Shown one piece after another: positions 1-64,000 of a DNA stretch of 64,000 nucleotides. The stretch's first letter is position 1. The number at the start of each line of letters is the position of its first letter. The DNA comes from an uncultured Flavobacteriaceae bacterium (lineage in GTDB: Bacteria; Bacteroidota; Bacteroidia; Flavobacteriales; Flavobacteriaceae), in NCBI GenBank assembly GCA_947495135.1, contig CANLXN010000005.1:1-64000 (forward strand), in the 5' to 3' direction. Position numbers and translations under genes: made by a program. Under the pieces are notes generated by a model that was given only the letters and a program-made list of their open reading frames with translations, was not told where the DNA came from and did no database searches.

Positions 1-218
1 TTTTGTGCTGCGCACGTTACAAAAAATAATTGCTTGCCACCCCACTTCGAATAATTCTAGGTATAGTAATAGTTAGAGCCGTCTAGTTTCATAAAAATAA
101 ACAGTTGGGTTTTGAAACGCCTACGCATTATTTTTTGTGCTGCGCACGTTACAAAAAATAATTGCTTGCCACCCCACTTCGAATAATTCTAGGTATAGTA
201 ATAGTTAGACCCATCCAA
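1..218. repeat. 132-bp tandem duplication including rodA 3' end
   Basis: A block of about 77 bp is identical at 1-77 and 133-209, and similarity continues with a few changes to about 104 and 236. Each copy holds, on the minus strand, the last codons of rodA (LDGSNYYYT and stop; stops at 57-59 and 189-191) followed by the same downstream intergenic DNA. The outer copy is preceded in frame by a short unrelated stretch starting with an ATG near 126-128, so it could encode a peptide of about 23 residues, but nothing suggests it is a gene. The left copy begins at the window edge and may extend further. Confidence 0.85.
127..162 (-). terminator. Hairpin downstream of rodA, probable terminator
   Basis: A perfect 12-bp inverted repeat, ATTATTTTTTGT (127-138) and ACAAAAAATAAT (151-162), encloses a loop with a further GTGC/GCAC pairing. 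It lies 27 bp beyond the rodA stop on the minus strand. The T-run is inside the stem, so termination could work in either direction. Part of the same sequence is present in the left repeat copy (1-30). Confidence 0.5.
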
Positions 219-1445
219 TCTCACAAAAATAAACAGTAAAATAGTAAATCCCCATAAGCTGGAGCCTCCGTAGCTGAAGAAGGGTAGCGGTATTCCAATG
301 GTGGGAACCAAGCCAGTTACCATCCCAATATTTACAAAAACATGTATAAATAAAATAGCGGCCACACTATATCCATAGACCCGACTGAAAGTGGACTTTT
401 GTCGTTCAGCTAATACTAAAATACGAATGATGAGGGCGGTAAATAATATAACAACGGTTAACGCACCCAAAAAGCCCCATTCTTCTCCAACAGTACTAAA
501 TATATAATCTGTGTGTTGCTCTGGCACAAAATTACCTTTGGTTTGAGTTCCTTGAGTCCATCCTTTTCCAAGCAGGCCACCGCTTCCAATAGCAATCTCA
601 CTCTGGTTGGTGTTATAGCCAATTCCTTGCGCGTCTACTTCTTTCCCTAAAACTACATTAAATCGATCTCTGTGGCGGTCTTCGAAGACGTTGTTGAAAA
701 TATAATTCACCGAAAAGGCAAAAGCGATACAGGCAACGGCAATAGTTCCATACTTGAATAAACTAGGCCGCTTCTTTCTGTTTTTTAAATAAACCAAAAG
801 TGCTGCGACAATTACTATCACAGCAATCCAAGATACGCCTAAGACCAAGGTTCCCACAAAAAGAGCGGCAGCAAAAAAGCCAAGCAGTAAGTAAACAAAA
901 TGCATTCCTTCTCTATACATAGTAAATACAAATGCAGAATAAACCAATGCACTTCCTGGATCGGGTTGAGGAACTATGATAATTGCTGGTAGGACTATAA
1001 TAAGAAATGCTCTCAGTTGGTCTTTAAAGTCCTTAATATTAGTTTGAATATCACTAATGTACTTAGCCAATGCTAAGGCAGTAGCAGCTTTAGCGAACTC
1101 ACTAGGTTGTAGTCCCACTCCCCCAAAGGCATACCAAGAAGTAGCTCCGGAAATCTCTTTTCCGAAGGGAAACAACAGAATAAGCGATGCCAAGGAAATA
1201 ATATAAATTACGCCAGAGAAACGCTCGTAAAATTTAGAGTCTAAGGCTAAAATAAAAACAATCAAAACTATGCTCAGGCCAATCCAAAGCAATTGCTTAA
1301 AGTAGATTTGCTGAAAGTCGAAAAAACCTATGGCCGAGTCATTGAGGGATGCAGAGTAAATATTAATCCAACCTATAAATACTAGGGCGGCAAACAATAG
1401 GATGGTAATCCAGTCAAATTTTACGTTACGGGAGATATTATTCAT
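189..1445 (-). CDS. rodA: RodA, SEDS-family peptidoglycan glycosyltransferase
   Basis: RodA polymerises lipid II into glycan strands during cell elongation and works with PBP2 in the inner membrane. The 418-residue protein has the expected string of about ten hydrophobic segments, and the family signature near the C-terminus (VGLVPTIGIPLPFFSYGGSS, roughly residues 378-397). The N-terminus is cytoplasmic and short, as usual. The start codon directly follows the stop of the upstream mrdA gene, so the two are translationally close and form the last two genes of the purH-mreBCD-mrdA-rodA operon. The final codons are duplicated at positions 57-104, outside the gene. Length and motifs fit the family well. 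Confidence 0.96.
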   Translation of the reverse strand: MNNISRNVKFDWITILLFAALVFIGWINIYSASLNDSAIGFFDFQQIYFKQLLWIGLSIVLIVFILALDSKFYERFSGVIYIISLASLILLFPFGKEISGATSWYAFGGVGLQPSEFAKAATALALAKYISDIQTNIKDFKDQLRAFLIIVLPAIIIVPQPDPGSALVYSAFVFTMYREGMHFVYLLLGFFAAALFVGTLVLGVSWIAVIVIVAALLVYLKNRKKRPSLFKYGTIAVACIAFAFSVNYIFNNVFEDRHRDRFNVVLGKEVDAQGIGYNTNQSEIAIGSGGLLGKGWTQGTQTKGNFVPEQHTDYIFSTVGEEWGFLGALTVVILFTALIIRILVLAERQKSTFSRVYGYSVAAILFIHVFVNIGMVTGLVPTIGIPLPFFSYGGSSLWGFTILLFIFVRLDGSNYYYT

Positions 1446-3314
1446 TTAGCGGTTTATTGTAAATGGTTCTCCGCTGTATGGTTTGGCATACTCTTCTTCC
1501 AAACTTCCATTTAGAACATAAGTTTCTAAATCTGTTCTAGTAATTTCGCCTTTGATGTATTTTTCGATCATAAGACTTGCAATGCGCCCAGCCCAACGAG
1601 AACCCCAGTAACCGTTCTCAACAAAAACGGCAATTGCAATTTGCGGATTGTCCTTTGGGGCAAAGGCAACAAAAACCGAATGGTCTGTTAATTGCTTACG
1701 AACTCCATCAATTTTGGTATAATTCTCTGCAGTTCCTGTTTTTCCACAAATTTCGATTTCAGGAATTTTCAAATTGGCCGCAGTTCCGTACTCATAAACA
1801 CCCGCCATTCCTTCTATTACTGGGCCAAAATATTGCGGATCTATGGTGGTAATTTGTTTTTCAGTATACTTAGACGGAATGGTGTCTTCTCCCACAACAT
1901 TTTTGATAATGTGAGGTTTGTAAAACCAACCCCTGTTTGCAATTGCTGCCGTAAAATTAACCATGTGCATTGGAGTCATCAAAACTTCTCCCTGGCCAAT
2001 GGCGTTCGAAATGGTTGCAGGCGCATACCAATTATATTTAGGATATTGGTAAAACCGATTGTAATAATTAGCATCGGGTATCAAGCCTTTTCGCCCTTCG
2101 GGTAAGTCATGTCCCACATATTGCCCTAAACCAAAACTAGACAAGTGTTTTTTCCAATTGTCGATTCCTTCTTGAGCCGTAGGATATTTATCGATGGTTC
2201 TTCTGTAAACAGTAGCAAAATAACTGTTACAGGAATTGGCTATACCATCTGTCATGGAAAGCGGACTGCGATGATGGTGGCAACCAAGTTTCTTTGCACC
2301 TCCATAATTGTATCCCCCGTGGCAAGATACTTTCTCACTAGTGTCCATGACACCCTCTTGCAGCCCAATAAGAGCCGTTAGAGCTTTAAAAGGAGACCCA
2401 GGAGGGTATTCACCTTTCAGTACACGGTCAAATAAGGGTTGGGCGATAGTGTCGTAATAAAGTTTGCTAAAATTTTTAGACCGTTCACGACCAACAAGAA
2501 GAGCGGGGTCGTAATTGGGGGCTGCTACCAATGCTAAGATTTCACCTGTAGCCGGTTCTAATGCTACAATCCCACCGCGTTTGTGGATCATTAGTTCTTC
2601 TCCGTATTGTTGAAGTTTCGCATCTATGGTAAGAACAATGTCCTTTCCTCTCACAGGAAGTGTATCAAATTTACCGTCTTTATAGGAGCCAATCTCACGA
2701 TTAAATCGGTCTTTTTGAATGTACTTTACTCCTTTAACTCCTCTAAGTAATTCTTCGTATTGCTTTTCTACGCCGCCGGTTCCAATAATTTCCCCCATCT
2801 GGTAATACGGATTCTTTTTAAGAATTCGTTCGTTTACTTCGGAAATATAACCAAGGATGTTAGCGGAGTGATTCACCTGATAATCCCGCAACGACCGTTT
2901 TTGAATATAAAATCCGTTGTACTTATGCATCTTTTCTGAAAGAGCTGCATACTCGCTTTTTGTAAGTTGAGGAATTATTGGGGATGGTAGTCTAGGCGAA
3001 TAAACACGTGCCTTTTTTAATTTTTTTACAAATGTTTCTTTCGGAATGTTTAACAGATTGGCTAATTCTAAGGTGTCCAAGTTTTTAACATCTTTAGGAA
3101 TAACCATCACATCATAAGAGGGCTGGTTGGAAACCAATAAATCTCCGTTGCGGTCAAATAAATAGCCTCGTTGAGGGTAATCGTATTCTGTTTTTATCGC
3201 ATTATGTTCAGACAATACCTGAAATGAAGTGTCATAAATTTGAAGATAGAATAACCTTCCGGCAAAGACAACGCCAGTAACCAAAACTAAGAATAGAAGT
3301 AATAATTTTCTCAT
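1446..3314 (-). CDS. mrdA: Penicillin-binding protein 2 (elongasome transpeptidase)
   Basis: PBP2 cross-links the peptidoglycan made by RodA in the lateral wall. The 622 residues begin with one membrane anchor (about residues 3-22), followed by a PBP dimer domain that includes the RGYLFDRNG motif near residue 50, then the transpeptidase domain. Visible catalytic motifs are SPFK around residue 307 (active-site serine), SCN around residue 361, and KTG around residue 525. The C-terminal tail is short. Its stop abuts the rodA start and its start overlaps mreD by four bases, as in a tightly coupled operon. It is likely the beta-lactam target of the elongation machinery; no unusual changes are visible. 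Confidence 0.96.
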   Translation of the reverse strand: MRKLLLLFLVLVTGVVFAGRLFYLQIYDTSFQVLSEHNAIKTEYDYPQRGYLFDRNGDLLVSNQPSYDVMVIPKDVKNLDTLELANLLNIPKETFVKKLKKARVYSPRLPSPIIPQLTKSEYAALSEKMHKYNGFYIQKRSLRDYQVNHSANILGYISEVNERILKKNPYYQMGEIIGTGGVEKQYEELLRGVKGVKYIQKDRFNREIGSYKDGKFDTLPVRGKDIVLTIDAKLQQYGEELMIHKRGGIVALEPATGEILALVAAPNYDPALLVGRERSKNFSKLYYDTIAQPLFDRVLKGEYPPGSPFKALTALIGLQEGVMDTSEKVSCHGGYNYGGAKKLGCHHHRSPLSMTDGIANSCNSYFATVYRRTIDKYPTAQEGIDNWKKHLSSFGLGQYVGHDLPEGRKGLIPDANYYNRFYQYPKYNWYAPATISNAIGQGEVLMTPMHMVNFTAAIANRGWFYKPHIIKNVVGEDTIPSKYTEKQITTIDPQYFGPVIEGMAGVYEYGTAANLKIPEIEICGKTGTAENYTKIDGVRKQLTDHSVFVAFAPKDNPQIAIAVFVENGYWGSRWAGRIASLMIEKYIKGEITRTDLETYVLNGSLEEEYAKPYSGEPFTINR

Positions 3315-3820
3315 GAAGGTTTTTTACTAAATAGCATAACGGTGCATACCATTAGAATAACACTAAAGATACCTGAAAATAACGTCGATTTTAAAATTAA
3401 AAGTATGTGGCGAACGTTAAAAATTTCCATAGAAAATAGCATTAGATGATGGAACAATACCATCCAAATAATGTATACAATTTGTCTTGGTAGAGGAGCG
3501 GTACTTATCTTGAGACTGTTTAATTCATAACTTACTCCAAAAGAGTATTTTAGAGCAACAGGTCGTATCCAGGCAATAAATACAGCCGCCGCGGCATGAA
3601 CTCCACCAGAATCTCCAAATATATCGATGGTAAGCCCTAAAATAAAACTTAAAAATATGAGCAGTGTTTTATTCCCAGTTAGCGGAAAAACAAGGATAAA
3701 TAATGGATAAATATAGGGGTTAACATAGCCCATGAAGTTGATGTTGTTCAGTAATAATACTTGAACAAGCACCAACACGATGAATCGCACTGTATTTACC
3801 AAGGTCTCATTGCTCTTCAT
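3311..3820 (-). CDS. mreD: Rod shape-determining protein MreD
   Basis: MreD is a small integral membrane protein linking MreB/MreC to the wall-synthesis complex. The 169-residue product has five to six hydrophobic segments and almost no soluble part, with the conserved feature of a GLTIDIFGDSGG stretch (about residues 62-73) that resembles the family's G-x-x-x-D-x-F segment. The identification rests mostly on position between mreC and mrdA plus the topology, since MreD sequences are poorly conserved. It overlaps mreC by 14 bases at its start and mrdA by four at its end. Confidence 0.9.
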   Translation of the reverse strand: MKSNETLVNTVRFIVLVLVQVLLLNNINFMGYVNPYIYPLFILVFPLTGNKTLLIFLSFILGLTIDIFGDSGGVHAAAAVFIAWIRPVALKYSFGVSYELNSLKISTAPLPRQIVYIIWMVLFHHLMLFSMEIFNVRHILLILKSTLFSGIFSVILMVCTVMLFSKKPS

Positions 3821-4631
3821 CTTCCACTTTTTGTTCTAATTGTTGGATCTCTTCTGCTACGTTATTCGATATCACGTAAACATGCTTTACGCTGGTCATA
3901 TCTGTAAAGAGTGCTATGTCTATGTGGTAATAATCTTGGTCTAAATCTCTCTCAAAATTCCGTACGGTTCCAATTAGGATACCTTCCGGGAAAATAGTCG
4001 ATTTGCTATCGGTTACAATTGTATCTCCTAATGCAACAGGGGCAATCCGTGGTATTTCGGTGAGTTGAACTATGTTTGGTTTTTTAGTATCCCACAAAAG
4101 GGTTCCAAAGTGATTGGATTTTTTAAATTTAGCAACCACTTGGCTATTCGTATTTAGAACAGATTGAACGGAAGCGTAATTTCCAGATGTGCTGTTAATA
4201 ATACCAACCACCCCTTCAGAAGAAATAACTCCCATGTCAATTTTAAGGCCATGCGATTCACCTTTATCAAGGGTTAGGTTGTTCTTGGTTTTTGAATAAT
4301 TGTTGTTAATTACACGCGCGCTTACAATATCATAATTTTTCAACCCTTGAATAGTAGTATCTACTTCATTTTCAGGGGTACTATTAACAATCATGGAACG
4401 CAGTCTTACATTTTCTTCTGTTAAGATATTATTTTGTTCTCTGAGGTCGAAGTAGTCGGTTATGTTACTCTTTATTGAGTAAATTCCGCCCGAAAAGAAG
4501 TTAGCAGAAGTCACAAATTTACTCTTGTGATACGAATGTGAATTAAGTGTTAGGGTAAAAGAAATAAAGAAAAGCAGCGCAAACAACAGGAAGTTCTTAT
4601 TCCGAATAAAGAAGAATATAATCTGTTGCAC
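3807..4631 (-). CDS. mreC: Rod shape-determining protein MreC
   Basis: MreC is a periplasmic scaffold that activates PBP2/RodA. The 274 residues start with one membrane anchor (about residues 12-30), followed by a predicted coiled coil (about 62-85, LREQNNILTEENVRLRSM) and two beta-barrel domains carrying the family pattern of a gly-rich GVVGIINSTSGNYASVQSVL stretch near residue 135-155. The C-terminus is acidic. It lies 101 bp downstream of mreB and overlaps mreD. Length is typical. Confidence 0.94.
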   Translation of the reverse strand: MQQIIFFFIRNKNFLLFALLFFISFTLTLNSHSYHKSKFVTSANFFSGGIYSIKSNITDYFDLREQNNILTEENVRLRSMIVNSTPENEVDTTIQGLKNYDIVSARVINNNYSKTKNNLTLDKGESHGLKIDMGVISSEGVVGIINSTSGNYASVQSVLNTNSQVVAKFKKSNHFGTLLWDTKKPNIVQLTEIPRIAPVALGDTIVTDSKSTIFPEGILIGTVRNFERDLDQDYYHIDIALFTDMTSVKHVYVISNNVAEEIQQLEQKVEDEEQ

Positions 4632-4732
4632 TTTTTTGGGGTTTTATATTAAGTTTAATAAATGCGTTCTGTGCTTTCTACTTTATGTCATTTGTTCAAT
4701 ATTACCAATTGAATAACCCTAAATAATAAAAT

Positions 4733-5761
4733 TTATTTGATCAAAACACTCTTATATTTCGCAAGATTCTTCAAGCAAATTCCGGTTCCTCTAACAACTG
4801 CTCGTAATGGGTCTTCCGCAATATAAACTGGCAGGTCTGTTTTTTGAGATAAACGTTTATCCAAACCTCTTAGCATGGATCCTCCTCCGGCTAAATAAAT
4901 TCCAGTATTATAAATATCGGCAGCTAATTCTGGCGGAGTTTGGGAAAGGGTTTCCATCACCGAGTCCTCAATGCGCAAAATCGATTTGTCTAGAGCTTTA
5001 GCAATTTCTCTATAAGATGTCTGCACTTGTTTTGGTTTACCCGTTAATAAATCGCGTCCTTGAACGTCCATTTCATCTGGTGGTAACTCTAAATCCTCGG
5101 TAGCAGCACCAATTTGGATTTTTATCTTTTCAGCAGTACGCTCTCCAATATATAAGTTGTGCTGGGTGCGCATGTAATAAATAATGTCGTTGGTAAATAC
5201 GTCACCTGCAATTTTAACAGACTTATCACAAACAATACCTCCTAATGCAATTACAGCAATTTCGGTAGTACCACCTCCAATATCAACCACCATATTTCCT
5301 TTTGGTTGCATAATGTCTACACCAATACCAATAGCAGCTGCCATTGGCTCATGAATGAGGTATACTTCCTTACCATTTACTCTTTCGGCACTTTCCTTTA
5401 CCGCTCGCATTTCCACTTCAGTAATTCCACTTGGAATACAGATTACCATTCGCAGGGATGGGGTAAAGAGCCTCTTTTTTAACGCTGGAATGTCTTTGAT
5501 GAACATGTTGATCATCTTTTCACTTGCATCAAAATCTGCAATTACTCCATCTTTCAATGGTCTAATTGTTTTAATGTTCTCATGAGTTTTTCCTTGCATT
5601 CGAGCCGCTTCGCGTCCTACAGCAATAATTTTGCCAGTAGTTCGGTCTCTAGCTACAATGGAAGGGGCGTCTACAACCACTTTGTCATTATGAATAATCA
5701 AAGTGTTTGCGGTTCCTAAATCAATGGCTATTTCTTCAGTAAGGAAATCAAAAAATCCCAT
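4733..5761 (-). CDS. mreB: Rod shape-determining protein MreB (actin-like)
   Basis: MreB forms membrane-bound filaments that guide lateral wall synthesis. The 342-residue sequence shows the actin-fold nucleotide motifs: phosphate 1 (IDLGTANTLI, residues 13-22), phosphate 2 (VVDIGGGTTEIAVI, about 158-171) and the adenosine motif (LAGGGSMLRGLD, about 290-301). The N-terminal MGFFDFL segment fits an amphipathic membrane-binding helix. It is separated from purH by 60 bp and from mreC by 101 bp. The length matches MreB and there are no changes in key residues. Confidence 0.97.
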   Translation of the reverse strand: MGFFDFLTEEIAIDLGTANTLIIHNDKVVVDAPSIVARDRTTGKIIAVGREAARMQGKTHENIKTIRPLKDGVIADFDASEKMINMFIKDIPALKKRLFTPSLRMVICIPSGITEVEMRAVKESAERVNGKEVYLIHEPMAAAIGIGVDIMQPKGNMVVDIGGGTTEIAVIALGGIVCDKSVKIAGDVFTNDIIYYMRTQHNLYIGERTAEKIKIQIGAATEDLELPPDEMDVQGRDLLTGKPKQVQTSYREIAKALDKSILRIEDSVMETLSQTPPELAADIYNTGIYLAGGGSMLRGLDKRLSQKTDLPVYIAEDPLRAVVRGTGICLKNLAKYKSVLIK

Positions 5762-5821
5762 AAGGAGTGTTGGTGTTGAAAATTAGACTGTTGGTTTGCA
5801 ATTCCTACAAATGTAAAAAAA

Positions 5822-7354
5822 TTAGTGTTTAAAATGACGAACACCTGTAAATACCATGGAAACGTTGTTATCATTACAATAATTCACGCTTAATTCGTCC
5901 TTAATCGAGCCTCCAGGTTGAATCACGGCGGTGATTCCTGCATTATCTGCGATTTCTACACAATCTGGAAAAGGGAAGAAGGCATCGCTTGCTAAAACTG
6001 CACCTTTAAGATCGAACTCAAACGATTTGGCTTTTTCAATGGCTTGGCGTAAGGCATCCACACGAGATGTTTGACCAGTACCACTTGCACAAAGTTGTTT
6101 GTTTTTTGCCAAGACAATGGTATTCGACTTGGTGTGCTTACAAATTTTTGAAGCAAATAAAAGATCTTCTAGCTCCTTCGTAGAAGGCTTGTTATTGGTG
6201 GCTGATGTTAAATTTTCTTCGGTGTCTGTCGAATTATCTCGGTCTTGTACTAATGCCCCGTTTAAACAGCTTCTTGTTGTTGTTTGTGGCAACTCATGCA
6301 GTTTCTGGATGAGCATGATTCGATTTTTCTTTCCTTTGAGTATATCAAGAGCTTCCGCATTGTAAGAAGGAGCGATTACTACTTCACAAAATAGCTTGTG
6401 TATTTCGTTGGCGGTGGCAACATCTATTTCAGTATTAGAAATTAAAATTCCGCCAAAGGCAGAAACAGGATCTCCGGCAAGCGCATCTACGTATGCTTGA
6501 TGTACTGTGTCTCTTTGAGCAATTCCACAAGCATTGTTATGTTTTAAAATTGCAAAAGTTGGCGCCTCTCCTTTAAATTCATTCATTAGGTTTACTGCAG
6601 CGTCAACATCTAGGAGGTTGTTGTAGCTTAACTCTTTTCCATGGAGTTTATCAAACATAGCGTCGAAATCTCCGAAAAAGAATCCCTTTTGATGCGGATT
6701 TTCTCCGTAGCGAAGCACTTTTCCATTTGTTTCACTAATTTTTAAAGAAGCAATACTATGATCACTATTGAAATAATTAAAAATCGCAGTGTCGTAATGT
6801 GAAGAGATGTTAAAAGATTTAGCCGCAAATTTTCGGCGTTGATCTAAAGTAGTAGATCCATTTCCGTCGGTAATAATAGTTAGGACTTCTTGGTAATCTT
6901 CCATAGAAGAAACACAAAGAGTGTCTTTGAAGTTTTTAGCAGCAGCCCGAATCAATGAAATTCCACCGATGTCAATTTTTTCGATAATGTCTTGTTCAGG
7001 TGCTCCCGAAGCAACTGTTTTTTCGAAGGGATACAAATCTACAATGACCAAATCCAGTTGTGGAATTCCGTATTCTTCCATTTCAGCAACATCACTTTCA
7101 TTGTCTTGGCGATTTAAAATACCTCCAAATACTTTAGGATGAAGCGTCTTTACACGTCCGCCTAAAATTGATGGGTAATCGGTTACGTTTTCAACAGGAA
7201 TAACAGGAATACCAAGGTCGTTGATAAATTTTTCGGTCCCGCCAGTTGAGTAAATTACAACCCCAAGTTCATCTAGTTTTTGAACAATTGGGCCTAACCC
7301 ATCTTTATGAAATACCGAAATAAGCGCCGAAGCGATCTTTTTTGTTTGTGCCAT
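5822..7354 (-). CDS. purH: Bifunctional AICAR transformylase / IMP cyclohydrolase
   Basis: PurH carries out the last two steps of IMP synthesis in the cytoplasm: formylation of AICAR and ring closure. The reading frame is open upstream to 7393, but the ATG at 7354 (protein MAQTKK, 510 residues) is preferred because the extra codons run through a promoter-like TACTTTTG box. An MGS-like cyclohydrolase domain occupies about residues 5-150 (STGGTEKFI; GGRVKTLHPKVFGGIL). The transformylase domain follows and carries the Lys-His pair in ILKHNNACG (about residue 253). It heads the mre operon, a purine gene in front of cell-shape genes. Length is close to the E. coli enzyme. Confidence 0.96.
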   Translation of the reverse strand: MAQTKKIASALISVFHKDGLGPIVQKLDELGVVIYSTGGTEKFINDLGIPVIPVENVTDYPSILGGRVKTLHPKVFGGILNRQDNESDVAEMEEYGIPQLDLVIVDLYPFEKTVASGAPEQDIIEKIDIGGISLIRAAAKNFKDTLCVSSMEDYQEVLTIITDGNGSTTLDQRRKFAAKSFNISSHYDTAIFNYFNSDHSIASLKISETNGKVLRYGENPHQKGFFFGDFDAMFDKLHGKELSYNNLLDVDAAVNLMNEFKGEAPTFAILKHNNACGIAQRDTVHQAYVDALAGDPVSAFGGILISNTEIDVATANEIHKLFCEVVIAPSYNAEALDILKGKKNRIMLIQKLHELPQTTTRSCLNGALVQDRDNSTDTEENLTSATNNKPSTKELEDLLFASKICKHTKSNTIVLAKNKQLCASGTGQTSRVDALRQAIEKAKSFEFDLKGAVLASDAFFPFPDCVEIADNAGITAVIQPGGSIKDELSVNYCNDNNVSMVFTGVRHFKH

Positions 7355-7382
7355 GAAAAATTTGTTGCAAGTTCGAAAGTTG

Positions 7383-7390
7383 CAAAAGTA
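7383..7390 (-). promoter_or_regulatory. Bacteroidota -7 box upstream of purH
   Basis: On the minus strand TACTTTTG matches the TAnnTTTG consensus, 28 bp upstream of the preferred purH start at 7354. No convincing TTG -33 element is seen at the usual distance, so the call rests on the -7 box and its location. Confidence 0.5.
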
Positions 7391-7440
7391 CATAATTACT
7401 TAGAATTTTTGTAACATATACTCCCCGAAAAAGACATATC

Positions 7441-7469
7441 TTTATTATTCTTTATTATTCTTTATAATC
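7441..7469. repeat. 10-bp tandem repeat TTTATTATTC (about 2.8 copies)
   Basis: Two exact copies (7441-7450, 7451-7460) and a partial third lie just upstream of the ABC permease start at 7484, between divergent genes. A 10-bp period equals one helical turn, so it may shape the promoter region, but it could be neutral slippage. Confidence 0.6.
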
Positions 7470-7483
7470 TGAAAACGAAACAG

Positions 7484-8740
7484 ATGATCATTTATCTCCG
7501 AGTCCTGAAAGAGAGTCTTAATTTTGCAATTAATGCTCTTAAAAACAACAAGTTGAGAACTTTTCTCTCATTGCTTGGTGTGACCATTGGTATCTTCTCC
7601 ATTATTGCTGTTTTAGCGGCGGTGGATTCACTTAAAAAAGAAGTGGAAGGAAGTATAAGTTCCTTAGATAACAGTACTATTTTCTTAGGTCGGTTTTCAT
7701 TTGGTCCAACAGATGTGCCAAGCTGGAAAAGGGAACAGTTTCCTGATGTAACCTATGAAGAATACCAAATGGTAAAGAAGCAAGTGCCCGATCTACTGGG
7801 TGCTTCATATCAACTGAATGTGCAAAGGGAGACCGTAAAATACGAAGAGAAGTCGGTTGAGAATGTTGAAATGATCGCGGTTACCCACGAGCAAACTGTG
7901 ATTGAAGAGTTAAAGCTTTCGGAAGGAAGATTTTTCAACGAGTCCGAATCTAATAGAGGCGCACCAGTAATAGTAATTGGTCACGAAATAGCGACTAGTC
8001 TGTTTGGGAGCCCGGAGAGCTCACTTGGCAAAAAATTAAGGGTGTACGGCCGTAAGTTCACCGTTATAGGAGTGATGAAGAAAGAGGGGAGTGGCTTGTT
8101 TGGTGGAAGTAAAGATACCGCGACTTTTTGGCCAGTAAATATGGCGAGAAGAATTTTTGGTGATAATAATAAAGCAACCTTTCCTTTTATTTTAATTAAA
8201 CCTGAAAAAGGAGTGGATAATGAGGAGTTTATCGCTATGCTAACTGCGAAAATGCGGATTCATAGAGGATTAAAATCGGAAGAGATCGACAACTTTTTTG
8301 TAAATCAGTTACAAGGTTTTTCAGATGCAATCGATAATATGACGGGCACCATGAACGGCATTGGTTGGGTAATTAGTCTTTTCTCCTTGTTAGTTGGTGG
8401 TTTTGGGATTGCCAATATCATGTTTGTAAGTGTAAAAGAGCGTACCAATCTTATTGGAATTCAAAAAGCCCTAGGTGCTAAGAACAAGTTTGTCTTGCTT
8501 CAGTTCTTATTTGAGGCAATGATACTTGCTATTATTGGTGGTTTAATTGGGCTGTTCTTTGTGTTTATTGGTTCGCTTATAGCATCGGCTTTTTCGGGAG
8601 ACTTTCAGTTTATTCTCTCTCCGTTTAATATGATGATCGGGACAGGTATTTCGGCCTTTATTGGTCTTATATCAGGAATTATACCTGCGATTTCCGCCGC
8701 AAGACTAAATCCGGTAGATGCCATTAGAACAGGAATGTAA
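7484..8740 (+). CDS. ABC transporter permease, MacB/FtsX-like
   Basis: The 418-residue protein has the MacB plan: a cytoplasmic N-terminus, one transmembrane segment (about residues 25-47, with the usual LRTFLSLLGVTIGIF entry), a large periplasmic MacB_PCD domain (about 50-270), and an FtsX domain with three membrane segments (about 288-312, 340-365, 375-400), ending in the common AARLNPVDAIRTGM tail. It is the permease half of a transporter; no ATPase gene lies beside it, so the partner must be elsewhere. Substrate is not visible. Such proteins often act in lipoprotein or peptide export. Confidence 0.9.
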   Translation: MIIYLRVLKESLNFAINALKNNKLRTFLSLLGVTIGIFSIIAVLAAVDSLKKEVEGSISSLDNSTIFLGRFSFGPTDVPSWKREQFPDVTYEEYQMVKKQVPDLLGASYQLNVQRETVKYEEKSVENVEMIAVTHEQTVIEELKLSEGRFFNESESNRGAPVIVIGHEIATSLFGSPESSLGKKLRVYGRKFTVIGVMKKEGSGLFGGSKDTATFWPVNMARRIFGDNNKATFPFILIKPEKGVDNEEFIAMLTAKMRIHRGLKSEEIDNFFVNQLQGFSDAIDNMTGTMNGIGWVISLFSLLVGGFGIANIMFVSVKERTNLIGIQKALGAKNKFVLLQFLFEAMILAIIGGLIGLFFVFIGSLIASAFSGDFQFILSPFNMMIGTGISAFIGLISGIIPAISAARLNPVDAIRTGM

Positions 8741-8770
8741 CTTCCAGTGGACTAAAATTCTTCGGTGTAG

Positions 8771-9226
8771 CTATAGAATAGTAGAAACCCTAGAATTTAC
8801 CCATTCTAAGAATTTTTCATCTTCCTCTGTGAACGGGTTTGCCGTATGAGAATCTATATCGATCTGACCAATATTTTTCCCGTCTTTAAATAACGGAATT
8901 ACAATTTCTGCTTTCACATAAATGCTGCAGGCAATGTAGTTGTCTTGAGCTTTTACATCGGGTACCACAAAATTAGCGTTGCTTTCTGCAACTTGTCCGC
9001 AAATTCCTTTTCCGAAGGGAATTACTGTATGATCCGTTTCTTCTCCAGCATAGGCTCGTAAATGGAGTGTTTTTTCTTCTTCATTGGCAAAATAAAACCC
9101 AACCCAATCATAGGCTTTTAAATTGTTTTGAAGCAATTCGCAAAGAGCGGTTAGTTTTTGTTTTTCTGAAATTTTCGTATCTGCAATAATGCGGTCTACC
9201 TGAGGTTTGAGGACTTCGAAATTCAC
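8771..9226 (-). CDS. GAF domain protein, free methionine-R-sulfoxide reductase family
   Basis: A single GAF domain fills the 151-residue protein (WVGFYFAN near the N-terminus, PFGKGICGQVA, NYIACSIYVKAEIVIPLF, GQIDIDS). The family reduces free methionine-R-sulfoxide using cysteines. Two of the three usual cysteines are visible (in GICG and IACS); the one preceding the glycine-rich loop is absent here, so the disulfide chemistry may differ. The frame is open to an ATG at 9274, but a GTG at 9226 giving VNFEVLKPQV matches the usual start of the family and is preferred. It stands alone, convergent with the ABC permease gene. Confidence 0.85.
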   Translation of the reverse strand: MNFEVLKPQVDRIIADTKISEKQKLTALCELLQNNLKAYDWVGFYFANEEEKTLHLRAYAGEETDHTVIPFGKGICGQVAESNANFVVPDVKAQDNYIACSIYVKAEIVIPLFKDGKNIGQIDIDSHTANPFTEEDEKFLEWVNSRVSTIL

Positions 9227-9291
9227 TAGTACTTTTTTTTGGTAAATGTATTTTAAAATGATTTTAACTCCCAAATTCTATTTCTATATTT

Positions 9292-9864
9292 TTGTTAAAA
9301 ATAAACGGGAATTTGAAAGAGCTTTTTGATAAATATAAATCGGTTGTACGCTTTGTCGTTCTCTTTATGGGAACCTATCTGCTACTCACTGTTTTTTATT
9401 CTATTTATCTAAGTTGGTCCAAGTCGGGTTCTTATCCTCCAGATTTTATTACTAATCTGGTTGCCAAGCAAAGTAGTACTGTACTTGTAAACTTTGGATA
9501 TAATGCTGCTGTTGTTCCGCATGAAGTAAAGCCAACTATGAAGTTATTTGTTGAAGAGCAATACTTGGCGCGCATTATAGAAGGCTGCAATTCGATGAGC
9601 ATTATTATTTTATTCACCTCCTTTATTGTTGCTTTTGCTCAGAAATGGAAAAAAACCATCCTTTATATTTTTGCTGGAGCAGTATTGATTTATGGAGTTA
9701 ATATTTTAAGAATTGCTATTTTGGCCATTGCGTTGTTTGAATATCCGCAATATCAGGAAATTTTGCACGGAGTAGTTTTTCCAGGAATGATCTACGGAAT
9801 GGTGTTTTTACTTTGGATGTTATGGGTTAGAACCTTGTCTCGAAAACCGATCATCAATGCATAG
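9292..9864 (+). CDS. xrtF: Exosortase family protein XrtF
   Basis: Exosortases are membrane cysteine peptidases that process C-terminal sorting signals of exported proteins. The product has about five membrane segments and the three family residues: Cys in EGCNSMS (about 103), Arg in NILRIAIL (about 146) and His in LHGVVFPG (about 164). These and the length of about 185 residues match the flavobacterial F subfamily. There is no ATG start; TTG at 9292 gives 190 residues, and another TTG at 9313 (LKELFDKYKS) may be the true start. It overlaps the next gene by eight bases; the two form the exosortase F pair. Confidence 0.88.
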   Translation: MLKINGNLKELFDKYKSVVRFVVLFMGTYLLLTVFYSIYLSWSKSGSYPPDFITNLVAKQSSTVLVNFGYNAAVVPHEVKPTMKLFVEEQYLARIIEGCNSMSIIILFTSFIVAFAQKWKKTILYIFAGAVLIYGVNILRIAILAIALFEYPQYQEILHGVVFPGMIYGMVFLLWMLWVRTLSRKPIINA

Positions 9865-10282
9865 ATTTATAAAAATACTTTTGGCCATTTTCCTTTTCGG
9901 AATCCTTATTTTGGTGAGGGCCTTCGCCAATGAGTTGTTTTATGATCCGTTAATTCAATTTTTTAAAGCAGATCATAGCACAGAAATACTTCCTGAAATG
10001 GACAGCATCAAACTCGTTTTAAATACAGCTTTGCGTTTTATGATCAACACCTTGGTCTCGCTCAGCATATTATGGATCCTTTTTAGAAAAAGAGATGTGA
10101 TCAAAATTTCGAGCCTACTTTACCTTGTGGTATTTGTGTTGATGATGATCGCTTTTGTTATCTTAATCAATTCTGAAGCTGCCGGAGGGCACCTTGCCTT
10201 GTTCTATGTAAGACGATTTTTAATTCAGCCTATATTTATTCTATTGTTAATACCGGCGTTTTATTTTCAGAAAAAAGCCTAG
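9857..10282 (+). CDS. Exosortase F system-associated membrane protein
   Basis: The 141-residue protein has four hydrophobic segments (about residues 6-24, 54-74, 86-105, 120-136) and no recognizable enzymatic motif. It overlaps xrtF by eight bases, and a small membrane protein in this position is characteristic of the exosortase F system in Flavobacteriaceae. Its role is not known; a structural or accessory part of the sorting complex is an inference from the gene pairing. Confidence 0.82.
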   Translation: MHRFIKILLAIFLFGILILVRAFANELFYDPLIQFFKADHSTEILPEMDSIKLVLNTALRFMINTLVSLSILWILFRKRDVIKISSLLYLVVFVLMMIAFVILINSEAAGGHLALFYVRRFLIQPIFILLLIPAFYFQKKA

Positions 10283-10314
10283 TAACGTATCTTTACTTTT
10301 CAAATTTCAAACCT

Positions 10315-10869
10315 ATGAGAAACCTAACTCTTTTTAGTTCAATTTTATCCGTGTTTGTTTTGTTTTCCTGCGGAAATGAAGTCAAAAAAACGGAACCTGA
10401 GTTGGAAGTAGTGACAGTGGATACTTCAGAAAAAGAAGTGTACAAGGCTGCTCCAACCGAAGTAACCTTCACAGATCCTAAGGTAGCAGATGTATATCAA
10501 AACTATATCAACTTAAAAACAGCTTTAGTAAATACAGATGCTGGTCAAACATCGAAGGAGGCTACCGAGCTCATGACTTCTCTAGCCAATATTGGTGTGG
10601 AAGAAGATGTGCTTTTAGCTGCAAATCAAATACTGGATGCGACCGATGTCGAAGTACAACGAAGAGCGTTTGTTGCGGTAACAACAGCTGTTGAAAAAAT
10701 GATCGAAGGTAAAATTGAGTCTGGTGTTGTTTATAAACAGTATTGCCCAATGGCGTTCGATTTTAAAGGAGGGTTCTGGTTAAGCAATAGCAAAGAGATC
10801 AATAATCCCTATTTTGGTGATAAAATGCTGAAATGTGGAAAGGTAGATTCAGAAATTAAACAACTTTAA
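10315..10869 (+). CDS. DUF3347 domain lipoprotein
   Basis: A signal peptide ends in a lipobox (FLFSCG-like VLFSCG, Cys at about residue 19), so the 184-residue product is probably anchored in the outer membrane. The rest is a DUF3347 domain, ending in the family hallmark: CPMAFDFKGGFWLSNSKEI followed by NPYFGDKMLKCG (about residues 143-178). The CPMA Cys/Met and the final KCG cysteine look like soft-metal ligands. The same domain forms the C-terminus of the island CusB (54612-56387). First gene of a chromosomal copper-type locus. Its exact role, metal binding or delivery, is inferred. Confidence 0.85.
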   Translation: MRNLTLFSSILSVFVLFSCGNEVKKTEPELEVVTVDTSEKEVYKAAPTEVTFTDPKVADVYQNYINLKTALVNTDAGQTSKEATELMTSLANIGVEEDVLLAANQILDATDVEVQRRAFVAVTTAVEKMIEGKIESGVVYKQYCPMAFDFKGGFWLSNSKEINNPYFGDKMLKCGKVDSEIKQL

Positions 10870-10902
10870 TACAATTTTTTAAGGTTGGTTTCAATTTTCA
10901 AT

Positions 10903-10910
10903 TAACTTTG
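10903..10910 (+). promoter_or_regulatory. -7 box TAACTTTG before the HYC_CC_PP gene
   Basis: TAACTTTG fits TAnnTTTG and ends five bases before the ATG at 10916. A TTG at 10885-10887 lies 15 bp upstream, shorter than usual. If this box is used, the transcript would be nearly leaderless. Confidence 0.35.
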
Positions 10911-10915
10911 TGCCA

Positions 10916-11323
10916 ATGAAGTCGGTCATTTCTATAGCGTTGTCCTTGTTGTTGCTCTTAAGCAGCAGCGGTCTTACCTATGCCCAGCATTTCTGTGGTG
11001 ATTTTGAAATGATGACTAAAGTGACCCTTGGAGAAGAGCATCTTTCTTGCGGTATGGTTATGGAAGATTCGTCCTGTGGTGACGAGCATACAGAGGATCA
11101 CGACTGCTGCGATAATGAATACACAAACGTAGATACCGATGATCATTTTGCAAAGGCTTCATTCGACATTCAATTTGACACCCAATTTCTAATTGCTTTT
11201 GTTTCAGTATTTGTACTGCAGCAGACACGCAATTTTGACAATAATTTAGATTTCTATAAAGACTACAGCCCACCTCCTTTGGGAGAAGATCTACAAGTGC
11301 TGTACGACACTTTCTTAATTTGA
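10916..11323 (+). CDS. HYC_CC_PP family secreted protein (chromosomal copy)
   Basis: A small protein of the flavobacterial HYC_CC_PP family, often found beside copper genes. After a signal peptide (about residues 1-22) come HFCGDF (the HYC motif variant), a run of Cys/His/Asp-rich sequence with CDNE preceded by a CC pair, and the C-terminal PPP motif followed by LQVLYDTFLI. A GTG at 10910 would add two residues; ATG at 10916 is more likely. The island copy at 44197 shares all motifs and the DTFLI/QTFLI end. Cysteines and histidines suggest metal binding in the periplasm, but no function has been shown from sequence. Confidence 0.82.
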   Translation: MKSVISIALSLLLLLSSSGLTYAQHFCGDFEMMTKVTLGEEHLSCGMVMEDSSCGDEHTEDHDCCDNEYTNVDTDDHFAKASFDIQFDTQFLIAFVSVFVLQQTRNFDNNLDFYKDYSPPPLGEDLQVLYDTFLI

Positions 11324-11526
11324 TTTTAATATAAATCCACTTTTTGGAGTGGATAGGTATGCTTATTTCTGAAATTTCCTGAGATAAGCATTTTGTGCGT
11401 TTTAAATCGAACAAAAAAATCAGTTTTTCATTCAAATTTCTCTTATACGTTTTTAGTGATAAGATGAGTGAGACATAATGCCTAAACATATTTTGGCTTG
11501 GAGAATTAAATTAAAGAAAACTACAA

Positions 11527-12252
11527 ATGACACATACTTATAAGGTAACTGGAATGACCTGCAATGGTTGTCGGACTTCTGTTGAGAAAACGCTTAATGA
11601 AGTAGATGGTGTTCTCAGTGCAGAGGTAAATCTAGAAAAAGAAATAGCTACTGTAGAGATGAATTCTCATGTGGATGTCGAGATATTTCAGAAAGCGCTG
11701 GGAGCAAAGTACACCATAACATTGACGAATGAGGAAAGCAATTTCTCTGCCTCGAAAATTTCCGAAGAAATAGAGACGAAGAGTAAACTACAGCAACTAA
11801 AGCCACTGCTACTTATTTTTCTTTATATCACTGCTGCAGCTCTTTTGCTGAATTATAAAGAGTGGACGATACAACAAACTATGTTCGATTTTATGGGGCT
11901 TTTTTACATCGTTTTTAGTTTTTTCAAACTATTGGATCTAAAAGGGTTTCCAACTTCTTTTAGGATGTATGATCCTCTTGCGAAAGTAGTTCCAGTTTAC
12001 GGATGGATTTATCCATTTCTAGAGCTTGCTTTGGGATTAATGTTTTTGATGAGGTTCGAATTGAATATTGCACTTGTTACTACCCTAATTATTTTGGGAA
12101 TTACCACCATTGGAGTAGTGAAGACGCTACTCGATAAAAAAACAATAAGGTGTGCCTGTTTAGGTACTGCCCTAAAATTACCAATGACCGAGGCCACATT
12201 TATCGAGAATGCGATAATGATTGCCATGGCGTTGTTCATGCTTTTGATGTAA
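11527..12252 (+). CDS. HMA domain fused to MauE-type membrane protein
   Basis: The first 70 residues form a heavy-metal-associated domain with GMTCNGC (residues 9-15), a Cu(I)-binding site. A linker leads to four membrane segments (about residues 98-115, 123-141, 160-180, 182-203, plus a last one near 222-240) of the MauE/DoxX type, with a CAC motif (TIRCACLG, about residues 208-215) that could be redox-active. The protein could take copper from the cytoplasm or pass electrons to a periplasmic partner; this is inference. Its HMA domain is strikingly like that of the island CopA. It is seven bases ahead of the TonB receptor gene. Confidence 0.87.
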   Translation: MTHTYKVTGMTCNGCRTSVEKTLNEVDGVLSAEVNLEKEIATVEMNSHVDVEIFQKALGAKYTITLTNEESNFSASKISEEIETKSKLQQLKPLLLIFLYITAAALLLNYKEWTIQQTMFDFMGLFYIVFSFFKLLDLKGFPTSFRMYDPLAKVVPVYGWIYPFLELALGLMFLMRFELNIALVTTLIILGITTIGVVKTLLDKKTIRCACLGTALKLPMTEATFIENAIMIAMALFMLLM

Positions 12253-12258
12253 AATAAT

Positions 12259-14493
12259 ATGAAATATTTACTATATATAATTTTTTGTTTACCCTTGGCC
12301 CTAGTGGCTCAGGAATCCTTAAACGGACGAGTTTTTGATGGGGCTGCTAGCCAAAAGGAGGGACTTCCCGGTGCGAATGTGTTTTGGCTCAATTCTAGCA
12401 TGGGAAGCATTACCGACGACGACGGAAACTTTGAAATTCCCTTCAATGCAGATTATTCTAAACTAGTGATAAGCTACGTTGGTTATAAAACCGATACTAT
12501 TTCAATAAAAACAACCAACTTTCTGGAACATTCCTTAAACCCAAAGAGCGACTTGGAGGAGGTAACTGTTTCAGCAAGAAAAAAAGCAACTTCCAGATCT
12601 TATTTGCAAGCGCAGAACGTGATTTTAGTGAGTAGTGATGAGTTGTTGAAAGCAGCCTGCTGTAATTTGTCTGAAAGTTTCGAAACCAATCCGTCGATAG
12701 ATGTAAATTTCGCCGATGCGGTTACAGGAACACGGCAAATACAAATGTTGGGACTTAAGAGTCCTTATATCTTAATTACCACCGAGAATATTCCAGCTAT
12801 AAGAGGTGCTGCTCAAGCCTACGGTTTGAGTTTCATACCTGGAACCTGGGTAGAAAGTATTCAAATTACTAAAGGTGCTGGAAGTGTTGTAAATGGTTAT
12901 GAAAGTATCACAGGACAGATTAATGCGGAGATGCAGAAGCCTAGTAAGGATTTCTCGTTTTATCAAAATTTCTATGCAAGTCTAAATGGTAGAAAAGAAT
13001 CTAATACGCATATCAATACGCAGGTGAGCGATCGATGGCATACAGGTTTCCTTCTTCATGGAAATTTGAGAAATCGGAAATTCGATAATAACAATGATAC
13101 TTTTTTAGATCTACCACTTGCAGAGCAGATCAACTTTATGAACAGGTGGCAATATACAAACCCTGAAAAGGGATTTGTGAGTTTTATCAATCTACGTTAT
13201 ATGGATGATAGGAAGCAAGCTGGACAGGTGCAGTTTAATCCAGATTTAGATCTGGAAGTGCCTAACCTTTGGGGTAGTGAAATAGATACGAAACGAGCCG
13301 ATGTGTCTGCGAAATTGGGATGGGTAAATCCAGAGATTCCTTATCAGAGTATCGGTGTGCAAACCGCTTTTAGTTGGCACGAACAGGATTCTTATTTTGG
13401 CTTAAATGACTATGACATTACTCATACTAGTTTCTACGGAACTGGAATTTATAATACTATTATTAGTGATTCAAGACACAAAGTTAAAACAGGAGTTAGT
13501 TTTACCTACGACGCTTACGATGAGTTGGTAAACACTACTAAGTATGGTAGAAAGGAAAACTCTGTAGGAGCATTTTTTGAATACTCTTACGACAATTTGG
13601 ACGCACTAAATTTAACTGCTGGAGTGCGGGTGGATAACCATAATTTGTTTGGCTTGTTTGTAACTCCGAGGTTACATGTTCGATATGCGCCTTGGGAGAA
13701 ATCTGCTTTTAGAGCGTCTGTAGGTAGCGGAAGAAGAAGTGCTAATATTTTCACTGAAAATCAGCAAATGTTTTCTAGTAGTCGCGATATTCTTATCCTA
13801 AATAGAGGAGGAGATATCTACGGATTGAACCCCGAGGTAGCCTGGAATTATGGAGTTTCGTATTTACAAGGCTTCAATCTTTTAGATAGAAAGGCCGATA
13901 TTACTTTGGATTTCTACCGAACAGATTTTCAGAATCAGGTAGTAGTAGACTGGGAAAATGCGCAAAATGTGAGATTTTACAATTTGAGGGGGGAGAGCTT
14001 TGCCAATTCTTTCCAAGCCGAATTTAATTATAACATTTTCGAAAATGTTGATTTGCGTATGGCTTATAAATACTACGATATTAAAACAGATTATATTTCT
14101 GGCAGATTAGAGAAGCCTTTGACGCCAAGAAATAGAGTCTTTGCAAATGTGGGTTATGAGACAGAACGCACAGAAAAAGGGAGTCAGTGGAAGTTTGATC
14201 TCACTTACAATTGGTTAGATACCCAGCGCTATCCTTCTACTGTGAGTAGTCCAGAACAATTTCGATTGCCCGAGCGTTCTCCTACTATTGGAACTTTGAA
14301 TGCGCAAATAACCAAAGTGTTTTCACCTCGCTTTGAAATATATATTGGGGGAGAGAATATGACCAATGTGAGGCAGGACAATCCAATTTTAAACGCAGAA
14401 AACCCATTTGCTACCTATTTTGATACTACTTTTGTATATGGCCCCATTTTTGGTAGTATGTATTATACTGGAATGAGATATAAAATCGATTAA
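12259..14493 (+). CDS. TonB-dependent outer membrane receptor (copper locus)
   Basis: A 744-residue receptor with signal peptide (about 1-17), a carboxypeptidase-like regulatory domain (about 20-95, LPGANVFWLNSSMGSITDDDGNFEIPF region), plug domain (about 110-225, ESITGQINAEM) and a 22-strand-type barrel ending in an aromatic-rich strand (YYTGMRYKID). Two adjacent cysteines in the plug (AACCNLSESF, about residue 135) recall metal-related receptors. Position between an HMA-MauE fusion and a secreted HMA protein suggests uptake of copper or a copper chelate, inferred from context only. The next gene starts two bases after the stop. Confidence 0.9.
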   Translation: MKYLLYIIFCLPLALVAQESLNGRVFDGAASQKEGLPGANVFWLNSSMGSITDDDGNFEIPFNADYSKLVISYVGYKTDTISIKTTNFLEHSLNPKSDLEEVTVSARKKATSRSYLQAQNVILVSSDELLKAACCNLSESFETNPSIDVNFADAVTGTRQIQMLGLKSPYILITTENIPAIRGAAQAYGLSFIPGTWVESIQITKGAGSVVNGYESITGQINAEMQKPSKDFSFYQNFYASLNGRKESNTHINTQVSDRWHTGFLLHGNLRNRKFDNNNDTFLDLPLAEQINFMNRWQYTNPEKGFVSFINLRYMDDRKQAGQVQFNPDLDLEVPNLWGSEIDTKRADVSAKLGWVNPEIPYQSIGVQTAFSWHEQDSYFGLNDYDITHTSFYGTGIYNTIISDSRHKVKTGVSFTYDAYDELVNTTKYGRKENSVGAFFEYSYDNLDALNLTAGVRVDNHNLFGLFVTPRLHVRYAPWEKSAFRASVGSGRRSANIFTENQQMFSSSRDILILNRGGDIYGLNPEVAWNYGVSYLQGFNLLDRKADITLDFYRTDFQNQVVVDWENAQNVRFYNLRGESFANSFQAEFNYNIFENVDLRMAYKYYDIKTDYISGRLEKPLTPRNRVFANVGYETERTEKGSQWKFDLTYNWLDTQRYPSTVSSPEQFRLPERSPTIGTLNAQITKVFSPRFEIYIGGENMTNVRQDNPILNAENPFATYFDTTFVYGPIFGSMYYTGMRYKID

Positions 14494-14494
14494 T

Positions 14495-14869
14495 ATGAAA
14501 AAAGCACTTATTATTTTATTTATAATGTTTGGACTTGGAGTTCAAGCGCAGAATAAGAACGCAAAAGCAGTTGTGGAAGTAGACGGAGTTTGTATGATGT
14601 GTAAGCAACGAATTGAAAAGGCAGCTATCAAATCGAAAGGAGTGAAGTCTGCGGTTTGGAATGTAAAAACGCACGAACTAAGTCTTATTTTTGATGAGCG
14701 AAAAACGACTTTAGCAGAAATTCAAGGGAATGTAGCCGCGGTAGGTCACGATACTCCTGAAGTAATCGCTACGGAGGAAGCTTATAACTCGGTTCACGAA
14801 TGTTGTAAATACAGAAGTGAAGAGGTTAAAAAGGACCATAACGAAAAGACGGACGACAACAAGAACTAA
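14495..14869 (+). CDS. Secreted heavy-metal-associated (HMA) domain protein
   Basis: A 124-residue protein with signal peptide (cleaved near VQAQN, residue 18) and one HMA domain in which the metal motif is VDGVCMMCKQRIEKA, a CxxC with two intervening methionines (about residues 33-36). The tail contains HECCKYRSEE and a charged His/Lys/Asp-rich end. A periplasmic metallochaperone receiving metal imported by the adjoining TonB receptor is the natural inference. It is followed by a three-base gap and the next small gene, so it belongs to the same operon. Confidence 0.85.
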   Translation: MKKALIILFIMFGLGVQAQNKNAKAVVEVDGVCMMCKQRIEKAAIKSKGVKSAVWNVKTHELSLIFDERKTTLAEIQGNVAAVGHDTPEVIATEEAYNSVHECCKYRSEEVKKDHNEKTDDNKN

Positions 14870-14872
14870 ATA

Positions 14873-15082
14873 ATGAACACAACCAAAAAGGTGTTACTCT
14901 ATGGGATTACAATTGTAGTGATCACTTTTACAATTGTCTGGGAGTATTATATTCAACAATGGATGGAAGCGCAGCCGGCTGGGTCGGAAGTTCCAGTTAG
15001 GGTAGATTCCTTTGTGCTTTGGCCATTAGTGCTCACCTTAGTTTCGGTTTCTTTATTTCAGTTATTTCGCAAAAAGAAGTAA
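14873..15082 (+). CDS. Small membrane protein, unknown
   Basis: A 69-residue product with two predicted membrane segments (about 7-26 and 46-63) connected by a short loop (QQWMEAQPAGSEVPVRVDS) and a basic FRKKK end. No family is recognised. It sits between the secreted HMA protein and the DUF6503-like lipoprotein with spacing of three and one bases, so it is probably expressed with them. Confidence 0.65.
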   Translation: MNTTKKVLLYGITIVVITFTIVWEYYIQQWMEAQPAGSEVPVRVDSFVLWPLVLTLVSVSLFQLFRKKK

Positions 15083-15083
15083 A

Positions 15084-15800
15084 ATGAGATGGCTTTGTTT
15101 TTTGGTAATAACGTTTTGTCTCACGCTAAGTTGCGTTGAAGGTTATTCTGAAAAAGGGCCTCAAATTATCGAAAAGAGTATAAAGGCGCATGGAGGTCTA
15201 GATGTGTATAAAAAGTTAGACGGTCTAGTGCTTCATAAAACGACCAAGTTATTTTTGGAAGATGGCAGCATAGAGTCTGAAGTTACTCAGAAACAATCTT
15301 TTCAATTTATACCGCATTATATAGTTCAAATAGAATGGGAGGCAAACAATGTATCTCATAAACTTGTGTATAATGGAGTGGAGGTTTATGTGAAACGGAA
15401 CGATTCCATGATAACCAATCCAGAAGCACTGTATCGCGCCCAGAAAACCATAAAGGCAGCCGAATATGTATTCTTTCAACCATTCAAACTAAATGATCAA
15501 TGGACTAATCAGGATTTCATAAGAACGTTGAAGTTCAATGACACCTTAGAAGTTTCAGAAGTAAAAATTAGCTACCCAGAAAATGAAGAGGCAGATACTT
15601 GGTGGTATTATTTCAATTCAGAATATCAAAATGTAGCTAATAAAGTGCTGCACAATGAAAAATATAGTCTGATAGAAAATTTAAAATTTCAGAAGTATAA
15701 AGGGTTACTCTTTAATAAACACAGGAAAAGTTACTTTGCAGATAGTCTTGGAAACAAGAAATACCTAAGGGCCGAATATTTCTACGATATAGTAGAGTAG
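15084..15800 (+). CDS. Putative lipoprotein, DUF6503-like
   Basis: The 238-residue protein has a signal peptide with lipobox-like LTLSCV (Cys about residue 17). The IIEKSIKAHGGLDVYKKLDGLVLHKT start of the mature region and the overall beta-rich composition resemble the LolA/outer-membrane-lipoprotein-sorting-like DUF6503 family of Bacteroidota, in which the His-Gly-Gly segment is typical. Last gene of the chromosomal copper locus. Ligand and role are unknown; the family call is from memory of its pattern, so moderate. Confidence 0.6.
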   Translation: MRWLCFLVITFCLTLSCVEGYSEKGPQIIEKSIKAHGGLDVYKKLDGLVLHKTTKLFLEDGSIESEVTQKQSFQFIPHYIVQIEWEANNVSHKLVYNGVEVYVKRNDSMITNPEALYRAQKTIKAAEYVFFQPFKLNDQWTNQDFIRTLKFNDTLEVSEVKISYPENEEADTWWYYFNSEYQNVANKVLHNEKYSLIENLKFQKYKGLLFNKHRKSYFADSLGNKKYLRAEYFYDIVE

Positions 15801-15824
15801 ACTCGAGATTTTGAATGTTATTTC

Positions 15825-15852
15825 TTTTCTCTTTTCTCTTTTCTCTTTTCTC
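15825..15852. repeat. TTTTCTC heptamer, four exact tandem copies
   Basis: Four perfect TTTTCTC units lie in the gap between the convergent 15084 gene and groEL. A further TTTC precedes them. No coding consequence; a likely slippage-prone tract. Confidence 0.85.
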
Positions 15853-15882
15853 CATATTCTATTTTTTATTTTACCATCTACC

Positions 15883-15914
15883 AAAAAAAAGACCCTCACT
15901 AATAGCAAGGGCCT
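15883..15914 (-). terminator. Rho-independent terminator of groEL
   Basis: On the minus strand AGGCCCTT and GAGGGTCT pair over eight positions with a small loop (15890-15914), followed by a run of eight T (15883-15890). It lies about 40 bp beyond the groEL stop. Confidence 0.75.
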
Positions 15915-15955
15915 CTAGATTCATTGCGAATCATATTCAATAAATTGCAGCTGGT

Positions 15956-17614
<1,659 letters not shown>

Positions 17615-17709
17615 TTAAGCTAAATGCCTTGCCTTTATGCGTTTTACTTTAAGTTTTGTTGAGAATCTGCCCTTAGTGCGTAATGCATAGAGCTTGTTGA
17701 TTACAGTTA

Positions 17710-17985
17710 TTAAACTATAGCGAGAATATCGTCTTCACGCATAATGAGATAATCATTACCGTCCAGTTTTAATTCGCTTCCCGAATATTTTCCATAGAGA
17801 ACCATGTCACCAACTTTAACCGTCATGTCATGATCTTTTTTTCCTTTTCCTACAGCTACTATTTTGCCTTGTTGAGGTTTCTCTTTGGCTGAGTCTGGTA
17901 TAAAAAGACCCGAAGCTGTCTTAGTTTCGGCAGGCTGAGGTTCTACTACTACTCTGTCCGAAAGTGGTTGGATTTTTAATGCCAT
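17710..17985 (-). CDS. groES: Co-chaperonin GroES (Hsp10)
   Basis: GroES caps the GroEL ring. From the ATG at 17985 ([16 protein letters not shown]) the protein is 91 residues; a TTG at 17991 would add two. It has the mobile loop ([21 protein letters not shown], about 17-37) and the dome segment, with [33 protein letters not shown] as C-terminus. Transcribed leftward with groEL. No CIRCE inverted repeat is visible upstream. Confidence 0.97.
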
Positions 17986-18075
17986 TTTCAATCTATTTTT
18001 TTAAGAGGTTAATTTATATTTAGTTTTTAGTAGACAGCAATTATGCCAATAGCGAAAAAGTGACAATTTGAAACA

Positions 18076-18107
18076 AAAAATGCCAACTTGTCACAGTTGG
18101 CATTTTT
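18076..18107 (-). terminator. Bidirectional-looking terminator after secG
   Basis: AAAAATGCCAAC (18076-18087) and GTTGGCATTTTT (18096-18107) form a perfect 12-bp stem with an eight-base loop, with A- and T-runs on the two sides. It ends the miaB-to-secG operon and isolates groES. Confidence 0.8.
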
Positions 18108-18135
18108 GTATTATTTTTTATGATAACCCTGATTC

Positions 18136-18471
18136 TTAGTCAGTGGTAGTTTCTGGTGTGCTTGGCACGTCAGTGTTGGTCGCTGGTAAATCTACATTTT
18201 CGATTTGTTCTTCAAATAATCCGTCGCTGTTTCCACCGTCGAATAAAGAAATATTAGAGGCTAATATCAATACTAATAGTACGACAGCTAGGGTCCAAGT
18301 ACTCTTGTCAAGGAAGTCGGTTGTTTTCTTTACACCTCCTAATTGAGCACCGCCTCCGCCACCGAAAGCAGAACCTAGTCCACCACCTTTAGGGTTTTGT
18401 ACCATGATTACTACCACGAGTAGAAATGCTACGAAAATAATTAGGATCAAGAATATGGTAAATTGCGTCAT
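18136..18471 (-). CDS. secG: Preprotein translocase subunit SecG
   Basis: SecG is the small third subunit of the SecYEG channel. The 111-residue protein has two membrane segments (about 5-24 and 60-80) connected by the characteristic VQNPKGGGLGSAFGGGGGAQLGG loop. The C-terminal tail is acidic and Thr-rich (ENVDLPATNTDVPSTPETTTD), common in Bacteroidota. Its start overlaps the TPR protein stop by four bases. Confidence 0.94.
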   Translation of the reverse strand: MTQFTIFLILIIFVAFLLVVVIMVQNPKGGGLGSAFGGGGGAQLGGVKKTTDFLDKSTWTLAVVLLVLILASNISLFDGGNSDGLFEEQIENVDLPATNTDVPSTPETTTD

Positions 18472-19373
18472 TGTTCTTCAGTTTTAATCAATTTTTTTAT
18501 TGCCCGAATTTGGTCTGCAAAGAAACCACTTTTTTCGGGATTTTTCAAAATTAAAATTTCATAGGCTTTTATCGCCTTTTTATAGTTGTTTTGTTGCAGA
18601 TAAACTTTTGCTAAAGTCTCTGTCATTAGGGTGTCTGGAGCACTAGTATACGGCTTAGCCAGATTGGTTGATTTTTGCGTAGGTTCCTTCGGAAGGATCT
18701 TTGGACGCTCTTGGATGAACTTTTCGATAAGCTCAAATTTGCGTTCTTTCTCTTCTTGACTTATGGAGCTTTGTGTTTCTTTAGGGGCCTCACTAGGCGC
18801 AGTAGTTTCATTTCGCTGGATAGGCTTTGCTTGTGTAAGCTGCAGCCATTGGGCAAAAGAATAGGTGTCTTTTTCAGAGAACTGTAACGGTTCGTTTGTT
18901 TCAATTTCTGGTATTGTTTCCTCCTTTTCTTCTTTTTCTTCTGAAATTTTCACACTTGGGGTTTCTTTGCGTTCAAATAACATGGGATTGAGAATCGCTT
19001 CTGCTTTTTGCATTTCTGCTTTCATTTGTTGAGCGAGTTCCAGGCTCGTGAGTTCTGAAACATCTTCAATTACCACGTCCATTCCTTTGATGGCTTCGTT
19101 CTGCTGTAAAATGAGTTCGGAAATTTCATTTTGAACGAAAATTTCAGAAGTAATATATTCAAAAAGTACATCGCGATCTGTAGTGTATGCTGCGGTAATT
19201 TTTAAGGCGTCGTTGTATAAAAAGCTGTTTTCATTTTTATAGCCCTTGAGCTGCAAGGCTCGAGCGCTTTGAAAATAGGGATACTGATCAATAACCATTG
19301 TTAGTTCTCCCATTTCAGCCTTTCCTAGGCTTTGTGGGTTGGCAAGTAGCTCTGTATACGTATCTGTATTCAT
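18468..19373 (-). CDS. TPR-repeat protein of unknown role
   Basis: The 301-residue protein has no signal peptide or membrane segment. The N-terminal half is helical and acidic, the middle is low-complexity (Glu/Lys/Pro/Thr-rich, about 140-230), and a TPR-like motif lies near the C-terminus (LAKVYLQQNNYKKAIKAYEILILKNPEKSGFFADQI). It is located between lptE and secG, with a one-base gap and four-base overlap, an arrangement that recurs in Bacteroidota. An envelope-linked adaptor is possible, but nothing in the sequence proves it. Confidence 0.8.
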   Translation of the reverse strand: MNTDTYTELLANPQSLGKAEMGELTMVIDQYPYFQSARALQLKGYKNENSFLYNDALKITAAYTTDRDVLFEYITSEIFVQNEISELILQQNEAIKGMDVVIEDVSELTSLELAQQMKAEMQKAEAILNPMLFERKETPSVKISEEKEEKEETIPEIETNEPLQFSEKDTYSFAQWLQLTQAKPIQRNETTAPSEAPKETQSSISQEEKERKFELIEKFIQERPKILPKEPTQKSTNLAKPYTSAPDTLMTETLAKVYLQQNNYKKAIKAYEILILKNPEKSGFFADQIRAIKKLIKTEEQ

Positions 19374-19374
19374 A

Positions 19375-19884
19375 TTACCAATTGGCTAGGGATTTATTAA
19401 AAATATCTTGAGTGATTCGTTCAAAAATTGCTTCTAGTGCAACGTCCAATTGAGAACCAACGGGTTGAGAACTTCCGGGAAAATCGAAGTAAAATGAAAA
19501 GCGTTCCTCAAAATCTTTTTCAGGTTCTAAGGTATTAATAAATCGCACATTAACGCTCATGGTTAATCGGTTTTCAGCGGCTGTATTATCGGCAGTTGCG
19601 GTAATTGGTGCGATATAATACTGCGTTATTTCGCCTTCATATATCAGGTCACCGCCAGTATCGGTAATTCCTAAACTGGTTTGATTTAATAAAATATCCT
19701 GTAAAGCCAGTGTAAAATCGAATGAAAGGCGTGGTTCTACTACGGGAGCGTTATTTACGAAAGTACTTACTTGAAACGTTTTGGCATCTCCAATGTCTGC
19801 ACCAGAGAAAGAATATTTCACTTTACATCCTTGTAATAAAAATACAAGTGCAGTGAGCGTAAAAATTAGTTTTAGAGTCTTCAT
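19375..19884 (-). CDS. lptE: LptE-like LPS-assembly lipoprotein
   Basis: The 169-residue lipoprotein has lipobox VFLLQGC (Cys about residue 20), then the domain seen in Bacteroidota LptE proteins: YSFSGADIGDAKTFQVSTF, NNAPVVEPRLSFDFTLALQDILLNQTSL, and the GDLIYEGEITQYYIAPI strand. LptE plugs LptD and assists lipopolysaccharide insertion in the outer membrane. The gene sits 17 bp after the sigma54 activator in the miaB-secG operon. Confidence 0.88.
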   Translation of the reverse strand: MKTLKLIFTLTALVFLLQGCKVKYSFSGADIGDAKTFQVSTFVNNAPVVEPRLSFDFTLALQDILLNQTSLGITDTGGDLIYEGEITQYYIAPITATADNTAAENRLTMSVNVRFINTLEPEKDFEERFSFYFDFPGSSQPVGSQLDVALEAIFERITQDIFNKSLANW

Positions 19885-19901
19885 AGTTACAAAGCGGAAA
19901 G

Positions 19902-21176
19902 CTACAAATTATATTGTTTGATTTTGCGGTATAATGTTCGTTCGCTAATACCTAATTCGTTGGCGGCATCTTTTCGTTTTCCGCCGTACTTTTCCAATGA
20001 TTTTTTGATCAGTTCCAATTCTTTGTCATGGAGAGAGAGACTTTCTTCCTCCTCAATTTCTTCTGCAAAGTGGTATTTGTCTGATGTTGGCTCGGGTCTA
20101 TTTTCTGGGATGTTGAGGACTTCTACATCGTGTGCTTCTGGCGTTTCTTCCTGTATGAAAGAGGCCAATCGTTCATGATGATCGGTATTCTCCTCATAAA
20201 TTTTATTAATGAGCCCGGGGTTTTCTTCTCGAACTTGATCGGCATTGCTATTGTTCATTAGTTTCATGGTGAGTTTCTTTAAATCACCAATATCACGCTG
20301 CATATCGAACAAAACCTTGTAAAGTATTTCTCTTTCGTTGCTAAAATCGCTGGTTTCTTTTTTCTGACTAATTACCGCGGGTAGGTTGCTTCCAACATTG
20401 GGAAGATAGCTTTTAAGCGTTTCGTAAGTAACGGTTCGGGTCTGTTCCAATACCGAAATTTGCTCGGCAATATTGCGTAGCTGCCTTATATTTCCTCCCC
20501 AGCGATATTTCAGAAGAAGATCTACCGCAGCATCTTCCAATCGGATAGTGGGCATTTTGTATTTCTGTGCAAAATCGGACGCGAATTTTCGAAACAACAA
20601 ATGAATATCTTCACTTCGTTCTCTCAGTGGGGGTAGTGAGATTTCTACGGTACTTAATCGGTAATAAAGGTCTTCCCTAAATTTTCCTTTTTCAATGGCT
20701 TCCGAAAAGTTGATGTTGGTGGCTGCCACAATCCGAACATCTGTTTTTTGTGCTTTAGAAGATCCTACCTTTAAAAATTCCCCTGTTTCCAATACCCTTA
20801 ACAATCTTACTTGTGTGGGTAGTGGAAGTTCTCCTACTTCATCCAAAAAGATGGTTCCGCCATCGGCTACTTCAAAATAACCACTACGCGTGGTTGTAGC
20901 TCCTGTAAAGGCGCCTTTTTCATGGCCAAAAAGTTCGCTATCAATAGTGCCTTCGGGGATCGCACCGCAATTTACAGCAATATATTTACCATGCTTACGA
21001 TGTGAAAGCGCATGGATAATCTTTGGAATACTTTCTTTTCCCACACCACTTTCTCCAGTTACCAATACTGAAATGTCTGTGGGAGCAACTTGTACGGCCT
21101 TTTCAACAGCACGGTTAAGGCCTGGGTCGTTCCCAATAATTCCAAATCGTTGTTTTACAGCTTGTACGTTTTCCAT
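19902..21176 (-). CDS. Sigma-54-dependent transcriptional activator (AAA+, Fis-type HTH)
   Basis: The 424-residue protein is an AAA+ enhancer-binding activator without a receiver domain. Walker A is GESGVGKE (about residues 41-48), the sigma54-contacting GAFTGA loop is present (about 90-95), Walker B is GGTIFLDEVGELP (about 106-118), and an R-finger-bearing region follows. The C-terminal helix-turn-helix is Fis-like (AANELGISERTLYRKIKQY, about 400-420). An acidic linker of about 100 residues separates them. Since there is no sensor domain it may be regulated by level or by a partner. It lies between a gene of unknown function and lptE. The regulated genes are not visible. Confidence 0.92.
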   Translation of the reverse strand: MENVQAVKQRFGIIGNDPGLNRAVEKAVQVAPTDISVLVTGESGVGKESIPKIIHALSHRKHGKYIAVNCGAIPEGTIDSELFGHEKGAFTGATTTRSGYFEVADGGTIFLDEVGELPLPTQVRLLRVLETGEFLKVGSSKAQKTDVRIVAATNINFSEAIEKGKFREDLYYRLSTVEISLPPLRERSEDIHLLFRKFASDFAQKYKMPTIRLEDAAVDLLLKYRWGGNIRQLRNIAEQISVLEQTRTVTYETLKSYLPNVGSNLPAVISQKKETSDFSNEREILYKVLFDMQRDIGDLKKLTMKLMNNSNADQVREENPGLINKIYEENTDHHERLASFIQEETPEAHDVEVLNIPENRPEPTSDKYHFAEEIEEEESLSLHDKELELIKKSLEKYGGKRKDAANELGISERTLYRKIKQYNL

Positions 21177-21194
21177 AATTATTTTTTGAAATTA

Positions 21195-22184
21195 TTACAA
21201 TGTATTAATCAGCTGTTCGCTCAATTGATTAATATTATTTTCATTTGTTTGTATGTTGTCCAGCAATTCGTAGAAGTTTTCTTCAATTAAAACGTCTGAA
21301 AATTGTAATTCTTGATCCATGTATTTCCATTTATTCTGGTGTTCGTCGAGTAAGGTGACAATTTTTATCATTCCATTGCCATAACCCATATGATTCGACA
21401 GGAGTGATTCAATTGTTGCTCCTTGTTTATTTTGTAATTCTAGCGCTCCCTTCAGTGCGCCTTGCGCCGTTTTATTATCAAGTCCTACCGGAGTAAAATT
21501 AGCTTTTAGTAAAGAGACAGTGTTTGTCATAAAATTTTTAAAATCTTCGGATGCGACTACGTATCTTTTTAAAGTGCTTACTTGGAATTCAAGTTCTCCT
21601 TCATTCTTGAGTTGGCTATAGTCTAATATCCTTTCGGCCATAACGTCTTTATAGGCTTCGGCCCAAGACCTCTCAAGCTCTCTCTTATCCATCGCAAACT
21701 CCTGTATTATCCCATATATTTTCTTCTCTTTCGCAGAGCTTGAATTCTCACTTAAGTTAGACATGTTTTCCAGAACTGAATTCTGATAATCGGTTGCAAG
21801 TGAGTCCAATTTGTCTGGATCGCTAGCCCTAAGCGCCTTGTATTGATTTGCGTATTCTTCTTTATTCTCAATCAGGTTTTCGACCGTTTTATTTTGAGAC
21901 GATCTATTCCTGCCAAATCCTTGTATAGTGACAAATACAGAAATACCTAAAATGATATTGAATATTAGAGAAACACTTTGTGTGTCATTTTTGGAGGTTC
22001 GCCAAACCAAAACAGCACATATCAAAGGCATTGCGCCAAGCATAAAAATAGTTCCAATGAAGTAGCCTATCTCCTCATCTGAATTCCCGCTAGTTAGAAA
22101 ATGCAAAACAGAATATCCAATAACAACAAGTGTTAAAAAAATATAATTTGCTCGGGATAATCTGAATCGAGATTTCGACATCAT
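21195..22184 (-). CDS. Membrane protein with coiled-coil domain, unknown
   Basis: I do not recognise this 329-residue protein. The N-terminal third has three to four membrane segments (about 12-30, 38-57, 70-90); the rest is soluble, hydrophilic, and helical, rich in Glu/Asn/Leu with likely coiled coils. There is no signal peptide or known motif. It is directly adjacent to miaB (its ATG follows the miaB stop) and 18 bp before the sigma54 activator, so expression is shared. A regulator-linked membrane sensor is a guess based on that position only. Confidence 0.8.
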   Translation of the reverse strand: MMSKSRFRLSRANYIFLTLVVIGYSVLHFLTSGNSDEEIGYFIGTIFMLGAMPLICAVLVWRTSKNDTQSVSLIFNIILGISVFVTIQGFGRNRSSQNKTVENLIENKEEYANQYKALRASDPDKLDSLATDYQNSVLENMSNLSENSSSAKEKKIYGIIQEFAMDKRELERSWAEAYKDVMAERILDYSQLKNEGELEFQVSTLKRYVVASEDFKNFMTNTVSLLKANFTPVGLDNKTAQGALKGALELQNKQGATIESLLSNHMGYGNGMIKIVTLLDEHQNKWKYMDQELQFSDVLIEENFYELLDNIQTNENNINQLSEQLINTL

Positions 22185-23633
22185 CTAGTTGTTTTTTGAA
22201 TATCCAACGGCCTCGCCAATAAGCGTTGCGCTTGTGCAATCGTTCGCCTTCACCATGACGAAGTCTCCCACTTTATAATGTTCTTTCGGGAAAACAACTA
22301 CAGATCCTTGTTGATTTCTGCCACTCCATTGGGTGTCTTTCTTCTTAGATTCTTTTTCAATGAGTACTTCCATGGTAGTTCCAACAAATTGTTGGGTTCT
22401 ATAGGCACTGAGCTTTCGTTGTAGTGCGACAATTTCTGCTAGTCTTCTTTTTTTGGTTTCTTCTGGGACGTCATCTTCAAGTTTGCGCGCTGCTGTTGTT
22501 CCGGGTCTTTCAGAATACATATACATAAAACCGAAATTAAACTTCACTTCTTCCATGAGCGACAGGGTGTCTTGATGGTCCTCTTCGGTCTCGGTAGGGA
22601 AGCCAGCGATAAGATCCTGAGATACAGAACAGTTTGGAAGTATTTCTCTTATTTTGTCGATGAGATTGAAATATTCTTCACGCGTATGCTGGCGATTCAT
22701 TTCTTTTAAAATACGAGTGCTTCCACTTTGAACCGGCAGGTGGATGTGTTTACAGATATTATCGAATTTTGCCATAGAATGTAAAACATCTACCGTCATA
22801 TCCTGTGGATTCGAAGTTGAAAACCGAACGCGCATTTTTGGGTGAGCTGCCGCTACCATTTCTAAAAGTTGCGAAAAGCCAGTGGCAGTTGCTTTTTGTA
22901 TTTCGGAAGCGTCTTTAAAATCTTTTTTGAGGCCACCACCATACCACAAATAGCTATCTACATTCTGGCCTAAAAGCGTAATTTCCTTATAGCCCTTTTC
23001 AGCTAAATCGTTTACTTCTTTTAAAATACTTTGAGGATCTCTACTTCGTTCTCTACCTCTAGTAAAAGGAACCACACAGAAAGTGCACATATTATCACAG
23101 CCTCTGGTGATGCTCACATAGGCAGTAACTCCATTCCCTCCAAGTCTTACAGGTGAAATATCACCGTAGGTTTCGTCTTTGGACAGAATTACATTTACAG
23201 CATCTTTACCTTCTTCAACTTCTTTCAATAAATTAGGAAGATCTTTATAGGCATCTGGCCCTACCACCATATCTACGATTTTCTCTTCCTCTAGAAATTT
23301 ACTTTTAAGACGTTCGGCCATGCAGCCTAGAACACCCACTTTCATTTTTGGGTTAATTCTTTTTACGGCATTGTATTTTTCCAAACGCTTTCTAACGGTC
23401 TGCTCGGCTTTATCGCGAATAGAGCAAGTATTAACTAAAACCAAATCTGCTTCTTCCAGATTTTGAGTAGTATTAAATCCTTGGTCGGTTAATATGGAAG
23501 CTACAATCTCACTATCGCTAAAATTCATGGCGCATCCGTAGCTCTCGATATAGAGTTTACGGGTGTTGCCAGCTTTTTCTTTCATCACAATGGTTTCCCC
23601 TTGCTTGTTTTCGTCAATAATTTTATCTTCCAT
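22185..23633 (-). CDS. miaB: tRNA (ms2i6A37) methylthiotransferase MiaB
   Basis: MiaB methylthiolates i6A37 of tRNAs using radical SAM chemistry. The 482-residue protein has the MTTase domain with three cluster cysteines ([22 protein letters not shown]), then the radical SAM motif CDNMCTFC (about residues 181-188, CxxxCxxC), and a C-terminal TRAM domain. The first 20 residues ([20 protein letters not shown]) are an extension and an internal start at residue 17 is possible. It heads the leftward operon to secG, preceded by a good promoter at 23708-23740. Confidence 0.96.
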
Positions 23634-23707
23634 AGGTGGGATCGTTCAATTTATAACGATACGAAGTTTTAATGGTCAAATTGTATGCCCGCATGAATAG
23701 AGCGTTA

Positions 23708-23740
23708 CAAAGATACAATATTATTGAAAAAAGTGACAAA
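23708..23740 (-). promoter_or_regulatory. Promoter of the miaB operon
   Basis: On the minus strand TTTG (plus-strand 23737-23740) is followed after 21 bp by TATCTTTG (23708-23715), a full match to the Bacteroidota sigma-ABfr layout TTTG/TAnnTTTG. It sits about 75 bp ahead of the miaB start. Confidence 0.75.
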
Positions 23741-23794
23741 GTGGCAGGTTTCTTTTTTATACATTTATAGGCTAACTAATCTACTTTAAAATCA

Positions 23795-24526
23795 ATGGAG
23801 AAGGATATTTTTAAAAGAATTGAAGAAGCTTCTAAACCAGATTTCGGACAAATTCTCACCCGTAGTTTTGAATTTGTGCCTAAGGTCTGGCAGGTGGCTA
23901 TAAAGCATGCGTTGCTTATTGCAGTAATCATGGTGCCATTATTTTTGTTGATTTACATACCTTTTATTGCGATTTATGTGGAAGCTTTGGATAGTGGTGG
24001 TAGATATTATGGGCCAGATTATTCCACTACGGCGGTCGTTATTTATGTTATTGTGGTATTTATTTTGGCTTTTCTGGGTCAGTTAGTTACCATTTCGGTT
24101 ACCTCTCACTTTTACAGGGTTTTAAAAAATATTGATTTAGGACTCAATGAAGATGTTGGCGGTTACTTTGATTTGCTAAGGCAAGATTTTTCAAAAGTAT
24201 TCTTGCTCGCTCTGGCTACTTTAGGAATTTCTCTTTTGGCTGTTTCATTATGTATCTTACCTATATATTATGTAATGGTGCCGCTTCAGTTATTGGTGCC
24301 ATTATTGACATTTAATCGGGAGTTAAGTGTTTCTGAAGTCTTAAAGGCAGCTTTTAAATTGGGGAATAAACATTGGATCATTGTTTTTGGTCTAGTTTGG
24401 CTTTCTTCAATTATAGCTCAAATAGGAATCCTTATTTGTCTGGTTGGAATCATCTTTACGGCCTACTTTGTTCACCTAACTATCTACTATTACTACAAGG
24501 ACACCATAGGGTTTGATAAAAATTAG
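23795..24526 (+). CDS. Integral membrane protein, unknown
   Basis: A 243-residue protein with about six membrane segments (about 37-57, 74-102, 132-155, 156-175, 193-235). It starts with a short amphipathic cytosolic stretch (MEKDIFKRIEEASKPDFGQILTRSFEFVPKVW). The layout resembles the glycerophosphoryl-diester-phosphodiesterase-type or DUF975-like membrane domains found in many bacteria, but no catalytic motif is seen. It is monocistronic between divergent miaB and topA. Confidence 0.75.
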   Translation: MEKDIFKRIEEASKPDFGQILTRSFEFVPKVWQVAIKHALLIAVIMVPLFLLIYIPFIAIYVEALDSGGRYYGPDYSTTAVVIYVIVVFILAFLGQLVTISVTSHFYRVLKNIDLGLNEDVGGYFDLLRQDFSKVFLLALATLGISLLAVSLCILPIYYVMVPLQLLVPLLTFNRELSVSEVLKAAFKLGNKHWIIVFGLVWLSSIIAQIGILICLVGIIFTAYFVHLTIYYYYKDTIGFDKN

Positions 24527-24599
24527 AAAAAAATAAAAGGCTGAATATTAATTGTTTAAGTAGTCTTTGGAGGTGTTAATAGAACCCTAAAACCATGCT

Positions 24600-24635
24600 T
24601 TTGCAAAAGGGTATTAAAAAATTCACATACTTTTG
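24600..24635 (+). promoter_or_regulatory. Promoter of topA
   Basis: TTTG (24600-24603) and TACTTTTG (24628-24635) are separated by 24 bp, slightly long, and lie 20 bp before the topA ATG at 24655. Confidence 0.5.
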
Positions 24636-24654
24636 TAATCCAAATTAATGGACT

Positions 24655-27168
24655 ATGGCAAAGAATTTAGTGATTGTTGAGTCACCTGCGAAAGCCAAAA
24701 CGATTGAGAAATTTCTTGGAAAAGATTTCAAAGTAACTTCGAGTTTTGGACATATTGCAGACCTCCCTTCGAAAGAGTTGGGGGTTGACGTTGAAGGAGA
24801 TTTCACACCAAAATATATCGTTTCAAGCGACAAAAAGAGTTTAGTAAAAGAACTGAAAGCATTAGCGGCCAAAGCAGAGATGGTTTGGCTGGCGAGTGAT
24901 GAGGATCGAGAAGGAGAAGCCATTGCTTGGCATTTGTCCGAATCCTTAGATTTGGTCAAAGAGAAGACCAAGCGCATCGTTTTTCATGAGATCACAAAAT
25001 CTGCGATCCTTAAGGCAATTGAAAACCCAAGACAAATAGATTATAACCTTGTAAATGCGCAGCAGGCGAGACGCGTGCTAGATAGGTTAGTAGGTTATGA
25101 GCTTTCTCCTGTACTTTGGAGAAAAGTGAAGGGTGGTCTTTCTGCAGGTCGTGTTCAATCTGTTGCAGTGCGACTTATTGTTGAGCGTGAACGTGAAATT
25201 GAAAAATTTAATCCAGTTGCGTCTTATCGTATTGATGCTGAATTCACAACAACAGACGGTAATAAATTCAAAGCAAAACTACCAAAGAACTTTTCAACCG
25301 AGGCGGAGGCTCGTTCATTTCTTGAGAAGAATTTGGGAGCAAAATATAAGGTAGCCGATCTAGTCAAAAAACCAGCGAAGAAATCTCCGGCACCACCATT
25401 TACAACATCAACACTTCAGCAAGAAGCTTCTCGTAAGCTCTATTTTTCGGTTAGTAAAACCATGACAATAGCGCAGCGTTTGTACGAAGCCGGTTTAATT
25501 ACTTATATGAGAACCGATAGTGTGAATCTTTCAGAAGATGCCAAAAAAGCTGCGGAAGATGCCATCACTAAGTCTTATGGAGCTAATTACAGCAACCCTA
25601 GAAACTATAAAGGTAAGTCGAAAGGTGCGCAAGAAGCTCACGAAGCTATTCGTCCTACCGATATGTCTCGTTCTTCCATCAGCGGAGATTACGATCAAGA
25701 ACGATTATACGATCTTATTTGGAAAAGAACCATTGCTTGTCAAATGAGCGACGCCCAATTGGAGCGCACCAATGTGAAGATTGATATTCTGGCAGGTCAA
25801 AAAGTAAGCGAGCAGTTTACAGCGAATGGAGAGATGATCAAGTTTGACGGTTTCCTAAAAGTGTACTTGGAAGGAACCGATTTTGAAGAGGAAGAACAAG
25901 ATGGGATGCTCCCTAATTTATCGGTAAACGATGCGCTAGGGAATAATTACGTTACGGCAACAGAGCGTTTTACCCGTCCGCCATATCGTTTTACGGAAGC
26001 ATCTTTGGTAAAACAATTAGAGGAATTAGGTATTGGAAGACCATCTACTTATGCTCCAACGATTTCTACAATTATGAACCGTAATTATGTGGAAAAAGGA
26101 ACAGTGGAAGGGGTGGAGAGAGTTTATCTTCAGATGACTTTAGCTGAAAATGCCTTAAAAGAAAAAAAGTTAACAGAAACAGTTGGAAGTGACAAAGGGA
26201 AATTGGTTCCTACCGACATTGGTATGATCGTAAACGATTTCTTGGTCGAGCACTTTATTGATATTTTGGACTATAACTTTACCGCGAAGGTAGAAGAAGA
26301 CTTCGATGATATTGCGGAAGGGAAAGAGGAATGGAAATCGATGATGAAAGATTTCTACACCAAATTTCATCCACATGTAGAAGATGTTCAAGCCAATGCC
26401 GAAAGAGAGAGCGGTGAACGGATTTTGGGAGAAGATCCTGTGTCTGGACGAACGGTGTTAGTTCGTTTAGGGAAATTTGGTCCGATGGCTCAAATTGGAG
26501 CTCCAGACGATGAAGAAAAGAAATTTGCAAGTCTTAGACCCGATCAACAATTGCATTTAGTTACGTTTGAAGAAGTAATGGACTTGTTTAAGCTACCCAA
26601 ATCCTTGGGGGTTTACGATGCTGAAGAAGTGGAGGTAGCAAACGGACGATTTGGTCCTTATGTCCGATGGGGCAAAAAGTTTATTTCACTTCCCAAAGGA
26701 ATGGATCCATTGGATGTGGAAATGAGTTTTGCTAAGGAGTTAATTGAAGAAAAGAAAAAAGCGGATGCTCCTATCTATGAATATGAAGGGCTGCCAGTTC
26801 AAAAAGGGACCGGTAGATTTGGACCATTTATAAAGTGGAATAATATTTTTATTAATGTGAATAAGAAATACGACTTCGATAATTTAAGCGATGCAGATAT
26901 TGTTCAGTTAATTGAAGATAAGAAGCAAAAGGAGATTGATAAATTAATTAGCGAATGGCCTGAAGAAGGAATTCGCTTGGAAAAAGCTAGGTGGGGAAGA
27001 TTTAATCTTATTAAAGGTAAGACTAAGATAGAGTTGCCGAAAACTACAAAAGCCGATAAGATTACCTTGGAAGAGGCGCAAGCTATGTTTGCGAAGAAAG
27101 CTCCGAAAAAGAAAGCGGCTAAAAAGAAACCCGCAGCTAAAAAGAAAACCCCTGCCAAGAAAAAATAA
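24655..27168 (+). CDS. topA: DNA topoisomerase I
   Basis: TopA relaxes negative supercoils by a single-strand break. The 837-residue protein has the TOPRIM domain at its N-terminus (LVIVESPAKAKTIEKFLG; SDEDREGEAIAWHL, about 83-96), the core with active-site Tyr at about residue 284 (LITYMRTDS), and C-terminal beta-rich repeats (GRFGPYVRWGKKFISLPKG type). No zinc ribbon cysteines are seen, instead a Lys/Ala/Pro-rich tail (about 812-837) such as many Bacteroidota use for DNA binding. The stop overlaps the next start by one base (TAATG). Confidence 0.97.
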   Translation: MAKNLVIVESPAKAKTIEKFLGKDFKVTSSFGHIADLPSKELGVDVEGDFTPKYIVSSDKKSLVKELKALAAKAEMVWLASDEDREGEAIAWHLSESLDLVKEKTKRIVFHEITKSAILKAIENPRQIDYNLVNAQQARRVLDRLVGYELSPVLWRKVKGGLSAGRVQSVAVRLIVEREREIEKFNPVASYRIDAEFTTTDGNKFKAKLPKNFSTEAEARSFLEKNLGAKYKVADLVKKPAKKSPAPPFTTSTLQQEASRKLYFSVSKTMTIAQRLYEAGLITYMRTDSVNLSEDAKKAAEDAITKSYGANYSNPRNYKGKSKGAQEAHEAIRPTDMSRSSISGDYDQERLYDLIWKRTIACQMSDAQLERTNVKIDILAGQKVSEQFTANGEMIKFDGFLKVYLEGTDFEEEEQDGMLPNLSVNDALGNNYVTATERFTRPPYRFTEASLVKQLEELGIGRPSTYAPTISTIMNRNYVEKGTVEGVERVYLQMTLAENALKEKKLTETVGSDKGKLVPTDIGMIVNDFLVEHFIDILDYNFTAKVEEDFDDIAEGKEEWKSMMKDFYTKFHPHVEDVQANAERESGERILGEDPVSGRTVLVRLGKFGPMAQIGAPDDEEKKFASLRPDQQLHLVTFEEVMDLFKLPKSLGVYDAEEVEVANGRFGPYVRWGKKFISLPKGMDPLDVEMSFAKELIEEKKKADAPIYEYEGLPVQKGTGRFGPFIKWNNIFINVNKKYDFDNLSDADIVQLIEDKKQKEIDKLISEWPEEGIRLEKARWGRFNLIKGKTKIELPKTTKADKITLEEAQAMFAKKAPKKKAAKKKPAAKKKTPAKKK

Positions 27169-28331
27169 TGATAGAATTTCTTTCCCCGGTTTCTAAACAG
27201 GCAATTGCTCACAGAGAGGTATTACCCGTTGGTGTTTTGGGCAAGCAAATCGCCATTCACCAAAATAGCGGAGATCTACCCAGATTAAAAAACGTTCGTT
27301 TTGCCCTTCTGGGCGTTAGAGAGAATCGCAACGACGTTAACTATATGGGTGGTGAGGTTTCTTTCACCGAGATCCGAAAAGCTTTTTACGGGCTTTATGC
27401 TGGAAATTGGTCCAATGATATCATCGACTTGGGCGATATTACGATGGGTGAGACTGTAGACGACACGTATTTCGCTTTTAAAACTGTTACAGAAGCACTT
27501 TTAAAGAAGAAGATTATTCCTATTATCTTAGGAGGAAGTCAAGACCTTTTATATGCTCATTACCGCGCATACGACAGTAGTGGAAAAATGGTGAACATGG
27601 TGAATGTTGATCAACGCTTCGATCTAGGCGATGCCGAAAAACCTATTTCAAATAAATCGTTTGTAGGAAAGATTATTATTGAAAAGCCTTATAATCTATT
27701 TAATTACAGTGTTTTAGGGTACCAATCGTATTTCAATCCTCCTGGAGAAATTGCTTTAATGGATAAGCTTTTCTTCGACGCATATCGTTTGGGGAAAGTA
27801 ACAGGAGATATTACTTGCGTGGAGCCAATTATGAGAGATGCAGACATTGTTTCTATGGATGTTTCAGCAATAAAAGCGGCAGAATTAAGTTATAGACATA
27901 GTACAAGTCCAAATGGTTTTGATAGTCGGGAAATATGTGCAATTGCACGATATGCAGGAATAAGTAATAAAGTTACTTCTTTTGGCTTGTATGAATTAGA
28001 TGAATATTCTAAGGCAGAAAGTGCGGCGGTACTAATTGCTCAAATTATATGGTATTTTATTGAAGGAGTTAATTTTCGCGTAAACGACGATGACTTTGCT
28101 TCTGAAAATAATTACACAACTTACAAGGTTCCAGTGGATGAAGAAATTTTGATCTTCAAAAAGAGCAATAAAACGGGACGTTGGTGGATTGAATTACCTT
28201 TTATTTCAAATGTTAATAATAAATTAAAACGACATACGTTATTACCTTGCACTTATGGCGAATATTTGAGTGCGACAAATCAGGAGATTCCTGAGCGCTG
28301 GTATAAGGCCCGGCGCAAAAATGAAGTCTAA
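27168..28331 (+). CDS. Arginase/formimidoylglutamase-fold protein with degenerate metal site
   Basis: The 387-residue protein has the arginase (ureohydrolase) fold layout: IIPIILGGSQD (about residues 116-126), VNVDQRFDLGD (about 146-155) and ADIVSMDVSAI (about 225-235). In active enzymes these positions read GGxH, DxHxD and SxDxDxxDP and hold two Mn ions. Here the histidines are Gln125 and Arg150, and one Asp is Ser233, leaving only Asp148, Asp152 and Asp231. It is therefore likely not an active ureohydrolase, although databases commonly label such proteins formimidoylglutamase. It is coupled to topA by a one-base overlap and lies in front of gldK, a neighbourhood I recall as recurring in Bacteroidota. 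Confidence 0.82.
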   Translation: MIEFLSPVSKQAIAHREVLPVGVLGKQIAIHQNSGDLPRLKNVRFALLGVRENRNDVNYMGGEVSFTEIRKAFYGLYAGNWSNDIIDLGDITMGETVDDTYFAFKTVTEALLKKKIIPIILGGSQDLLYAHYRAYDSSGKMVNMVNVDQRFDLGDAEKPISNKSFVGKIIIEKPYNLFNYSVLGYQSYFNPPGEIALMDKLFFDAYRLGKVTGDITCVEPIMRDADIVSMDVSAIKAAELSYRHSTSPNGFDSREICAIARYAGISNKVTSFGLYELDEYSKAESAAVLIAQIIWYFIEGVNFRVNDDDFASENNYTTYKVPVDEEILIFKKSNKTGRWWIELPFISNVNNKLKRHTLLPCTYGEYLSATNQEIPERWYKARRKNEV

Positions 28332-28378
28332 AACGAACGAACTAAGAACTGAGAATTAAGGGTTTTTTAAGAAAAATG

Positions 28379-28409
28379 TTGTTTTTCTGAAAAAATATAG
28401 ATAGGTTTA
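28379..28409 (+). promoter_or_regulatory. Possible promoter of the gldKLMN cluster
   Basis: TTG (28379-28381), 20 bp, then TAGGTTTA (28402-28409), one base off TAnnTTTG, 37 bp before the gldK ATG. Confidence 0.4.
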
Positions 28410-28445
28410 CGCCCTTAAATCTTACTAAATTTAACCTAAATACCT

Positions 28446-29819
28446 ATGAAGAAGTTAATTGCATTAAGTGCGATGGTAGCCTTTTTGTTTAGTTGTAACT
28501 CTGGCGACAGAGGAGAGCTAATTGGCGCGAAAGGCAAAAAATGGTACCCTGAGAAACCTTATGGTATGACCCTCATCCCAGGAGGATCATTCATAATGGG
28601 TAAGGCCGACGACGATTTCGTCGCGGTTAATGATGCCCCAACGAAAACAGTTACGGTACGTTCTTTCTATATGGACGAGACCGAAATTACCAATTCCGAA
28701 TACAGACAATTCGTGGAATGGGTAAGAGATTCTACAGTTAGACTAAAATTAGCAATACTTGCCGATGAAGTGGGAGCGACTCCTGGTGATGGTGGTGTTG
28801 GTGAATATGCGTTCGTAGATCAAGAAAACGAAGAAATGACTCCATACCAGCAGTATATGTATGACAACTACTATGGAATGGGAGAAGATTTCTACGCAGG
28901 AAGAAAAATCAACAACGACGTAGACATTATTTGGAGCACAGAGGAGTATCCAGATGAGTACTATTCAGAAGTTATGGACACGATGTACATTCCAGCTGAA
29001 GAAGCTTATAACGGTCAACGTACAATTGATGTTGAAAAATTGGTATTCCAATACACCTACATGGATATCCAAGCGGCTGCAAGAGCTAAAGGAAAAAGCA
29101 GAAAAGATTTTATCATTCAAGATACAGTGCCTATTTACCCAGATACTACTGTATGGATAAAAGATTTCAACTATTCTTACAACGAACCTATGCATAATGA
29201 CTATTTCTGGCACGAAGCTTATGGAGATTATCCTGTAGTTGGTGTTACTTGGAAACAAGCGAAAGCGTTTTGTGCATGGAGAACACTATACAAAAATTCA
29301 TACCAAAAGTCTAGAAATAGACAGCATGTAAACTCTTTCCGTCTTCCAGGTGAAGCTGAATGGGAATATGCTGCTCGTGGTGGGCTGGAATCTGCGACTT
29401 TCCCTTGGGGTGGTCCTTATGCAAAGAACGATAGAGGTTGCTTTATGGCAAACTTTAAGCCTTTGCGTGGAGATTATGCGGCAGATCAAGCGCTTTACAC
29501 TGTAGAGGCCGATGCGTATGAGCCAAACGATTTTAATCTTTACAACATGGCAGGAAACGTAAGCGAATGGGTAGCCTCTTCTTATGACCCAGATTCTTAC
29601 GAATACAGTTCTACCATGAACCCAAATGTAAATGACACAGAGAACATGCGTAAAGTAGTACGTGGTGGATCTTGGAAAGATGTTGCTTACTTCCTTCAGG
29701 TGAGTACTCGTGATTACGAGTATGCAGATTCTGCAAGAAGTTATATTGGCTTCAGAACAGTCCAGGATTACATGGGTACAGACATTACTCTTAATCAAAA
29801 CTTGGGAGACGCTAGATAA
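28446..29819 (+). CDS. gldK: Gliding motility / T9SS lipoprotein GldK
   Basis: GldK forms, with GldN, the periplasmic ring of the type IX secretion system on the outer membrane. The 457-residue protein has a signal peptide with lipobox FLFSCN (Cys about residue 17) and a formylglycine-generating-enzyme (SUMF1) type domain: LIPGGSFIMGKADDD, MDETEITNSEYRQFVEWV, FRLPGEAEWEYAARGG, YNMAGNVSEWVAS, VVRGGSW, and SYIGFRTV. First of four consecutive gld genes. It is typical of Flavobacteriaceae and fits the standard length. Confidence 0.96.
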   Translation: MKKLIALSAMVAFLFSCNSGDRGELIGAKGKKWYPEKPYGMTLIPGGSFIMGKADDDFVAVNDAPTKTVTVRSFYMDETEITNSEYRQFVEWVRDSTVRLKLAILADEVGATPGDGGVGEYAFVDQENEEMTPYQQYMYDNYYGMGEDFYAGRKINNDVDIIWSTEEYPDEYYSEVMDTMYIPAEEAYNGQRTIDVEKLVFQYTYMDIQAAARAKGKSRKDFIIQDTVPIYPDTTVWIKDFNYSYNEPMHNDYFWHEAYGDYPVVGVTWKQAKAFCAWRTLYKNSYQKSRNRQHVNSFRLPGEAEWEYAARGGLESATFPWGGPYAKNDRGCFMANFKPLRGDYAADQALYTVEADAYEPNDFNLYNMAGNVSEWVASSYDPDSYEYSSTMNPNVNDTENMRKVVRGGSWKDVAYFLQVSTRDYEYADSARSYIGFRTVQDYMGTDITLNQNLGDAR

Positions 29820-29887
29820 GCAGTCTTTCATCTTATATAATCTAAATCTTAACCTAAATTTTAATCTTAACTTAACATTATTGTATT

Positions 29888-30538
29888 ATGGCACAGTCAA
29901 AATCAACTAAGAAATTATTTAACATGGCCTACGGGCTTGGAGCTTCTATTGTAATCTTAGGAGCATTATTCAAAATCCTTCACTGGGAACTGGGACCACT
30001 TAATGGTGGAACTCTTCTTGCGATTGGATTAATTACTGAAGCACTCATTTTCGCTATCTCTGCTTTCGAGCCAGTAGATGACGATTTGGATTGGTCTCTA
30101 GTTTATCCTGAATTAGCAGGAGGACAAAACAAGAAGTCTGCTAAGAATGAAGAGCCTCAAGATGCAAAAGGTATTCTTTCTTCTAAATTAGACGAAATGT
30201 TGAAAGATGCTAGAATCGATTCTGAATTGATGAGCAGCTTAGGAGAAAGTATTCGTTCATTTGAAGGAGCAGCAAAAGGAATGGCCCCAACCGCCGATGC
30301 TATGAATTCAACGAAGAAATACAGTGAAGAAATGGCACTTGCTGCAGCGCAAATGGAGTCATTGAACAGCTTATACAAAGTACAAGTAGAGTCTACTAGT
30401 CGTCAAACTGAAGTGAATGAGAGAGTTGCTGAGAATGCTGAGCAATTGAAAGCACAAATGGAGCACTTAGCTACCAACTTGTCTTCTCTTAACGGAGTTT
30501 ACGGAGGTATGTTATCTGCAATGAGCACTAAGAACTAA
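29888..30538 (+). CDS. gldL: Gliding motility / T9SS motor protein GldL
   Basis: GldL is the inner-membrane part of the proton-driven T9SS motor with GldM. The 216-residue protein has two membrane segments near the N-terminus (about 10-32 and 38-60), the second with acidic residues (ALIFAISAFEPVDDD) and a Glu in the first loop (KILHWELGPLNGG), then a cytoplasmic helical domain with long coiled coils. Second gene of the gld cluster; the gap to gldK is 68 bp. Confidence 0.96.
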   Translation: MAQSKSTKKLFNMAYGLGASIVILGALFKILHWELGPLNGGTLLAIGLITEALIFAISAFEPVDDDLDWSLVYPELAGGQNKKSAKNEEPQDAKGILSSKLDEMLKDARIDSELMSSLGESIRSFEGAAKGMAPTADAMNSTKKYSEEMALAAAQMESLNSLYKVQVESTSRQTEVNERVAENAEQLKAQMEHLATNLSSLNGVYGGMLSAMSTKN

Positions 30539-30582
30539 GGTAGTTTTTCATCTATATTTATTAATCTTTAAAAGAAAATAAA

Positions 30583-32151
30583 ATGGCAGGAGGAAAACTA
30601 TCCCCAAGGCAGAAGATGATTAACCTAATGTATCTGGTTTTCATCGCGATGCTCGCATTAAACATGTCCAAAGAAGTATTATCTGCTTTTGGATTATTGA
30701 ACGAGAAAATTAGTGACGCTAATGTCGCTACAGGAGAACGTAACACTGCGTTTATGGAAAGTCTAGCGGTAAAAGCTTCAGATGCTCCAGAACAATATGC
30801 TGCGGTAAAGGCTAACGCCGATAAAATTTCAAAAATTTCAGCTGATCTTGATTCTTACATTCAAGGATTAAAGAGTGAGGCCATCAAAAAACTTGAAGAT
30901 CCAACGGATTATGAAGTGATGGACAAGACTGATTTCTTCGACCAACGATTTTTCCAAGGTGAAAAATACACGAAAGAAGGACAAGAGTTTTTGGATAAAT
31001 TAAATGCTTACAGAACAGAAATGACTACTGTATTGCCAGATAGTACTTACCCTGCTATCAAAAAGGCGATTAGTGCCAATTTCTCTACATCTGAAGTAAC
31101 CAATAGAGATGGAAAGAAAGTAGAATGGTTGAATTATAACTACGAAGGATTTCCTTTAGTCGCTTCTTTAACTAAGCTTACTCAAATCCAAGCAGATATT
31201 AAGAGCACTAAGAGTGAAGTACTTCAAAAGATGTTAGCAGGGCAACAAGCCTCTGCATTATCTTTAAGTAATTACAATACTTTTATGGATGTACCTAAAT
31301 CTGCATTCTATCCTGGCGAAACTTTCAACGGTGCTATCCTTTTAGGTAGAACTGACGCAAGTACTGTTCCACAAAGAGAAGAGTTGACGTTAGACGGTAG
31401 AAAACTTAAAAGAGATACAGATTATACTATCGAAGGTGGTAGAGTTGTACTTAAAGTAGGTGCTGGAAGTCCTGGAGATCATAAAATCGAAGGTTTCTTG
31501 TACTATGGTGAAGGTGGAGAAGAAATTGAAGTGGAAGTTAAAACAGGTTTCGCTACTATTTCTAAGCCAAATTCAGCAGTAATTGCTGCAGATAAGATGA
31601 ATGTAGTATATCGTGGGGTTGTAAACCCAATGACGATTTCTATTCCTGGAATTCCAGATAGTAAAGTAAGTGCTTCTGGTGCAGGTCTTTCTAAGGCTTC
31701 AGGTAGTAAGTATAACATGACTCCTGGACAAGGTAGAACAGTTACAATTACAGCTAGAGGAACTCTTCCTGACGGAGCAGGAGTTAATACAACTTCAGAA
31801 TTTCGTATCAAGGATATCCCTCGTCCAACTGGAACCATTCGTGGTGAAGACGGAGCTGGTGGATGTGTGCGTATGCAACGTCAAGGACTGGAAATTGCTA
31901 GTGTAGGAGCTATGTTAGCAGATTTCGATTTTGACTTGAAATTGAACGTTACAGGTTTCAGCTTTAAAGTATCTGGACAACCAACAGTAAAAGTAAGCGG
32001 TAGAAAACTAAACGCGCAGGCGAAAGCTGCTCTACGTAGAGCTAAGCGTGGAGAGACAGTACAGCTTTTCGATATTAATGCAAGTATTGCTAATAACTCT
32101 GGATACAAATTGAAAAAGATTTCTCCAGTGTGTATTGAGCTTACAAACTAA
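30583..32151 (+). CDS. gldM: Gliding motility / T9SS motor protein GldM
   Basis: GldM transmits energy from the inner membrane motor to the GldKN ring. The 522-residue sequence begins MAGGKLSPRQKMINLMYLVFIAMLALNMSKEVLSAF (one membrane anchor, about 14-33) and continues with four periplasmic domains; the C-terminal part (GEDGAGGCVRMQRQGLEIASVGAMLADFDFDL) is family-typical. Forty-four bp after gldL. Confidence 0.97.
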   Translation: MAGGKLSPRQKMINLMYLVFIAMLALNMSKEVLSAFGLLNEKISDANVATGERNTAFMESLAVKASDAPEQYAAVKANADKISKISADLDSYIQGLKSEAIKKLEDPTDYEVMDKTDFFDQRFFQGEKYTKEGQEFLDKLNAYRTEMTTVLPDSTYPAIKKAISANFSTSEVTNRDGKKVEWLNYNYEGFPLVASLTKLTQIQADIKSTKSEVLQKMLAGQQASALSLSNYNTFMDVPKSAFYPGETFNGAILLGRTDASTVPQREELTLDGRKLKRDTDYTIEGGRVVLKVGAGSPGDHKIEGFLYYGEGGEEIEVEVKTGFATISKPNSAVIAADKMNVVYRGVVNPMTISIPGIPDSKVSASGAGLSKASGSKYNMTPGQGRTVTITARGTLPDGAGVNTTSEFRIKDIPRPTGTIRGEDGAGGCVRMQRQGLEIASVGAMLADFDFDLKLNVTGFSFKVSGQPTVKVSGRKLNAQAKAALRRAKRGETVQLFDINASIANNSGYKLKKISPVCIELTN

Positions 32152-32174
32152 ATTAAAAAGTAAAAACACGTTTT

Positions 32175-33074
32175 ATGAATTTGAGAAATGTTGTTCTATG
32201 TGGATTTGGTTTATTAATGAGCATTGGTGCCTCGGCACAAATCAATGTCCTTAATGCCAAAGTGCCCGAGGAAATTGGAGTAAGAACGGAAGCACAGATT
32301 GCTTATGATAACGATACACCGCTACCATACGGTTACGTTGATGAGCGTGATGTACTCTGGTCTAAAACTACCTGGGAGATTATCGATCTTGATGAAAGAG
32401 TGAACTTCCCATTGTACTACCCTATCGATACCAACAACATTGGTTCGGAAAGACGTTCGTTGTATGACGTTCTAGTTAAGGGTATTAAGGATGGTAAAAT
32501 AGAGCATGTATATGCAGACTCTTATTTTACGGAAAAGAGAACGCTTGAAGATATTGGAGCTTCTCTTGTTTACAGTGATACTACAGATTTAGGTATTGAG
32601 CAATTCAATGCTGAAGGTAGAGTAGATCCTGAATTCATCCGTAAGTTTACCCTGGATGCTGGTGATATAGAAGAGTGGAGAATTAGAGGATATTGGTACC
32701 TAGACAAACGTCAAGGTGAATTAAGATATCGTATGCTTGGTATTTGCCCAGTAGCAAATGAAGCTCGTTCTAAAGCTTTTGAAGACGAAGGTGTTGATGC
32801 TAAAGTTGAATTGTTCTGGGTATGGTTCCCAGCGACACGTGATATTTTACACAGAGCCAAAGCCTTTAACCGTAAAAACACTTCGCAACCTATTTCGTAT
32901 GATCACTTATTAAACTCACGTCGTTTCCACGGGGTGGTTTATAAAGAGGATAACGTACAAGGTGACCGCGGTGTGGCAGATTACATCAATGACAACGCGC
33001 TTATGCAGTTAATGGAATCTGAACGTATCAAAGAGCAAATTCGTAACATCGAAATTGACTTGTGGAACTACTAG
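32175..33074 (+). CDS. gldN: Gliding motility / T9SS protein GldN
   Basis: GldN completes the periplasmic ring with GldK. The 299 residues have a signal peptide (to ASAQIN, residue 22) and the family regions DERDVLWSKTTWEIIDLDERVNFPLYYP and YRMLGICPVANEA, with WYLDKRQGELRYR between. Twenty-three bp after gldM, with a strong terminator at 33096-33130 that ends the cluster. Confidence 0.96.
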   Translation: MNLRNVVLCGFGLLMSIGASAQINVLNAKVPEEIGVRTEAQIAYDNDTPLPYGYVDERDVLWSKTTWEIIDLDERVNFPLYYPIDTNNIGSERRSLYDVLVKGIKDGKIEHVYADSYFTEKRTLEDIGASLVYSDTTDLGIEQFNAEGRVDPEFIRKFTLDAGDIEEWRIRGYWYLDKRQGELRYRMLGICPVANEARSKAFEDEGVDAKVELFWVWFPATRDILHRAKAFNRKNTSQPISYDHLLNSRRFHGVVYKEDNVQGDRGVADYINDNALMQLMESERIKEQIRNIEIDLWNY

Positions 33075-33095
33075 TAGTTTTATAAGATAAATTAC

Positions 33096-33130
33096 AAGCC
33101 CTCCCTTCTGTAAAGATCGGAGGGCTTTTT
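33096..33130 (+). terminator. Rho-independent terminator of the gld cluster
   Basis: AAGCCCTCC (33096-33104) and GGAGGGCTT (33119-33127) form a nine-bp stem with a T-run, 22 bp after gldN. Confidence 0.9.
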
Positions 33131-33140
33131 CTATATGCAC

Positions 33141-33212
33141 CGAAACTTTAATGAAGGTGCATTCTGCCGTGCGAACTTTAGTGAGGGTGCACTATACCCT
33201 CCGAAGTTTCAG
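33141..33212. repeat. About 30-bp imperfect tandem repeat (2.3 units)
   Basis: Units beginning CGAAACTTTAATGAAGGTGC (33141), CGAACTTTAGTGAGGGTGC (33172) and a partial CGAAGTTTCAG (33202) follow each other in the intergenic gap after the gld terminator. No coding potential. It resembles a short dispersed intergenic repeat. Confidence 0.6.
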
Positions 33213-33284
33213 CCTATGAAGATTTTTCTATCAGACTTTCTAAAACTATTGCCTAAAATCGTTTTATCTCAATTAGGAGTGCTC

Positions 33285-33303
33285 TACTTTTGCAATAACT
33301 TTG
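33285..33303 (+). promoter_or_regulatory. Two overlapping -7 boxes before the oxidoreductase gene
   Basis: TACTTTTG (33285-33292) and TAACTTTG (33296-33303) both match TAnnTTTG, 37 and 26 bp before the TTG start at 33329. No clear -33 element is seen for either. Confidence 0.45.
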
Positions 33304-33328
33304 AGTGTTGAGAATTTAATATTAAAAA

Positions 33329-34378
33329 TTGAGCATCAAACCTTCTGTAGATTATATCGTTGTAGGATTAGGTATCGCTGGACTTAGCTTTTGCGAACAA
33401 TTGGATCGTGCCGGAAAGTCGTTTGTAGTGATCGATTCTGGGGAGAAAGGCGCCACGGCAGTTGCTGGAGGTGTGGTCAACCCTGTCGTTCTTAAACGAT
33501 TTACACCTGCGTGGAATTCGGCAGCCTTTTTAGAGTCGGCTCAATCTTTTTACCTTTCCTTGGCTGCTAAATTGGATGCAGATATTTATAGGCAATTGCC
33601 AATTCATCGCATTTTTAACAATCCACAGGAACAGAACGATTGGATGGTGGCAAGTGATCTCAGTAAACTTTCTTCTTTTCTCTCTTCGGAAATTTTAACA
33701 GGAGATAATCCGTCGGTAAAATCTCCATTCGGTTTGGGGCAAGTAAATTACGGCTTTAAGATTGATACGGGGCTTATGCTGCGAAGCTATCGGAGTTATT
33801 TACATCGCAAAAATTGCTTACATCAAGCAGATTTCAGCTACCCTCAACTTGAAATCAAAAACGACGGGATTGCATATGCGAATCTTTCAGCTAAAAAAAT
33901 AGTATTCGCACAAGGAGCGGCTGTTTCGGAGAATCCTTATTTCACCATAGACACCCTTATTCCGAAGAAAGGAGAATACATTGTATTTAAATCGGCTTCA
34001 CTAAAACTGAAAAGCGTTTTAAAAGGTCCGTTCTTTATTATTCCTCTAGAAGGAGACCTTTATAAAGCAGGAGCCACCTTTGTTCATGGAGATTTTAGTT
34101 ATTCGGAAACCGAGCAGAGTAGAAATCAGATTGTTGCTGCCGTTGAAAAGATGATCGATGGTCCCGTTGAAGTAGTGGATCAAATGGTTGGGATGCGCCC
34201 TACTGTAAAAGACCGGCGGCCCTTGTTAGGGTCAATTTCAGAAGAAAAAGTGATCTTCTTTAATGGTTTGGGGACTCGAGGTATTATGATGGCTCCATTG
34301 CTGTCTCAATGGTTATTCGATGCTCTAGAGAAGGGGGAAGCTCTTCCCAAGGAAGTGAATATTAGAAGGTATAGTTAA
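33329..34378 (+). CDS. FAD-dependent oxidoreductase (DAO family)
   Basis: The 349-residue protein opens with an FAD-binding Rossmann motif (DYIVVGLGIAGLSFCEQL, with GxGxxG at about 13-18) and the GATAVAGGVVNPVVLKRF stretch typical of the D-amino acid oxidase/MnmC-C group, where the FAD contacts the GG-x-N-P. The C-terminal segment DRRPLLGSISEEKVIFFNGLGTRGIMMAPLLSQWL closes the fold. The exact substrate cannot be read. The start is TTG; there is no in-frame ATG before the glycine motif. Confidence 0.85.
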   Translation: MSIKPSVDYIVVGLGIAGLSFCEQLDRAGKSFVVIDSGEKGATAVAGGVVNPVVLKRFTPAWNSAAFLESAQSFYLSLAAKLDADIYRQLPIHRIFNNPQEQNDWMVASDLSKLSSFLSSEILTGDNPSVKSPFGLGQVNYGFKIDTGLMLRSYRSYLHRKNCLHQADFSYPQLEIKNDGIAYANLSAKKIVFAQGAAVSENPYFTIDTLIPKKGEYIVFKSASLKLKSVLKGPFFIIPLEGDLYKAGATFVHGDFSYSETEQSRNQIVAAVEKMIDGPVEVVDQMVGMRPTVKDRRPLLGSISEEKVIFFNGLGTRGIMMAPLLSQWLFDALEKGEALPKEVNIRRYS

Positions 34379-34394
34379 TATCCTTCATGCATTA

Positions 34395-34775
34395 CTAAAC
34401 CTTCGTTTTGTCATATTTAAAAAAGAAATTGATCCAGATATTTCTTGAAAGTCTAAGTATGATTGGTAAAAAAACAATGAGGGTTCCGATAATTATAAGA
34501 AAAGAGTGAAATCTGCTCATTTCTATAAAAAAGTAAGCGATAACAAAGGCTGCTACCGCAAATGCAATCCCTACGGCATAACTTACATACATGGCGCCAT
34601 AAAAAAAAGAAGGTTCAATTTTGAATTTGACATCACAGTGTGGACAACGATCGTGCATTTTGAGCGTTTCAGAAACTTTATAAGCGTTGGAATTTAAATA
34701 CATTTTTCCTTGGTGACAAACAGGGCATTTGCCGGTAAAAATGCTATATAATTTTGTGCCTTTTAAGAATGCCAT
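34395..34775 (-). CDS. DUF983 membrane protein with zinc-type CPxC motifs
   Basis: A 126-residue protein with two CxxC motifs (KCPVCHQGK and RCPHCDVKF), probably a zinc site, and two membrane segments (about 60-82, 88-110) following PSFFYGAMYVSYAVG. This arrangement defines DUF983. From ATG at 34775 it begins MAFLKGTKLYSIFTG; an ATG two codons upstream (34781) is also possible. Convergent with the oxidoreductase gene. Function unknown. Confidence 0.85.
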   Translation of the reverse strand: MAFLKGTKLYSIFTGKCPVCHQGKMYLNSNAYKVSETLKMHDRCPHCDVKFKIEPSFFYGAMYVSYAVGIAFAVAAFVIAYFFIEMSRFHSFLIIIGTLIVFLPIILRLSRNIWINFFFKYDKTKV

Positions 34776-34840
34776 AACCATTTTTTTTCCAGTGTAAATT
34801 TAAGCATCTTTGCAAAATAATTTGGTAACAAAAGTAACAC

Positions 34841-36757
34841 ATGTTGAATATTCATAACCTTTCAGTTTCATTTCAAGGAGAATACCTTTTTGAGGGTATC
34901 ACTTTTATGCTAACTCCTGGAAACAGAGTAGGTTTAGTTGGGAAAAATGGAGCTGGGAAATCTACATTGCTGAAAATTATTTCTGGTGAACAGGAATACG
35001 ATGAAGGACAAATTGCGACCGATAAAGAAATCTCTATTGGGTTTTTAAAGCAGGATATCGACTTCACCAAGGGGCGAACTGTTTTGGAGGAGTCTTACGA
35101 GGCGTTTACGGAGATTAAGAAGCTGGAAAAGCAGTTGGAGGAAATTAATACCCAATTAGCTGAAAGAACCGACTATGAGAGTGAGTCTTACAACCAACTA
35201 ATGATCGATCTCAACGAGGTGCAACATCAGTATGAAATTCATGGTGGATATAATTACCAAGGAGAAACTGAACGAATTCTCCAGGGACTTGGGTTTCAAC
35301 GAGAAGATTTCAATAAAGTAACAGAAACCTTTTCTGGTGGGTGGCGTATGCGTATCGAATTGGCTAAGTTGTTACTGCAGAATAATGATATTTTGCTGCT
35401 GGATGAGCCTACTAACCACCTAGATATCGAATCGATTTTATGGTTAGAGGATTTCTTAAAAGGTTATTCTGGTGCAGTAGTGCTAGTTTCTCACGATAAG
35501 ATGTTTCTAGACAACGTTACCAACAGGACTATTGAGATTTCACTTGGAAAGATCTATGACTACCCGAAACCTTATTCAAAATACCTAGTGTTGAGGCAGG
35601 AACTGAGAACCCAACAACTAGCAGCTCAAAAGAATCAGCAAAAACAAATCGAGCAAACTGAAAGGTTAATTGAAAAGTTTAGAGCCAAAGCCAGTAAGGC
35701 AACTATGGCACAGTCCCTAGTTAAGAAATTGGATAAAATTGATCGCATTGAAGTGGATGAAGACGACAATGCTACGATGAAACTAAAATTCCCAGTTTCT
35801 GTGACACCTGGAAAGGTGGTAGTGGAAGCAGATGGGGCTACCAAAAGTTACGGAGAGAAAAAAGTGCTGAGTAATGTAGATCTTCTAATTGAGAGGGACA
35901 GCAAGACAGCCTTTGTTGGGCAAAACGGACAGGGAAAGTCTACTTTGGCCAAGATGATTGTGAAAGACATCGATTTTGAAGGGAAAATTACATTGGGACA
36001 TAATGTTCAGATTGGTTATTTTGCTCAGAATCAAGCCGATTATCTAGATGGAACAAAGACGGTAGAAGACACCATGATCGATGCGGCCGATGAAAAAACT
36101 CGTCCGCGTGTAAGAGATATTTTAGGATCGTTTCTTTTTAGAGGAGAAGAGGTTGATAAATACGTACGCGTGCTTTCTGGAGGGGAACGAAACAGGTTAG
36201 CATTGGCAAAATTGCTGCTTCAGCCTTTCAATGTGTTGGTGATGGATGAACCTACCAATCACTTAGATATCAAGTCAAAAAATGTATTGAAACAGGCTTT
36301 GAAGACCTTCGATGGAACCCTAATTTTGGTTTCTCACGATCGTGATTTTCTGCAAGGTCTTACCAATAAGGTCTACGAATTTAAAGACCAAAAAATCAAA
36401 GAATATTTAGGTGATATAGACTACTTCCTTGAACAGCGGAATTTGGAAAACTTAAGAGAAGCGGAAAAGAAAACCGTGAAATCTTCAGAAGGAAAGAAGG
36501 AGGTTGCCAGCGGTAAGGAGACCTACGAACAACAAAAGAAATTAAAGTCCCTAAAAAATAAATTGAGTAAAACAGAAGCTGCTATCAATAAATTAGAGCG
36601 GGAGATTAAGCAGATAGATGTTGAACTAGCACTCAACTACGAAGAAACCATTGCGAAGCCAGACTTTTTTGACGGATACCAAAACAAAAAGAAAGAGTTA
36701 GAGGCTTTAATGGATCAATGGGAAACAGTGACAGAGCAACTAGACGCACAGTCTTAA
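34841..36757 (+). CDS. ABC-F family ATPase (EttA/Uup-like)
   Basis: ABC-F proteins have two ATPase domains without membrane segments and act on ribosomes. In this 638-residue protein Walker A motifs are GKNGAGKST (about 33-41) and GQNGQGKST (about 365-373), signatures are FSGGWRMR and LSGGERNR, and both Walker B sites read LLDEPTNHLD or VMDEPTNHLD. A basic arm linker (about 240-310) joins them and a coiled-coil C-terminal extension (about 560-638) follows. The nearest type is Uup/YdiF by the C-terminal coil. Not an obvious resistance protein. Confidence 0.92.
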   Translation: MLNIHNLSVSFQGEYLFEGITFMLTPGNRVGLVGKNGAGKSTLLKIISGEQEYDEGQIATDKEISIGFLKQDIDFTKGRTVLEESYEAFTEIKKLEKQLEEINTQLAERTDYESESYNQLMIDLNEVQHQYEIHGGYNYQGETERILQGLGFQREDFNKVTETFSGGWRMRIELAKLLLQNNDILLLDEPTNHLDIESILWLEDFLKGYSGAVVLVSHDKMFLDNVTNRTIEISLGKIYDYPKPYSKYLVLRQELRTQQLAAQKNQQKQIEQTERLIEKFRAKASKATMAQSLVKKLDKIDRIEVDEDDNATMKLKFPVSVTPGKVVVEADGATKSYGEKKVLSNVDLLIERDSKTAFVGQNGQGKSTLAKMIVKDIDFEGKITLGHNVQIGYFAQNQADYLDGTKTVEDTMIDAADEKTRPRVRDILGSFLFRGEEVDKYVRVLSGGERNRLALAKLLLQPFNVLVMDEPTNHLDIKSKNVLKQALKTFDGTLILVSHDRDFLQGLTNKVYEFKDQKIKEYLGDIDYFLEQRNLENLREAEKKTVKSSEGKKEVASGKETYEQQKKLKSLKNKLSKTEAAINKLEREIKQIDVELALNYEETIAKPDFFDGYQNKKKELEALMDQWETVTEQLDAQS

Positions 36758-36851
36758 ATTTAGGAGTTTTTTAACTCGATAGGGAGGCTTTTGTTAATAG
36801 TTTTGTTGAAAATAATGAGGTGTTTTGTTGCCTCATTTTCAGCTCAACTGC

Positions 36852-37970
36852 ATGCGAAATTTTATTTTATCTGTTATTGGAATTATACTGGTTGTTTTGG
36901 CTGTGTTTGCATCCAAAGCCATTGTTGAAGCTAACTCCCGAGAAAGACCGAAGCCCAAAAAAGTAGTGAAGACGGTGTTTGTGGATACTGTTCAAAATGG
37001 AAAGGTACCCATTACTATCTCTGCCAATGGAAATTTGGTTGCTCAAAGACGTCTAGAGCTATTTTCTGAGGTGCAAGGCGTTTTGCAAAAGGGTACTCAT
37101 CTTTTTAAACCAGGACAAACGTACCGACGGGGACAAACTTTATTGAGTATTAATAGCGCGGAGTACTATGCATCTGTGCAGTCTCAAAAAAGTGAGCTCT
37201 ACAATCAAGTAGCTGCTATCATGCCCGATCTAAAATTGGATTATCCAGATGTTTTCCCAAAGTGGCAGGCATATCTAAGCAATTTCGACATCAATAAATC
37301 TGTTAAGCCTTTGCCTGAAATTACTTCGGAAACGGAACGATATTTCATCACTGGACGAAATATACTTACTACCTATTACAATGTGAAAACGGCTGAACAG
37401 CGACTCGGGAAATATAGAATCACCGCTCCGTTTGATGGCATTTTAACTGAAGCGTTGGTAACAGAAGGAACATTAGTTCGATCTGGGCAAAAACTAGGCG
37501 AGTTTATCGATACTGGTGCCTACGAGTTGGAAGTTGCTATTAGTAAAAACTACGCAGATCTTTTGAAGGTGGGTAAAGAAGTTGCCCTTACAACTATTGA
37601 TGGAGAATCTAGTTTCAAGGGAAGCGTATCCAGAATAAATGGAAATGTAGATCAAGGTTCTCAAACCATTACTGCTTTTATACAAGTGAAGGATGAAGGG
37701 CTGCGCGAAGGAGTCTATCTAGAGGCTGTACTGGATGCTAAACAGGAAGAGAATGCAATTAAGGTAAATAGAAGCTTGTTACAACCAAACGATCAGCTGT
37801 TTGTTGTGCGGGACTCTATTCTTGACTTAATTGACGTAAAACCCGTTTATTTTTCGGAGAAGGATGTCGTGGTTAAGGGAGTTCAAAATGGAGAAGTAAT
37901 TGTTACCAAGTCGGTTCCAGGAGCATACACTGGAATGTTAGTAAAAATTTATACAGAAAATAAAAGTTAG
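36852..37970 (+). CDS. RND efflux periplasmic adaptor (membrane fusion protein)
   Basis: From ATG 36852 (MRNFILSVIGIILVVLAVFASK) the adaptor is 372 residues; the frame is open to 36825 but with only a TTG. One N-terminal anchor, then a lipoyl/beta-barrel arrangement: ISANGNLVAQRRLELFSEVQGVL, GQTLLSINSAEYYASVQSQKSEL (hairpin), KYRITAPFDGILTEALVTEGTLVRSGQKLGEF (second half of the lipoyl domain). It joins the RND pump at 38003 to the TolC at 41266. Substrate unknown, likely hydrophobic compounds given the adaptor type. Confidence 0.9.
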   Translation: MRNFILSVIGIILVVLAVFASKAIVEANSRERPKPKKVVKTVFVDTVQNGKVPITISANGNLVAQRRLELFSEVQGVLQKGTHLFKPGQTYRRGQTLLSINSAEYYASVQSQKSELYNQVAAIMPDLKLDYPDVFPKWQAYLSNFDINKSVKPLPEITSETERYFITGRNILTTYYNVKTAEQRLGKYRITAPFDGILTEALVTEGTLVRSGQKLGEFIDTGAYELEVAISKNYADLLKVGKEVALTTIDGESSFKGSVSRINGNVDQGSQTITAFIQVKDEGLREGVYLEAVLDAKQEENAIKVNRSLLQPNDQLFVVRDSILDLIDVKPVYFSEKDVVVKGVQNGEVIVTKSVPGAYTGMLVKIYTENKS

Positions 37971-38002
37971 GCATGCGTTCTATCTAAAAATTCCATACAT
38001 CG

Positions 38003-41000
38003 ATGCGAAACATTATTGCCTATTTCATTAAATATCATGTCGCGGTGAACGTGATCGTGATTATGTTCGCGATACTTGGAATTTTTGGAGCTACCTCACT
38101 AAAATCCTCGTTTTTTCCGTTAGTAGATTCCAAGAACATTACTATAGCCGTTACTTATCCTGGTGCTTCACCTCAAGAAGTAGAGGAGGGAATTGTGCTG
38201 AAAATTGAAGATAATTTAAAAGGACTGGAGGGTGTGGAACGAGTGACTTCCACTTCTCGTGAAAATAGCGGAAGTATAGATGTTGAGATTGAAAAGGGAG
38301 AGAGTATTGACTTCATGCTCTTGGAGATTAAGAATGCCGTAGATCGGGTTCCTTCCTTTCCAGTGGGTATGGAACCCTTAGTGGTCTCGAAGCGTGAAAA
38401 TGTGCGGCAGACTATTTCATTTGCCATAAGCGGGACCGATATTCCGTTGGCAACGCTAAAACAAATTGGTCGACAGGTGGAAAACGACCTTCGTGGTATT
38501 GACGGAATCTCTCAAATTGAGATCGTGGGTTATCCAGCCGAAGAGATTGAAATAGCTGTGAATGAAAATAGTTTATTAGCCTACAACCTTTCTTTTGATG
38601 AGGTTACAGGAGCTGTTTCCCGAGCCAATATTTTGACCACTGGAGGTACTATAAAAACCAATGCTGAAGAGTATTTAATACGGGCAAATAATAGATCCTA
38701 TTACGGAGATGAACTAGGTAACTTGATCGTAAGAGCAGATGCGTCAGGGAGAACGATCCGATTAAAAGATGTAGCTGTAGTTAAAGATCGATTTGCAGAA
38801 TCTCCAGATGCCAATTATTTCAATGGAGACCTTTCGGTTAATGTAACTATAACAAGTACCAATAGTGAAGATTTGATTGGGGCGGCTGAGAAGGCCAAAG
38901 AGTATATTGAAGATTTTAACCAGAGATACAATAACGTGCAGTTGAGTGTGGTGAGCGATCTTTCTACTACTTTGGTACAAAGAACCGAGTTGCTCACGGA
39001 GAATGCAATCATTGGAATGGGCTTGGTTCTACTTTTTCTATCCCTTTTCCTAAATACCCGTCTTGCCTTTTGGGTAGCCTTTGGATTACCAGTGGCCTTT
39101 TTAGGAATGTTTATGCTCGCGGGTTATTTTAATGTAACCATTAATGTGTTGTCGTTGTTTGGGATGATCATTGTGATTGGGATTTTGGTGGATGACGGAA
39201 TTGTAATCGCAGAGAATATCTATCAGCACTTCGAACGTGGAAAGACTCCTGTGCAGGCTGCTGTCGATGGCACCATGGAAGTGTTACCAGCAATTGTTTC
39301 TGCAATTATTACCACCATTTTAGCCTTTGGAATATTTTTGTTTCTCGACGGTAGGATTGGAGAATTTTTTGGAGAGGTCTCTGTGATTGTAATACTCACA
39401 CTTACGGTATCCTTAGTAGAGGCACTTATTATTTTACCTGCTCACCTGGCACATTCTAAGGCTCTTACTAGAAATCAGGCCCAACCAAAAACGATTATAG
39501 GAAAACTGTTTTCAAAATTAAGGTACATAAACAAGTTTGGAGACGCTATTATGAGATGGTTACGGGACAATTTGTACAGTCCGGTCTTGAGATTTGCACT
39601 CAATTACAAGTTTTTAGTGTTTTGTTTCTTTATAGTTTTCATGATTTTAACTTCAGGAAGTTTTCAGGCAGGGATTATTAGAGGCGCATTCTTTCCGCAG
39701 ATCGCAAGTGATCGAGTTGCGGTAACACTTTCCATGCCCAATGGAACAAATGAGCGGGTAACAGATAGTATTATTACCCTCATTGAGGAAAAGGCACAAG
39801 AAGTAAATGAGGAGTTAACAGCCCAATATTTAAAGGGCACGGATAAGATTTTGGTCGAGAACATGATTAGAAGATTAGGGCCAGGAGCTTCTTCTGCCTC
39901 CTTATCGATTAATTTATTGCCTGGAGAAGAACGCCCCAACGAAATTACCTCCCGACTTGTTACAAGCAAGTTGCAGGAAAAAGTGGGGCCAGTAATTGGT
40001 GTGGAGAGTTTGGTGTATGGTAGTGGAGGGAACTTTGGGGGAAGTCCGGTTTCCGTATCATTTTTGGGTAATAATATTTCAGAATTAAAAGCGGTGAAAG
40101 CCGAGTTGAAAGAGAATTTGGAAGCCAACCCGCTGCTTAAAGACGTAACCGATAATGATCCAGCTGGGATTAAAGAAATTAGGATAGAGTTGAATGAAAA
40201 TGCCTATGCTTTGGGTCTCAATTTGAGGGATGTAATGGCGCAGGTGAGAGCAGGTTTCTTTGGTGCGCAGGCCCAACGTTTTCAGCGAGGCCAGGATGAA
40301 ATTCGAGTTTGGGTACGTTACGACCGTGAAAATAGATCTTCTATTACCAATTTGGATGATATGCGAATTGCCACTGCCAATGGCGATCGAATTCCGTTGC
40401 GGGAGATAGCAAGTTATACTATTGAACGAGGAGACGTTGCCATCAACCACTTGGAAGGACGAAGAGAGATTCAGGTTTCGGCCGATATTAAAAACCCAAA
40501 GGAAACCAGCGCGACCGATGTGATGGCGGATATTCAAAATGTAATCATGCCAGAAATTTTGTCCAAATATCCAACAGTGACGCCGTCTTATGAAGGGCAA
40601 AATAGGGAGGCTGGTAAATTGTTAGGATCGCTAAAGCCCGTTGGGCTTACCGTACTGTTTCTAATTTATATAGTTATCGCATTTACCTTCAGAAGTTACA
40701 GTCAGCCACTAATGCTGTTGTTGCTGATTCCTTTCAGTTTGCCAGCGGTTGCTTGGGGGCATTGGATACACGATTTTCCAATTAATATTTTATCGATGTT
40801 GGGAATTATTGCTCTTATCGGAATTATGGTTAATGATGGATTGGTACTTATCGGAAAATTCAATAGTAATTTAAGAGATGGAATGTCTTTCGACGATGCT
40901 ATTTATGAGGCGGGTAGATCCAGATTTAGAGCTATTTTTCTAACTTCAATAACCACTATCGCGGGTCTGGCGCCACTAATTTTTGAAGAAAGTAGGCAGG

Positions 41001-41239
41001 CTCAATTTCTTATCCCTATGGCAATTAGTATTGCATATGGGATTGGCTTTGCTACTGTTTTAACCCTTGTAATGTTGCCTATTTTTCTTTCGTTTAGTAA
41101 TTGGTTAAAGAAAAACACAATGTGGTTGGTGACAGGACGTAAAATATCCAAAGAAGAGGTGGAGAGAGCTATAAAGGAACAGCAGGAGGAAGAGCATTCA
41201 CCTCCCCATATAGCCGCTTTTGAGGCTCCAATTAAATAA
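38003..41239 (+). CDS. RND efflux transporter permease (AcrB/MexB-like)
   Basis: A 1078-residue inner-membrane antiporter. Twelve membrane segments in two repeats surround large periplasmic loops. The proton-relay region reads GIIVVIGILVDDGIVIAENIYQHF (with the Asp pair about residue 398) and a second-half match GIIALIGIMVNDGLVLIGKFN. The pore/docking segments follow the hydrophobic drug-efflux type. It lies between its adaptor and TolC partner genes, giving one tripartite pump. No metal-binding methionine triad is visible, so a drug or lipid role is preferred over metal. Confidence 0.93.
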   Translation: MRNIIAYFIKYHVAVNVIVIMFAILGIFGATSLKSSFFPLVDSKNITIAVTYPGASPQEVEEGIVLKIEDNLKGLEGVERVTSTSRENSGSIDVEIEKGESIDFMLLEIKNAVDRVPSFPVGMEPLVVSKRENVRQTISFAISGTDIPLATLKQIGRQVENDLRGIDGISQIEIVGYPAEEIEIAVNENSLLAYNLSFDEVTGAVSRANILTTGGTIKTNAEEYLIRANNRSYYGDELGNLIVRADASGRTIRLKDVAVVKDRFAESPDANYFNGDLSVNVTITSTNSEDLIGAAEKAKEYIEDFNQRYNNVQLSVVSDLSTTLVQRTELLTENAIIGMGLVLLFLSLFLNTRLAFWVAFGLPVAFLGMFMLAGYFNVTINVLSLFGMIIVIGILVDDGIVIAENIYQHFERGKTPVQAAVDGTMEVLPAIVSAIITTILAFGIFLFLDGRIGEFFGEVSVIVILTLTVSLVEALIILPAHLAHSKALTRNQAQPKTIIGKLFSKLRYINKFGDAIMRWLRDNLYSPVLRFALNYKFLVFCFFIVFMILTSGSFQAGIIRGAFFPQIASDRVAVTLSMPNGTNERVTDSIITLIEEKAQEVNEELTAQYLKGTDKILVENMIRRLGPGASSASLSINLLPGEERPNEITSRLVTSKLQEKVGPVIGVESLVYGSGGNFGGSPVSVSFLGNNISELKAVKAELKENLEANPLLKDVTDNDPAGIKEIRIELNENAYALGLNLRDVMAQVRAGFFGAQAQRFQRGQDEIRVWVRYDRENRSSITNLDDMRIATANGDRIPLREIASYTIERGDVAINHLEGRREIQVSADIKNPKETSATDVMADIQNVIMPEILSKYPTVTPSYEGQNREAGKLLGSLKPVGLTVLFLIYIVIAFTFRSYSQPLMLLLLIPFSLPAVAWGHWIHDFPINILSMLGIIALIGIMVNDGLVLIGKFNSNLRDGMSFDDAIYEAGRSRFRAIFLTSITTIAGLAPLIFEESRQAQFLIPMAISIAYGIGFATVLTLVMLPIFLSFSNWLKKNTMWLVTGRKISKEEVERAIKEQQEEEHSPPHIAAFEAPIK

Positions 41240-41265
41240 TTTACGATAACACTCAAAAAGAGATA

Positions 41266-42594
41266 ATGGTTCTAAAAAAATACATGTTGGTTTCTTTTCT
41301 TTTGCTTTTTTTCTTCGGAAATATAACAGCTCAAGAATTGGATGTCTTAACGAAGGAGCAGGCCATTTCTGAAACCTTGAAAAATAACTTCGGAATTACG
41401 ATTGCTTCAAACAACTTAAAAATTGCCGATAACAACCGAAGTATTTTGAACTCTAGATACCTTCCAAGTTTAACCGGGAATGCAGGAGCAAATTACGATC
41501 TGCAAGATCAGGAGGCCACATTTCAGGATGGAAATAAGAACGTAATAGATGGAGCAGAGACCACCCGATATAATGCGTCTCTTAACTTAAACTACGTACT
41601 GTTCGATGGTTTGGGGCGTTTGTACGATTACAAGGCGTTGAAAGAACAATACGATTTGACCGAACTACAGGCTAGAGAAACTATAGAAACCACCATGCTT
41701 CAATTGTTTACTGTTTATTATGAGGTGGCTAGAATAAGTGAGAATATCAATGTCTTAGAGGAAACCTTTTCAAATACCAAAAAACGGCTTACAAGAGCGG
41801 AGTATGCCTTCGAATATGGACAGAATAACAAACTAGACGTTCTCAACGCTGAGGTAGACATTGTAACCGATAGTATCAATCTTTTAAATGCTCGGCAGGA
41901 GTTAATTAATGCTAAACGAGACTTAAATGTGATTACTAATAGCGATTTGGAGCGTCGTTTTGCTGCAGATACTACGGTCGGTTTTATTCCTCAGTTAACC
42001 CTCGATGCGTATATTGAAGTTGCAGATACCGCCAATGTGAGGTTATTACAAGCAAAGAAGAATCAAAACATATCGAACTATAACTACAAGTCGAGTAAAT
42101 CTATTTATCTCCCATCTGTGGGTCTCACTGGAAGTTATGGGTGGAATGAGGGTAATTTCCCGGCAACTAATTTCTTGGCTTCTAATAGGTCTGTTGGTTT
42201 TGCGGCAGGCGTTAGTTTAAGTTGGGACTTTTTTGATGGAGGTAGCGGAATTACATCTGTTAAGAATGCTAGAATACAAATGGAAAATCAAGATGTTTTT
42301 CTGAAGCAGTTTGAGAAAGAAGTGACAAGAGATATATACAATGCTCGGGGTGATTATTTAAACAGGCTTCAAATTTTCAGGCTACAGGAGCAGAATGTAA
42401 TTACTGCTAACAATAATTATGAACGCAGCAATGAGCGTTATAAATTAGGACAGATTTCTTCTGTAGAACTTCGGCAGGCACAACTTAATTTGTTGAATGC
42501 AAAGACCAATAAGAATTTAGCAAAATACCAGGCTAAATTAGCAGAACTACAGGTGCTACAGTTAGCAGGTCAATTGTTGAATATTTCATTTTAA
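41266..42594 (+). CDS. TolC family outer membrane efflux protein
   Basis: A 442-residue channel with signal peptide (about 1-22, ending ITAQE). The two halves share the helical barrel pattern; the second has SWDFFDGGSG and the QLNLLNAKTNKNLAKYQAKLAELQVLQLAGQLL end. Third gene of the RND set, 26 bp after the permease. Confidence 0.92.
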   Translation: MVLKKYMLVSFLLLFFFGNITAQELDVLTKEQAISETLKNNFGITIASNNLKIADNNRSILNSRYLPSLTGNAGANYDLQDQEATFQDGNKNVIDGAETTRYNASLNLNYVLFDGLGRLYDYKALKEQYDLTELQARETIETTMLQLFTVYYEVARISENINVLEETFSNTKKRLTRAEYAFEYGQNNKLDVLNAEVDIVTDSINLLNARQELINAKRDLNVITNSDLERRFAADTTVGFIPQLTLDAYIEVADTANVRLLQAKKNQNISNYNYKSSKSIYLPSVGLTGSYGWNEGNFPATNFLASNRSVGFAAGVSLSWDFFDGGSGITSVKNARIQMENQDVFLKQFEKEVTRDIYNARGDYLNRLQIFRLQEQNVITANNNYERSNERYKLGQISSVELRQAQLNLLNAKTNKNLAKYQAKLAELQVLQLAGQLLNISF

Positions 42595-42598
42595 ATAG

Positions 42599-42778
42599 AT
42601 GGAAGAACATTTTTTTCAATGCCCTTATTGTTGGGAAAACGTTTCGATGCTGTTGGATCCTTCAGTGAATGCAACTTATATTGAAGACTGCGAAGTTTGC
42701 TGTAATCCAATTGAAGTAACCACCCAGTTCGAAGACGCACAGCTCATCCAATTTGATGCGGTTCCCATTGAGCAGTAA
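42599..42778 (+). CDS. CPXCG-motif cysteine-rich small protein
   Basis: A 59-residue protein with paired cysteine motifs CPYC (residues 8-11) and CEVCC (31-35), as in the CPXCG family (zinc ribbon-like). The middle is acidic, and the C-terminus ends FDAVPIEQ. Starts four bases after the TolC stop (stop at 42592-42594). Unknown function; the family is widespread in Bacteroidota and Proteobacteria. Confidence 0.85.
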   Translation: MEEHFFQCPYCWENVSMLLDPSVNATYIEDCEVCCNPIEVTTQFEDAQLIQFDAVPIEQ

Positions 42779-42818
42779 TTTTACTATATTTAATATTGTA
42801 ACCTTTAAGTGAATACGA

Positions 42819-43175
42819 GTGTTTTTAAATTTTAGTTTTGCAAATGACGCAATTGGCTATATAGTGGAAGGTCCAATGGACAGCAAAGCCATACTGCAAT
42901 TGAAGGAGGAGATTTTGAAGAAATTTGAAGAGCACGACCAGATATCTCTTTATCTAGAAGATGCTGGAATAGACAGTTTTTCAATAGATTCGGTGATAGT
43001 CGCCACCTTATTTCCACACGAGCATATGGGCCGATTTAAGAAAGTTGCGATGGTGACAAATCGCAAATGGATTCATATGTTAACCTCCGTAAATACTTTT
43101 TTACTTGGAGGTAATTTCAAAAATTTTACGACAGAAAATAGATTGGAGGCAATTGCCTGGATCGCCGAAGCCTAA
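42819..43175 (+). CDS. SpoIIAA-like (STAS-type) protein, copy 1
   Basis: A 118-residue protein starting at GTG 42819. It aligns end-to-end with the product of 43359 (shared pattern: GYIVEGPMDSKAILQLKEEILKKFEEHD, LYLEDAGIDSFSIDSVIVATLFPHEH, MVTNRKWIHML, NFTTENRLEAIAWIAEA). It resembles the SpoIIAA-like family of small lipid- or partner-binding STAS-fold proteins. Phosphorylatable Ser of classic SpoIIAA is not obvious. Function unknown. Confidence 0.75.
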   Translation: MFLNFSFANDAIGYIVEGPMDSKAILQLKEEILKKFEEHDQISLYLEDAGIDSFSIDSVIVATLFPHEHMGRFKKVAMVTNRKWIHMLTSVNTFLLGGNFKNFTTENRLEAIAWIAEA

Positions 43176-43358
43176 GTATTTTCCTTCTTTTTTAAAGATG
43201 TTTCTTTCAGTTTCATTAATTTTTTTTCTTAATTATGAGTTTCGAACACTAGTTTTCGATGAAAATGGCGAATTAATAGAAAATTGATGGGCTTTTTGGC
43301 TTGTTTGGACGAGTTTTGTTATTAACTTTAAAATACTAATTAATCAACCAATATTTCA

Positions 43359-43715
43359 ATGCTTTCAGATTTCAGTTTATCGCGTAATACCGTGGGCTAC
43401 ATCATAGATGGGGTCATGAATAAAAAAGCGATCAACGATTTGAAAAGTCAGATTTTAGAGAAGTTTGAGGAGCACGACACTATAAATTTATATTTGGAAG
43501 ACAGTGGTATTGAACGTTTTTCTTTAAATGCTGTTATGATTGCCACTTTGTTTCCTGTGGAGCACCACCATCGGTTTAACAAAATAGCTTTGGTGACCAA
43601 TCGTAAATGGATACATATGCTTGGGGTTTTGGATACGGTTGTTGTGAACGTAAATCTGAAGAACTTCACCTCAGACAATCGCTTAGAGGCAATTTCTTGG
43701 ATTGCCCAAGAGTAA
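43359..43715 (+). CDS. SpoIIAA-like (STAS-type) protein, copy 2
   Basis: A 118-residue paralogue of the preceding gene with the same length and core motifs (MLSDFSLSRNTVGYIIDGVMNKKAINDLKSQILEKFEEHD, NLYLEDSGIERFSLN, LVTNRKWIHMLG, NLKNFTSDNRLEAISWIAQE). The tandem pair is directly before the initiator tRNA region and separated by 183 bp, so it may be independently transcribed. Function unknown. Confidence 0.8.
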   Translation: MLSDFSLSRNTVGYIIDGVMNKKAINDLKSQILEKFEEHDTINLYLEDSGIERFSLNAVMIATLFPVEHHHRFNKIALVTNRKWIHMLGVLDTVVVNVNLKNFTSDNRLEAISWIAQE

Positions 43716-43771
43716 GATCGTTGTCTATATTTCTTTGTTTTTTTAATTCCGAAAATTTCTATCAATACTTC

Positions 43772-43802
43772 TTGTTAGGATGAAAACAACATTGTATCTT
43801 TG
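43772..43802 (+). promoter_or_regulatory. Promoter of the initiator tRNA region
   Basis: TTG (43772-43774), 20 bp, then TATCTTTG (43795-43802) is an ideal Bacteroidota promoter. Transcription would begin near 43809 and pass through a tRNA-like remnant before the tRNA gene at 43889. Confidence 0.7.
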
Positions 43803-43824
43803 CCGTCCATATAAATAGTATGGG

Positions 43825-43883
43825 TTCTAAACAGAGCGTCAGATTCATAAGCTGAAGGTGTCACACCAAGTGTTATGTTAGAA
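43825..43883 (+). other. tRNA-Met-like remnant upstream of tRNA-fMet
   Basis: TTCTAA (43825-43830) pairs with TTAGAA (43878-43883) as a short closing stem. Between them lies AGAGCG followed by a 17-base arm (43839-43855) with four of five stem pairs and a seven-base loop TTCATAA, giving anticodon CAT at 43846-43848. No proper D arm or T arm (GTTCGA) is visible. It looks like a degraded tRNA-Met, or a tRNA-like leader of the functional gene directly behind it. Confidence 0.4.
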
Positions 43884-43888
43884 TATAT

Positions 43889-43961
<73 letters not shown>

Positions 43962-43972
43962 CTAGAAATGAC

Positions 43973-44006
43973 AAGGCTTCACAGAAATGTGAAGCCTTTC
44001 TTTTTT
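43973..44006 (+). terminator. Terminator after the initiator tRNA
   Basis: AAGGCTTCACA (43973-43983) and TGTGAAGCCTT (43988-43998) form a perfect 11-bp stem with a four-base loop, followed by a T-run. Confidence 0.9.
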
Positions 44007-44011
44007 ACTAT

Positions 44012-44033
44012 GGGTACAGAATAGGTACAGAAT
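44012..44033. repeat. 11-bp tandem direct repeat, candidate attL arm site
   Basis: GGGTACAGAAT (44012-44022) and AGGTACAGAAT (44023-44033) are back to back just behind the tRNA terminator. Short tandem repeats of this sort beside a tRNA are typical integrase arm-binding sites of integrative elements. The matching right end is not in the window. Confidence 0.5.
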
Positions 44034-44181
44034 CGAGTCGTTTTCGTTTGTCAAAATATATTTTGTTGCTATTTGATATTGATTGATGTTTACACTTAGA
44101 ATTTTCAAGAAATTACTCAGAATTTATTTTCACCCACCCCTAACATTACGTTAAAAACAACCTAAATGTTAAAATAAACAC

Positions 44182-44189
44182 TATTTTTG
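44182..44189 (+). promoter_or_regulatory. -7 box before the island HYC_CC_PP gene
   Basis: TATTTTTG fits TAnnTTTG, eight bp ahead of the ATG at 44197. No clear -33. Confidence 0.4.
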
Positions 44190-44196
44190 TATCTAA

Positions 44197-44616
44197 ATGA
44201 AGCAAGTATTTCATAAAATAATGTCAATTTCTATGGCTTTTGTAGTGTTATTCTCTACGATGTCATTCACTATTGATATGCATTATTGTGGAGACAATCT
44301 AGTGGATTTCTCTTTTTTCCATAATGTAGAAACTTGTGGAATGGAGAAAGCACAGATAACTTCTAACTGTGAAAAACCCGAAATGAAAAAGAATAATTGT
44401 TGTTCGGATGAGCAATTAGTTATTGAAGGACAAGATGATTTAAAGAATACATTTAGCACTCTTACGTTTGAGCAGCAAGTTTTTGTTGCCTCATTTACAT
44501 ATTCTTATTTAAGTCTTTTCGAAGGAACAACATCTGTAGAAGTTCCTTTTGTAGATTACCCACCCCCCTTTGTCAAACGGGATGTGCAAGTCTTGCACCA
44601 GACATTTTTAATTTGA
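44197..44616 (+). CDS. HYC_CC_PP family secreted protein (island copy)
   Basis: A 139-residue secreted protein with signal peptide (about 1-27), MHYCGDNLVDFSFF (the HYC motif), a Cys/Lys-rich middle with NNCCSDEQ (CC) and the C-terminal YPPPFVKRDVQVLHQTFLI (PP). It is the first cargo gene of the element. The chromosomal paralogue at 10916 has all the same blocks and end. A periplasmic copper-related role is inferred from both neighbourhoods. Confidence 0.85.
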   Translation: MKQVFHKIMSISMAFVVLFSTMSFTIDMHYCGDNLVDFSFFHNVETCGMEKAQITSNCEKPEMKKNNCCSDEQLVIEGQDDLKNTFSTLTFEQQVFVASFTYSYLSLFEGTTSVEVPFVDYPPPFVKRDVQVLHQTFLI

Positions 44617-44637
44617 TTTATTAGACAGTATTAATGT

Positions 44638-44663
44638 GCCCAGCGATAGCTATCGTTTAGGGC
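44638..44663 (+). promoter_or_regulatory. Hairpin with perfect CGATAGCTATCG palindrome before cusA
   Basis: CGATAGCTATCG (44644-44655) is a 12-bp palindrome within outer arms GCCC/GGGC (44638-44641, 44660-44663). It lies between the HYC_CC_PP stop and cusA. It may be a weak terminator or operator; no T-run follows. Confidence 0.4.
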
Positions 44664-44735
44664 TCGATTTGTTGTGTTTGCTTTTCTGTATTCCAGAAAT
44701 TCATTCCTTTCATAACTGTTTAATTATCAATTTAT

Positions 44736-47700
44736 ATGCTTAATAAAGCTATCAAATTCCTTATCGAGAATAAACTCGTCGCAGTTTTAATGCTCACCCT
44801 ATTTGTAGGTTGGGGTATTGTAAATGCGCCCTTTAATTGGGAAACTGGTTTTCTACCTTCAAATCCTGTAGCTGTAGATGCTATTCCTGATATTGGTGAG
44901 AACCAACAAATTGTCTTCACAAAGTGGCAAGGTCGCTCTCCGCAGGATATAGAAGACCAAATTACCTATCCCTTAACTACATCCTTGCTTGGTATTCCTG
45001 GAGTAAAAACAGTTCGTAGTTCTTCTATGTTTGGTTTTTCCAGTATCTATATCATTTTTGAAGAAGATATCGAGTTTTATTGGTCTCGTAGTCGCATTTT
45101 AGAAAAGTTAAATTCTTTACCGGCTAATTTACTTCCGGAAGGTGTAAACCCTGCTTTGGGTCCAGATGCTACTGGTTTAGGTCAAATATATTGGTACACT
45201 CTAGAAGGACGTGATGAAAACGGTAATGTAACTGGCGGTTGGGATTTACAGGAGTTGCGAAGCATCCAAGATTACTATGTAAAGTATGCGCTTTCTGGTG
45301 CAAGTGGGGTTTCCGAAGTTGCTTCCATAGGTGGTTATGTTCAGGAATATCAGGTAGATGTAAACCCTGAAAAAATGCGCCAATACAACATTGGTCTCAA
45401 TCAAATCGTAAAAGCAGTAAAAGAAAGCAATCAAGACATAGGCGCACAGACCCTAGAAATTAACCAAGCTGAATATCTGGTTCGTGGTTTAGGCTATGTG
45501 AAGTCTATTGATGATATAGAAAATGCAGTTGTTTCTTCAGAAAACTTCACAGCTCTGCGCATTAAAGATGTAGCCAATGTTACACTTGGACCAGCAACAA
45601 GACGTGGTATTTTGGACAAAGAAGGAGCTGAAGTTGTAGGTGGTGTGGTTGTAGCCCGTTATGGCGCAAATCCTATGGAAGTCATTACTAATGTAAAAGA
45701 GAAAATTGAAGAACTCAAAGGCGGTTTACCTTCAAAAGTACTTGCAGATGGTCGTACATCTCAACTTACCGTAGTTCCGTTTTATGACCGTACAGAGCTT
45801 ATAGAGGAAACATTAGAAACACTCAACGAGGCATTAACTCTAGAGATTTTAATTACCATTTTGGTCATCATCATAATGGTCTTCAACCTAAGAGCTTCTA
45901 TACTCATTTCAGGACTATTACCCGTAGCTGTGCTAATGGTTTTCATCACAATGAAACTCTTCGATGTAGATGCAAATATCGTTGCACTTTCAGGTATCGC
46001 TATCGCTATTGGTACAATGGTCGATGTCGGTGTCATACTAGCAGAAAATATGATACGGCATATGGATGACAAAAAACTTCGCCTTAACGAAAATGGTGAG
46101 GAATACACCACAAATCAAATTATCTATAATGCTACAGCCGAAGTTTCAGGAGCTATTCTAACAGCCGTTCTAACTACTATAATAAGTTTCGTTCCTGTTT
46201 TTACAATGATAGGTGCAGAAGGAAAACTATTCCGTCCGCTTGCCTTTACAAAAACAATGGCACTATCGGCATCTTTAGTAATTGCGTTATTCATAATACC
46301 ACCATTAGCAGCTTACTTATTTAAGAAAAAGAACATTAAAAACTCGTTCAATTATATATTCAATTGTTCTCTTATTGTGGCAGGTGTTATAGCAATCATT
46401 TGTGGGTACTGGCTGGGATTGATTTTAATAGCCTTTGGTATTACGGCAATACTGACTTTAAGAAATGCGCTTTCGCGAAAGCGTGCCAATCTTACAAATA
46501 TTATGATAGCATCAGCCGCTATAGTCATACTGCTAGCGACATATTGGCGACCGTTAGGCTTTGATAGAAGCATCATCCTCAATCTATTATTTGTATCTAT
46601 AGTCTGCTTCGGTATTCTAGGGGTATTCTCAGTTTTAAGAAGATATTATAGCCAGATTTTGAAATGGGCCTTAGCTAATAGATTGCTATTTCTTATCATT
46701 CCTGCAACGGTACTTATTTCTGGTGCGTGGATAATGAATAACACAGGGAAGGAATTTATGCCATCACTTAATGAAGGTTCGTTCCTCTTAATGCCCACCT
46801 CGCTACCTCACGCTGGTGTAGAAGAGAATAAAAGGGTATTACAACAACTTGATATGGCTGTAGCTACTATTCCTGAAATAGAAACTGTAGTGGGCAAATC
46901 AGGTAGAACAGAATCTGCGCTTGACCCTGCACCGCTTTCGATGTATGAAAATATGATTCAGTATAAATCTGAATATATGCATAATGCAAAAGGTAAAAAG
47001 CAACGCTATAAAGTAAATGAAGATGGACTTTTCATAACTAAAGACGGTAATCTTGTTATCAACCCTAATATGGATGTCGATAATAAAAATACGAGCTATG
47101 ACACGTCAAAATTAAGAGACCCTTTTGCTATTAGTTTTAACCACTTGATTGAAGATAATGATGGTGAATATTACAGAAACTGGAGACCAAAAATTGAAAG
47201 TCCTGATGATATTTGGAATGAGATTGTGAAGGTTACTAAGCTGCCAGGAGTGACTTCTGCGCCAAAATTACAACCCATTGAAACCAGACTCGTGATGTTA
47301 CAAACAGGAATGCGAGCACCTATGGGAATCAAAGTGAAAGGTCAAGATTTGGCACAGATAGAAGCGTTTGGTTTGCAACTTGAAACTATTTTAAAACAAG
47401 CCGAAGGTGTCAAAGAGCAAGCTGTTTTTGCAGACCGTATTGTGGGTAAACCCTATTTATTAATTGATATTAAACGTGAGCAGTTAGCACGATATGGAAT
47501 ATCGATTATGGACGTTCAGCAGATTTTACAAGTGGCTGTTGGTGGAATGCCACTTACCCAAACTGTCGAAGGTCGTGAACGCTATGGCGTGCGTGTACGC
47601 TATCCACGAGAATTACGAGGTAATCCAGACGACTTAAAAAAGATTTATGTTCCAGTAGAAAAAGGCAGTCCTGTTCCTTTAGGCGAGTTAGTAGATATTC

Positions 47701-48497
47701 GTTACGAGCAAGGTCCGCAAGTCATTAAAAGTGAAGATACATTTTTGATAGGCTATGTACTATTTGATAAGCTTGATGGTTTTGCAGAGGTAGATGTAGT
47801 AGAAAATGCCCAGGCTTTGTTTAAACAAAAAATAGAAGCTGGCGAACTAAATGTTCCTAAAGGTATTAGTTATCAGTTTACAGGAACATATGAAAATCAA
47901 TTGCGAGCCGAAAAAACGCTTTCAGTTGTAGTTCCTCTGGCACTAGCTATTATTTTCTTGATTTTATACTTCCAGTTTAAGTCTGTCACTACTTCACTTA
48001 TGGTATTTACAGGAATCACGGTTGCTTTTGCAGGTGGTTTCATAATGATATGGTTGTATGGACAAGATTGGTTCTTCAACTTTAGTTTTTTGGGAGAGAA
48101 TATGCGAGACTTGTTCAATATGAAAACTATCAATTTGAGTGTGGCAGTTTGGGTTGGTTTCATCGCACTATTTGGTATTGCTACAGATGATGGTGTCGTA
48201 ATGGCAACCTATCTCACGCAAACTTTTGACCGAGATAAACCAACAGACAGAAAAAGTATTAGGCATTCTGCGCTTGAAGCCGCCGAAAAACGAATCCGCC
48301 CTTGTCTAATGACAACAGTAACTACAATTCTCGCCCTACTTCCTGTATTAACATCCACAGGAAAAGGAAGTGATATTATGATACCTATGGCTATCCCAAT
48401 TTTTGGAGGAATGGTGATTGACATTACATCCTATTTTATTGTACCAGTATTGTACAGTTGGAGAGAAGAATTCAAACTAAAAAGAGCAAACAAATGA
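44736..48497 (+). CDS. cusA: CusA/CzcA heavy-metal RND efflux permease
   Basis: A 1253-residue proton-driven pump of the HME-RND group, exporting Cu(I)/Ag(I) from periplasm and cytoplasm. Visible: [36 protein letters not shown] near the N-terminus, PFYDRTELI, the TM4 relay [14 protein letters not shown] (Asp near 428), and the methionines of the second half. Two extra blocks explain the length over about 1050 in CusA: a membrane insert (about residues 528-637, three or four hydrophobic segments) and a hydrophilic insert (about 745-824). I recall such length in Bacteroidota homologues. The stop overlaps the cusC start by four bases (ATGA). Confidence 0.93.
   Translation: [1253 protein letters not shown]
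46468..46483. repeat. Perfect palindrome CGCTTTCGCGAAAGCG (in cusA)
   Basis: One of five copies of GCTTTCGCGAAAGC in the island, here 16 bp, translated as LSRKR within the cusA membrane insert. Confidence 0.9.
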
Positions 48498-49714
48498 AAA
48501 ATATAAAAATCATCATCTGCGTTTTGTTTGTTTCCGCTTTTGCGAGAGCACAACAATTGCAATCCTATATTCAGGAAGCCGAAAATAATAGTCCGGAGAT
48601 TCAAGCGTATAATCTTCGCCATAATATAGCTGAAGAAAAAGTGAACGAAGCAGATTGGATTCCGAATACAGAATTTAGCGCAGGCTATTTTGTTAGTGAA
48701 CCAGAAACTAGAACAGGGGCACAACGTGCACGGTTTTCTGCAAGACAAATGTTGCCTTGGTTTGGTACGATTACAGCTAGAGAAAATTATGCTAGCTCAA
48801 TGGCAGATGCAGAATATGTGGAGATTGTCATAGCCAAACGTAAACTAGCACTTTCTGTTTCTCAATCATATTACATACTGTATAGTATTACTGCAAAACA
48901 GAAAGTACTTAACGAGAATATTCAATTATTAAAAACCTATGAAAAGCTGGCACTGACTTCTGTTGAAGTTGGAAAAGCTTCTGCAGTAGATGTGTTGCGA
49001 TTACAGATTAGGCAAAATGAATTGCAACAGCAAAAAGAAGTGTTAGCTGAAGCCTATTTAGGAGAGCAAACGGCTTTTAACAAATTACTTAATCGGGATA
49101 AAACTACGATAGTAAATGTCATTGAAGAACTTTTGTTGCCTACTGAAGACATCGTGTATGCAGAGAATGCTTTAACGTTAAATCCAGAGTTGCTTAAATA
49201 TGATAAACTCTATGAATCTATTGAGAAATCGGAATTATTGAATCAAGCTGAACGGAGTCCGATGATTGGTTTTGGACTGGATTATGTACCAGTTTCTGAG
49301 CGCCCTGATTTGAATTTTAGTGACAATGGAAAAGATATTTTTATGCCTATGGTTTCGGTTTCCATTCCCATTTTCAATAAAAAGTATGATTCAAAAAGTA
49401 TGCAAAATGAGTTGAAGCAATTGGAAATAACAGCTCAAAAAGACAACCGCTTGAATGTTTTAGAGTCCGCTTTCGCGAAAGCCTTATCACAACGCAATCA
49501 AGCCCGGATAAAATACAACACACAGGAAAAGAATTTAAAGCAGGCTAATGATGCTGAAGAAATTCTTATCAAGAATTATGAAACAGGTACTATAGACTTT
49601 AACGATGTGCTTGATATCCAAGAACTACAATTAAAGTTTCAAATTAATCAAATAAATGCGATAACAACATACTATGCGCAAAGTGCGGTAGTGAATTATT
49701 TAATAACTCAATAA
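48494..49714 (+). CDS. cusC: TolC family protein, CusC-like
   Basis: Outer-membrane channel of the Cu efflux system. From ATG 48494 (MKNIKIIICVLFVSAFARAQQ) it has 406 residues with signal peptide to about residue 19; the frame is open upstream to 48458 within cusA but that start is unlikely. Tandem helical barrel repeats are seen (NLRHNIAEEKVNEADWIPNTEFSAGYF and ISIPIFNKKYDSK type). Two palindrome motifs occur in it: a degenerate one in the signal peptide (48536-48549) and a perfect one at 49469-49482. Confidence 0.9.
   Translation: MKNIKIIICVLFVSAFARAQQLQSYIQEAENNSPEIQAYNLRHNIAEEKVNEADWIPNTEFSAGYFVSEPETRTGAQRARFSARQMLPWFGTITARENYASSMADAEYVEIVIAKRKLALSVSQSYYILYSITAKQKVLNENIQLLKTYEKLALTSVEVGKASAVDVLRLQIRQNELQQQKEVLAEAYLGEQTAFNKLLNRDKTTIVNVIEELLLPTEDIVYAENALTLNPELLKYDKLYESIEKSELLNQAERSPMIGFGLDYVPVSERPDLNFSDNGKDIFMPMVSVSIPIFNKKYDSKSMQNELKQLEITAQKDNRLNVLESAFAKALSQRNQARIKYNTQEKNLKQANDAEEILIKNYETGTIDFNDVLDIQELQLKFQINQINAITTYYAQSAVVNYLITQ
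48536..48549. repeat. Degenerate palindrome copy in cusC signal peptide
   Basis: GCTTTTGCGAGAGC differs from GCTTTCGCGAAAGC at two positions. It encodes SAFARA of the signal peptide, the same frame as SAFAKA elsewhere. Confidence 0.6.
49469..49482. repeat. Perfect palindrome GCTTTCGCGAAAGC (in cusC)
   Basis: Encodes ESAFAKAL near the C-terminal third of cusC. Confidence 0.9.
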
Positions 49715-49724
49715 ACACAAAACA

Positions 49725-49979
49725 ATGAAAAATCTAAAATTAATTTTAGTAGCAATGGTAGTATTTGCAGCAGTAACAATAGTGTCTTGCAAAGACAACA
49801 AAGCCGAAACAAAAGTAGAAGCGACAACTGAGAAGCAAGGAAAGGAATATACTTCTGCCTACGTATGCCCTATGCACTGTAAAGATAGTGGTAGCGATAA
49901 AGAAGGAAAATGTGGTACGTGTGGGATGGCACTTGTAAAAAACGAAGACCATACATCAGATGGACACAAGCACGAATAG
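49725..49979 (+). CDS. Heavy-metal-binding-domain (HMBD) lipoprotein
   Basis: A small lipoprotein of 84 residues with lipobox VTIVSCKD (Cys about 22) and one HMBD: YVCPMHCKDSGSDKEGKCGTCGMAL (about 46-70) with the CPMHC and CGTCGM metal-binding patterns. The end is His-rich (DHTSDGHKHE). Same module as in CopA and CusB in this operon. Periplasmic metal sequestration or transfer to the efflux pump is inferred. Confidence 0.85.
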   Translation: MKNLKLILVAMVVFAAVTIVSCKDNKAETKVEATTEKQGKEYTSAYVCPMHCKDSGSDKEGKCGTCGMALVKNEDHTSDGHKHE

Positions 49980-50081
49980 TTACGCCAGATAATAATCAGA
50001 TTAAGTCAACCAAGACATAGAAAAGGTATTCCGACGAGTTAGTCTAAAACCTCTTTGCTTGTCCTAATAATTGTTTTAGAA

Positions 50082-50807
50082 ATGAGAATAAATAAAAATA
50101 GATTTTACCATTTAGCAGGAATGACTCTGTTGAGTTTTACAATTATTAGTTGCGTTGATTCGCCCAAAGTACAGGTAGATTATTCTGGAGCCTTGAAAAC
50201 AATAATGTCAGGAAATTTGGAGGCTACGATATCATTAGATACGCTATCAAGTAAGAAGCACCTTTATGCACTGGGAGCAGTAGAAAACTTAAAAGGCGAA
50301 ATACAAATATTTGATAGTCAACCATACAATAGTATTGTTACTAATAACAGCATAGGTATTAAAGATTCTTATACTATCAAGGCAGCTCTATTTGTTTACG
50401 CAGAAGTTGAAAAATGGGATGAGTTTACTATTGATGACATCACGACGAAAGAGGATTTAGAAAAAAGAATTTTTGAAACTGCGAAGTCTAGTGGTATTAA
50501 CGTAAATGAGCCTTTTCCTTTTCTTCTAGAAGGCAAGGTCGCTACTTTGGATTGGCACGTTATAGATTGGAAAGAAGGCGATACTGTTCATAATCACAAG
50601 AAGCATAAGGAATCTGGTTTGAACGGAAGCTTAAAGCAAGTAGATGTTGAAATTATTGGATTCTATTCAACAAAACACACGGCAGTATTTACCCATCATT
50701 CAACGAATATGCATATGCATTTTAGAACTGATGATAACGCAATTGCTGGGCACGTTGACGAATTGACATTAGGCGAACAATTGAATTTAAAACTACCTAA
50801 ACAATGA
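50082..50807 (+). CDS. Acetolactate-decarboxylase-like (BudA fold) lipoprotein
   Basis: From ATG 50082 the protein has 241 residues: signal peptide with lipobox FTIISCVD (Cys about 21), so it is exported. The body resembles alpha-acetolactate decarboxylase: LYALGAVENLKGEIQIFDSQPY (Glu73 at the GE of the enzyme) and the metal site H211-M-H213 followed by GHV (H224), exactly the HxH-x10-H spacing of the zinc site in BudA. The basic active-site Arg of the enzyme is not evident (DWHVIDW region instead). It is rich in His/Met near the metal site. It overlaps copA by four bases. Catalysis on acetolactate is doubtful; metal binding in the periplasm is more plausible. Confidence 0.72.
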   Translation: MRINKNRFYHLAGMTLLSFTIISCVDSPKVQVDYSGALKTIMSGNLEATISLDTLSSKKHLYALGAVENLKGEIQIFDSQPYNSIVTNNSIGIKDSYTIKAALFVYAEVEKWDEFTIDDITTKEDLEKRIFETAKSSGINVNEPFPFLLEGKVATLDWHVIDWKEGDTVHNHKKHKESGLNGSLKQVDVEIIGFYSTKHTAVFTHHSTNMHMHFRTDDNAIAGHVDELTLGEQLNLKLPKQ

Positions 50808-53305
50808 AACATACTTACCACATACACGGTATGACCTGCAATGGTTGTCGAAATCACGTTGAGAAGACTCTTTTACAAGTTGAAGGTGTTTCGAACGCTA
50901 CTGTTGATTTAGAACAAGCAGAAGCGACTCTTGAAATGCAATCCCATATCCCAATTGAAACTTTTCAAGAAGCCTTAAAGAATGATGGAGGCTCTTATAG
51001 CATACATAATTTAGGAGAACATCAAAAAGCGAAAGAAACAAAAGAGGTAAAACCAAAAGGAAAAGGAACTGGCACATTCTACTGCCCAATGCATTGTGAA
51101 GGCGACAAAACCTACAACAAATCAGGCGATTGTCCTGTATGCGGAATGGATTTGGTAGAAGAAGTCAATTTATCTGCAACTACTGCAGAACAATGGACTT
51201 GCCCAATGCACCCAGAAATTGTCAAAGAAGAACCTGGAGCTTGTCCAATTTGCGGAATGGATTTAGTCCCAATGGAAGCAGACAGTTCAGCCGAAGAAAA
51301 AACATATAACAAGCTGTTGAAAATGTTCTGGATAGCAGTAGCCTTTACGATTCCTATTTTCATAATCGCTATGAGTGAGATGATACTCAACAATCCGCTT
51401 TACGATGTAATGGAACAGAAATGGTGGAACTGGATTCAGTTTGGGCTTTCCATTCCAGTAGTGTTCTACGCTACTTGGATGTTCTTTGAACGTGCTTACC
51501 GAAGTATCAAAACGTGGAATCTCAATATGTTCACACTAATCGGTATAGGTGCAGGCGTGGCTTGGCTCTTTAGTGTTTTTGGGATGTTGTTTCCAGATTT
51601 TTTCCCTATACAGTTTAAAACTGAATCTGGTGCAGTTCACGTGTATTTTGAAGCCGCTACTGTAATCTTGACATTGGTTTTGATGGGTCAGGTTTTGGAA
51701 GCGCGTGCACATAGTAAAACCAATTCAGCAGTTAAGGAACTCTTGAAACTCGCACCTAATAAAGCCATTAAGGTAGTGGATGGAAACGAAGAAGAAGTTT
51801 CCATAGACCAAATCGAAAAAGGAGATATACTACGTGTGAAGCCAGGAGATAAAATTCCTGTGGATGGAAAAATTACCGAAGGAGAAACTACAGTAGATGA
51901 GTCAATGATTTCGGGAGAACCTATTCCAGTTAATAAATCTGTAGATGATAAAGTAAGTAGCGGTACCATTAACGGCAATCAATCTTTTTTGATAGAAGCC
52001 GAAAAAGTAGGTAGCGAAACCTTGCTTTCCCAAATCATACATATGGTTAACGATGCCAGTCGCAGTCGCGCCCCTATTCAGAAACTGGCAGATACCGTTT
52101 CGGGATATTTTGTACCTGTAGTGGTAATCATTGCGGTCATCACTTTCATTGTTTGGGCGATTTGGGGTCCAGAGCCAGCTTATGTCTATGCGTTAGTAAA
52201 TGCCATTGCAGTATTAATTATTGCCTGTCCTTGCGCTTTAGGATTGGCAACGCCTATGTCAGTTATGGTAGGTGTTGGTAAAGGCGCACAAAATGGTGTG
52301 TTAATTAAAAATGCCGAAGCCTTAGAGAAAATGGATAAGGTAGACACGCTTATCGTGGATAAGACAGGAACGATTACTGAAGGAAAACCTACGGTTGAGA
52401 AAATCGGTGCTTTTGCAGAACGCTTTCGCGAAAGCGAAATTCTACATCTTATCACATCCCTAAACAGTTCCAGCGAGCATCCTCTTGCCGAAGCTACCGT
52501 GAAATATGGAAAGGAGCAAAATGTTGAAATTTCAAAAACCGAAAACTTTAGCGCAGTAACTGGAAAAGGTGTAGAAGGAACAGTTGAAGGTAAGAAGCTC
52601 GATTTAGGAAATGCCAAAATGATGGAGTATGCAAATGCTAAGCTATCACCTGAAATGGAAAGTGAGGCACAGTCCTTTCAGAAACAAGGGAAAACGGTTT
52701 CGTATTTATCCATTGATGGCGAAGTTTCAGGCTATGTAGTTATTGGCGATAAAATAAAAGAAACGAGTGCCAAGGCAATCAAAGAATTACAGGACAAAAG
52801 CATCGAAGTGATAATGCTTACAGGTGATAATCACGATACCGCCCAGGCAGTTGCCTATGAACTCAATCTTGCCGACTTCAAGGCGGGAATGTTACCTGAA
52901 AACAAACTGAACGAGGTTAAAAAATTACAAGAACAAGGCAAAGTGGTTGCAATGGCAGGCGATGGTATCAACGATGCACCTGCTCTGGCTAAAAGTGATG
53001 TGGGTATCGCGATGGGTACAGGAACAGATGTCGCCATAGAAAGCGCGATGATAACATTGGTAAAGGGCGATTTACACGGTATTGTAAAAGCAAGAAACCT
53101 TAGTCACAAAGTAATGCGGAACATCAAGCAAAATCTATTTTTTGCTATGATATACAACACGCTGGGTGTACCGATTGCGGCAGGAGTATTATTTCCTTTT
53201 TTCGGAATTCTATTATCACCTATGATTGCAGCCTTAGCAATGAGTTTTAGTTCAGTTTCTGTAATAGTAAACGCACTTAGACTCAGAACAAAATCTATTA
53301 ACTAA
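50804..53305 (+). CDS. copA: Copper-translocating P1B-type ATPase CopA
   Basis: Exports Cu(I) from the cytoplasm. The 833 residues begin with HMA (GMTCNGC, residues 9-15), then two HMBDs (CPMHCEGDKTYNKSGDCPVCGMDL about 93-116; CPMHPEIVKEEPGACPICGMDL about 133-154). Core motifs: SGEP (TGE-type loop, about 368), CPC in ACPCALG (about 473), DKTGTITEG (Asp519), SSEHPLAEA, and GDGINDAPAL (about 719). The palindrome at 52421 gives ERFRESE within the nucleotide-binding region. The long multi-domain N-terminus is more elaborate than in E. coli CopA. Confidence 0.95.
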   Translation: MKHTYHIHGMTCNGCRNHVEKTLLQVEGVSNATVDLEQAEATLEMQSHIPIETFQEALKNDGGSYSIHNLGEHQKAKETKEVKPKGKGTGTFYCPMHCEGDKTYNKSGDCPVCGMDLVEEVNLSATTAEQWTCPMHPEIVKEEPGACPICGMDLVPMEADSSAEEKTYNKLLKMFWIAVAFTIPIFIIAMSEMILNNPLYDVMEQKWWNWIQFGLSIPVVFYATWMFFERAYRSIKTWNLNMFTLIGIGAGVAWLFSVFGMLFPDFFPIQFKTESGAVHVYFEAATVILTLVLMGQVLEARAHSKTNSAVKELLKLAPNKAIKVVDGNEEEVSIDQIEKGDILRVKPGDKIPVDGKITEGETTVDESMISGEPIPVNKSVDDKVSSGTINGNQSFLIEAEKVGSETLLSQIIHMVNDASRSRAPIQKLADTVSGYFVPVVVIIAVITFIVWAIWGPEPAYVYALVNAIAVLIIACPCALGLATPMSVMVGVGKGAQNGVLIKNAEALEKMDKVDTLIVDKTGTITEGKPTVEKIGAFAERFRESEILHLITSLNSSSEHPLAEATVKYGKEQNVEISKTENFSAVTGKGVEGTVEGKKLDLGNAKMMEYANAKLSPEMESEAQSFQKQGKTVSYLSIDGEVSGYVVIGDKIKETSAKAIKELQDKSIEVIMLTGDNHDTAQAVAYELNLADFKAGMLPENKLNEVKKLQEQGKVVAMAGDGINDAPALAKSDVGIAMGTGTDVAIESAMITLVKGDLHGIVKARNLSHKVMRNIKQNLFFAMIYNTLGVPIAAGVLFPFFGILLSPMIAALAMSFSSVSVIVNALRLRTKSIN
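52421..52436. repeat. Perfect palindrome CGCTTTCGCGAAAGCG (in copA)
   Basis: A 16-bp perfect palindrome, translated RFRES in copA, a different frame from SAFAKA. Confidence 0.9.
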
Positions 53306-53318
53306 ACCATCCTATATA

Positions 53319-53906
53319 ATGAAAAACAGTATTATTCTATTATGTATTATCCTTTTAGCTTCTTGTAAAGAAACTTCAAAGGAAGAACAAGAATTGCACA
53401 TTACCGAAAAAACAGAGCAAAATTCAACAAGTGCAGAACCTGCTAAGAAAAAACCATTGAGTCCGCATACAAGCGCAATGGCTATGGTAGGTGATGCACA
53501 TATTCACATAGACTATTCTTCGCCGGGTGTTAGAGATAGAATTATTTTTGGTGGTTTACTGGCGTATGACCAAATATGGCAAGCAGGAGCGCATATGGCA
53601 ACGTGGATAGAAACCAATAAAGATTTACAAATTGATGGCAAAACACTTCCTAAAGGCAAGTATGGGTTTTTTACAATTCCCTCAAAAGATGATTGGATTA
53701 TCATTTTTAATTCTAATTGGGAGCAACACGGCAAAGATGAATATGACGAGAAAAATGATGTGTTGCGATTTAAAGTTACCCCTAAAATTTTCGAAGAAAT
53801 CAAAGAACATTTAGAATACAAAGTAACAAAGACTACCGATAATTCAGGAACAATTAGCTTGAGTTGGGAAAAGGTTCTTGTTGAATTTCCTTTTGAAGTA
53901 AAATAA
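53319..53906 (+). CDS. DUF2911 lipoprotein
   Basis: A 195-residue lipoprotein with lipobox ILLASCKE (Cys about 16) and a DUF2911 domain: HIDYSSPGVRDRIIFGGLLAYDQIWQAGAHMATWIETNKDLQIDGKTLPKGKYGFFTIPSKDDWIIIFN. Function of the domain is unknown; it is often found with secreted or redox proteins. Here it lies between copA and the PepSY gene in the Cu cargo operon. Confidence 0.85.
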   Translation: MKNSIILLCIILLASCKETSKEEQELHITEKTEQNSTSAEPAKKKPLSPHTSAMAMVGDAHIHIDYSSPGVRDRIIFGGLLAYDQIWQAGAHMATWIETNKDLQIDGKTLPKGKYGFFTIPSKDDWIIIFNSNWEQHGKDEYDEKNDVLRFKVTPKIFEEIKEHLEYKVTKTTDNSGTISLSWEKVLVEFPFEVK

Positions 53907-53907
53907 A

Positions 53908-54615
53908 ATGGTCAAAAGAAAAACAGCACTTAAAATAAGAAAGACGCATCGCTATCTGGGTATCTTTTTAGGTATTCAGTTCTTGATGTGGACGATTAGC
54001 GGAATGTACTTTAGTTGGACGGATATTGACGAAATACACGGAGACCATTTTAAAAAAGAAATTCCTGACCAAACCGCATTTTCAGATTTAGTGGGAAGTT
54101 CTCAACTAAATTTTCAGGAACCTATTAAATCGTTAGAATTACTTGAAATAGCAGGTACACCCTTTTACTGGATTAATGAGGCTGTGCTTTATAATGCACT
54201 TACAGGAACAAAGAAAGAGGAACTCACAGAACAAGAAGCAATCAAAGTAGCAGAACGCTATATGTTGTCGAATTTAGAATTTGACCAAATAAAGAGAATT
54301 GAAACAGTGGGAGAACACCACGAGTATCGTGGAAGGTCATTGCCAGCCTATGAGATTTCATATAAAACAGATGAAAATTTAAAGGCTTATGTGGCGATTA
54401 AGAATGGAGCTTTTCAGACTGTACGTCATCGCAATTGGCGTTGGTTTGATTTCCTCTGGATGACACACACTATGGATTATCAAGGAAGAGACAATTTTAA
54501 TACTATAGTATTAAGAGCTTTTTCACTTTTAGGATTGATAACAGTTCTCAGTGGTTTTTTGCTTTGGTTTACAAGTTCCCCTACAGTTAGAAAAATTAAA
54601 AAAAGTTTAAAATGA
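53908..54615 (+). CDS. PepSY domain membrane protein
   Basis: The 235-residue protein has an N-terminal membrane helix (HRYLGIFLGIQFLMWTISGMYFSW, about 13-36), a periplasmic region with PepSY-like segments (EQEAIKVAERYMLSNLEFDQIK, YEISYKTDENLKAYVAIKNGAFQTVRHRNWRWFDFLWMTH), and a second helix near 205-225. The family is typically linked to metal or peptidase control. It overlaps cusB by four bases. Confidence 0.85.
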   Translation: MVKRKTALKIRKTHRYLGIFLGIQFLMWTISGMYFSWTDIDEIHGDHFKKEIPDQTAFSDLVGSSQLNFQEPIKSLELLEIAGTPFYWINEAVLYNALTGTKKEELTEQEAIKVAERYMLSNLEFDQIKRIETVGEHHEYRGRSLPAYEISYKTDENLKAYVAIKNGAFQTVRHRNWRWFDFLWMTHTMDYQGRDNFNTIVLRAFSLLGLITVLSGFLLWFTSSPTVRKIKKSLK

Positions 54616-56387
54616 AAAAGAACATCTTATATCTAGGTATTGCAGTAATCATAGGATTACTTGGCGGATATTTATTATTCGGAAATAGTACGGAGAGTAC
54701 AGGTCAAGCAGTAGATAATCACGACCATTCAGAGGCCTCTGCTAATCAAATGTGGACGTGTTCAATGCATCCACAGATTATGCAGCCAGAACCTGGCGAC
54801 TGTCCAATTTGTGGAATGGATTTAATTCCTGCCGAAACTGGTGCGGAAGGTCTAGCCGCAAATGAAATTAAAATGACCGAAAATGCCTTGGCATTAGCTA
54901 ATATTCAAACCAGTATTGTTGGGAGTGTTGCAACTTCTGACGAAGACGGTATGATTTCGCTCTCTGGTAAGATTGCTGAAAACGAAGAAAACAACGCTGT
55001 TCAAGCAAGTTATTTTGAAGGTCGCTTGGAGCGGTTGAATGTTAGCTATGAAGGACAAAAAGTAAATAAGGGACAATTATTAGCTACTATTTATGCACCT
55101 AATCTTGTAGCTGCCCAGCAGGAACTAATTACAGCAGCGTCATTAAAAGAATCGCAACCGGCTTTATATAATGCAGTACGTAATAAATTAAAACTTTGGA
55201 AACTTTCAGAAAAGCAAATTAGCAGTATAGAAGCTTCAGGAAAAGTGCGCGAGAACTTTCCAATCTACGCAACCGTTTCAGGAACGGTAGCTATGGTAAT
55301 GGCAGCAGAAGGCGACTATGTAAAACAAGGTCAACCCATTTTAAAAGTGAGCAACCTAAATTCGGTTTGGGCAGAATTTGATGCCTATGAAAATCAAATT
55401 TCGCAGTTTAAAAAAGGGCAGAAAATCAAGGTTACCACTAATGCATACCCTAATAAGGACTTTGATGCGGTAATTACATTTATAGACCCTGTTCTTAACA
55501 ATCGCACTAGAACTGTAACTGTAAGAACAACGCTTAAGAATAAAGAAAATTTATTCAAACCAGGGATGTTTGTCACAGGGAAAATAAAAGGGACAATGCA
55601 GACTTCGGAGGAATCGTTAAGTATACCTGCCAGTGCTATTTTATGGACAGGAGAACGCTCTTTGGTGTATGTTAAGACAAATCCGAATGAAGCTGTTTTT
55701 GAAATGCGAGAGGTTACTATTGGCACTCGTAATGGAGACAATTATACAATTTCTACAGGATTAGAAAATGGAGATGAAATAGTAACTAATGGTACTTTTA
55801 CAGTAGATGCAGCTGCACAGTTGCAAGGTAAAAAAAGTATGATGAATAAAGCTGGTGGACGCACAACAACAGGACACGAAGGACATACGGGAATGCAAGG
55901 AGCTATTACTGAAAAGAAACCTAACTCGGTTTCAATGATGAAAATGAAATTACCCCAAGCGTTTCAGTCAGGATTTCAATCAGCTCTTCAACCATATCTT
56001 AAAATGAAAGATGCATTTGTATCAAGTGATGCGAGTCAAGTTTCAGCTTTTGCTAAAACTACTTCGGATAAGTTAAATGCCATTGAAGCAAGTAATTTAG
56101 GTAAAATGGAAAAGTCTCATTTTTCAAAAAGTATTGAAATGTTAGACGCCATTTCTACTAATCCAGATTTAGAAAAACAAAGAGCATATTTGGTAGTTTT
56201 AAACGAAAATATGGTCGCTCTTGCGATGAATATACAATCACCTGCGGATACACTTTATGTTCAAAAGTGTCCTATGGCAAACAGTAACAAAGGTGCCATA
56301 TGGCTAAGTACAGAAAAAGAAATTAAGAATCCATACTATGGCGATGCAATGTTGACTTGTGGAAGTGTGATTGAGACTATAAATTAA
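54612..56387 (+). CDS. cusB: CusB-like efflux adaptor with HMBD and DUF3347 domains
   Basis: The RND periplasmic adaptor for CusA/CusC. The 591 residues contain an N-terminal anchor (about 4-23), an HMBD (WTCSMHPQIMQPEPGDCPICGMDL, 48-71), the adaptor core (ISLSGKIAENEENN, LERLNVSYEGQKVNKGQLLATIYAPNLVAAQQEL, FPIYATVSGTVAMVMAAEGDYVKQGQPILKVSNLNSVWAEFDAYE) and a C-terminal DUF3347 domain (QKCPMANSNKGAIWLSTEKEIKNPYYGDAMLTCG) much like the free lipoprotein at 10315. It is unusual that cusB is well downstream of cusA and cusC, separated by copA and accessory genes. Confidence 0.9.
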   Translation: MKKNILYLGIAVIIGLLGGYLLFGNSTESTGQAVDNHDHSEASANQMWTCSMHPQIMQPEPGDCPICGMDLIPAETGAEGLAANEIKMTENALALANIQTSIVGSVATSDEDGMISLSGKIAENEENNAVQASYFEGRLERLNVSYEGQKVNKGQLLATIYAPNLVAAQQELITAASLKESQPALYNAVRNKLKLWKLSEKQISSIEASGKVRENFPIYATVSGTVAMVMAAEGDYVKQGQPILKVSNLNSVWAEFDAYENQISQFKKGQKIKVTTNAYPNKDFDAVITFIDPVLNNRTRTVTVRTTLKNKENLFKPGMFVTGKIKGTMQTSEESLSIPASAILWTGERSLVYVKTNPNEAVFEMREVTIGTRNGDNYTISTGLENGDEIVTNGTFTVDAAAQLQGKKSMMNKAGGRTTTGHEGHTGMQGAITEKKPNSVSMMKMKLPQAFQSGFQSALQPYLKMKDAFVSSDASQVSAFAKTTSDKLNAIEASNLGKMEKSHFSKSIEMLDAISTNPDLEKQRAYLVVLNENMVALAMNIQSPADTLYVQKCPMANSNKGAIWLSTEKEIKNPYYGDAMLTCGSVIETIN

Positions 56388-56415
56388 TTGCACAGCTATT
56401 GCATTTAAAATCTAT

Positions 56416-56423
56416 TATCTTTG
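56416..56423 (+). promoter_or_regulatory. -7 box before the DUF6660 gene
   Basis: TATCTTTG matches TAnnTTTG, five bp before the GTG start (56428). TTG at 56399-56401 is 14 bp upstream, shorter than normal. Confidence 0.45.
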
Positions 56424-56427
56424 TAAT

Positions 56428-56745
56428 GTGAAAATCTTTAGCATCATACTATCTATTTATTTCCTAGGGCTCAATTTTATGCCTTGTGGCGATACGCTTA
56501 TTGATAATAGTGACCCAAATGAAGAAATCTCACAAATGGTAGATGTAAATCACAACCACTCTGAAAGTGATATGTGTTCACCATTTTGCCATTGTCATTG
56601 CTGTCACGTTCATACTATTGGATTTGATGCGATAGAATTTGAGCCTATAAACCTCTTGACACCAAAATTGTACATTAAACATTTTGATGGTAAGAATAAA
56701 GGCTATCATATCTCCTTACTCCAGCCACCCCAGTTTATTGCCTAA
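56428..56745 (+). CDS. DUF6660-like Cys/His-rich exported protein
   Basis: A 105-residue protein starting at GTG 56428, with signal-peptide-like MKIFSIILSIYFLGLNFMPC and a strong metal-type cluster NHNHSESDMCSPFCHCHCCHVH (about 43-65), with Cys/His alternation, followed by LLTPKLYIKHFDG and SLLQPPQFIA. The architecture fits the small DUF6660 family of Flavobacteriia. Periplasmic metal binding is inferred. It lies directly before the TonB receptor. Confidence 0.7.
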   Translation: MKIFSIILSIYFLGLNFMPCGDTLIDNSDPNEEISQMVDVNHNHSESDMCSPFCHCHCCHVHTIGFDAIEFEPINLLTPKLYIKHFDGKNKGYHISLLQPPQFIA

Positions 56746-56799
56746 AACAAAAGGGATTTACTAATCTCATATTTTTTTTAGTCAATAAAACCATAATCA

Positions 56800-58983
56800 A
56801 TGAATATAAAATCTATAAGCCTGTGGCTTATGCTATTGTTTTGTGCTTTCGGAAAAGCCCAAACAGAAACTTTAAAAATCAAGGTTCAAACGGAACAGGA
56901 AAAAGAACCATTACTAGGTGCTACTGTTTACTTCAATGAATTAGAAATAGGTGCTATTACCGACTTTGATGGTGTTGCTAACTTCTCTGATATTCCAGAC
57001 GGTACCCATAAAATTACCATATCATATCTAGGGTTTGAAACTCTAGAGACAACCATTCAATTACCCACCGACTCAGAATTGGTGTTCTTTCTTAAATCAG
57101 GTGGTAATACGCTAGATGAAGTAGTCTTACAATCATCGAGAAGTACAAGAACCGTAAAGAAAATACCAACACGCATTGAGTTCATAGGAGCCGAGGAATT
57201 AGGTGAAAAAGCAATAATGAATGCTTCTAATATTTCTATGGTTTTAAGAGAAAGTACAGGTATTCAGATGCAACAAACGTCGCTTAGTAGTGGTAACACC
57301 AATATTAGAATTCAAGGGTTAGATGGTCGCTATACACAGTTATTGCGAGATGGCTTTCCACTTTATGGCGGTTTTTCAAGTGGATTAAGCATTTTACAAA
57401 TTCCACCATTAGACCTCAAGCAATTTGAAATAATAAAAGGTAGCTCATCTACATTGTATGGTGGTGGTGCAATAGCGGGGTTAGTAAATATGGTGTCTAA
57501 AACACCAGAAGAAGACCCTCAATTAGATATAATGCTAACACAGACCCAAGCACTAGGTAGTACCGCAAATGTATTTTATGGACAGCGAAAAGATAATTTT
57601 GGTTGGACGTTGTATGGCTCTGGCCATTATCAGAAAGCTTATGACCCTGAAGATGACGGTTTCAGTAATCTCCCATTAACAAAATCATTGAGTATTAATC
57701 CAAAATTATTTTACTACCCATCTGAAAATACAACACTTTGGTTAGGACTTAACGGAACATATGATGATAGAAAAGGGGGAGATATTACAAAAATTGAAGA
57801 AGGGCAAAATGGTATTCATCAATATACTGAAAATAACCTTTCCAAGCGTCTAAGTAGTCAAGCTGTTTACGAGACAAAGTTAGACTCATTAAGGACGCTT
57901 ACTGTAAAAAATAGCATCGCTTATTTTGATAGGAGTTTGGATATTCTAGACCTAACCTTTAAAGGCAAACAATGGAATACTTTTACAGAAGCTACCTATC
58001 AAAAAGAAGGTTTAAAATCTGATTGGGTGCTCGGAGCTAATTTGTATACCACATCGTTTGATGAAATAGATAATCACATCGAAAGAGACCAAAAGGAAAT
58101 CACCTATGGTTTATTTGCAAACAATATTTATGACCTTTCTGACCAGTGGATTTTGGAAACGGGTTTACGTACCGATTACGCTCAAGATTGGGGCTTTTTT
58201 GCACTACCTAGAGTCTCGCTTTTATATAAAAACGACACTGGATTTTCAAGTAGAATTGGTGGTGGACTTGGGTATAAACTACCAGATATATTTACAGAAG
58301 AAGCGGAATTTATCAATTTCAGAGATGTTTTACCCATAAACAAGGATGCCTTGAAAGCTGAAAGGTCTTATGGAGTTAATCTTGATTTTAATTATCAAAC
58401 AAGATTATCAGATGAAATAGGATTTTCTATTAACCAATTGTTCTACGTATCTGCAATCAAAAACGGCTTGCTTTTAAATAGTACAGATGATGGGTTATTT
58501 AATTTTGAAAATGCTGAAGGTGAAATTATTAGTAGAGGAGCTGAGACTAATATTAAATTTACTTATGAGGATTTTAGATGGTTTCTTAATTATGCGTTGA
58601 TAGATACGAGATTGAATTATTTACCTGGTAATCCACAAAAACCATTAACCGCAAAGCATAATGCAGGTAGTGTATTGATGTACGAATCTGATAAATGGCG
58701 CATTGGTTATGAAACCTACTACACAGGAAAACAACTATTGTCAAATGGTTCTGAAACAACAGATTTTTTTACAATGGGACTCCTGTTAATGCGTAACTTT
58801 AAATGGGGTAGCACATTTGTAAATTTTGAAAATTTCACAGACCGCAGGCAAAGTCGATTTTCTCCGTTGGTATTGCCTCCGCACGAAAACCCAACTTTTC
58901 CCGAAATTTATGCGCCCACTGATGGGTTTATCTTTAGCTTAGGAATTATTATTAAACCTTTTGGAAACGAAGACCACGATTAA
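56800..58983 (+). CDS. TonB-dependent outer membrane receptor (island)
   Basis: A 727-residue receptor with signal peptide (to about residue 21), carboxypeptidase-like domain (about 25-105, LLGATVYFNELEIGAITDFDGVANFSDIPDGTHKITISYLGFE), plug (about 120-230, STRTVKKIPTRIEFIG and ESTGIQMQQTSLSSGNTNIRIQGLDGRY) and a beta-barrel with C-terminal FIFSLGIIIKPFGNEDHD. Unlike the chromosomal receptor at 12259 it lacks the CC in the plug. Role in uptake or export of metal complexes is inferred from its neighbours. The regulator starts two bases later. Confidence 0.9.
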   Translation: MNIKSISLWLMLLFCAFGKAQTETLKIKVQTEQEKEPLLGATVYFNELEIGAITDFDGVANFSDIPDGTHKITISYLGFETLETTIQLPTDSELVFFLKSGGNTLDEVVLQSSRSTRTVKKIPTRIEFIGAEELGEKAIMNASNISMVLRESTGIQMQQTSLSSGNTNIRIQGLDGRYTQLLRDGFPLYGGFSSGLSILQIPPLDLKQFEIIKGSSSTLYGGGAIAGLVNMVSKTPEEDPQLDIMLTQTQALGSTANVFYGQRKDNFGWTLYGSGHYQKAYDPEDDGFSNLPLTKSLSINPKLFYYPSENTTLWLGLNGTYDDRKGGDITKIEEGQNGIHQYTENNLSKRLSSQAVYETKLDSLRTLTVKNSIAYFDRSLDILDLTFKGKQWNTFTEATYQKEGLKSDWVLGANLYTTSFDEIDNHIERDQKEITYGLFANNIYDLSDQWILETGLRTDYAQDWGFFALPRVSLLYKNDTGFSSRIGGGLGYKLPDIFTEEAEFINFRDVLPINKDALKAERSYGVNLDFNYQTRLSDEIGFSINQLFYVSAIKNGLLLNSTDDGLFNFENAEGEIISRGAETNIKFTYEDFRWFLNYALIDTRLNYLPGNPQKPLTAKHNAGSVLMYESDKWRIGYETYYTGKQLLSNGSETTDFFTMGLLLMRNFKWGSTFVNFENFTDRRQSRFSPLVLPPHENPTFPEIYAPTDGFIFSLGIIIKPFGNEDHD

Positions 58984-58985
58984 AT

Positions 58986-59402
58986 ATGCAAACAATAGAA
59001 GAAGTATTAGAGTCAAAAGATATTCGTGTTACGGCAATGCGTCTGCTGATATATAAGTTTCTTGCAGAAAAAGAGGTAGCAGTAACTTTGACAGATATTG
59101 AGTCCGCTTTCGCGAAAGCAGAACGCACCACATTGTATCGTACACTCAAAACTTTTGAAGAAAAGAAAATAGTTCACCAAATAGATGATGGCACGGGCAT
59201 TTCAAAGTATGCCTTGTGTGAGAAGGGTTGTAACTGTGAGATTGAACAAGATTTACACTTGCATTTTCATTGTAACAACTGCAATGAAACGGTGTGTCTT
59301 ACGGAACATAAAATCCCTCAAATTAAAGTGCCAGATGGATTTGTTTCAGAAAATGTGAACCTAGTTGTAAAAGGGATATGTGATAAATGTAGCGGTCAAT
59401 AA
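58986..59402 (+). CDS. Fur-family transcriptional regulator
   Basis: A 138-residue Fur/Zur/PerR-type repressor: winged helix with RTTLYRTLKTFEEKKIVHQI (about 47-66), the hinge, and a metal-binding domain with HLHFHCNNCNETVCL (about 93-107) and the final CDKC (structural zinc Cys pairs CxxC). An early pair (CEKGCNCE) adds more cysteines. Directly after the TonB receptor gene and before the DUF3703/P1B ATPase pair, so it probably controls these genes in response to zinc or another metal. The palindrome encodes SAFAKA at residues 40-45 in the loop before the recognition helix. Confidence 0.9.
   Translation: MQTIEEVLESKDIRVTAMRLLIYKFLAEKEVAVTLTDIESAFAKAERTTLYRTLKTFEEKKIVHQIDDGTGISKYALCEKGCNCEIEQDLHLHFHCNNCNETVCLTEHKIPQIKVPDGFVSENVNLVVKGICDKCSGQ
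59106..59119. repeat. Perfect palindrome GCTTTCGCGAAAGC (in fur-like gene)
   Basis: Encodes SAFAKA (residues 40-45) in the regulator. Confidence 0.9.
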
Positions 59403-59448
59403 TGCACTTCCGTTGCACTAACTATTAAACTACTTTTATCCAAAATCA

Positions 59449-59817
59449 ATGGATATGAGGTTTAATATAAAAATACCAAAACATCTAAAACAGGCATACA
59501 ACAAAGAATTAGAGCTTTATCGTAATTTTTTAGAAAGTAAACAATTCAGTATAGCCTGGTATCATTTAGAAAGAAGTCACATTATAGGTCAGTCTTACCC
59601 AATTGAGCATACCTATTCACATTGGTTAATGCTGAAGTTTGGGTTGATGGAAAAGAATACGAAAGAAGTATTTGGGCAAATCATTAGATTAATTGTTGGC
59701 GGTTGGAAGTCCTTCATTAATTACATACCACTTGGCAATACAGGAGGTGCAAATGTACCACCATTAAGAACTATGCCTATTCCTGATGATATTAAAGAAT
59801 TGTTCAGTGCAAAATGA
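59449..59817 (+). CDS. DUF3703 protein
   Basis: A 122-residue soluble protein with the DUF3703 pattern WYHLERSHIIGQSYPIEHTYSHWLMLKFGLM and the end GNTGGANVPPLRTMPIPDDI. Multiple His residues (HLERSHIIG, HTYSHW) could bind metal. It overlaps the P1B ATPase start by four bases, a pairing common for this family in metal-resistance regions. Function unknown. Confidence 0.85.
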   Translation: MDMRFNIKIPKHLKQAYNKELELYRNFLESKQFSIAWYHLERSHIIGQSYPIEHTYSHWLMLKFGLMEKNTKEVFGQIIRLIVGGWKSFINYIPLGNTGGANVPPLRTMPIPDDIKELFSAK

Positions 59818-61775
59818 AAAAAAAGAAACTCAATTTAAGAGACCTAAAGCCTAATTCGGAGGAAGAACATAGTCACGATGACGGTCATAACCACGACCAC
59901 GGAAATAGTAGTGCTTTTAAAACCTACATCCCTGCAATCATAAGTTTTATAATGCTTGTCGCAGGTATTGCCATAGATTATTTTGATGCGTTACCATTTT
60001 TTGAAGGCTGGGTGAGAATCGTTTGGTATACAATTGCCTACATACCTGTTGGATTTCCAGTAATTAAAGAAGGCTGGAAAAGTATTAAAAATGGAGATTT
60101 CTTCACAGAATTTTTTCTGATGTCCATTGCAACTTTGGGGGCGTTCGCTATAGGCGAATACCCAGAAGGTGTTGCTGTAATGTTGTTTTATGCTGTGGGC
60201 GAATTATTTCAACAAGCAGCAGTGAATCGGGCGAAAGGAAACATAAAGGCATTACTAGATGTTAGGCCTAATGAAGCGCTGGTCAACCGTAATGGTGACT
60301 TTATTCCGGTTAGTCCTGAAACTGTGGAAATAGGTGAAAAGATTCAAGTACGCGTAGGAGAAAAAGTGCCATTAGATGGAATTTTACTTTCGGATAAAGG
60401 TTCTTTTAATACTGCTGCTCTTACTGGAGAAAGTAAACCAGATACGGTTCAGCAAGGAGCGTCTGTTTTTGCAGGAAGTATTAATCTTGATGGTGTTATT
60501 GAAGTAGAGACTACTAAAAAGTTCAAGGATAGTTCAATTGCCCGTATTCTAGATATGGTTCAAAATGCCACAGCAAGAAAATCTAAAACAGAGCTTTTCA
60601 TTAGAAAATTTGCTCGTGTTTACACACCTATCGTTGTATTTCTAGCGATAGGACTCACATTTCTTCCTTATTTCTTTGTTGATGATTACGTTTTTAGAGA
60701 CTGGCTATACCGAGCTTTAATCTTTCTTGTAATCTCTTGCCCTTGCGCGCTTGTGATTTCCATTCCGTTAGGATATTTTGGTGGACTAGGCGCAGCATCC
60801 CGCAATGGAATTTTATTCAAAGGAGCCTCTTTTCTCGATGCAATGACTAAAGTAAATACCGTTGTAATGGATAAGACCGGAACGGTTACAAAGGGAGTTT
60901 TTAAGATTAAGGAAGTTGTAAATGATTCCGCTTTCGCGAAAGCAGACTTTATGAAATACCTAATGGCAATGGAAGAGCAATCTACACATCCCATCGCCAA
61001 GGCTATTATGGAATACAAAGCCGAAGGCGCAGACTATGATGCCAGCGAAGTATCTGAAATTGCAGGAAAGGGGCTGAAAGGAACGGTAAACAGAAAAACA
61101 ATATTGGTTGGAAACAAAGCATTAATGACTTCAAATGCTATTGACGTTCCATCGGAGACAGACGCCATTGTTGAATCCATAGTAATGGTAGGAATAGACG
61201 GCAAATTTGCTGGCTATGTAACTATCGCAGATGAGCTGAAAGAAGATGCGCATCAAGCAATCAAGAAAATCCGCAAATCAGGCATTTCTAAAATCATAAT
61301 GCTTTCGGGCGATAAAGATTCCATTACGCAACAAGTTGCCAAAGAATTAGGTATCGATTCGGCAAAAGGCGGATTACTCCCAGAAGATAAGCTCAACGAA
61401 GTAGAAAAACTCAAAGCACAACCAGATACAAAAGTTGCTTTTATAGGTGATGGCATCAACGATGCACCTGTATTGGCTGCAAGTGATGTCGGCATAGCAA
61501 TGGGAGGTCTAGGAAGTGATGTTGCCATAGAAACGGCAGATGTTATCATTCAAAATGACCAACCATCAAGGATAGCTCGTGCCATAAAAATAGGACACTC
61601 TACAAGACGCATCGTTTGGCAAAATATCGCATTGGCTTTTGGAATAAAAATCATAGTACTTATTCTAGGTGCTGGTGGACTTGCAACAATGTGGGAAGCG
61701 GTATTTGCTGATGTTGGAGTTGCACTACTTGCAATTTTGAATGCCATTAGATTACAGAAGATGAAGTGGGATTAA
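59814..61775 (+). CDS. Zinc/cadmium-type P1B ATPase
   Basis: A 653-residue heavy-metal ATPase. The N-terminus has a His/Asp stretch (EEHSHDDGHNHDHGNSS, about 16-32) in place of an HMA domain. Core: TGES motif (AALTGESKP), CPC in ISCPCALVISIP (Cys309/311), DKTGTVTKG (Asp353), EQSTHPIAKA, GDGINDAPVLAASDVGIAMGGLGSDVAIE. The CPC plus His-rich N-terminus without GMTCxxC favours divalent Zn/Cd/Co export over copper. A palindrome at 60930 encodes SAFAKA after the phosphorylation site. Probably controlled by the adjacent Fur-like protein. Confidence 0.93.
   Translation: MKKKKLNLRDLKPNSEEEHSHDDGHNHDHGNSSAFKTYIPAIISFIMLVAGIAIDYFDALPFFEGWVRIVWYTIAYIPVGFPVIKEGWKSIKNGDFFTEFFLMSIATLGAFAIGEYPEGVAVMLFYAVGELFQQAAVNRAKGNIKALLDVRPNEALVNRNGDFIPVSPETVEIGEKIQVRVGEKVPLDGILLSDKGSFNTAALTGESKPDTVQQGASVFAGSINLDGVIEVETTKKFKDSSIARILDMVQNATARKSKTELFIRKFARVYTPIVVFLAIGLTFLPYFFVDDYVFRDWLYRALIFLVISCPCALVISIPLGYFGGLGAASRNGILFKGASFLDAMTKVNTVVMDKTGTVTKGVFKIKEVVNDSAFAKADFMKYLMAMEEQSTHPIAKAIMEYKAEGADYDASEVSEIAGKGLKGTVNRKTILVGNKALMTSNAIDVPSETDAIVESIVMVGIDGKFAGYVTIADELKEDAHQAIKKIRKSGISKIIMLSGDKDSITQQVAKELGIDSAKGGLLPEDKLNEVEKLKAQPDTKVAFIGDGINDAPVLAASDVGIAMGGLGSDVAIETADVIIQNDQPSRIARAIKIGHSTRRIVWQNIALAFGIKIIVLILGAGGLATMWEAVFADVGVALLAILNAIRLQKMKWD
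60930..60943. repeat. Perfect palindrome GCTTTCGCGAAAGC (in P1B ATPase)
   Basis: Encodes SAFAKA about 19 residues after the phosphorylated Asp. Confidence 0.9.
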
Positions 61776-62210
61776 TCCAAAGACTTCGGAAGAAAGCCAC
61801 TCAGCACATTCCCCTACATTTCGCGAAAAGCTTCATTACGTGAAATAAGCTTCATTCAGAAAAGTCTTGGACACAATTCCCACTTTTGACTTTTCATTTC
61901 ATTAATCCTTTCCGCTACACTGGAAAGGAACACTTCATTCCCAAGTAAAAAGCGTGAATTAAGTCCGCTTTTTAATAAGGAAAATTGCATTTGCATATTG
62001 TTCCACTTCCTATGCTTTTGTACTTCACAAGATGTTTAGACTCGCCTCCCGAGTCATCACCGCTATACCTTTTTTTGACAGCAAAATAACAACATTCACT
62101 CTTGGACGACGGCATAAACCAGGCTCGTGTCTCGCTCTTTTTTATACGTCTTACCAAGCTTGAATATTGAACTCCACCAAGCAACAAAAAAAGGTAACAG
62201 TGACGGCTCT
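61776..62210. other. Intergenic stretch in the element, mostly empty
   Basis: No gene is supported here. A TTTCGCGAAA core (61819-61828) resembles the palindrome but is not the full form. An eight-base inverted repeat TCCTTTCC/GGAAAGGA (61906-61913, 61922-61929) lies in it, with no T-run. Short frames on both strands look random. Confidence 0.5.
61906..61929. repeat. Inverted repeat TCCTTTCC/GGAAAGGA
   Basis: Perfect eight-bp arms around GCTACACT in the gap between the P1B ATPase and ssb. May be a protein site or a remnant; unassigned. Confidence 0.5.
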
Positions 62211-62354
62211 ATGGGAAGTAAATCTAAAATGAATCTTATGAAATCTTACAAAAACATCAAAAAGGAAGCGGAACAAAAGTTAAAAAAACAACAAAAGGAA
62301 AACGCTCTGGATATAATAAGTAAATCAATAATTCAAACAAATATTAATCTTTAA
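62211..62354 (+). CDS. Small Lys-rich protein, unknown
   Basis: A 47-residue frame from ATG 62211 (MGSKSKMNLMKSYKNIKKEAEQ...) ending ten bases before ssb. It is basic and likely a single coiled helix. A longer version from a GTG at 62127 is possible. Position before ssb and composition are the only support. Confidence 0.4.
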   Translation: MGSKSKMNLMKSYKNIKKEAEQKLKKQQKENALDIISKSIIQTNINL

Positions 62355-62364
62355 ATCTTTTATT

Positions 62365-62718
62365 ATGAGTACGCTAAAAAACAAAGTACAGTTAATCGGA
62401 AACGTAGGAAACGAACCCGAAGTTAAATCGTTAGAAAGTGGTAAAAAAGTGGCTAATTTTTCAATGGCTACGAATGAAACTTACAAGAATTCTAATGGGG
62501 AGAAAGTGCAAAATACCCAATGGCATAATATCGTTGCTTGGGGTAAGATTGCTGAAATTATCGAGAAGTATGTCGGTAAAGGAAAAGAGGTGGCAATTGA
62601 AGGAAAATTAACTTCAAGAAGTTACGAAACCGAGGCAGGAGAAAAACGATATGTTACTGAAGTGGTAGCAAATGAAATCCTGCTATTGGGTATCAAAGGC
62701 GAAGAAAATGGCGAGTAG
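62365..62718 (+). CDS. ssb: Single-stranded DNA-binding protein (element copy)
   Basis: An OB-fold SSB of 117 residues: MSTLKNKVQLIGNVGNEPEVKSLESGKKVANFSMATNETYKN, WHNIVAWGKIAEIIEKYVGKGKEVAIEGKLTSRSYETEAGEKRYVTEVVANEILLL. It ends shortly after the fold, lacking the long acidic tail (DDDIPF-like) of chromosomal SSB; the tail here is KGEENGE. Typical of SSBs carried by conjugative elements. Confidence 0.92.
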   Translation: MSTLKNKVQLIGNVGNEPEVKSLESGKKVANFSMATNETYKNSNGEKVQNTQWHNIVAWGKIAEIIEKYVGKGKEVAIEGKLTSRSYETEAGEKRYVTEVVANEILLLGIKGEENGE

Positions 62719-62728
62719 TTAAAAAGAT

Positions 62729-62766
62729 AAAGAGGGCGCACCTGTGGAAAGTTTCGCCCTCTTTTT
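62729..62766 (+). terminator. Terminator after the element ssb
   Basis: AAAGAGGGCG (62729-62738) and CGCCCTCTTT (62755-62764) form a ten-bp stem followed by T residues. Confidence 0.85.
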
Positions 62767-62794
62767 CATTTATAATCACGTTAAGTTAATTACA

Positions 62795-63244
62795 ATGAGA
62801 AACAAAGTTAATGAAATAAAAATAAGTTACGAGGGTGGTATCAAATCCAAAAATTGGGTACAAGTATCTACCTCGGCACAAGCTGCAGAAGTGCTTTTTG
62901 AACATTGGGATAAAAGGACGATGCAATTGCAAGAGACATTTAAAATTGTACTCTTAAACAACAGCAATAAAGTAAAAGGCATTTGTCAAATTTCACAGGG
63001 AGGAATTGCAGGAACTTTGGTTGATGTGCGCATCCTTTTTGCAACGGTTTTAAAATCACTTTCCGTAGGTTTAATATTAGCACATAACCATCCAAGCGGA
63101 AAATTAGAACCGAGTGAAGCGGATATAAAATTGACCAAAAAAATCAAGAAAGCAGCATCCGTTTTTGACATCCGATTATTAGACCATTTAATCTTTGCAC
63201 CCGATGGCGATTATTACAGTTTTGCCGACGATGGGCGACTTTAA
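62795..63244 (+). CDS. RadC-like JAB-domain protein
   Basis: From ATG 62795 (MRNKVNEIKISYEGG) the protein has 149 residues; the frame upstream to 62744 overlaps the terminator. The JAB/MPN domain includes the metal motif HNHPSGKLEPSEADIK (about 90-105) and LLDHLIFAPDGDYYSF. Such RadC-like proteins are common in mobile elements with unclear roles in recombination. Confidence 0.88.
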   Translation: MRNKVNEIKISYEGGIKSKNWVQVSTSAQAAEVLFEHWDKRTMQLQETFKIVLLNNSNKVKGICQISQGGIAGTLVDVRILFATVLKSLSVGLILAHNHPSGKLEPSEADIKLTKKIKKAASVFDIRLLDHLIFAPDGDYYSFADDGRL

Positions 63245-63255
63245 ATCTTGATACT

Positions 63256-63453
63256 ATGGTCTATATAAATTTTACAAATCTCGATAATGAGACGCAACAA
63301 AAACTGTTGTCTGATTCCAAGGAAGATGTTAAGCGGAAATTTGGAAATCAATTGAAACGATATGCCCAAGAAAATCATATTAGTTATGATACACTTTTGG
63401 AAGAAGAAGCGATGCGAAATTTATATTCTTACAATTTCGTTTTTAATATTTAG
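63256..63453 (+). CDS. Hypothetical protein of the element
   Basis: A 65-residue soluble protein (MVYINFTNLDNETQQKLLSDSKEDVKRKFGNQLKRYAQENHISYDTLLEEEAMRNLYSY) without a known motif; charged helices predominate. It begins 11 bp after the RadC-like stop and ends before a strong terminator, so it is probably expressed with it. Confidence 0.7.
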   Translation: MVYINFTNLDNETQQKLLSDSKEDVKRKFGNQLKRYAQENHISYDTLLEEEAMRNLYSYNFVFNI

Positions 63454-63474
63454 AACGGACTATTTTAACCTAAC

Positions 63475-63504
63475 AGACCTTTGAAATTTCAAGGGTCTTT
63501 TTTT
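63475..63504 (+). terminator. Terminator after the RadC-like pair
   Basis: AGACCTTTGAAA / TTTCAAGGGTCT hairpin (63475-63498) with a T-run (to 63504). Confidence 0.85.
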
Positions 63505-63842
63505 GTTTCATTTTGAAATTCGTAATGAAATTTCCAATCCGTTAGAAATTGTTTTAAAATACCATTTTTCACTTCTTAAAAAATAGAGTTTTCTTTTTAA
63601 GCAGATAAAAAGCCATTACATTTTTGGATGTAATGGTACTTGTTTTTTGTCCCGCGTGCGGGACGAAAAGGAATAGCAAGAGGGTAACACGCTAGCGCGA
63701 TGTTTCATTTTTTCCTTTTCTCCGAAACCCTTATAAATAGGGCTTTTTGAGCCATTACTTGTTTTGAATTTTGATTTTTAAGCTCGGTTTTTTCTGAAAA
63801 AACGCCGTCAGCCCAATAAAATCAAGCAATTTTTTCTGAAAA
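63505..63842. other. Hairpin-rich non-coding stretch, candidate oriT
   Basis: No gene is seen. Two perfect hairpins follow in tandem: CCATTACAT/ATGTAATGG (63613-63636) and GTCCCGC/GCGGGAC (63649-63664), then AGAGGGTAACACGCTAGCGCGA (about 63680-63701). Hairpins just upstream of a mobilization-type gene are the usual setting of an origin of transfer. Nick site and relaxase are not identifiable. Confidence 0.4.
63613..63664. repeat. Two adjacent perfect inverted repeats
   Basis: CCATTACAT (63613-63621) with ATGTAATGG (63628-63636), and GTCCCGC (63649-63655) with GCGGGAC (63658-63664). Confidence 0.85.
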
Positions 63843-64000
63843 ATGGATAGAGGTTATGAAAAAGAACGATTTGAAAAGTTAGGAATTAAGGTTTCTGTGG
63901 CGCAGAAATTTAGACAATTCTGTAAAAAAATGTCACTATCTCAATCGATGACATTGCTATTAATGATTGAGTTTTTTGAAGAAAATAGCATTTCTCCACA
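63843..64000 (+). CDS. BfmA/BtgA-like mobilization protein, N-terminal part
   Basis: An open frame runs from ATG 63843 past the window end. The 52 visible residues (MDRGYEKERFEKLGIKVSVAQ, KFRQFCKKMSLSQSMTLLLM, IEFFEENSISP) have the ribbon-helix-helix look and phrasing of BfmA/BtgA-type auxiliary mobilization proteins of Bacteroidota elements. The family call is from memory of that pattern. Confidence 0.6.
   Translation, partial: MDRGYEKERFEKLGIKVSVAQKFRQFCKKMSLSQSMTLLLMIEFFEENSISP

Follow-up and report, generated by a model that had tools for sequence, protein, structure and literature searches.

The 64,000-nucleotide stretch analysed here (the window), from an uncultured Flavobacteriaceae bacterium, carries five exact copies of GCTTTCGCGAAAGC, a 14-bp perfect palindrome with G or C at eight of its 14 positions, and raises the question of why such a word recurs within the genes of one mobile island. 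We propose an explanation in two layers, in which a donor lineage has left these copies as its signature and the motif may act as an uptake-like signal in genomes that are rich in it; for this account as a whole we estimate a probability of about 0.5.

Palindrome copies carried by a copper element

The exact, two-mismatch and core copies found by scanning the window are listed in Table 1. All five exact copies lie inside open reading frames, in three reading frames, and Pfam labels the host products as a CusA-like RND pump, a CusC-like outer-membrane efflux protein, two metal P-type ATPases and a Fur-family protein, in agreement with the initial annotation, which had placed every perfect copy within a coding sequence. 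Its count of five perfect copies, one degenerate copy (48536) and one core (61819) also stood, as did the extension of two copies to 16 bp, although its coordinates for the copies at 46469 and 52422 were off by one and the second two-mismatch copy at 56845 had been overlooked. With up to three mismatches allowed, the window contained 12 matches, whereas 100 dinucleotide shuffles yielded 2.43 on average and never more than 7, bearing out the view that the number exceeds chance; no exact match was found to the left of 46469, as had been reported for positions 1-43,900.

Table 1. Palindrome copies and landmarks of the mobile element in the window.
Position	Strand	Feature	Basis
43889..43962	+	tRNA-Met (CAT), where the element integrated	
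43919..43966	+	Left attachment repeat, 48 bp exact; its right counterpart lies beyond the window, at C5 108933-108980	
43967..64000	.	Left third of the predicted ~65-kb integrative conjugative element, copper cargo	
46469..46482	.	Perfect palindrome, 16-bp extension, cusA-like RND pump gene, LSRKR	Window scan, Pfam
48536..48549	.	Decayed copy, 2 mismatches, near start of cusC-like gene	Scan, homologue comparison
49469..49482	.	Perfect palindrome, cusC-like outer-membrane efflux gene, SAFAKA	Scan, Pfam, homologue comparison
52422..52435	.	Perfect palindrome, 16-bp extension, copA-like P-type ATPase gene, RFRES	Scan, Pfam, homologue comparison
56845..56858	.	2-mismatch copy near start of TonB-dependent-receptor-like gene	Scan; gene label read off translation
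59106..59119	.	Perfect palindrome, Fur-family gene, SAFAKA	Scan, Pfam, homologue comparison
60930..60943	.	Perfect palindrome, P1B ATPase gene, SAFAKA	Scan, Pfam, homologue comparison
61819..61828	.	10-bp core TTTCGCGAAA, outer GC pairs absent	Window scan

A count across the whole genome (4,293,109 bp), which had been suggested as a check, returned eight exact copies and none of a reversed control pattern. Seven of these lie on contig C5 at 46-103 kb, between the 48-bp attachment repeats that correspond to the tRNA-Met end, and the eighth lies on contig C15; the claim that the motif is restricted to the mobile island therefore held for all copies but one. Judged from its sequence, the ~65-kb insert is very probably an integrative conjugative element, with tRNA attachment repeats, an integrase and conjugation genes; TraG, TraM and a tyrosine recombinase are encoded to the right of the window. 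A plasmid search with the island gave 137 records, and the 20 matches listed cover only its first ~87 bases, the tRNA.

Positions 43883-52549 of the window, which include copper cargo, were 99.8% identical over 8,667 bp to G315, a Dokdonia genome (genus g206) with 685 copies of GCTTTCGCGAAAGC. The site at 46469 is also present in G315 and in G051, and the decayed copy at 48536 is identical in G315 and perfect in seven of the eight other genomes compared. Since the copper cargo is nearly identical to DNA of a motif-rich Dokdonia, the window copies are almost certainly a donor signature, brought in when a conjugative element integrated at tRNA-Met. How the motif is distributed suggests the direction of transfer, and with it that the copper genes of the element had resided in Dokdonia-type genomes, which carry one GCTTTCGCGAAAGC per 3.6-7.5 kb.

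Distribution of the motif across genomes

In a survey of 299 genomes of the family, 238 had no copy, 57 had 1-19 and four, from three genera, had 408-857. Three genera, Dokdonia, Nonlabens and g190, are rich in the motif, which occurs throughout their genomes, and all 18 Dokdonia genomes searched carried 369-905 copies. Bearer genomes have one GCTTTCGCGAAAGC per 3.6-7.7 kb, and density across 12 Dokdonia genomes was 133-274 per Mb. Searching the same 299 genomes for the 10-mer core gave 559-1107 matches in the same four genomes and at most 34 in any other, with no further genus carrying variant motifs around this core. Site density was lower in large Dokdonia genomes: of 12 that were near-complete, the four large had 162 per Mb, against 243 in the eight small (Mann-Whitney P 0.008), for a division into large and small that was chosen after the data had been seen.

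The 57 genomes with 1-19 copies compare with a chance expectation of ~0.007 copies per genome (base composition, hand calculation), and the motif may thus act as a natural watermark. In several of these low-copy genomes the copies are located in genes related to the metal genes of the window; among seven low-copy loci chosen by the survey (L009-L015), two matched those genes and five did not. One Nonlabens phage had no GCTTTCGCGAAAGC in its 35 kb, a single genome, and viral contigs showed scattered motif matches among the matches listed.

We also considered separate origins of the motif in the three genera. LpxK hinted at this, the nearest hits of Dokdonia being other genera at about 55%, which suggests distance from Nonlabens. 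A tree built from ParA+ParB+DapB of 31 genomes, however, joined Dokdonia and g190 (99/97), placed Nonlabens on a long branch and did not reject a single clade (AU p 0.169). Separate origins were set aside.

The motif is a selected DNA site in bearer genomes

In the bearer genomes the motif is a functional, selected DNA site, made by point substitution and maintained by purifying selection or drive. Perfect copies outnumbered one-mismatch copies by 187:26 in Dokdonia (7:1), 81:21 in g190 (4:1) and 20:1 in g11. Between Dokdonia species, sites were retained in 30/30, 23/25, 21/28 and 23/28 cases, whereas other 14-mers in the same alignments were retained at 0.555, 0.268, 0.106 and 0.268, respectively. 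One coding site (alignment block A) was perfect in 15 Dokdonia and two g11 genomes with 72-78% DNA identity to genome G206, and the two genomes lacking it were of equal length there; two further, gappy blocks (B and C) showed more turnover, with sites held in 6/10, 1/10 and 3/4 rows. The suggestion that the motif is under selection or spreading actively thus fits Dokdonia, Nonlabens and g190, but not the present genome, where it arrived with the conjugative element.

Sites are also organized in a characteristic way. Each lies in a symmetric context of ~50 bp, consisting of the palindrome and ~18 bp of biased, C-poor sequence 5' of each half, with T/G-rich peaks at -3/-4, -7, -10 and -12/-13 and C-poverty to about -18 on both sides; this bias was similar in three genera and weakest in g190. 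The coefficient of variation of spacing was 0.38-0.78 in all nine samples, compared with 0.89-0.98 in simulations, with P<0.05 in four. On the g190 chromosome, sites occurred in 19 of the 20 stretches sampled around it, with no clear gradient at this coarse sampling. Intergenic sequence held 98 of 187 sites in Dokdonia, where it makes up 14%, and 12 of 81 in g190, where it makes up 9%.

Several explanations are difficult to reconcile with these properties. Many exact copies in varied genes and frames could point to a mobile palindrome that copies itself in frame into genes, an insertion-type repeat as had been suggested; we consider this highly improbable, as site-free homologues align to the 14-bp site without a gap, with the exception of one comparison that has a single in-core gap, the flanks differ from copy to copy, and, of 14 site losses between Dokdonia species, nine involve changes at one or two positions (the other five differ widely). 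The same alignments support the earlier preference for gradual selection over insertion. An RNA-level element, either a hairpin or a transcription terminator, would account for the palindromic form and for the enrichment of Dokdonia sites in intergenic sequence, at a median of 47 bases from gene 3' ends, but is very unlikely: 89/187 sites in Dokdonia, 9/20 in g11 and 69/81 in g190 lie inside genes, the 3' flank is A/C-rich without a T-run, and intergenic sites in Dokdonia fall mostly between codirectional genes (75/94), with no enrichment between convergent ones (12/94). Least credible of all is a function local to the copper island, such as the operator of a metal regulator, which would fit the clustering of copies in metal genes here but not the hundreds of copies in unrelated genes of the donors, nor the two further copies of the element in genes without a metal-related look.

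Uptake, chromosome organization and iterated palindromes

The principal rival to an uptake signal is a chromosome-organizing site, at which a cytoplasmic dimeric DNA-binding protein involved in nucleoid structure, condensation or segregation would need a site every few kb. We regard this as possible but the less probable of the two. The perfect palindrome with its symmetric context and the presence of sites nearly all around the g190 chromosome suit such a protein, and even spacing fits it too, five of the nine samples not being significant alone. Against it stand the lack of additional sites in large genomes and of a clear gradient in the coarsely sampled g190 chromosome, and hundreds of redundant sites appear to be kept better than would be expected of ordinary binding sites. 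A second ParB/Noc protein was rejected as a candidate, since 11 of the 12 bearers each had a single ParB-family (PF02195) match and the twelfth had two. An improbable further alternative is a HIP1-like, highly iterated palindrome, made or maintained by a DNA methyltransferase together with repair. Like HIP1, as described in PMC4390886, the motif is a clade-specific palindrome iterated genome-wide, yet it occurs at about 130-270 per Mb rather than the 1000-2000 of HIPs, and its excess is confined to the long motif: the inner hexamer TCGCGA outside TTCGCGAA was found 28 times in 200 kb of G206, about chance level (base composition, hand calculation). Neither this idea nor the proposal of a methylation mark drew support from three methyltransferase families, as PF00145 occurred in 5/12 bearers, PF01555 above cut-off in 2/12 and PF02086 in 6/12, while G242 and G307 had none of them; C5, N6/N4 and D12 enzymes were accordingly rejected as cognate, none being common to all 12.

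The features of the motif give, in our judgement, a nearly even chance that it serves bearer genomes in the manner of a DNA uptake (self-recognition) signal. A putative dimeric receptor, either periplasmic or exposed on the cell surface, would prefer DNA carrying GCTTTCGCGAAAGC; site-bearing alleles would be taken up and recombined more often, and such biased uptake would perfect copies and spread them through core DNA, leaving acquired DNA poor in copies. Counted against an uptake signal were the modest intergenic enrichment in g190 compared with the strong one in Dokdonia, the turnover in blocks B and C, and the five lost Dokdonia sites that differ widely; the phage evidence in its favour comes from one genome. 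The pilus/secretion ATPase PF00437 was strong in 4/12 bearers and 4/28 non-bearers, indicating that type IV pili do not track the motif, and was rejected as a correlate, being absent from eight of the 12 bearers tested. PMC7965970 states that some competent bacteria use machinery other than type IV pili and that Riemerella columbina favours its own DNA. PMC1626085 describes Pasteurellaceae uptake sequences as non-palindromic, at about one per kb, with a strong consensus, a mutational origin and flanking segments at helical spacing. More tentatively, GCTTTCGCGAAAGC could be a palindromic, symmetric self-recognition signal of a hitherto undescribed type, recognized by a dimeric receptor that belongs to a pilus-independent DNA uptake system in Bacteroidota, with Dokdonia, Nonlabens and g190 forming one DNA-exchange community that leaves a lasting watermark on exported elements.

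We found no earlier report of the motif in the literature searched, and no account of natural transformation of Dokdonia or Nonlabens among the best literature matches. That cultured marine genera carry a strongly conserved palindrome of 14 bp, regularly spaced and in up to about 900 copies per genome, implies the existence of a DNA-reading system for which we found no description, and makes natural transformation or chromosome organization in Bacteroidota bearers directly testable.

Comparison with known systems

Sites of Noc, ParB and MatP are palindromic, similar in length and strong in consensus. Unlike these, GCTTTCGCGAAAGC is far commoner (about 400-900 copies), shows no clear gradient in the one genome sampled and is accompanied by no extra ParB-family gene in 11/12 bearers. 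HIP1 and the alternate HIPs of cyanobacteria are likewise iterated, palindromic and clade-specific, whereas GCTTTCGCGAAAGC is 14 bp long, several times sparser and less GC-rich, with no methyltransferase of the three families common to its bearers. It differs from REP and RPE mobile palindromic repeats in that homologue alignments do not support an origin of its sites by insertion. Compared with the USS of Pasteurellaceae and the DUS of Neisseriaceae, GCTTTCGCGAAAGC is a perfect 14-bp palindrome with symmetric flanks, belongs to a different phylum and is 4-8 times sparser, short of a density near one per kb. It shares with them clade specificity, hundreds of copies, many of them genic, an excess of perfect over near-copies, an origin by substitution, what may be flanking segments, and the even spacing that others have claimed for USS and DUS. 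Taken together, these features suggest that, among known systems, the motif most resembles DNA uptake signals.

A clade-specific, selected site in motif-rich genomes

In the genomes that are rich in it, the 14-bp palindrome GCTTTCGCGAAAGC is functional DNA: a clade-specific, selected and symmetric site. Among 299 genomes of the family, 238 lacked the motif, 57 (counting that of the window) held 1-19 copies, and four held 408, 578, 664 and 857, and the reversed control pattern had zero copies across all 299. The 10-bp core, which lacks the outer GC pairs, gave 559-1107 hits in each of these four, compared to no more than 34 in any of the remaining 295. These four fall in the genera g11, g190 and g206, the last of which is Dokdonia; 18 of 18 g206 genomes searched carried 369-905 copies, and the other 21 genomes searched alongside them had no motif. 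A scan of named genomes returned at least 111 stretches with the motif. Among the 80 loci listed, 31 were titled Dokdonia, 20 Nonlabens and 4 strain BBFL7, which we take to belong to Nonlabens, with the remaining 25 divided between other Bacteroidota (12) and other or unassigned phyla (13). Because the g11 genome G242 is 79-83% identical to the BBFL7 loci, g11 is probably Nonlabens. A tree of ParA, ParB and DapB grouped Dokdonia with g190 and did not reject a single origin for Dokdonia, Nonlabens (g11) and g190. Nonlabens phage P12024L (35,000 of 35,652 bases), from a motif-rich genus, contained neither the motif nor the 10-bp core, TTCGCGAA or TCGCGA.

Exact, one-mismatch and two-mismatch copies numbered 187, 26 and 40 in 760 kb of Dokdonia, 81, 21 and 38 in 600 kb of g190, and 20, 1 and 1 in 120 kb of g11. 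In 200 kb of the Dokdonia genome G206, the inner 12-mer occurred 98 times on both strands, compared to 0.031 expected under a first-order model. Four pairs of Dokdonia species, each with 92-98 kb of aligned DNA, retained 30/30 (94.0% identity), 23/25 (87.3%), 21/28 (79.4%) and 23/28 (84.6%) sites, compared to 0.555, 0.268, 0.106 and 0.268, in the same order, for other 14-mers along these alignments (binomial P 2e-8 to 2e-15, the pairs sharing genomes and not being independent). Where a site was present on one side only (n=14), one or two positions had changed in 9 cases and the sequences were widely different in 5.

An exact copy of one coding-region site (alignment block A) was shared by 15 genomes of Dokdonia and 2 of g11; among the remaining Dokdonia, one had a single change, one was cut by a contig end and the eighteenth was not covered. 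The site was absent, at equal length, from genomes G031 and G190. In the gappy alignments of blocks B and C, sites were held in 6/10, 1/10 and 3/4 rows. Probable GAPDH genes of G206 and G190, labelled from their sequence, apparently carry a motif site at the same place.

Sequence context and placement

Base composition was skewed beyond the 14-mer, over about 18 bp in either direction, with C at -1, T at -3/-4 and C rare 5' of each half, similarly in Dokdonia and Nonlabens and more weakly in g190. Between species, these flanks were scarcely more conserved than the sequence around them, if at all, with the core 94-100% kept. Intervals between sites were more even than random in 9/9 samples, significantly so in four (P 0.017 in G206, 0 of 2000 in G314, 0.0005 in G242 and 0.022 in G010; 0.07-0.32 in the other five). 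The motif was present in 19/20 stretches sampled around the g190 chromosome, along which no clear gradient was seen. Among the 18 Dokdonia genomes, the 12 near-complete ones showed no increase in site number with genome size (r 0.26, P 0.41); the eight of 2.9-3.6 Mb had a density of 243 per Mb and the four of 4.3-5.5 Mb one of 162, a split made after seeing the data and with rounded sizes. Intergenic sites made up 98/187 in Dokdonia, 12/81 in g190 and 11/20 in g11, compared to non-coding shares of 14%, 9% and 13% from mechanical ORF calls.

Motif copies on a conjugative element at tRNA-Met

The whole genome of the window (4,293,109 bp, 45 contigs) held eight motif copies, seven on contig C5 at 46-103 kb and one on C15, the latter locus being possibly a second acquired island. 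The C5 island is a 65-kb conjugative element that encloses 7/7 copies of that contig. A 48-bp exact repeat, comprising the 3' part of the tRNA and four bases, lies at 43919-43966 and again at C5 108933-108980, where a tyrosine recombinase adjoins it; TraM and TraG lie between the two repeats.

Motif copies and integration site in the genome of the window
Feature	Position	Remark
tRNA-Met gene	43889-43962	window
Perfect motif copies GCTTTCGCGAAAGC	46469, 49469, 52422, 59106, 60930	five, exact match
Two-mismatch motif copies	48536 and 56845	window
Bare motif core	61819	window
Motif copies, contig C5 (locus L284)	100550 and 103333	two further copies within the same conjugative element
Eighth motif copy, contig C15	30964-30977 (locus L285, 9964)	inside an ORF, ~2.7 kb from a tRNA-Arg gene

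The perfect window copies lie in genes for an RND pump, an outer-membrane efflux protein, two metal P-type ATPases and a Fur-family protein, and the two further C5 copies in a sensor kinase-like gene (read from sequence) and a PMT-family glycosyltransferase gene (Pfam). With up to three mismatches allowed, the window gave 12 matches versus a mean of 2.43 in shuffles. Two similar 118-aa ORFs stand in tandem directly left of the integration site (42819-43175 and 43359-43715), and a BREX BrxC-type gene (C5 114425-117919) lies about 5 kb right of the right attachment repeat.

The Dokdonia genome G315 matched window 43883-52549 at 99.8% identity over 8,667 bp (contig C14) and 52664-56645 at 93.6%. 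Since the G315 DNA neighbouring the insertion shows about 71% similarity to window 37167-41104 and tRNA-Met is present at the same junction, the two insertions share one site. Each of the five window sites had a perfect counterpart at the same position in relatives, among which were Dokdonia (G315, G302), g11 (G010) and several genomes that are poor in the motif and hold related metal genes. Site-free homologues aligned across the 14 columns without gaps (for example AATTTAGCGAAAGC or GGTTTACCGAAACC), with one exception that had a single-base gap; in two others a short gap fell right beside these columns. At 48536, G315 shares the decayed copy; of eight further genomes compared, seven have it perfect and one differs by a single base. 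Four motif-poor genera (G101, G215, G078, G087; L288, L289, L280, L290), G010 (L281) and an Aquimarina contig (L206) carry two motif copies spaced by exactly 933 bases, the pair being the two sites of this cusC-like gene.

What may read the motif

A reader of the site is inferred, and it may act in DNA uptake. The main rival is a model in which the motif is a chromosome site. For uptake sequences, even spacing has been taken to indicate a function in replication, repair or compaction, a claim that has also been disputed (PMC1939737). An origin of the motif in methylation has little support. No report of the motif was among the papers listed in the literature searched, with subscription papers and preprints outside its scope, and the motif letters gave one text match, of 11 letters, in a structure paper unrelated by its title and abstract.

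Three traits speak against uptake: the motif is palindromic, it is less dense than uptake sequences, and most bearers tested lack the pilus ATPase. A PilB-like ATPase was strongly matched in four motif-rich genomes (G309, G315 and G302, L392-L394, and G242), with no strong match in the other eight tested. The motif is like the uptake sequences described in PMC1626085 in its strong consensus, origin by mutation and flanking segments.
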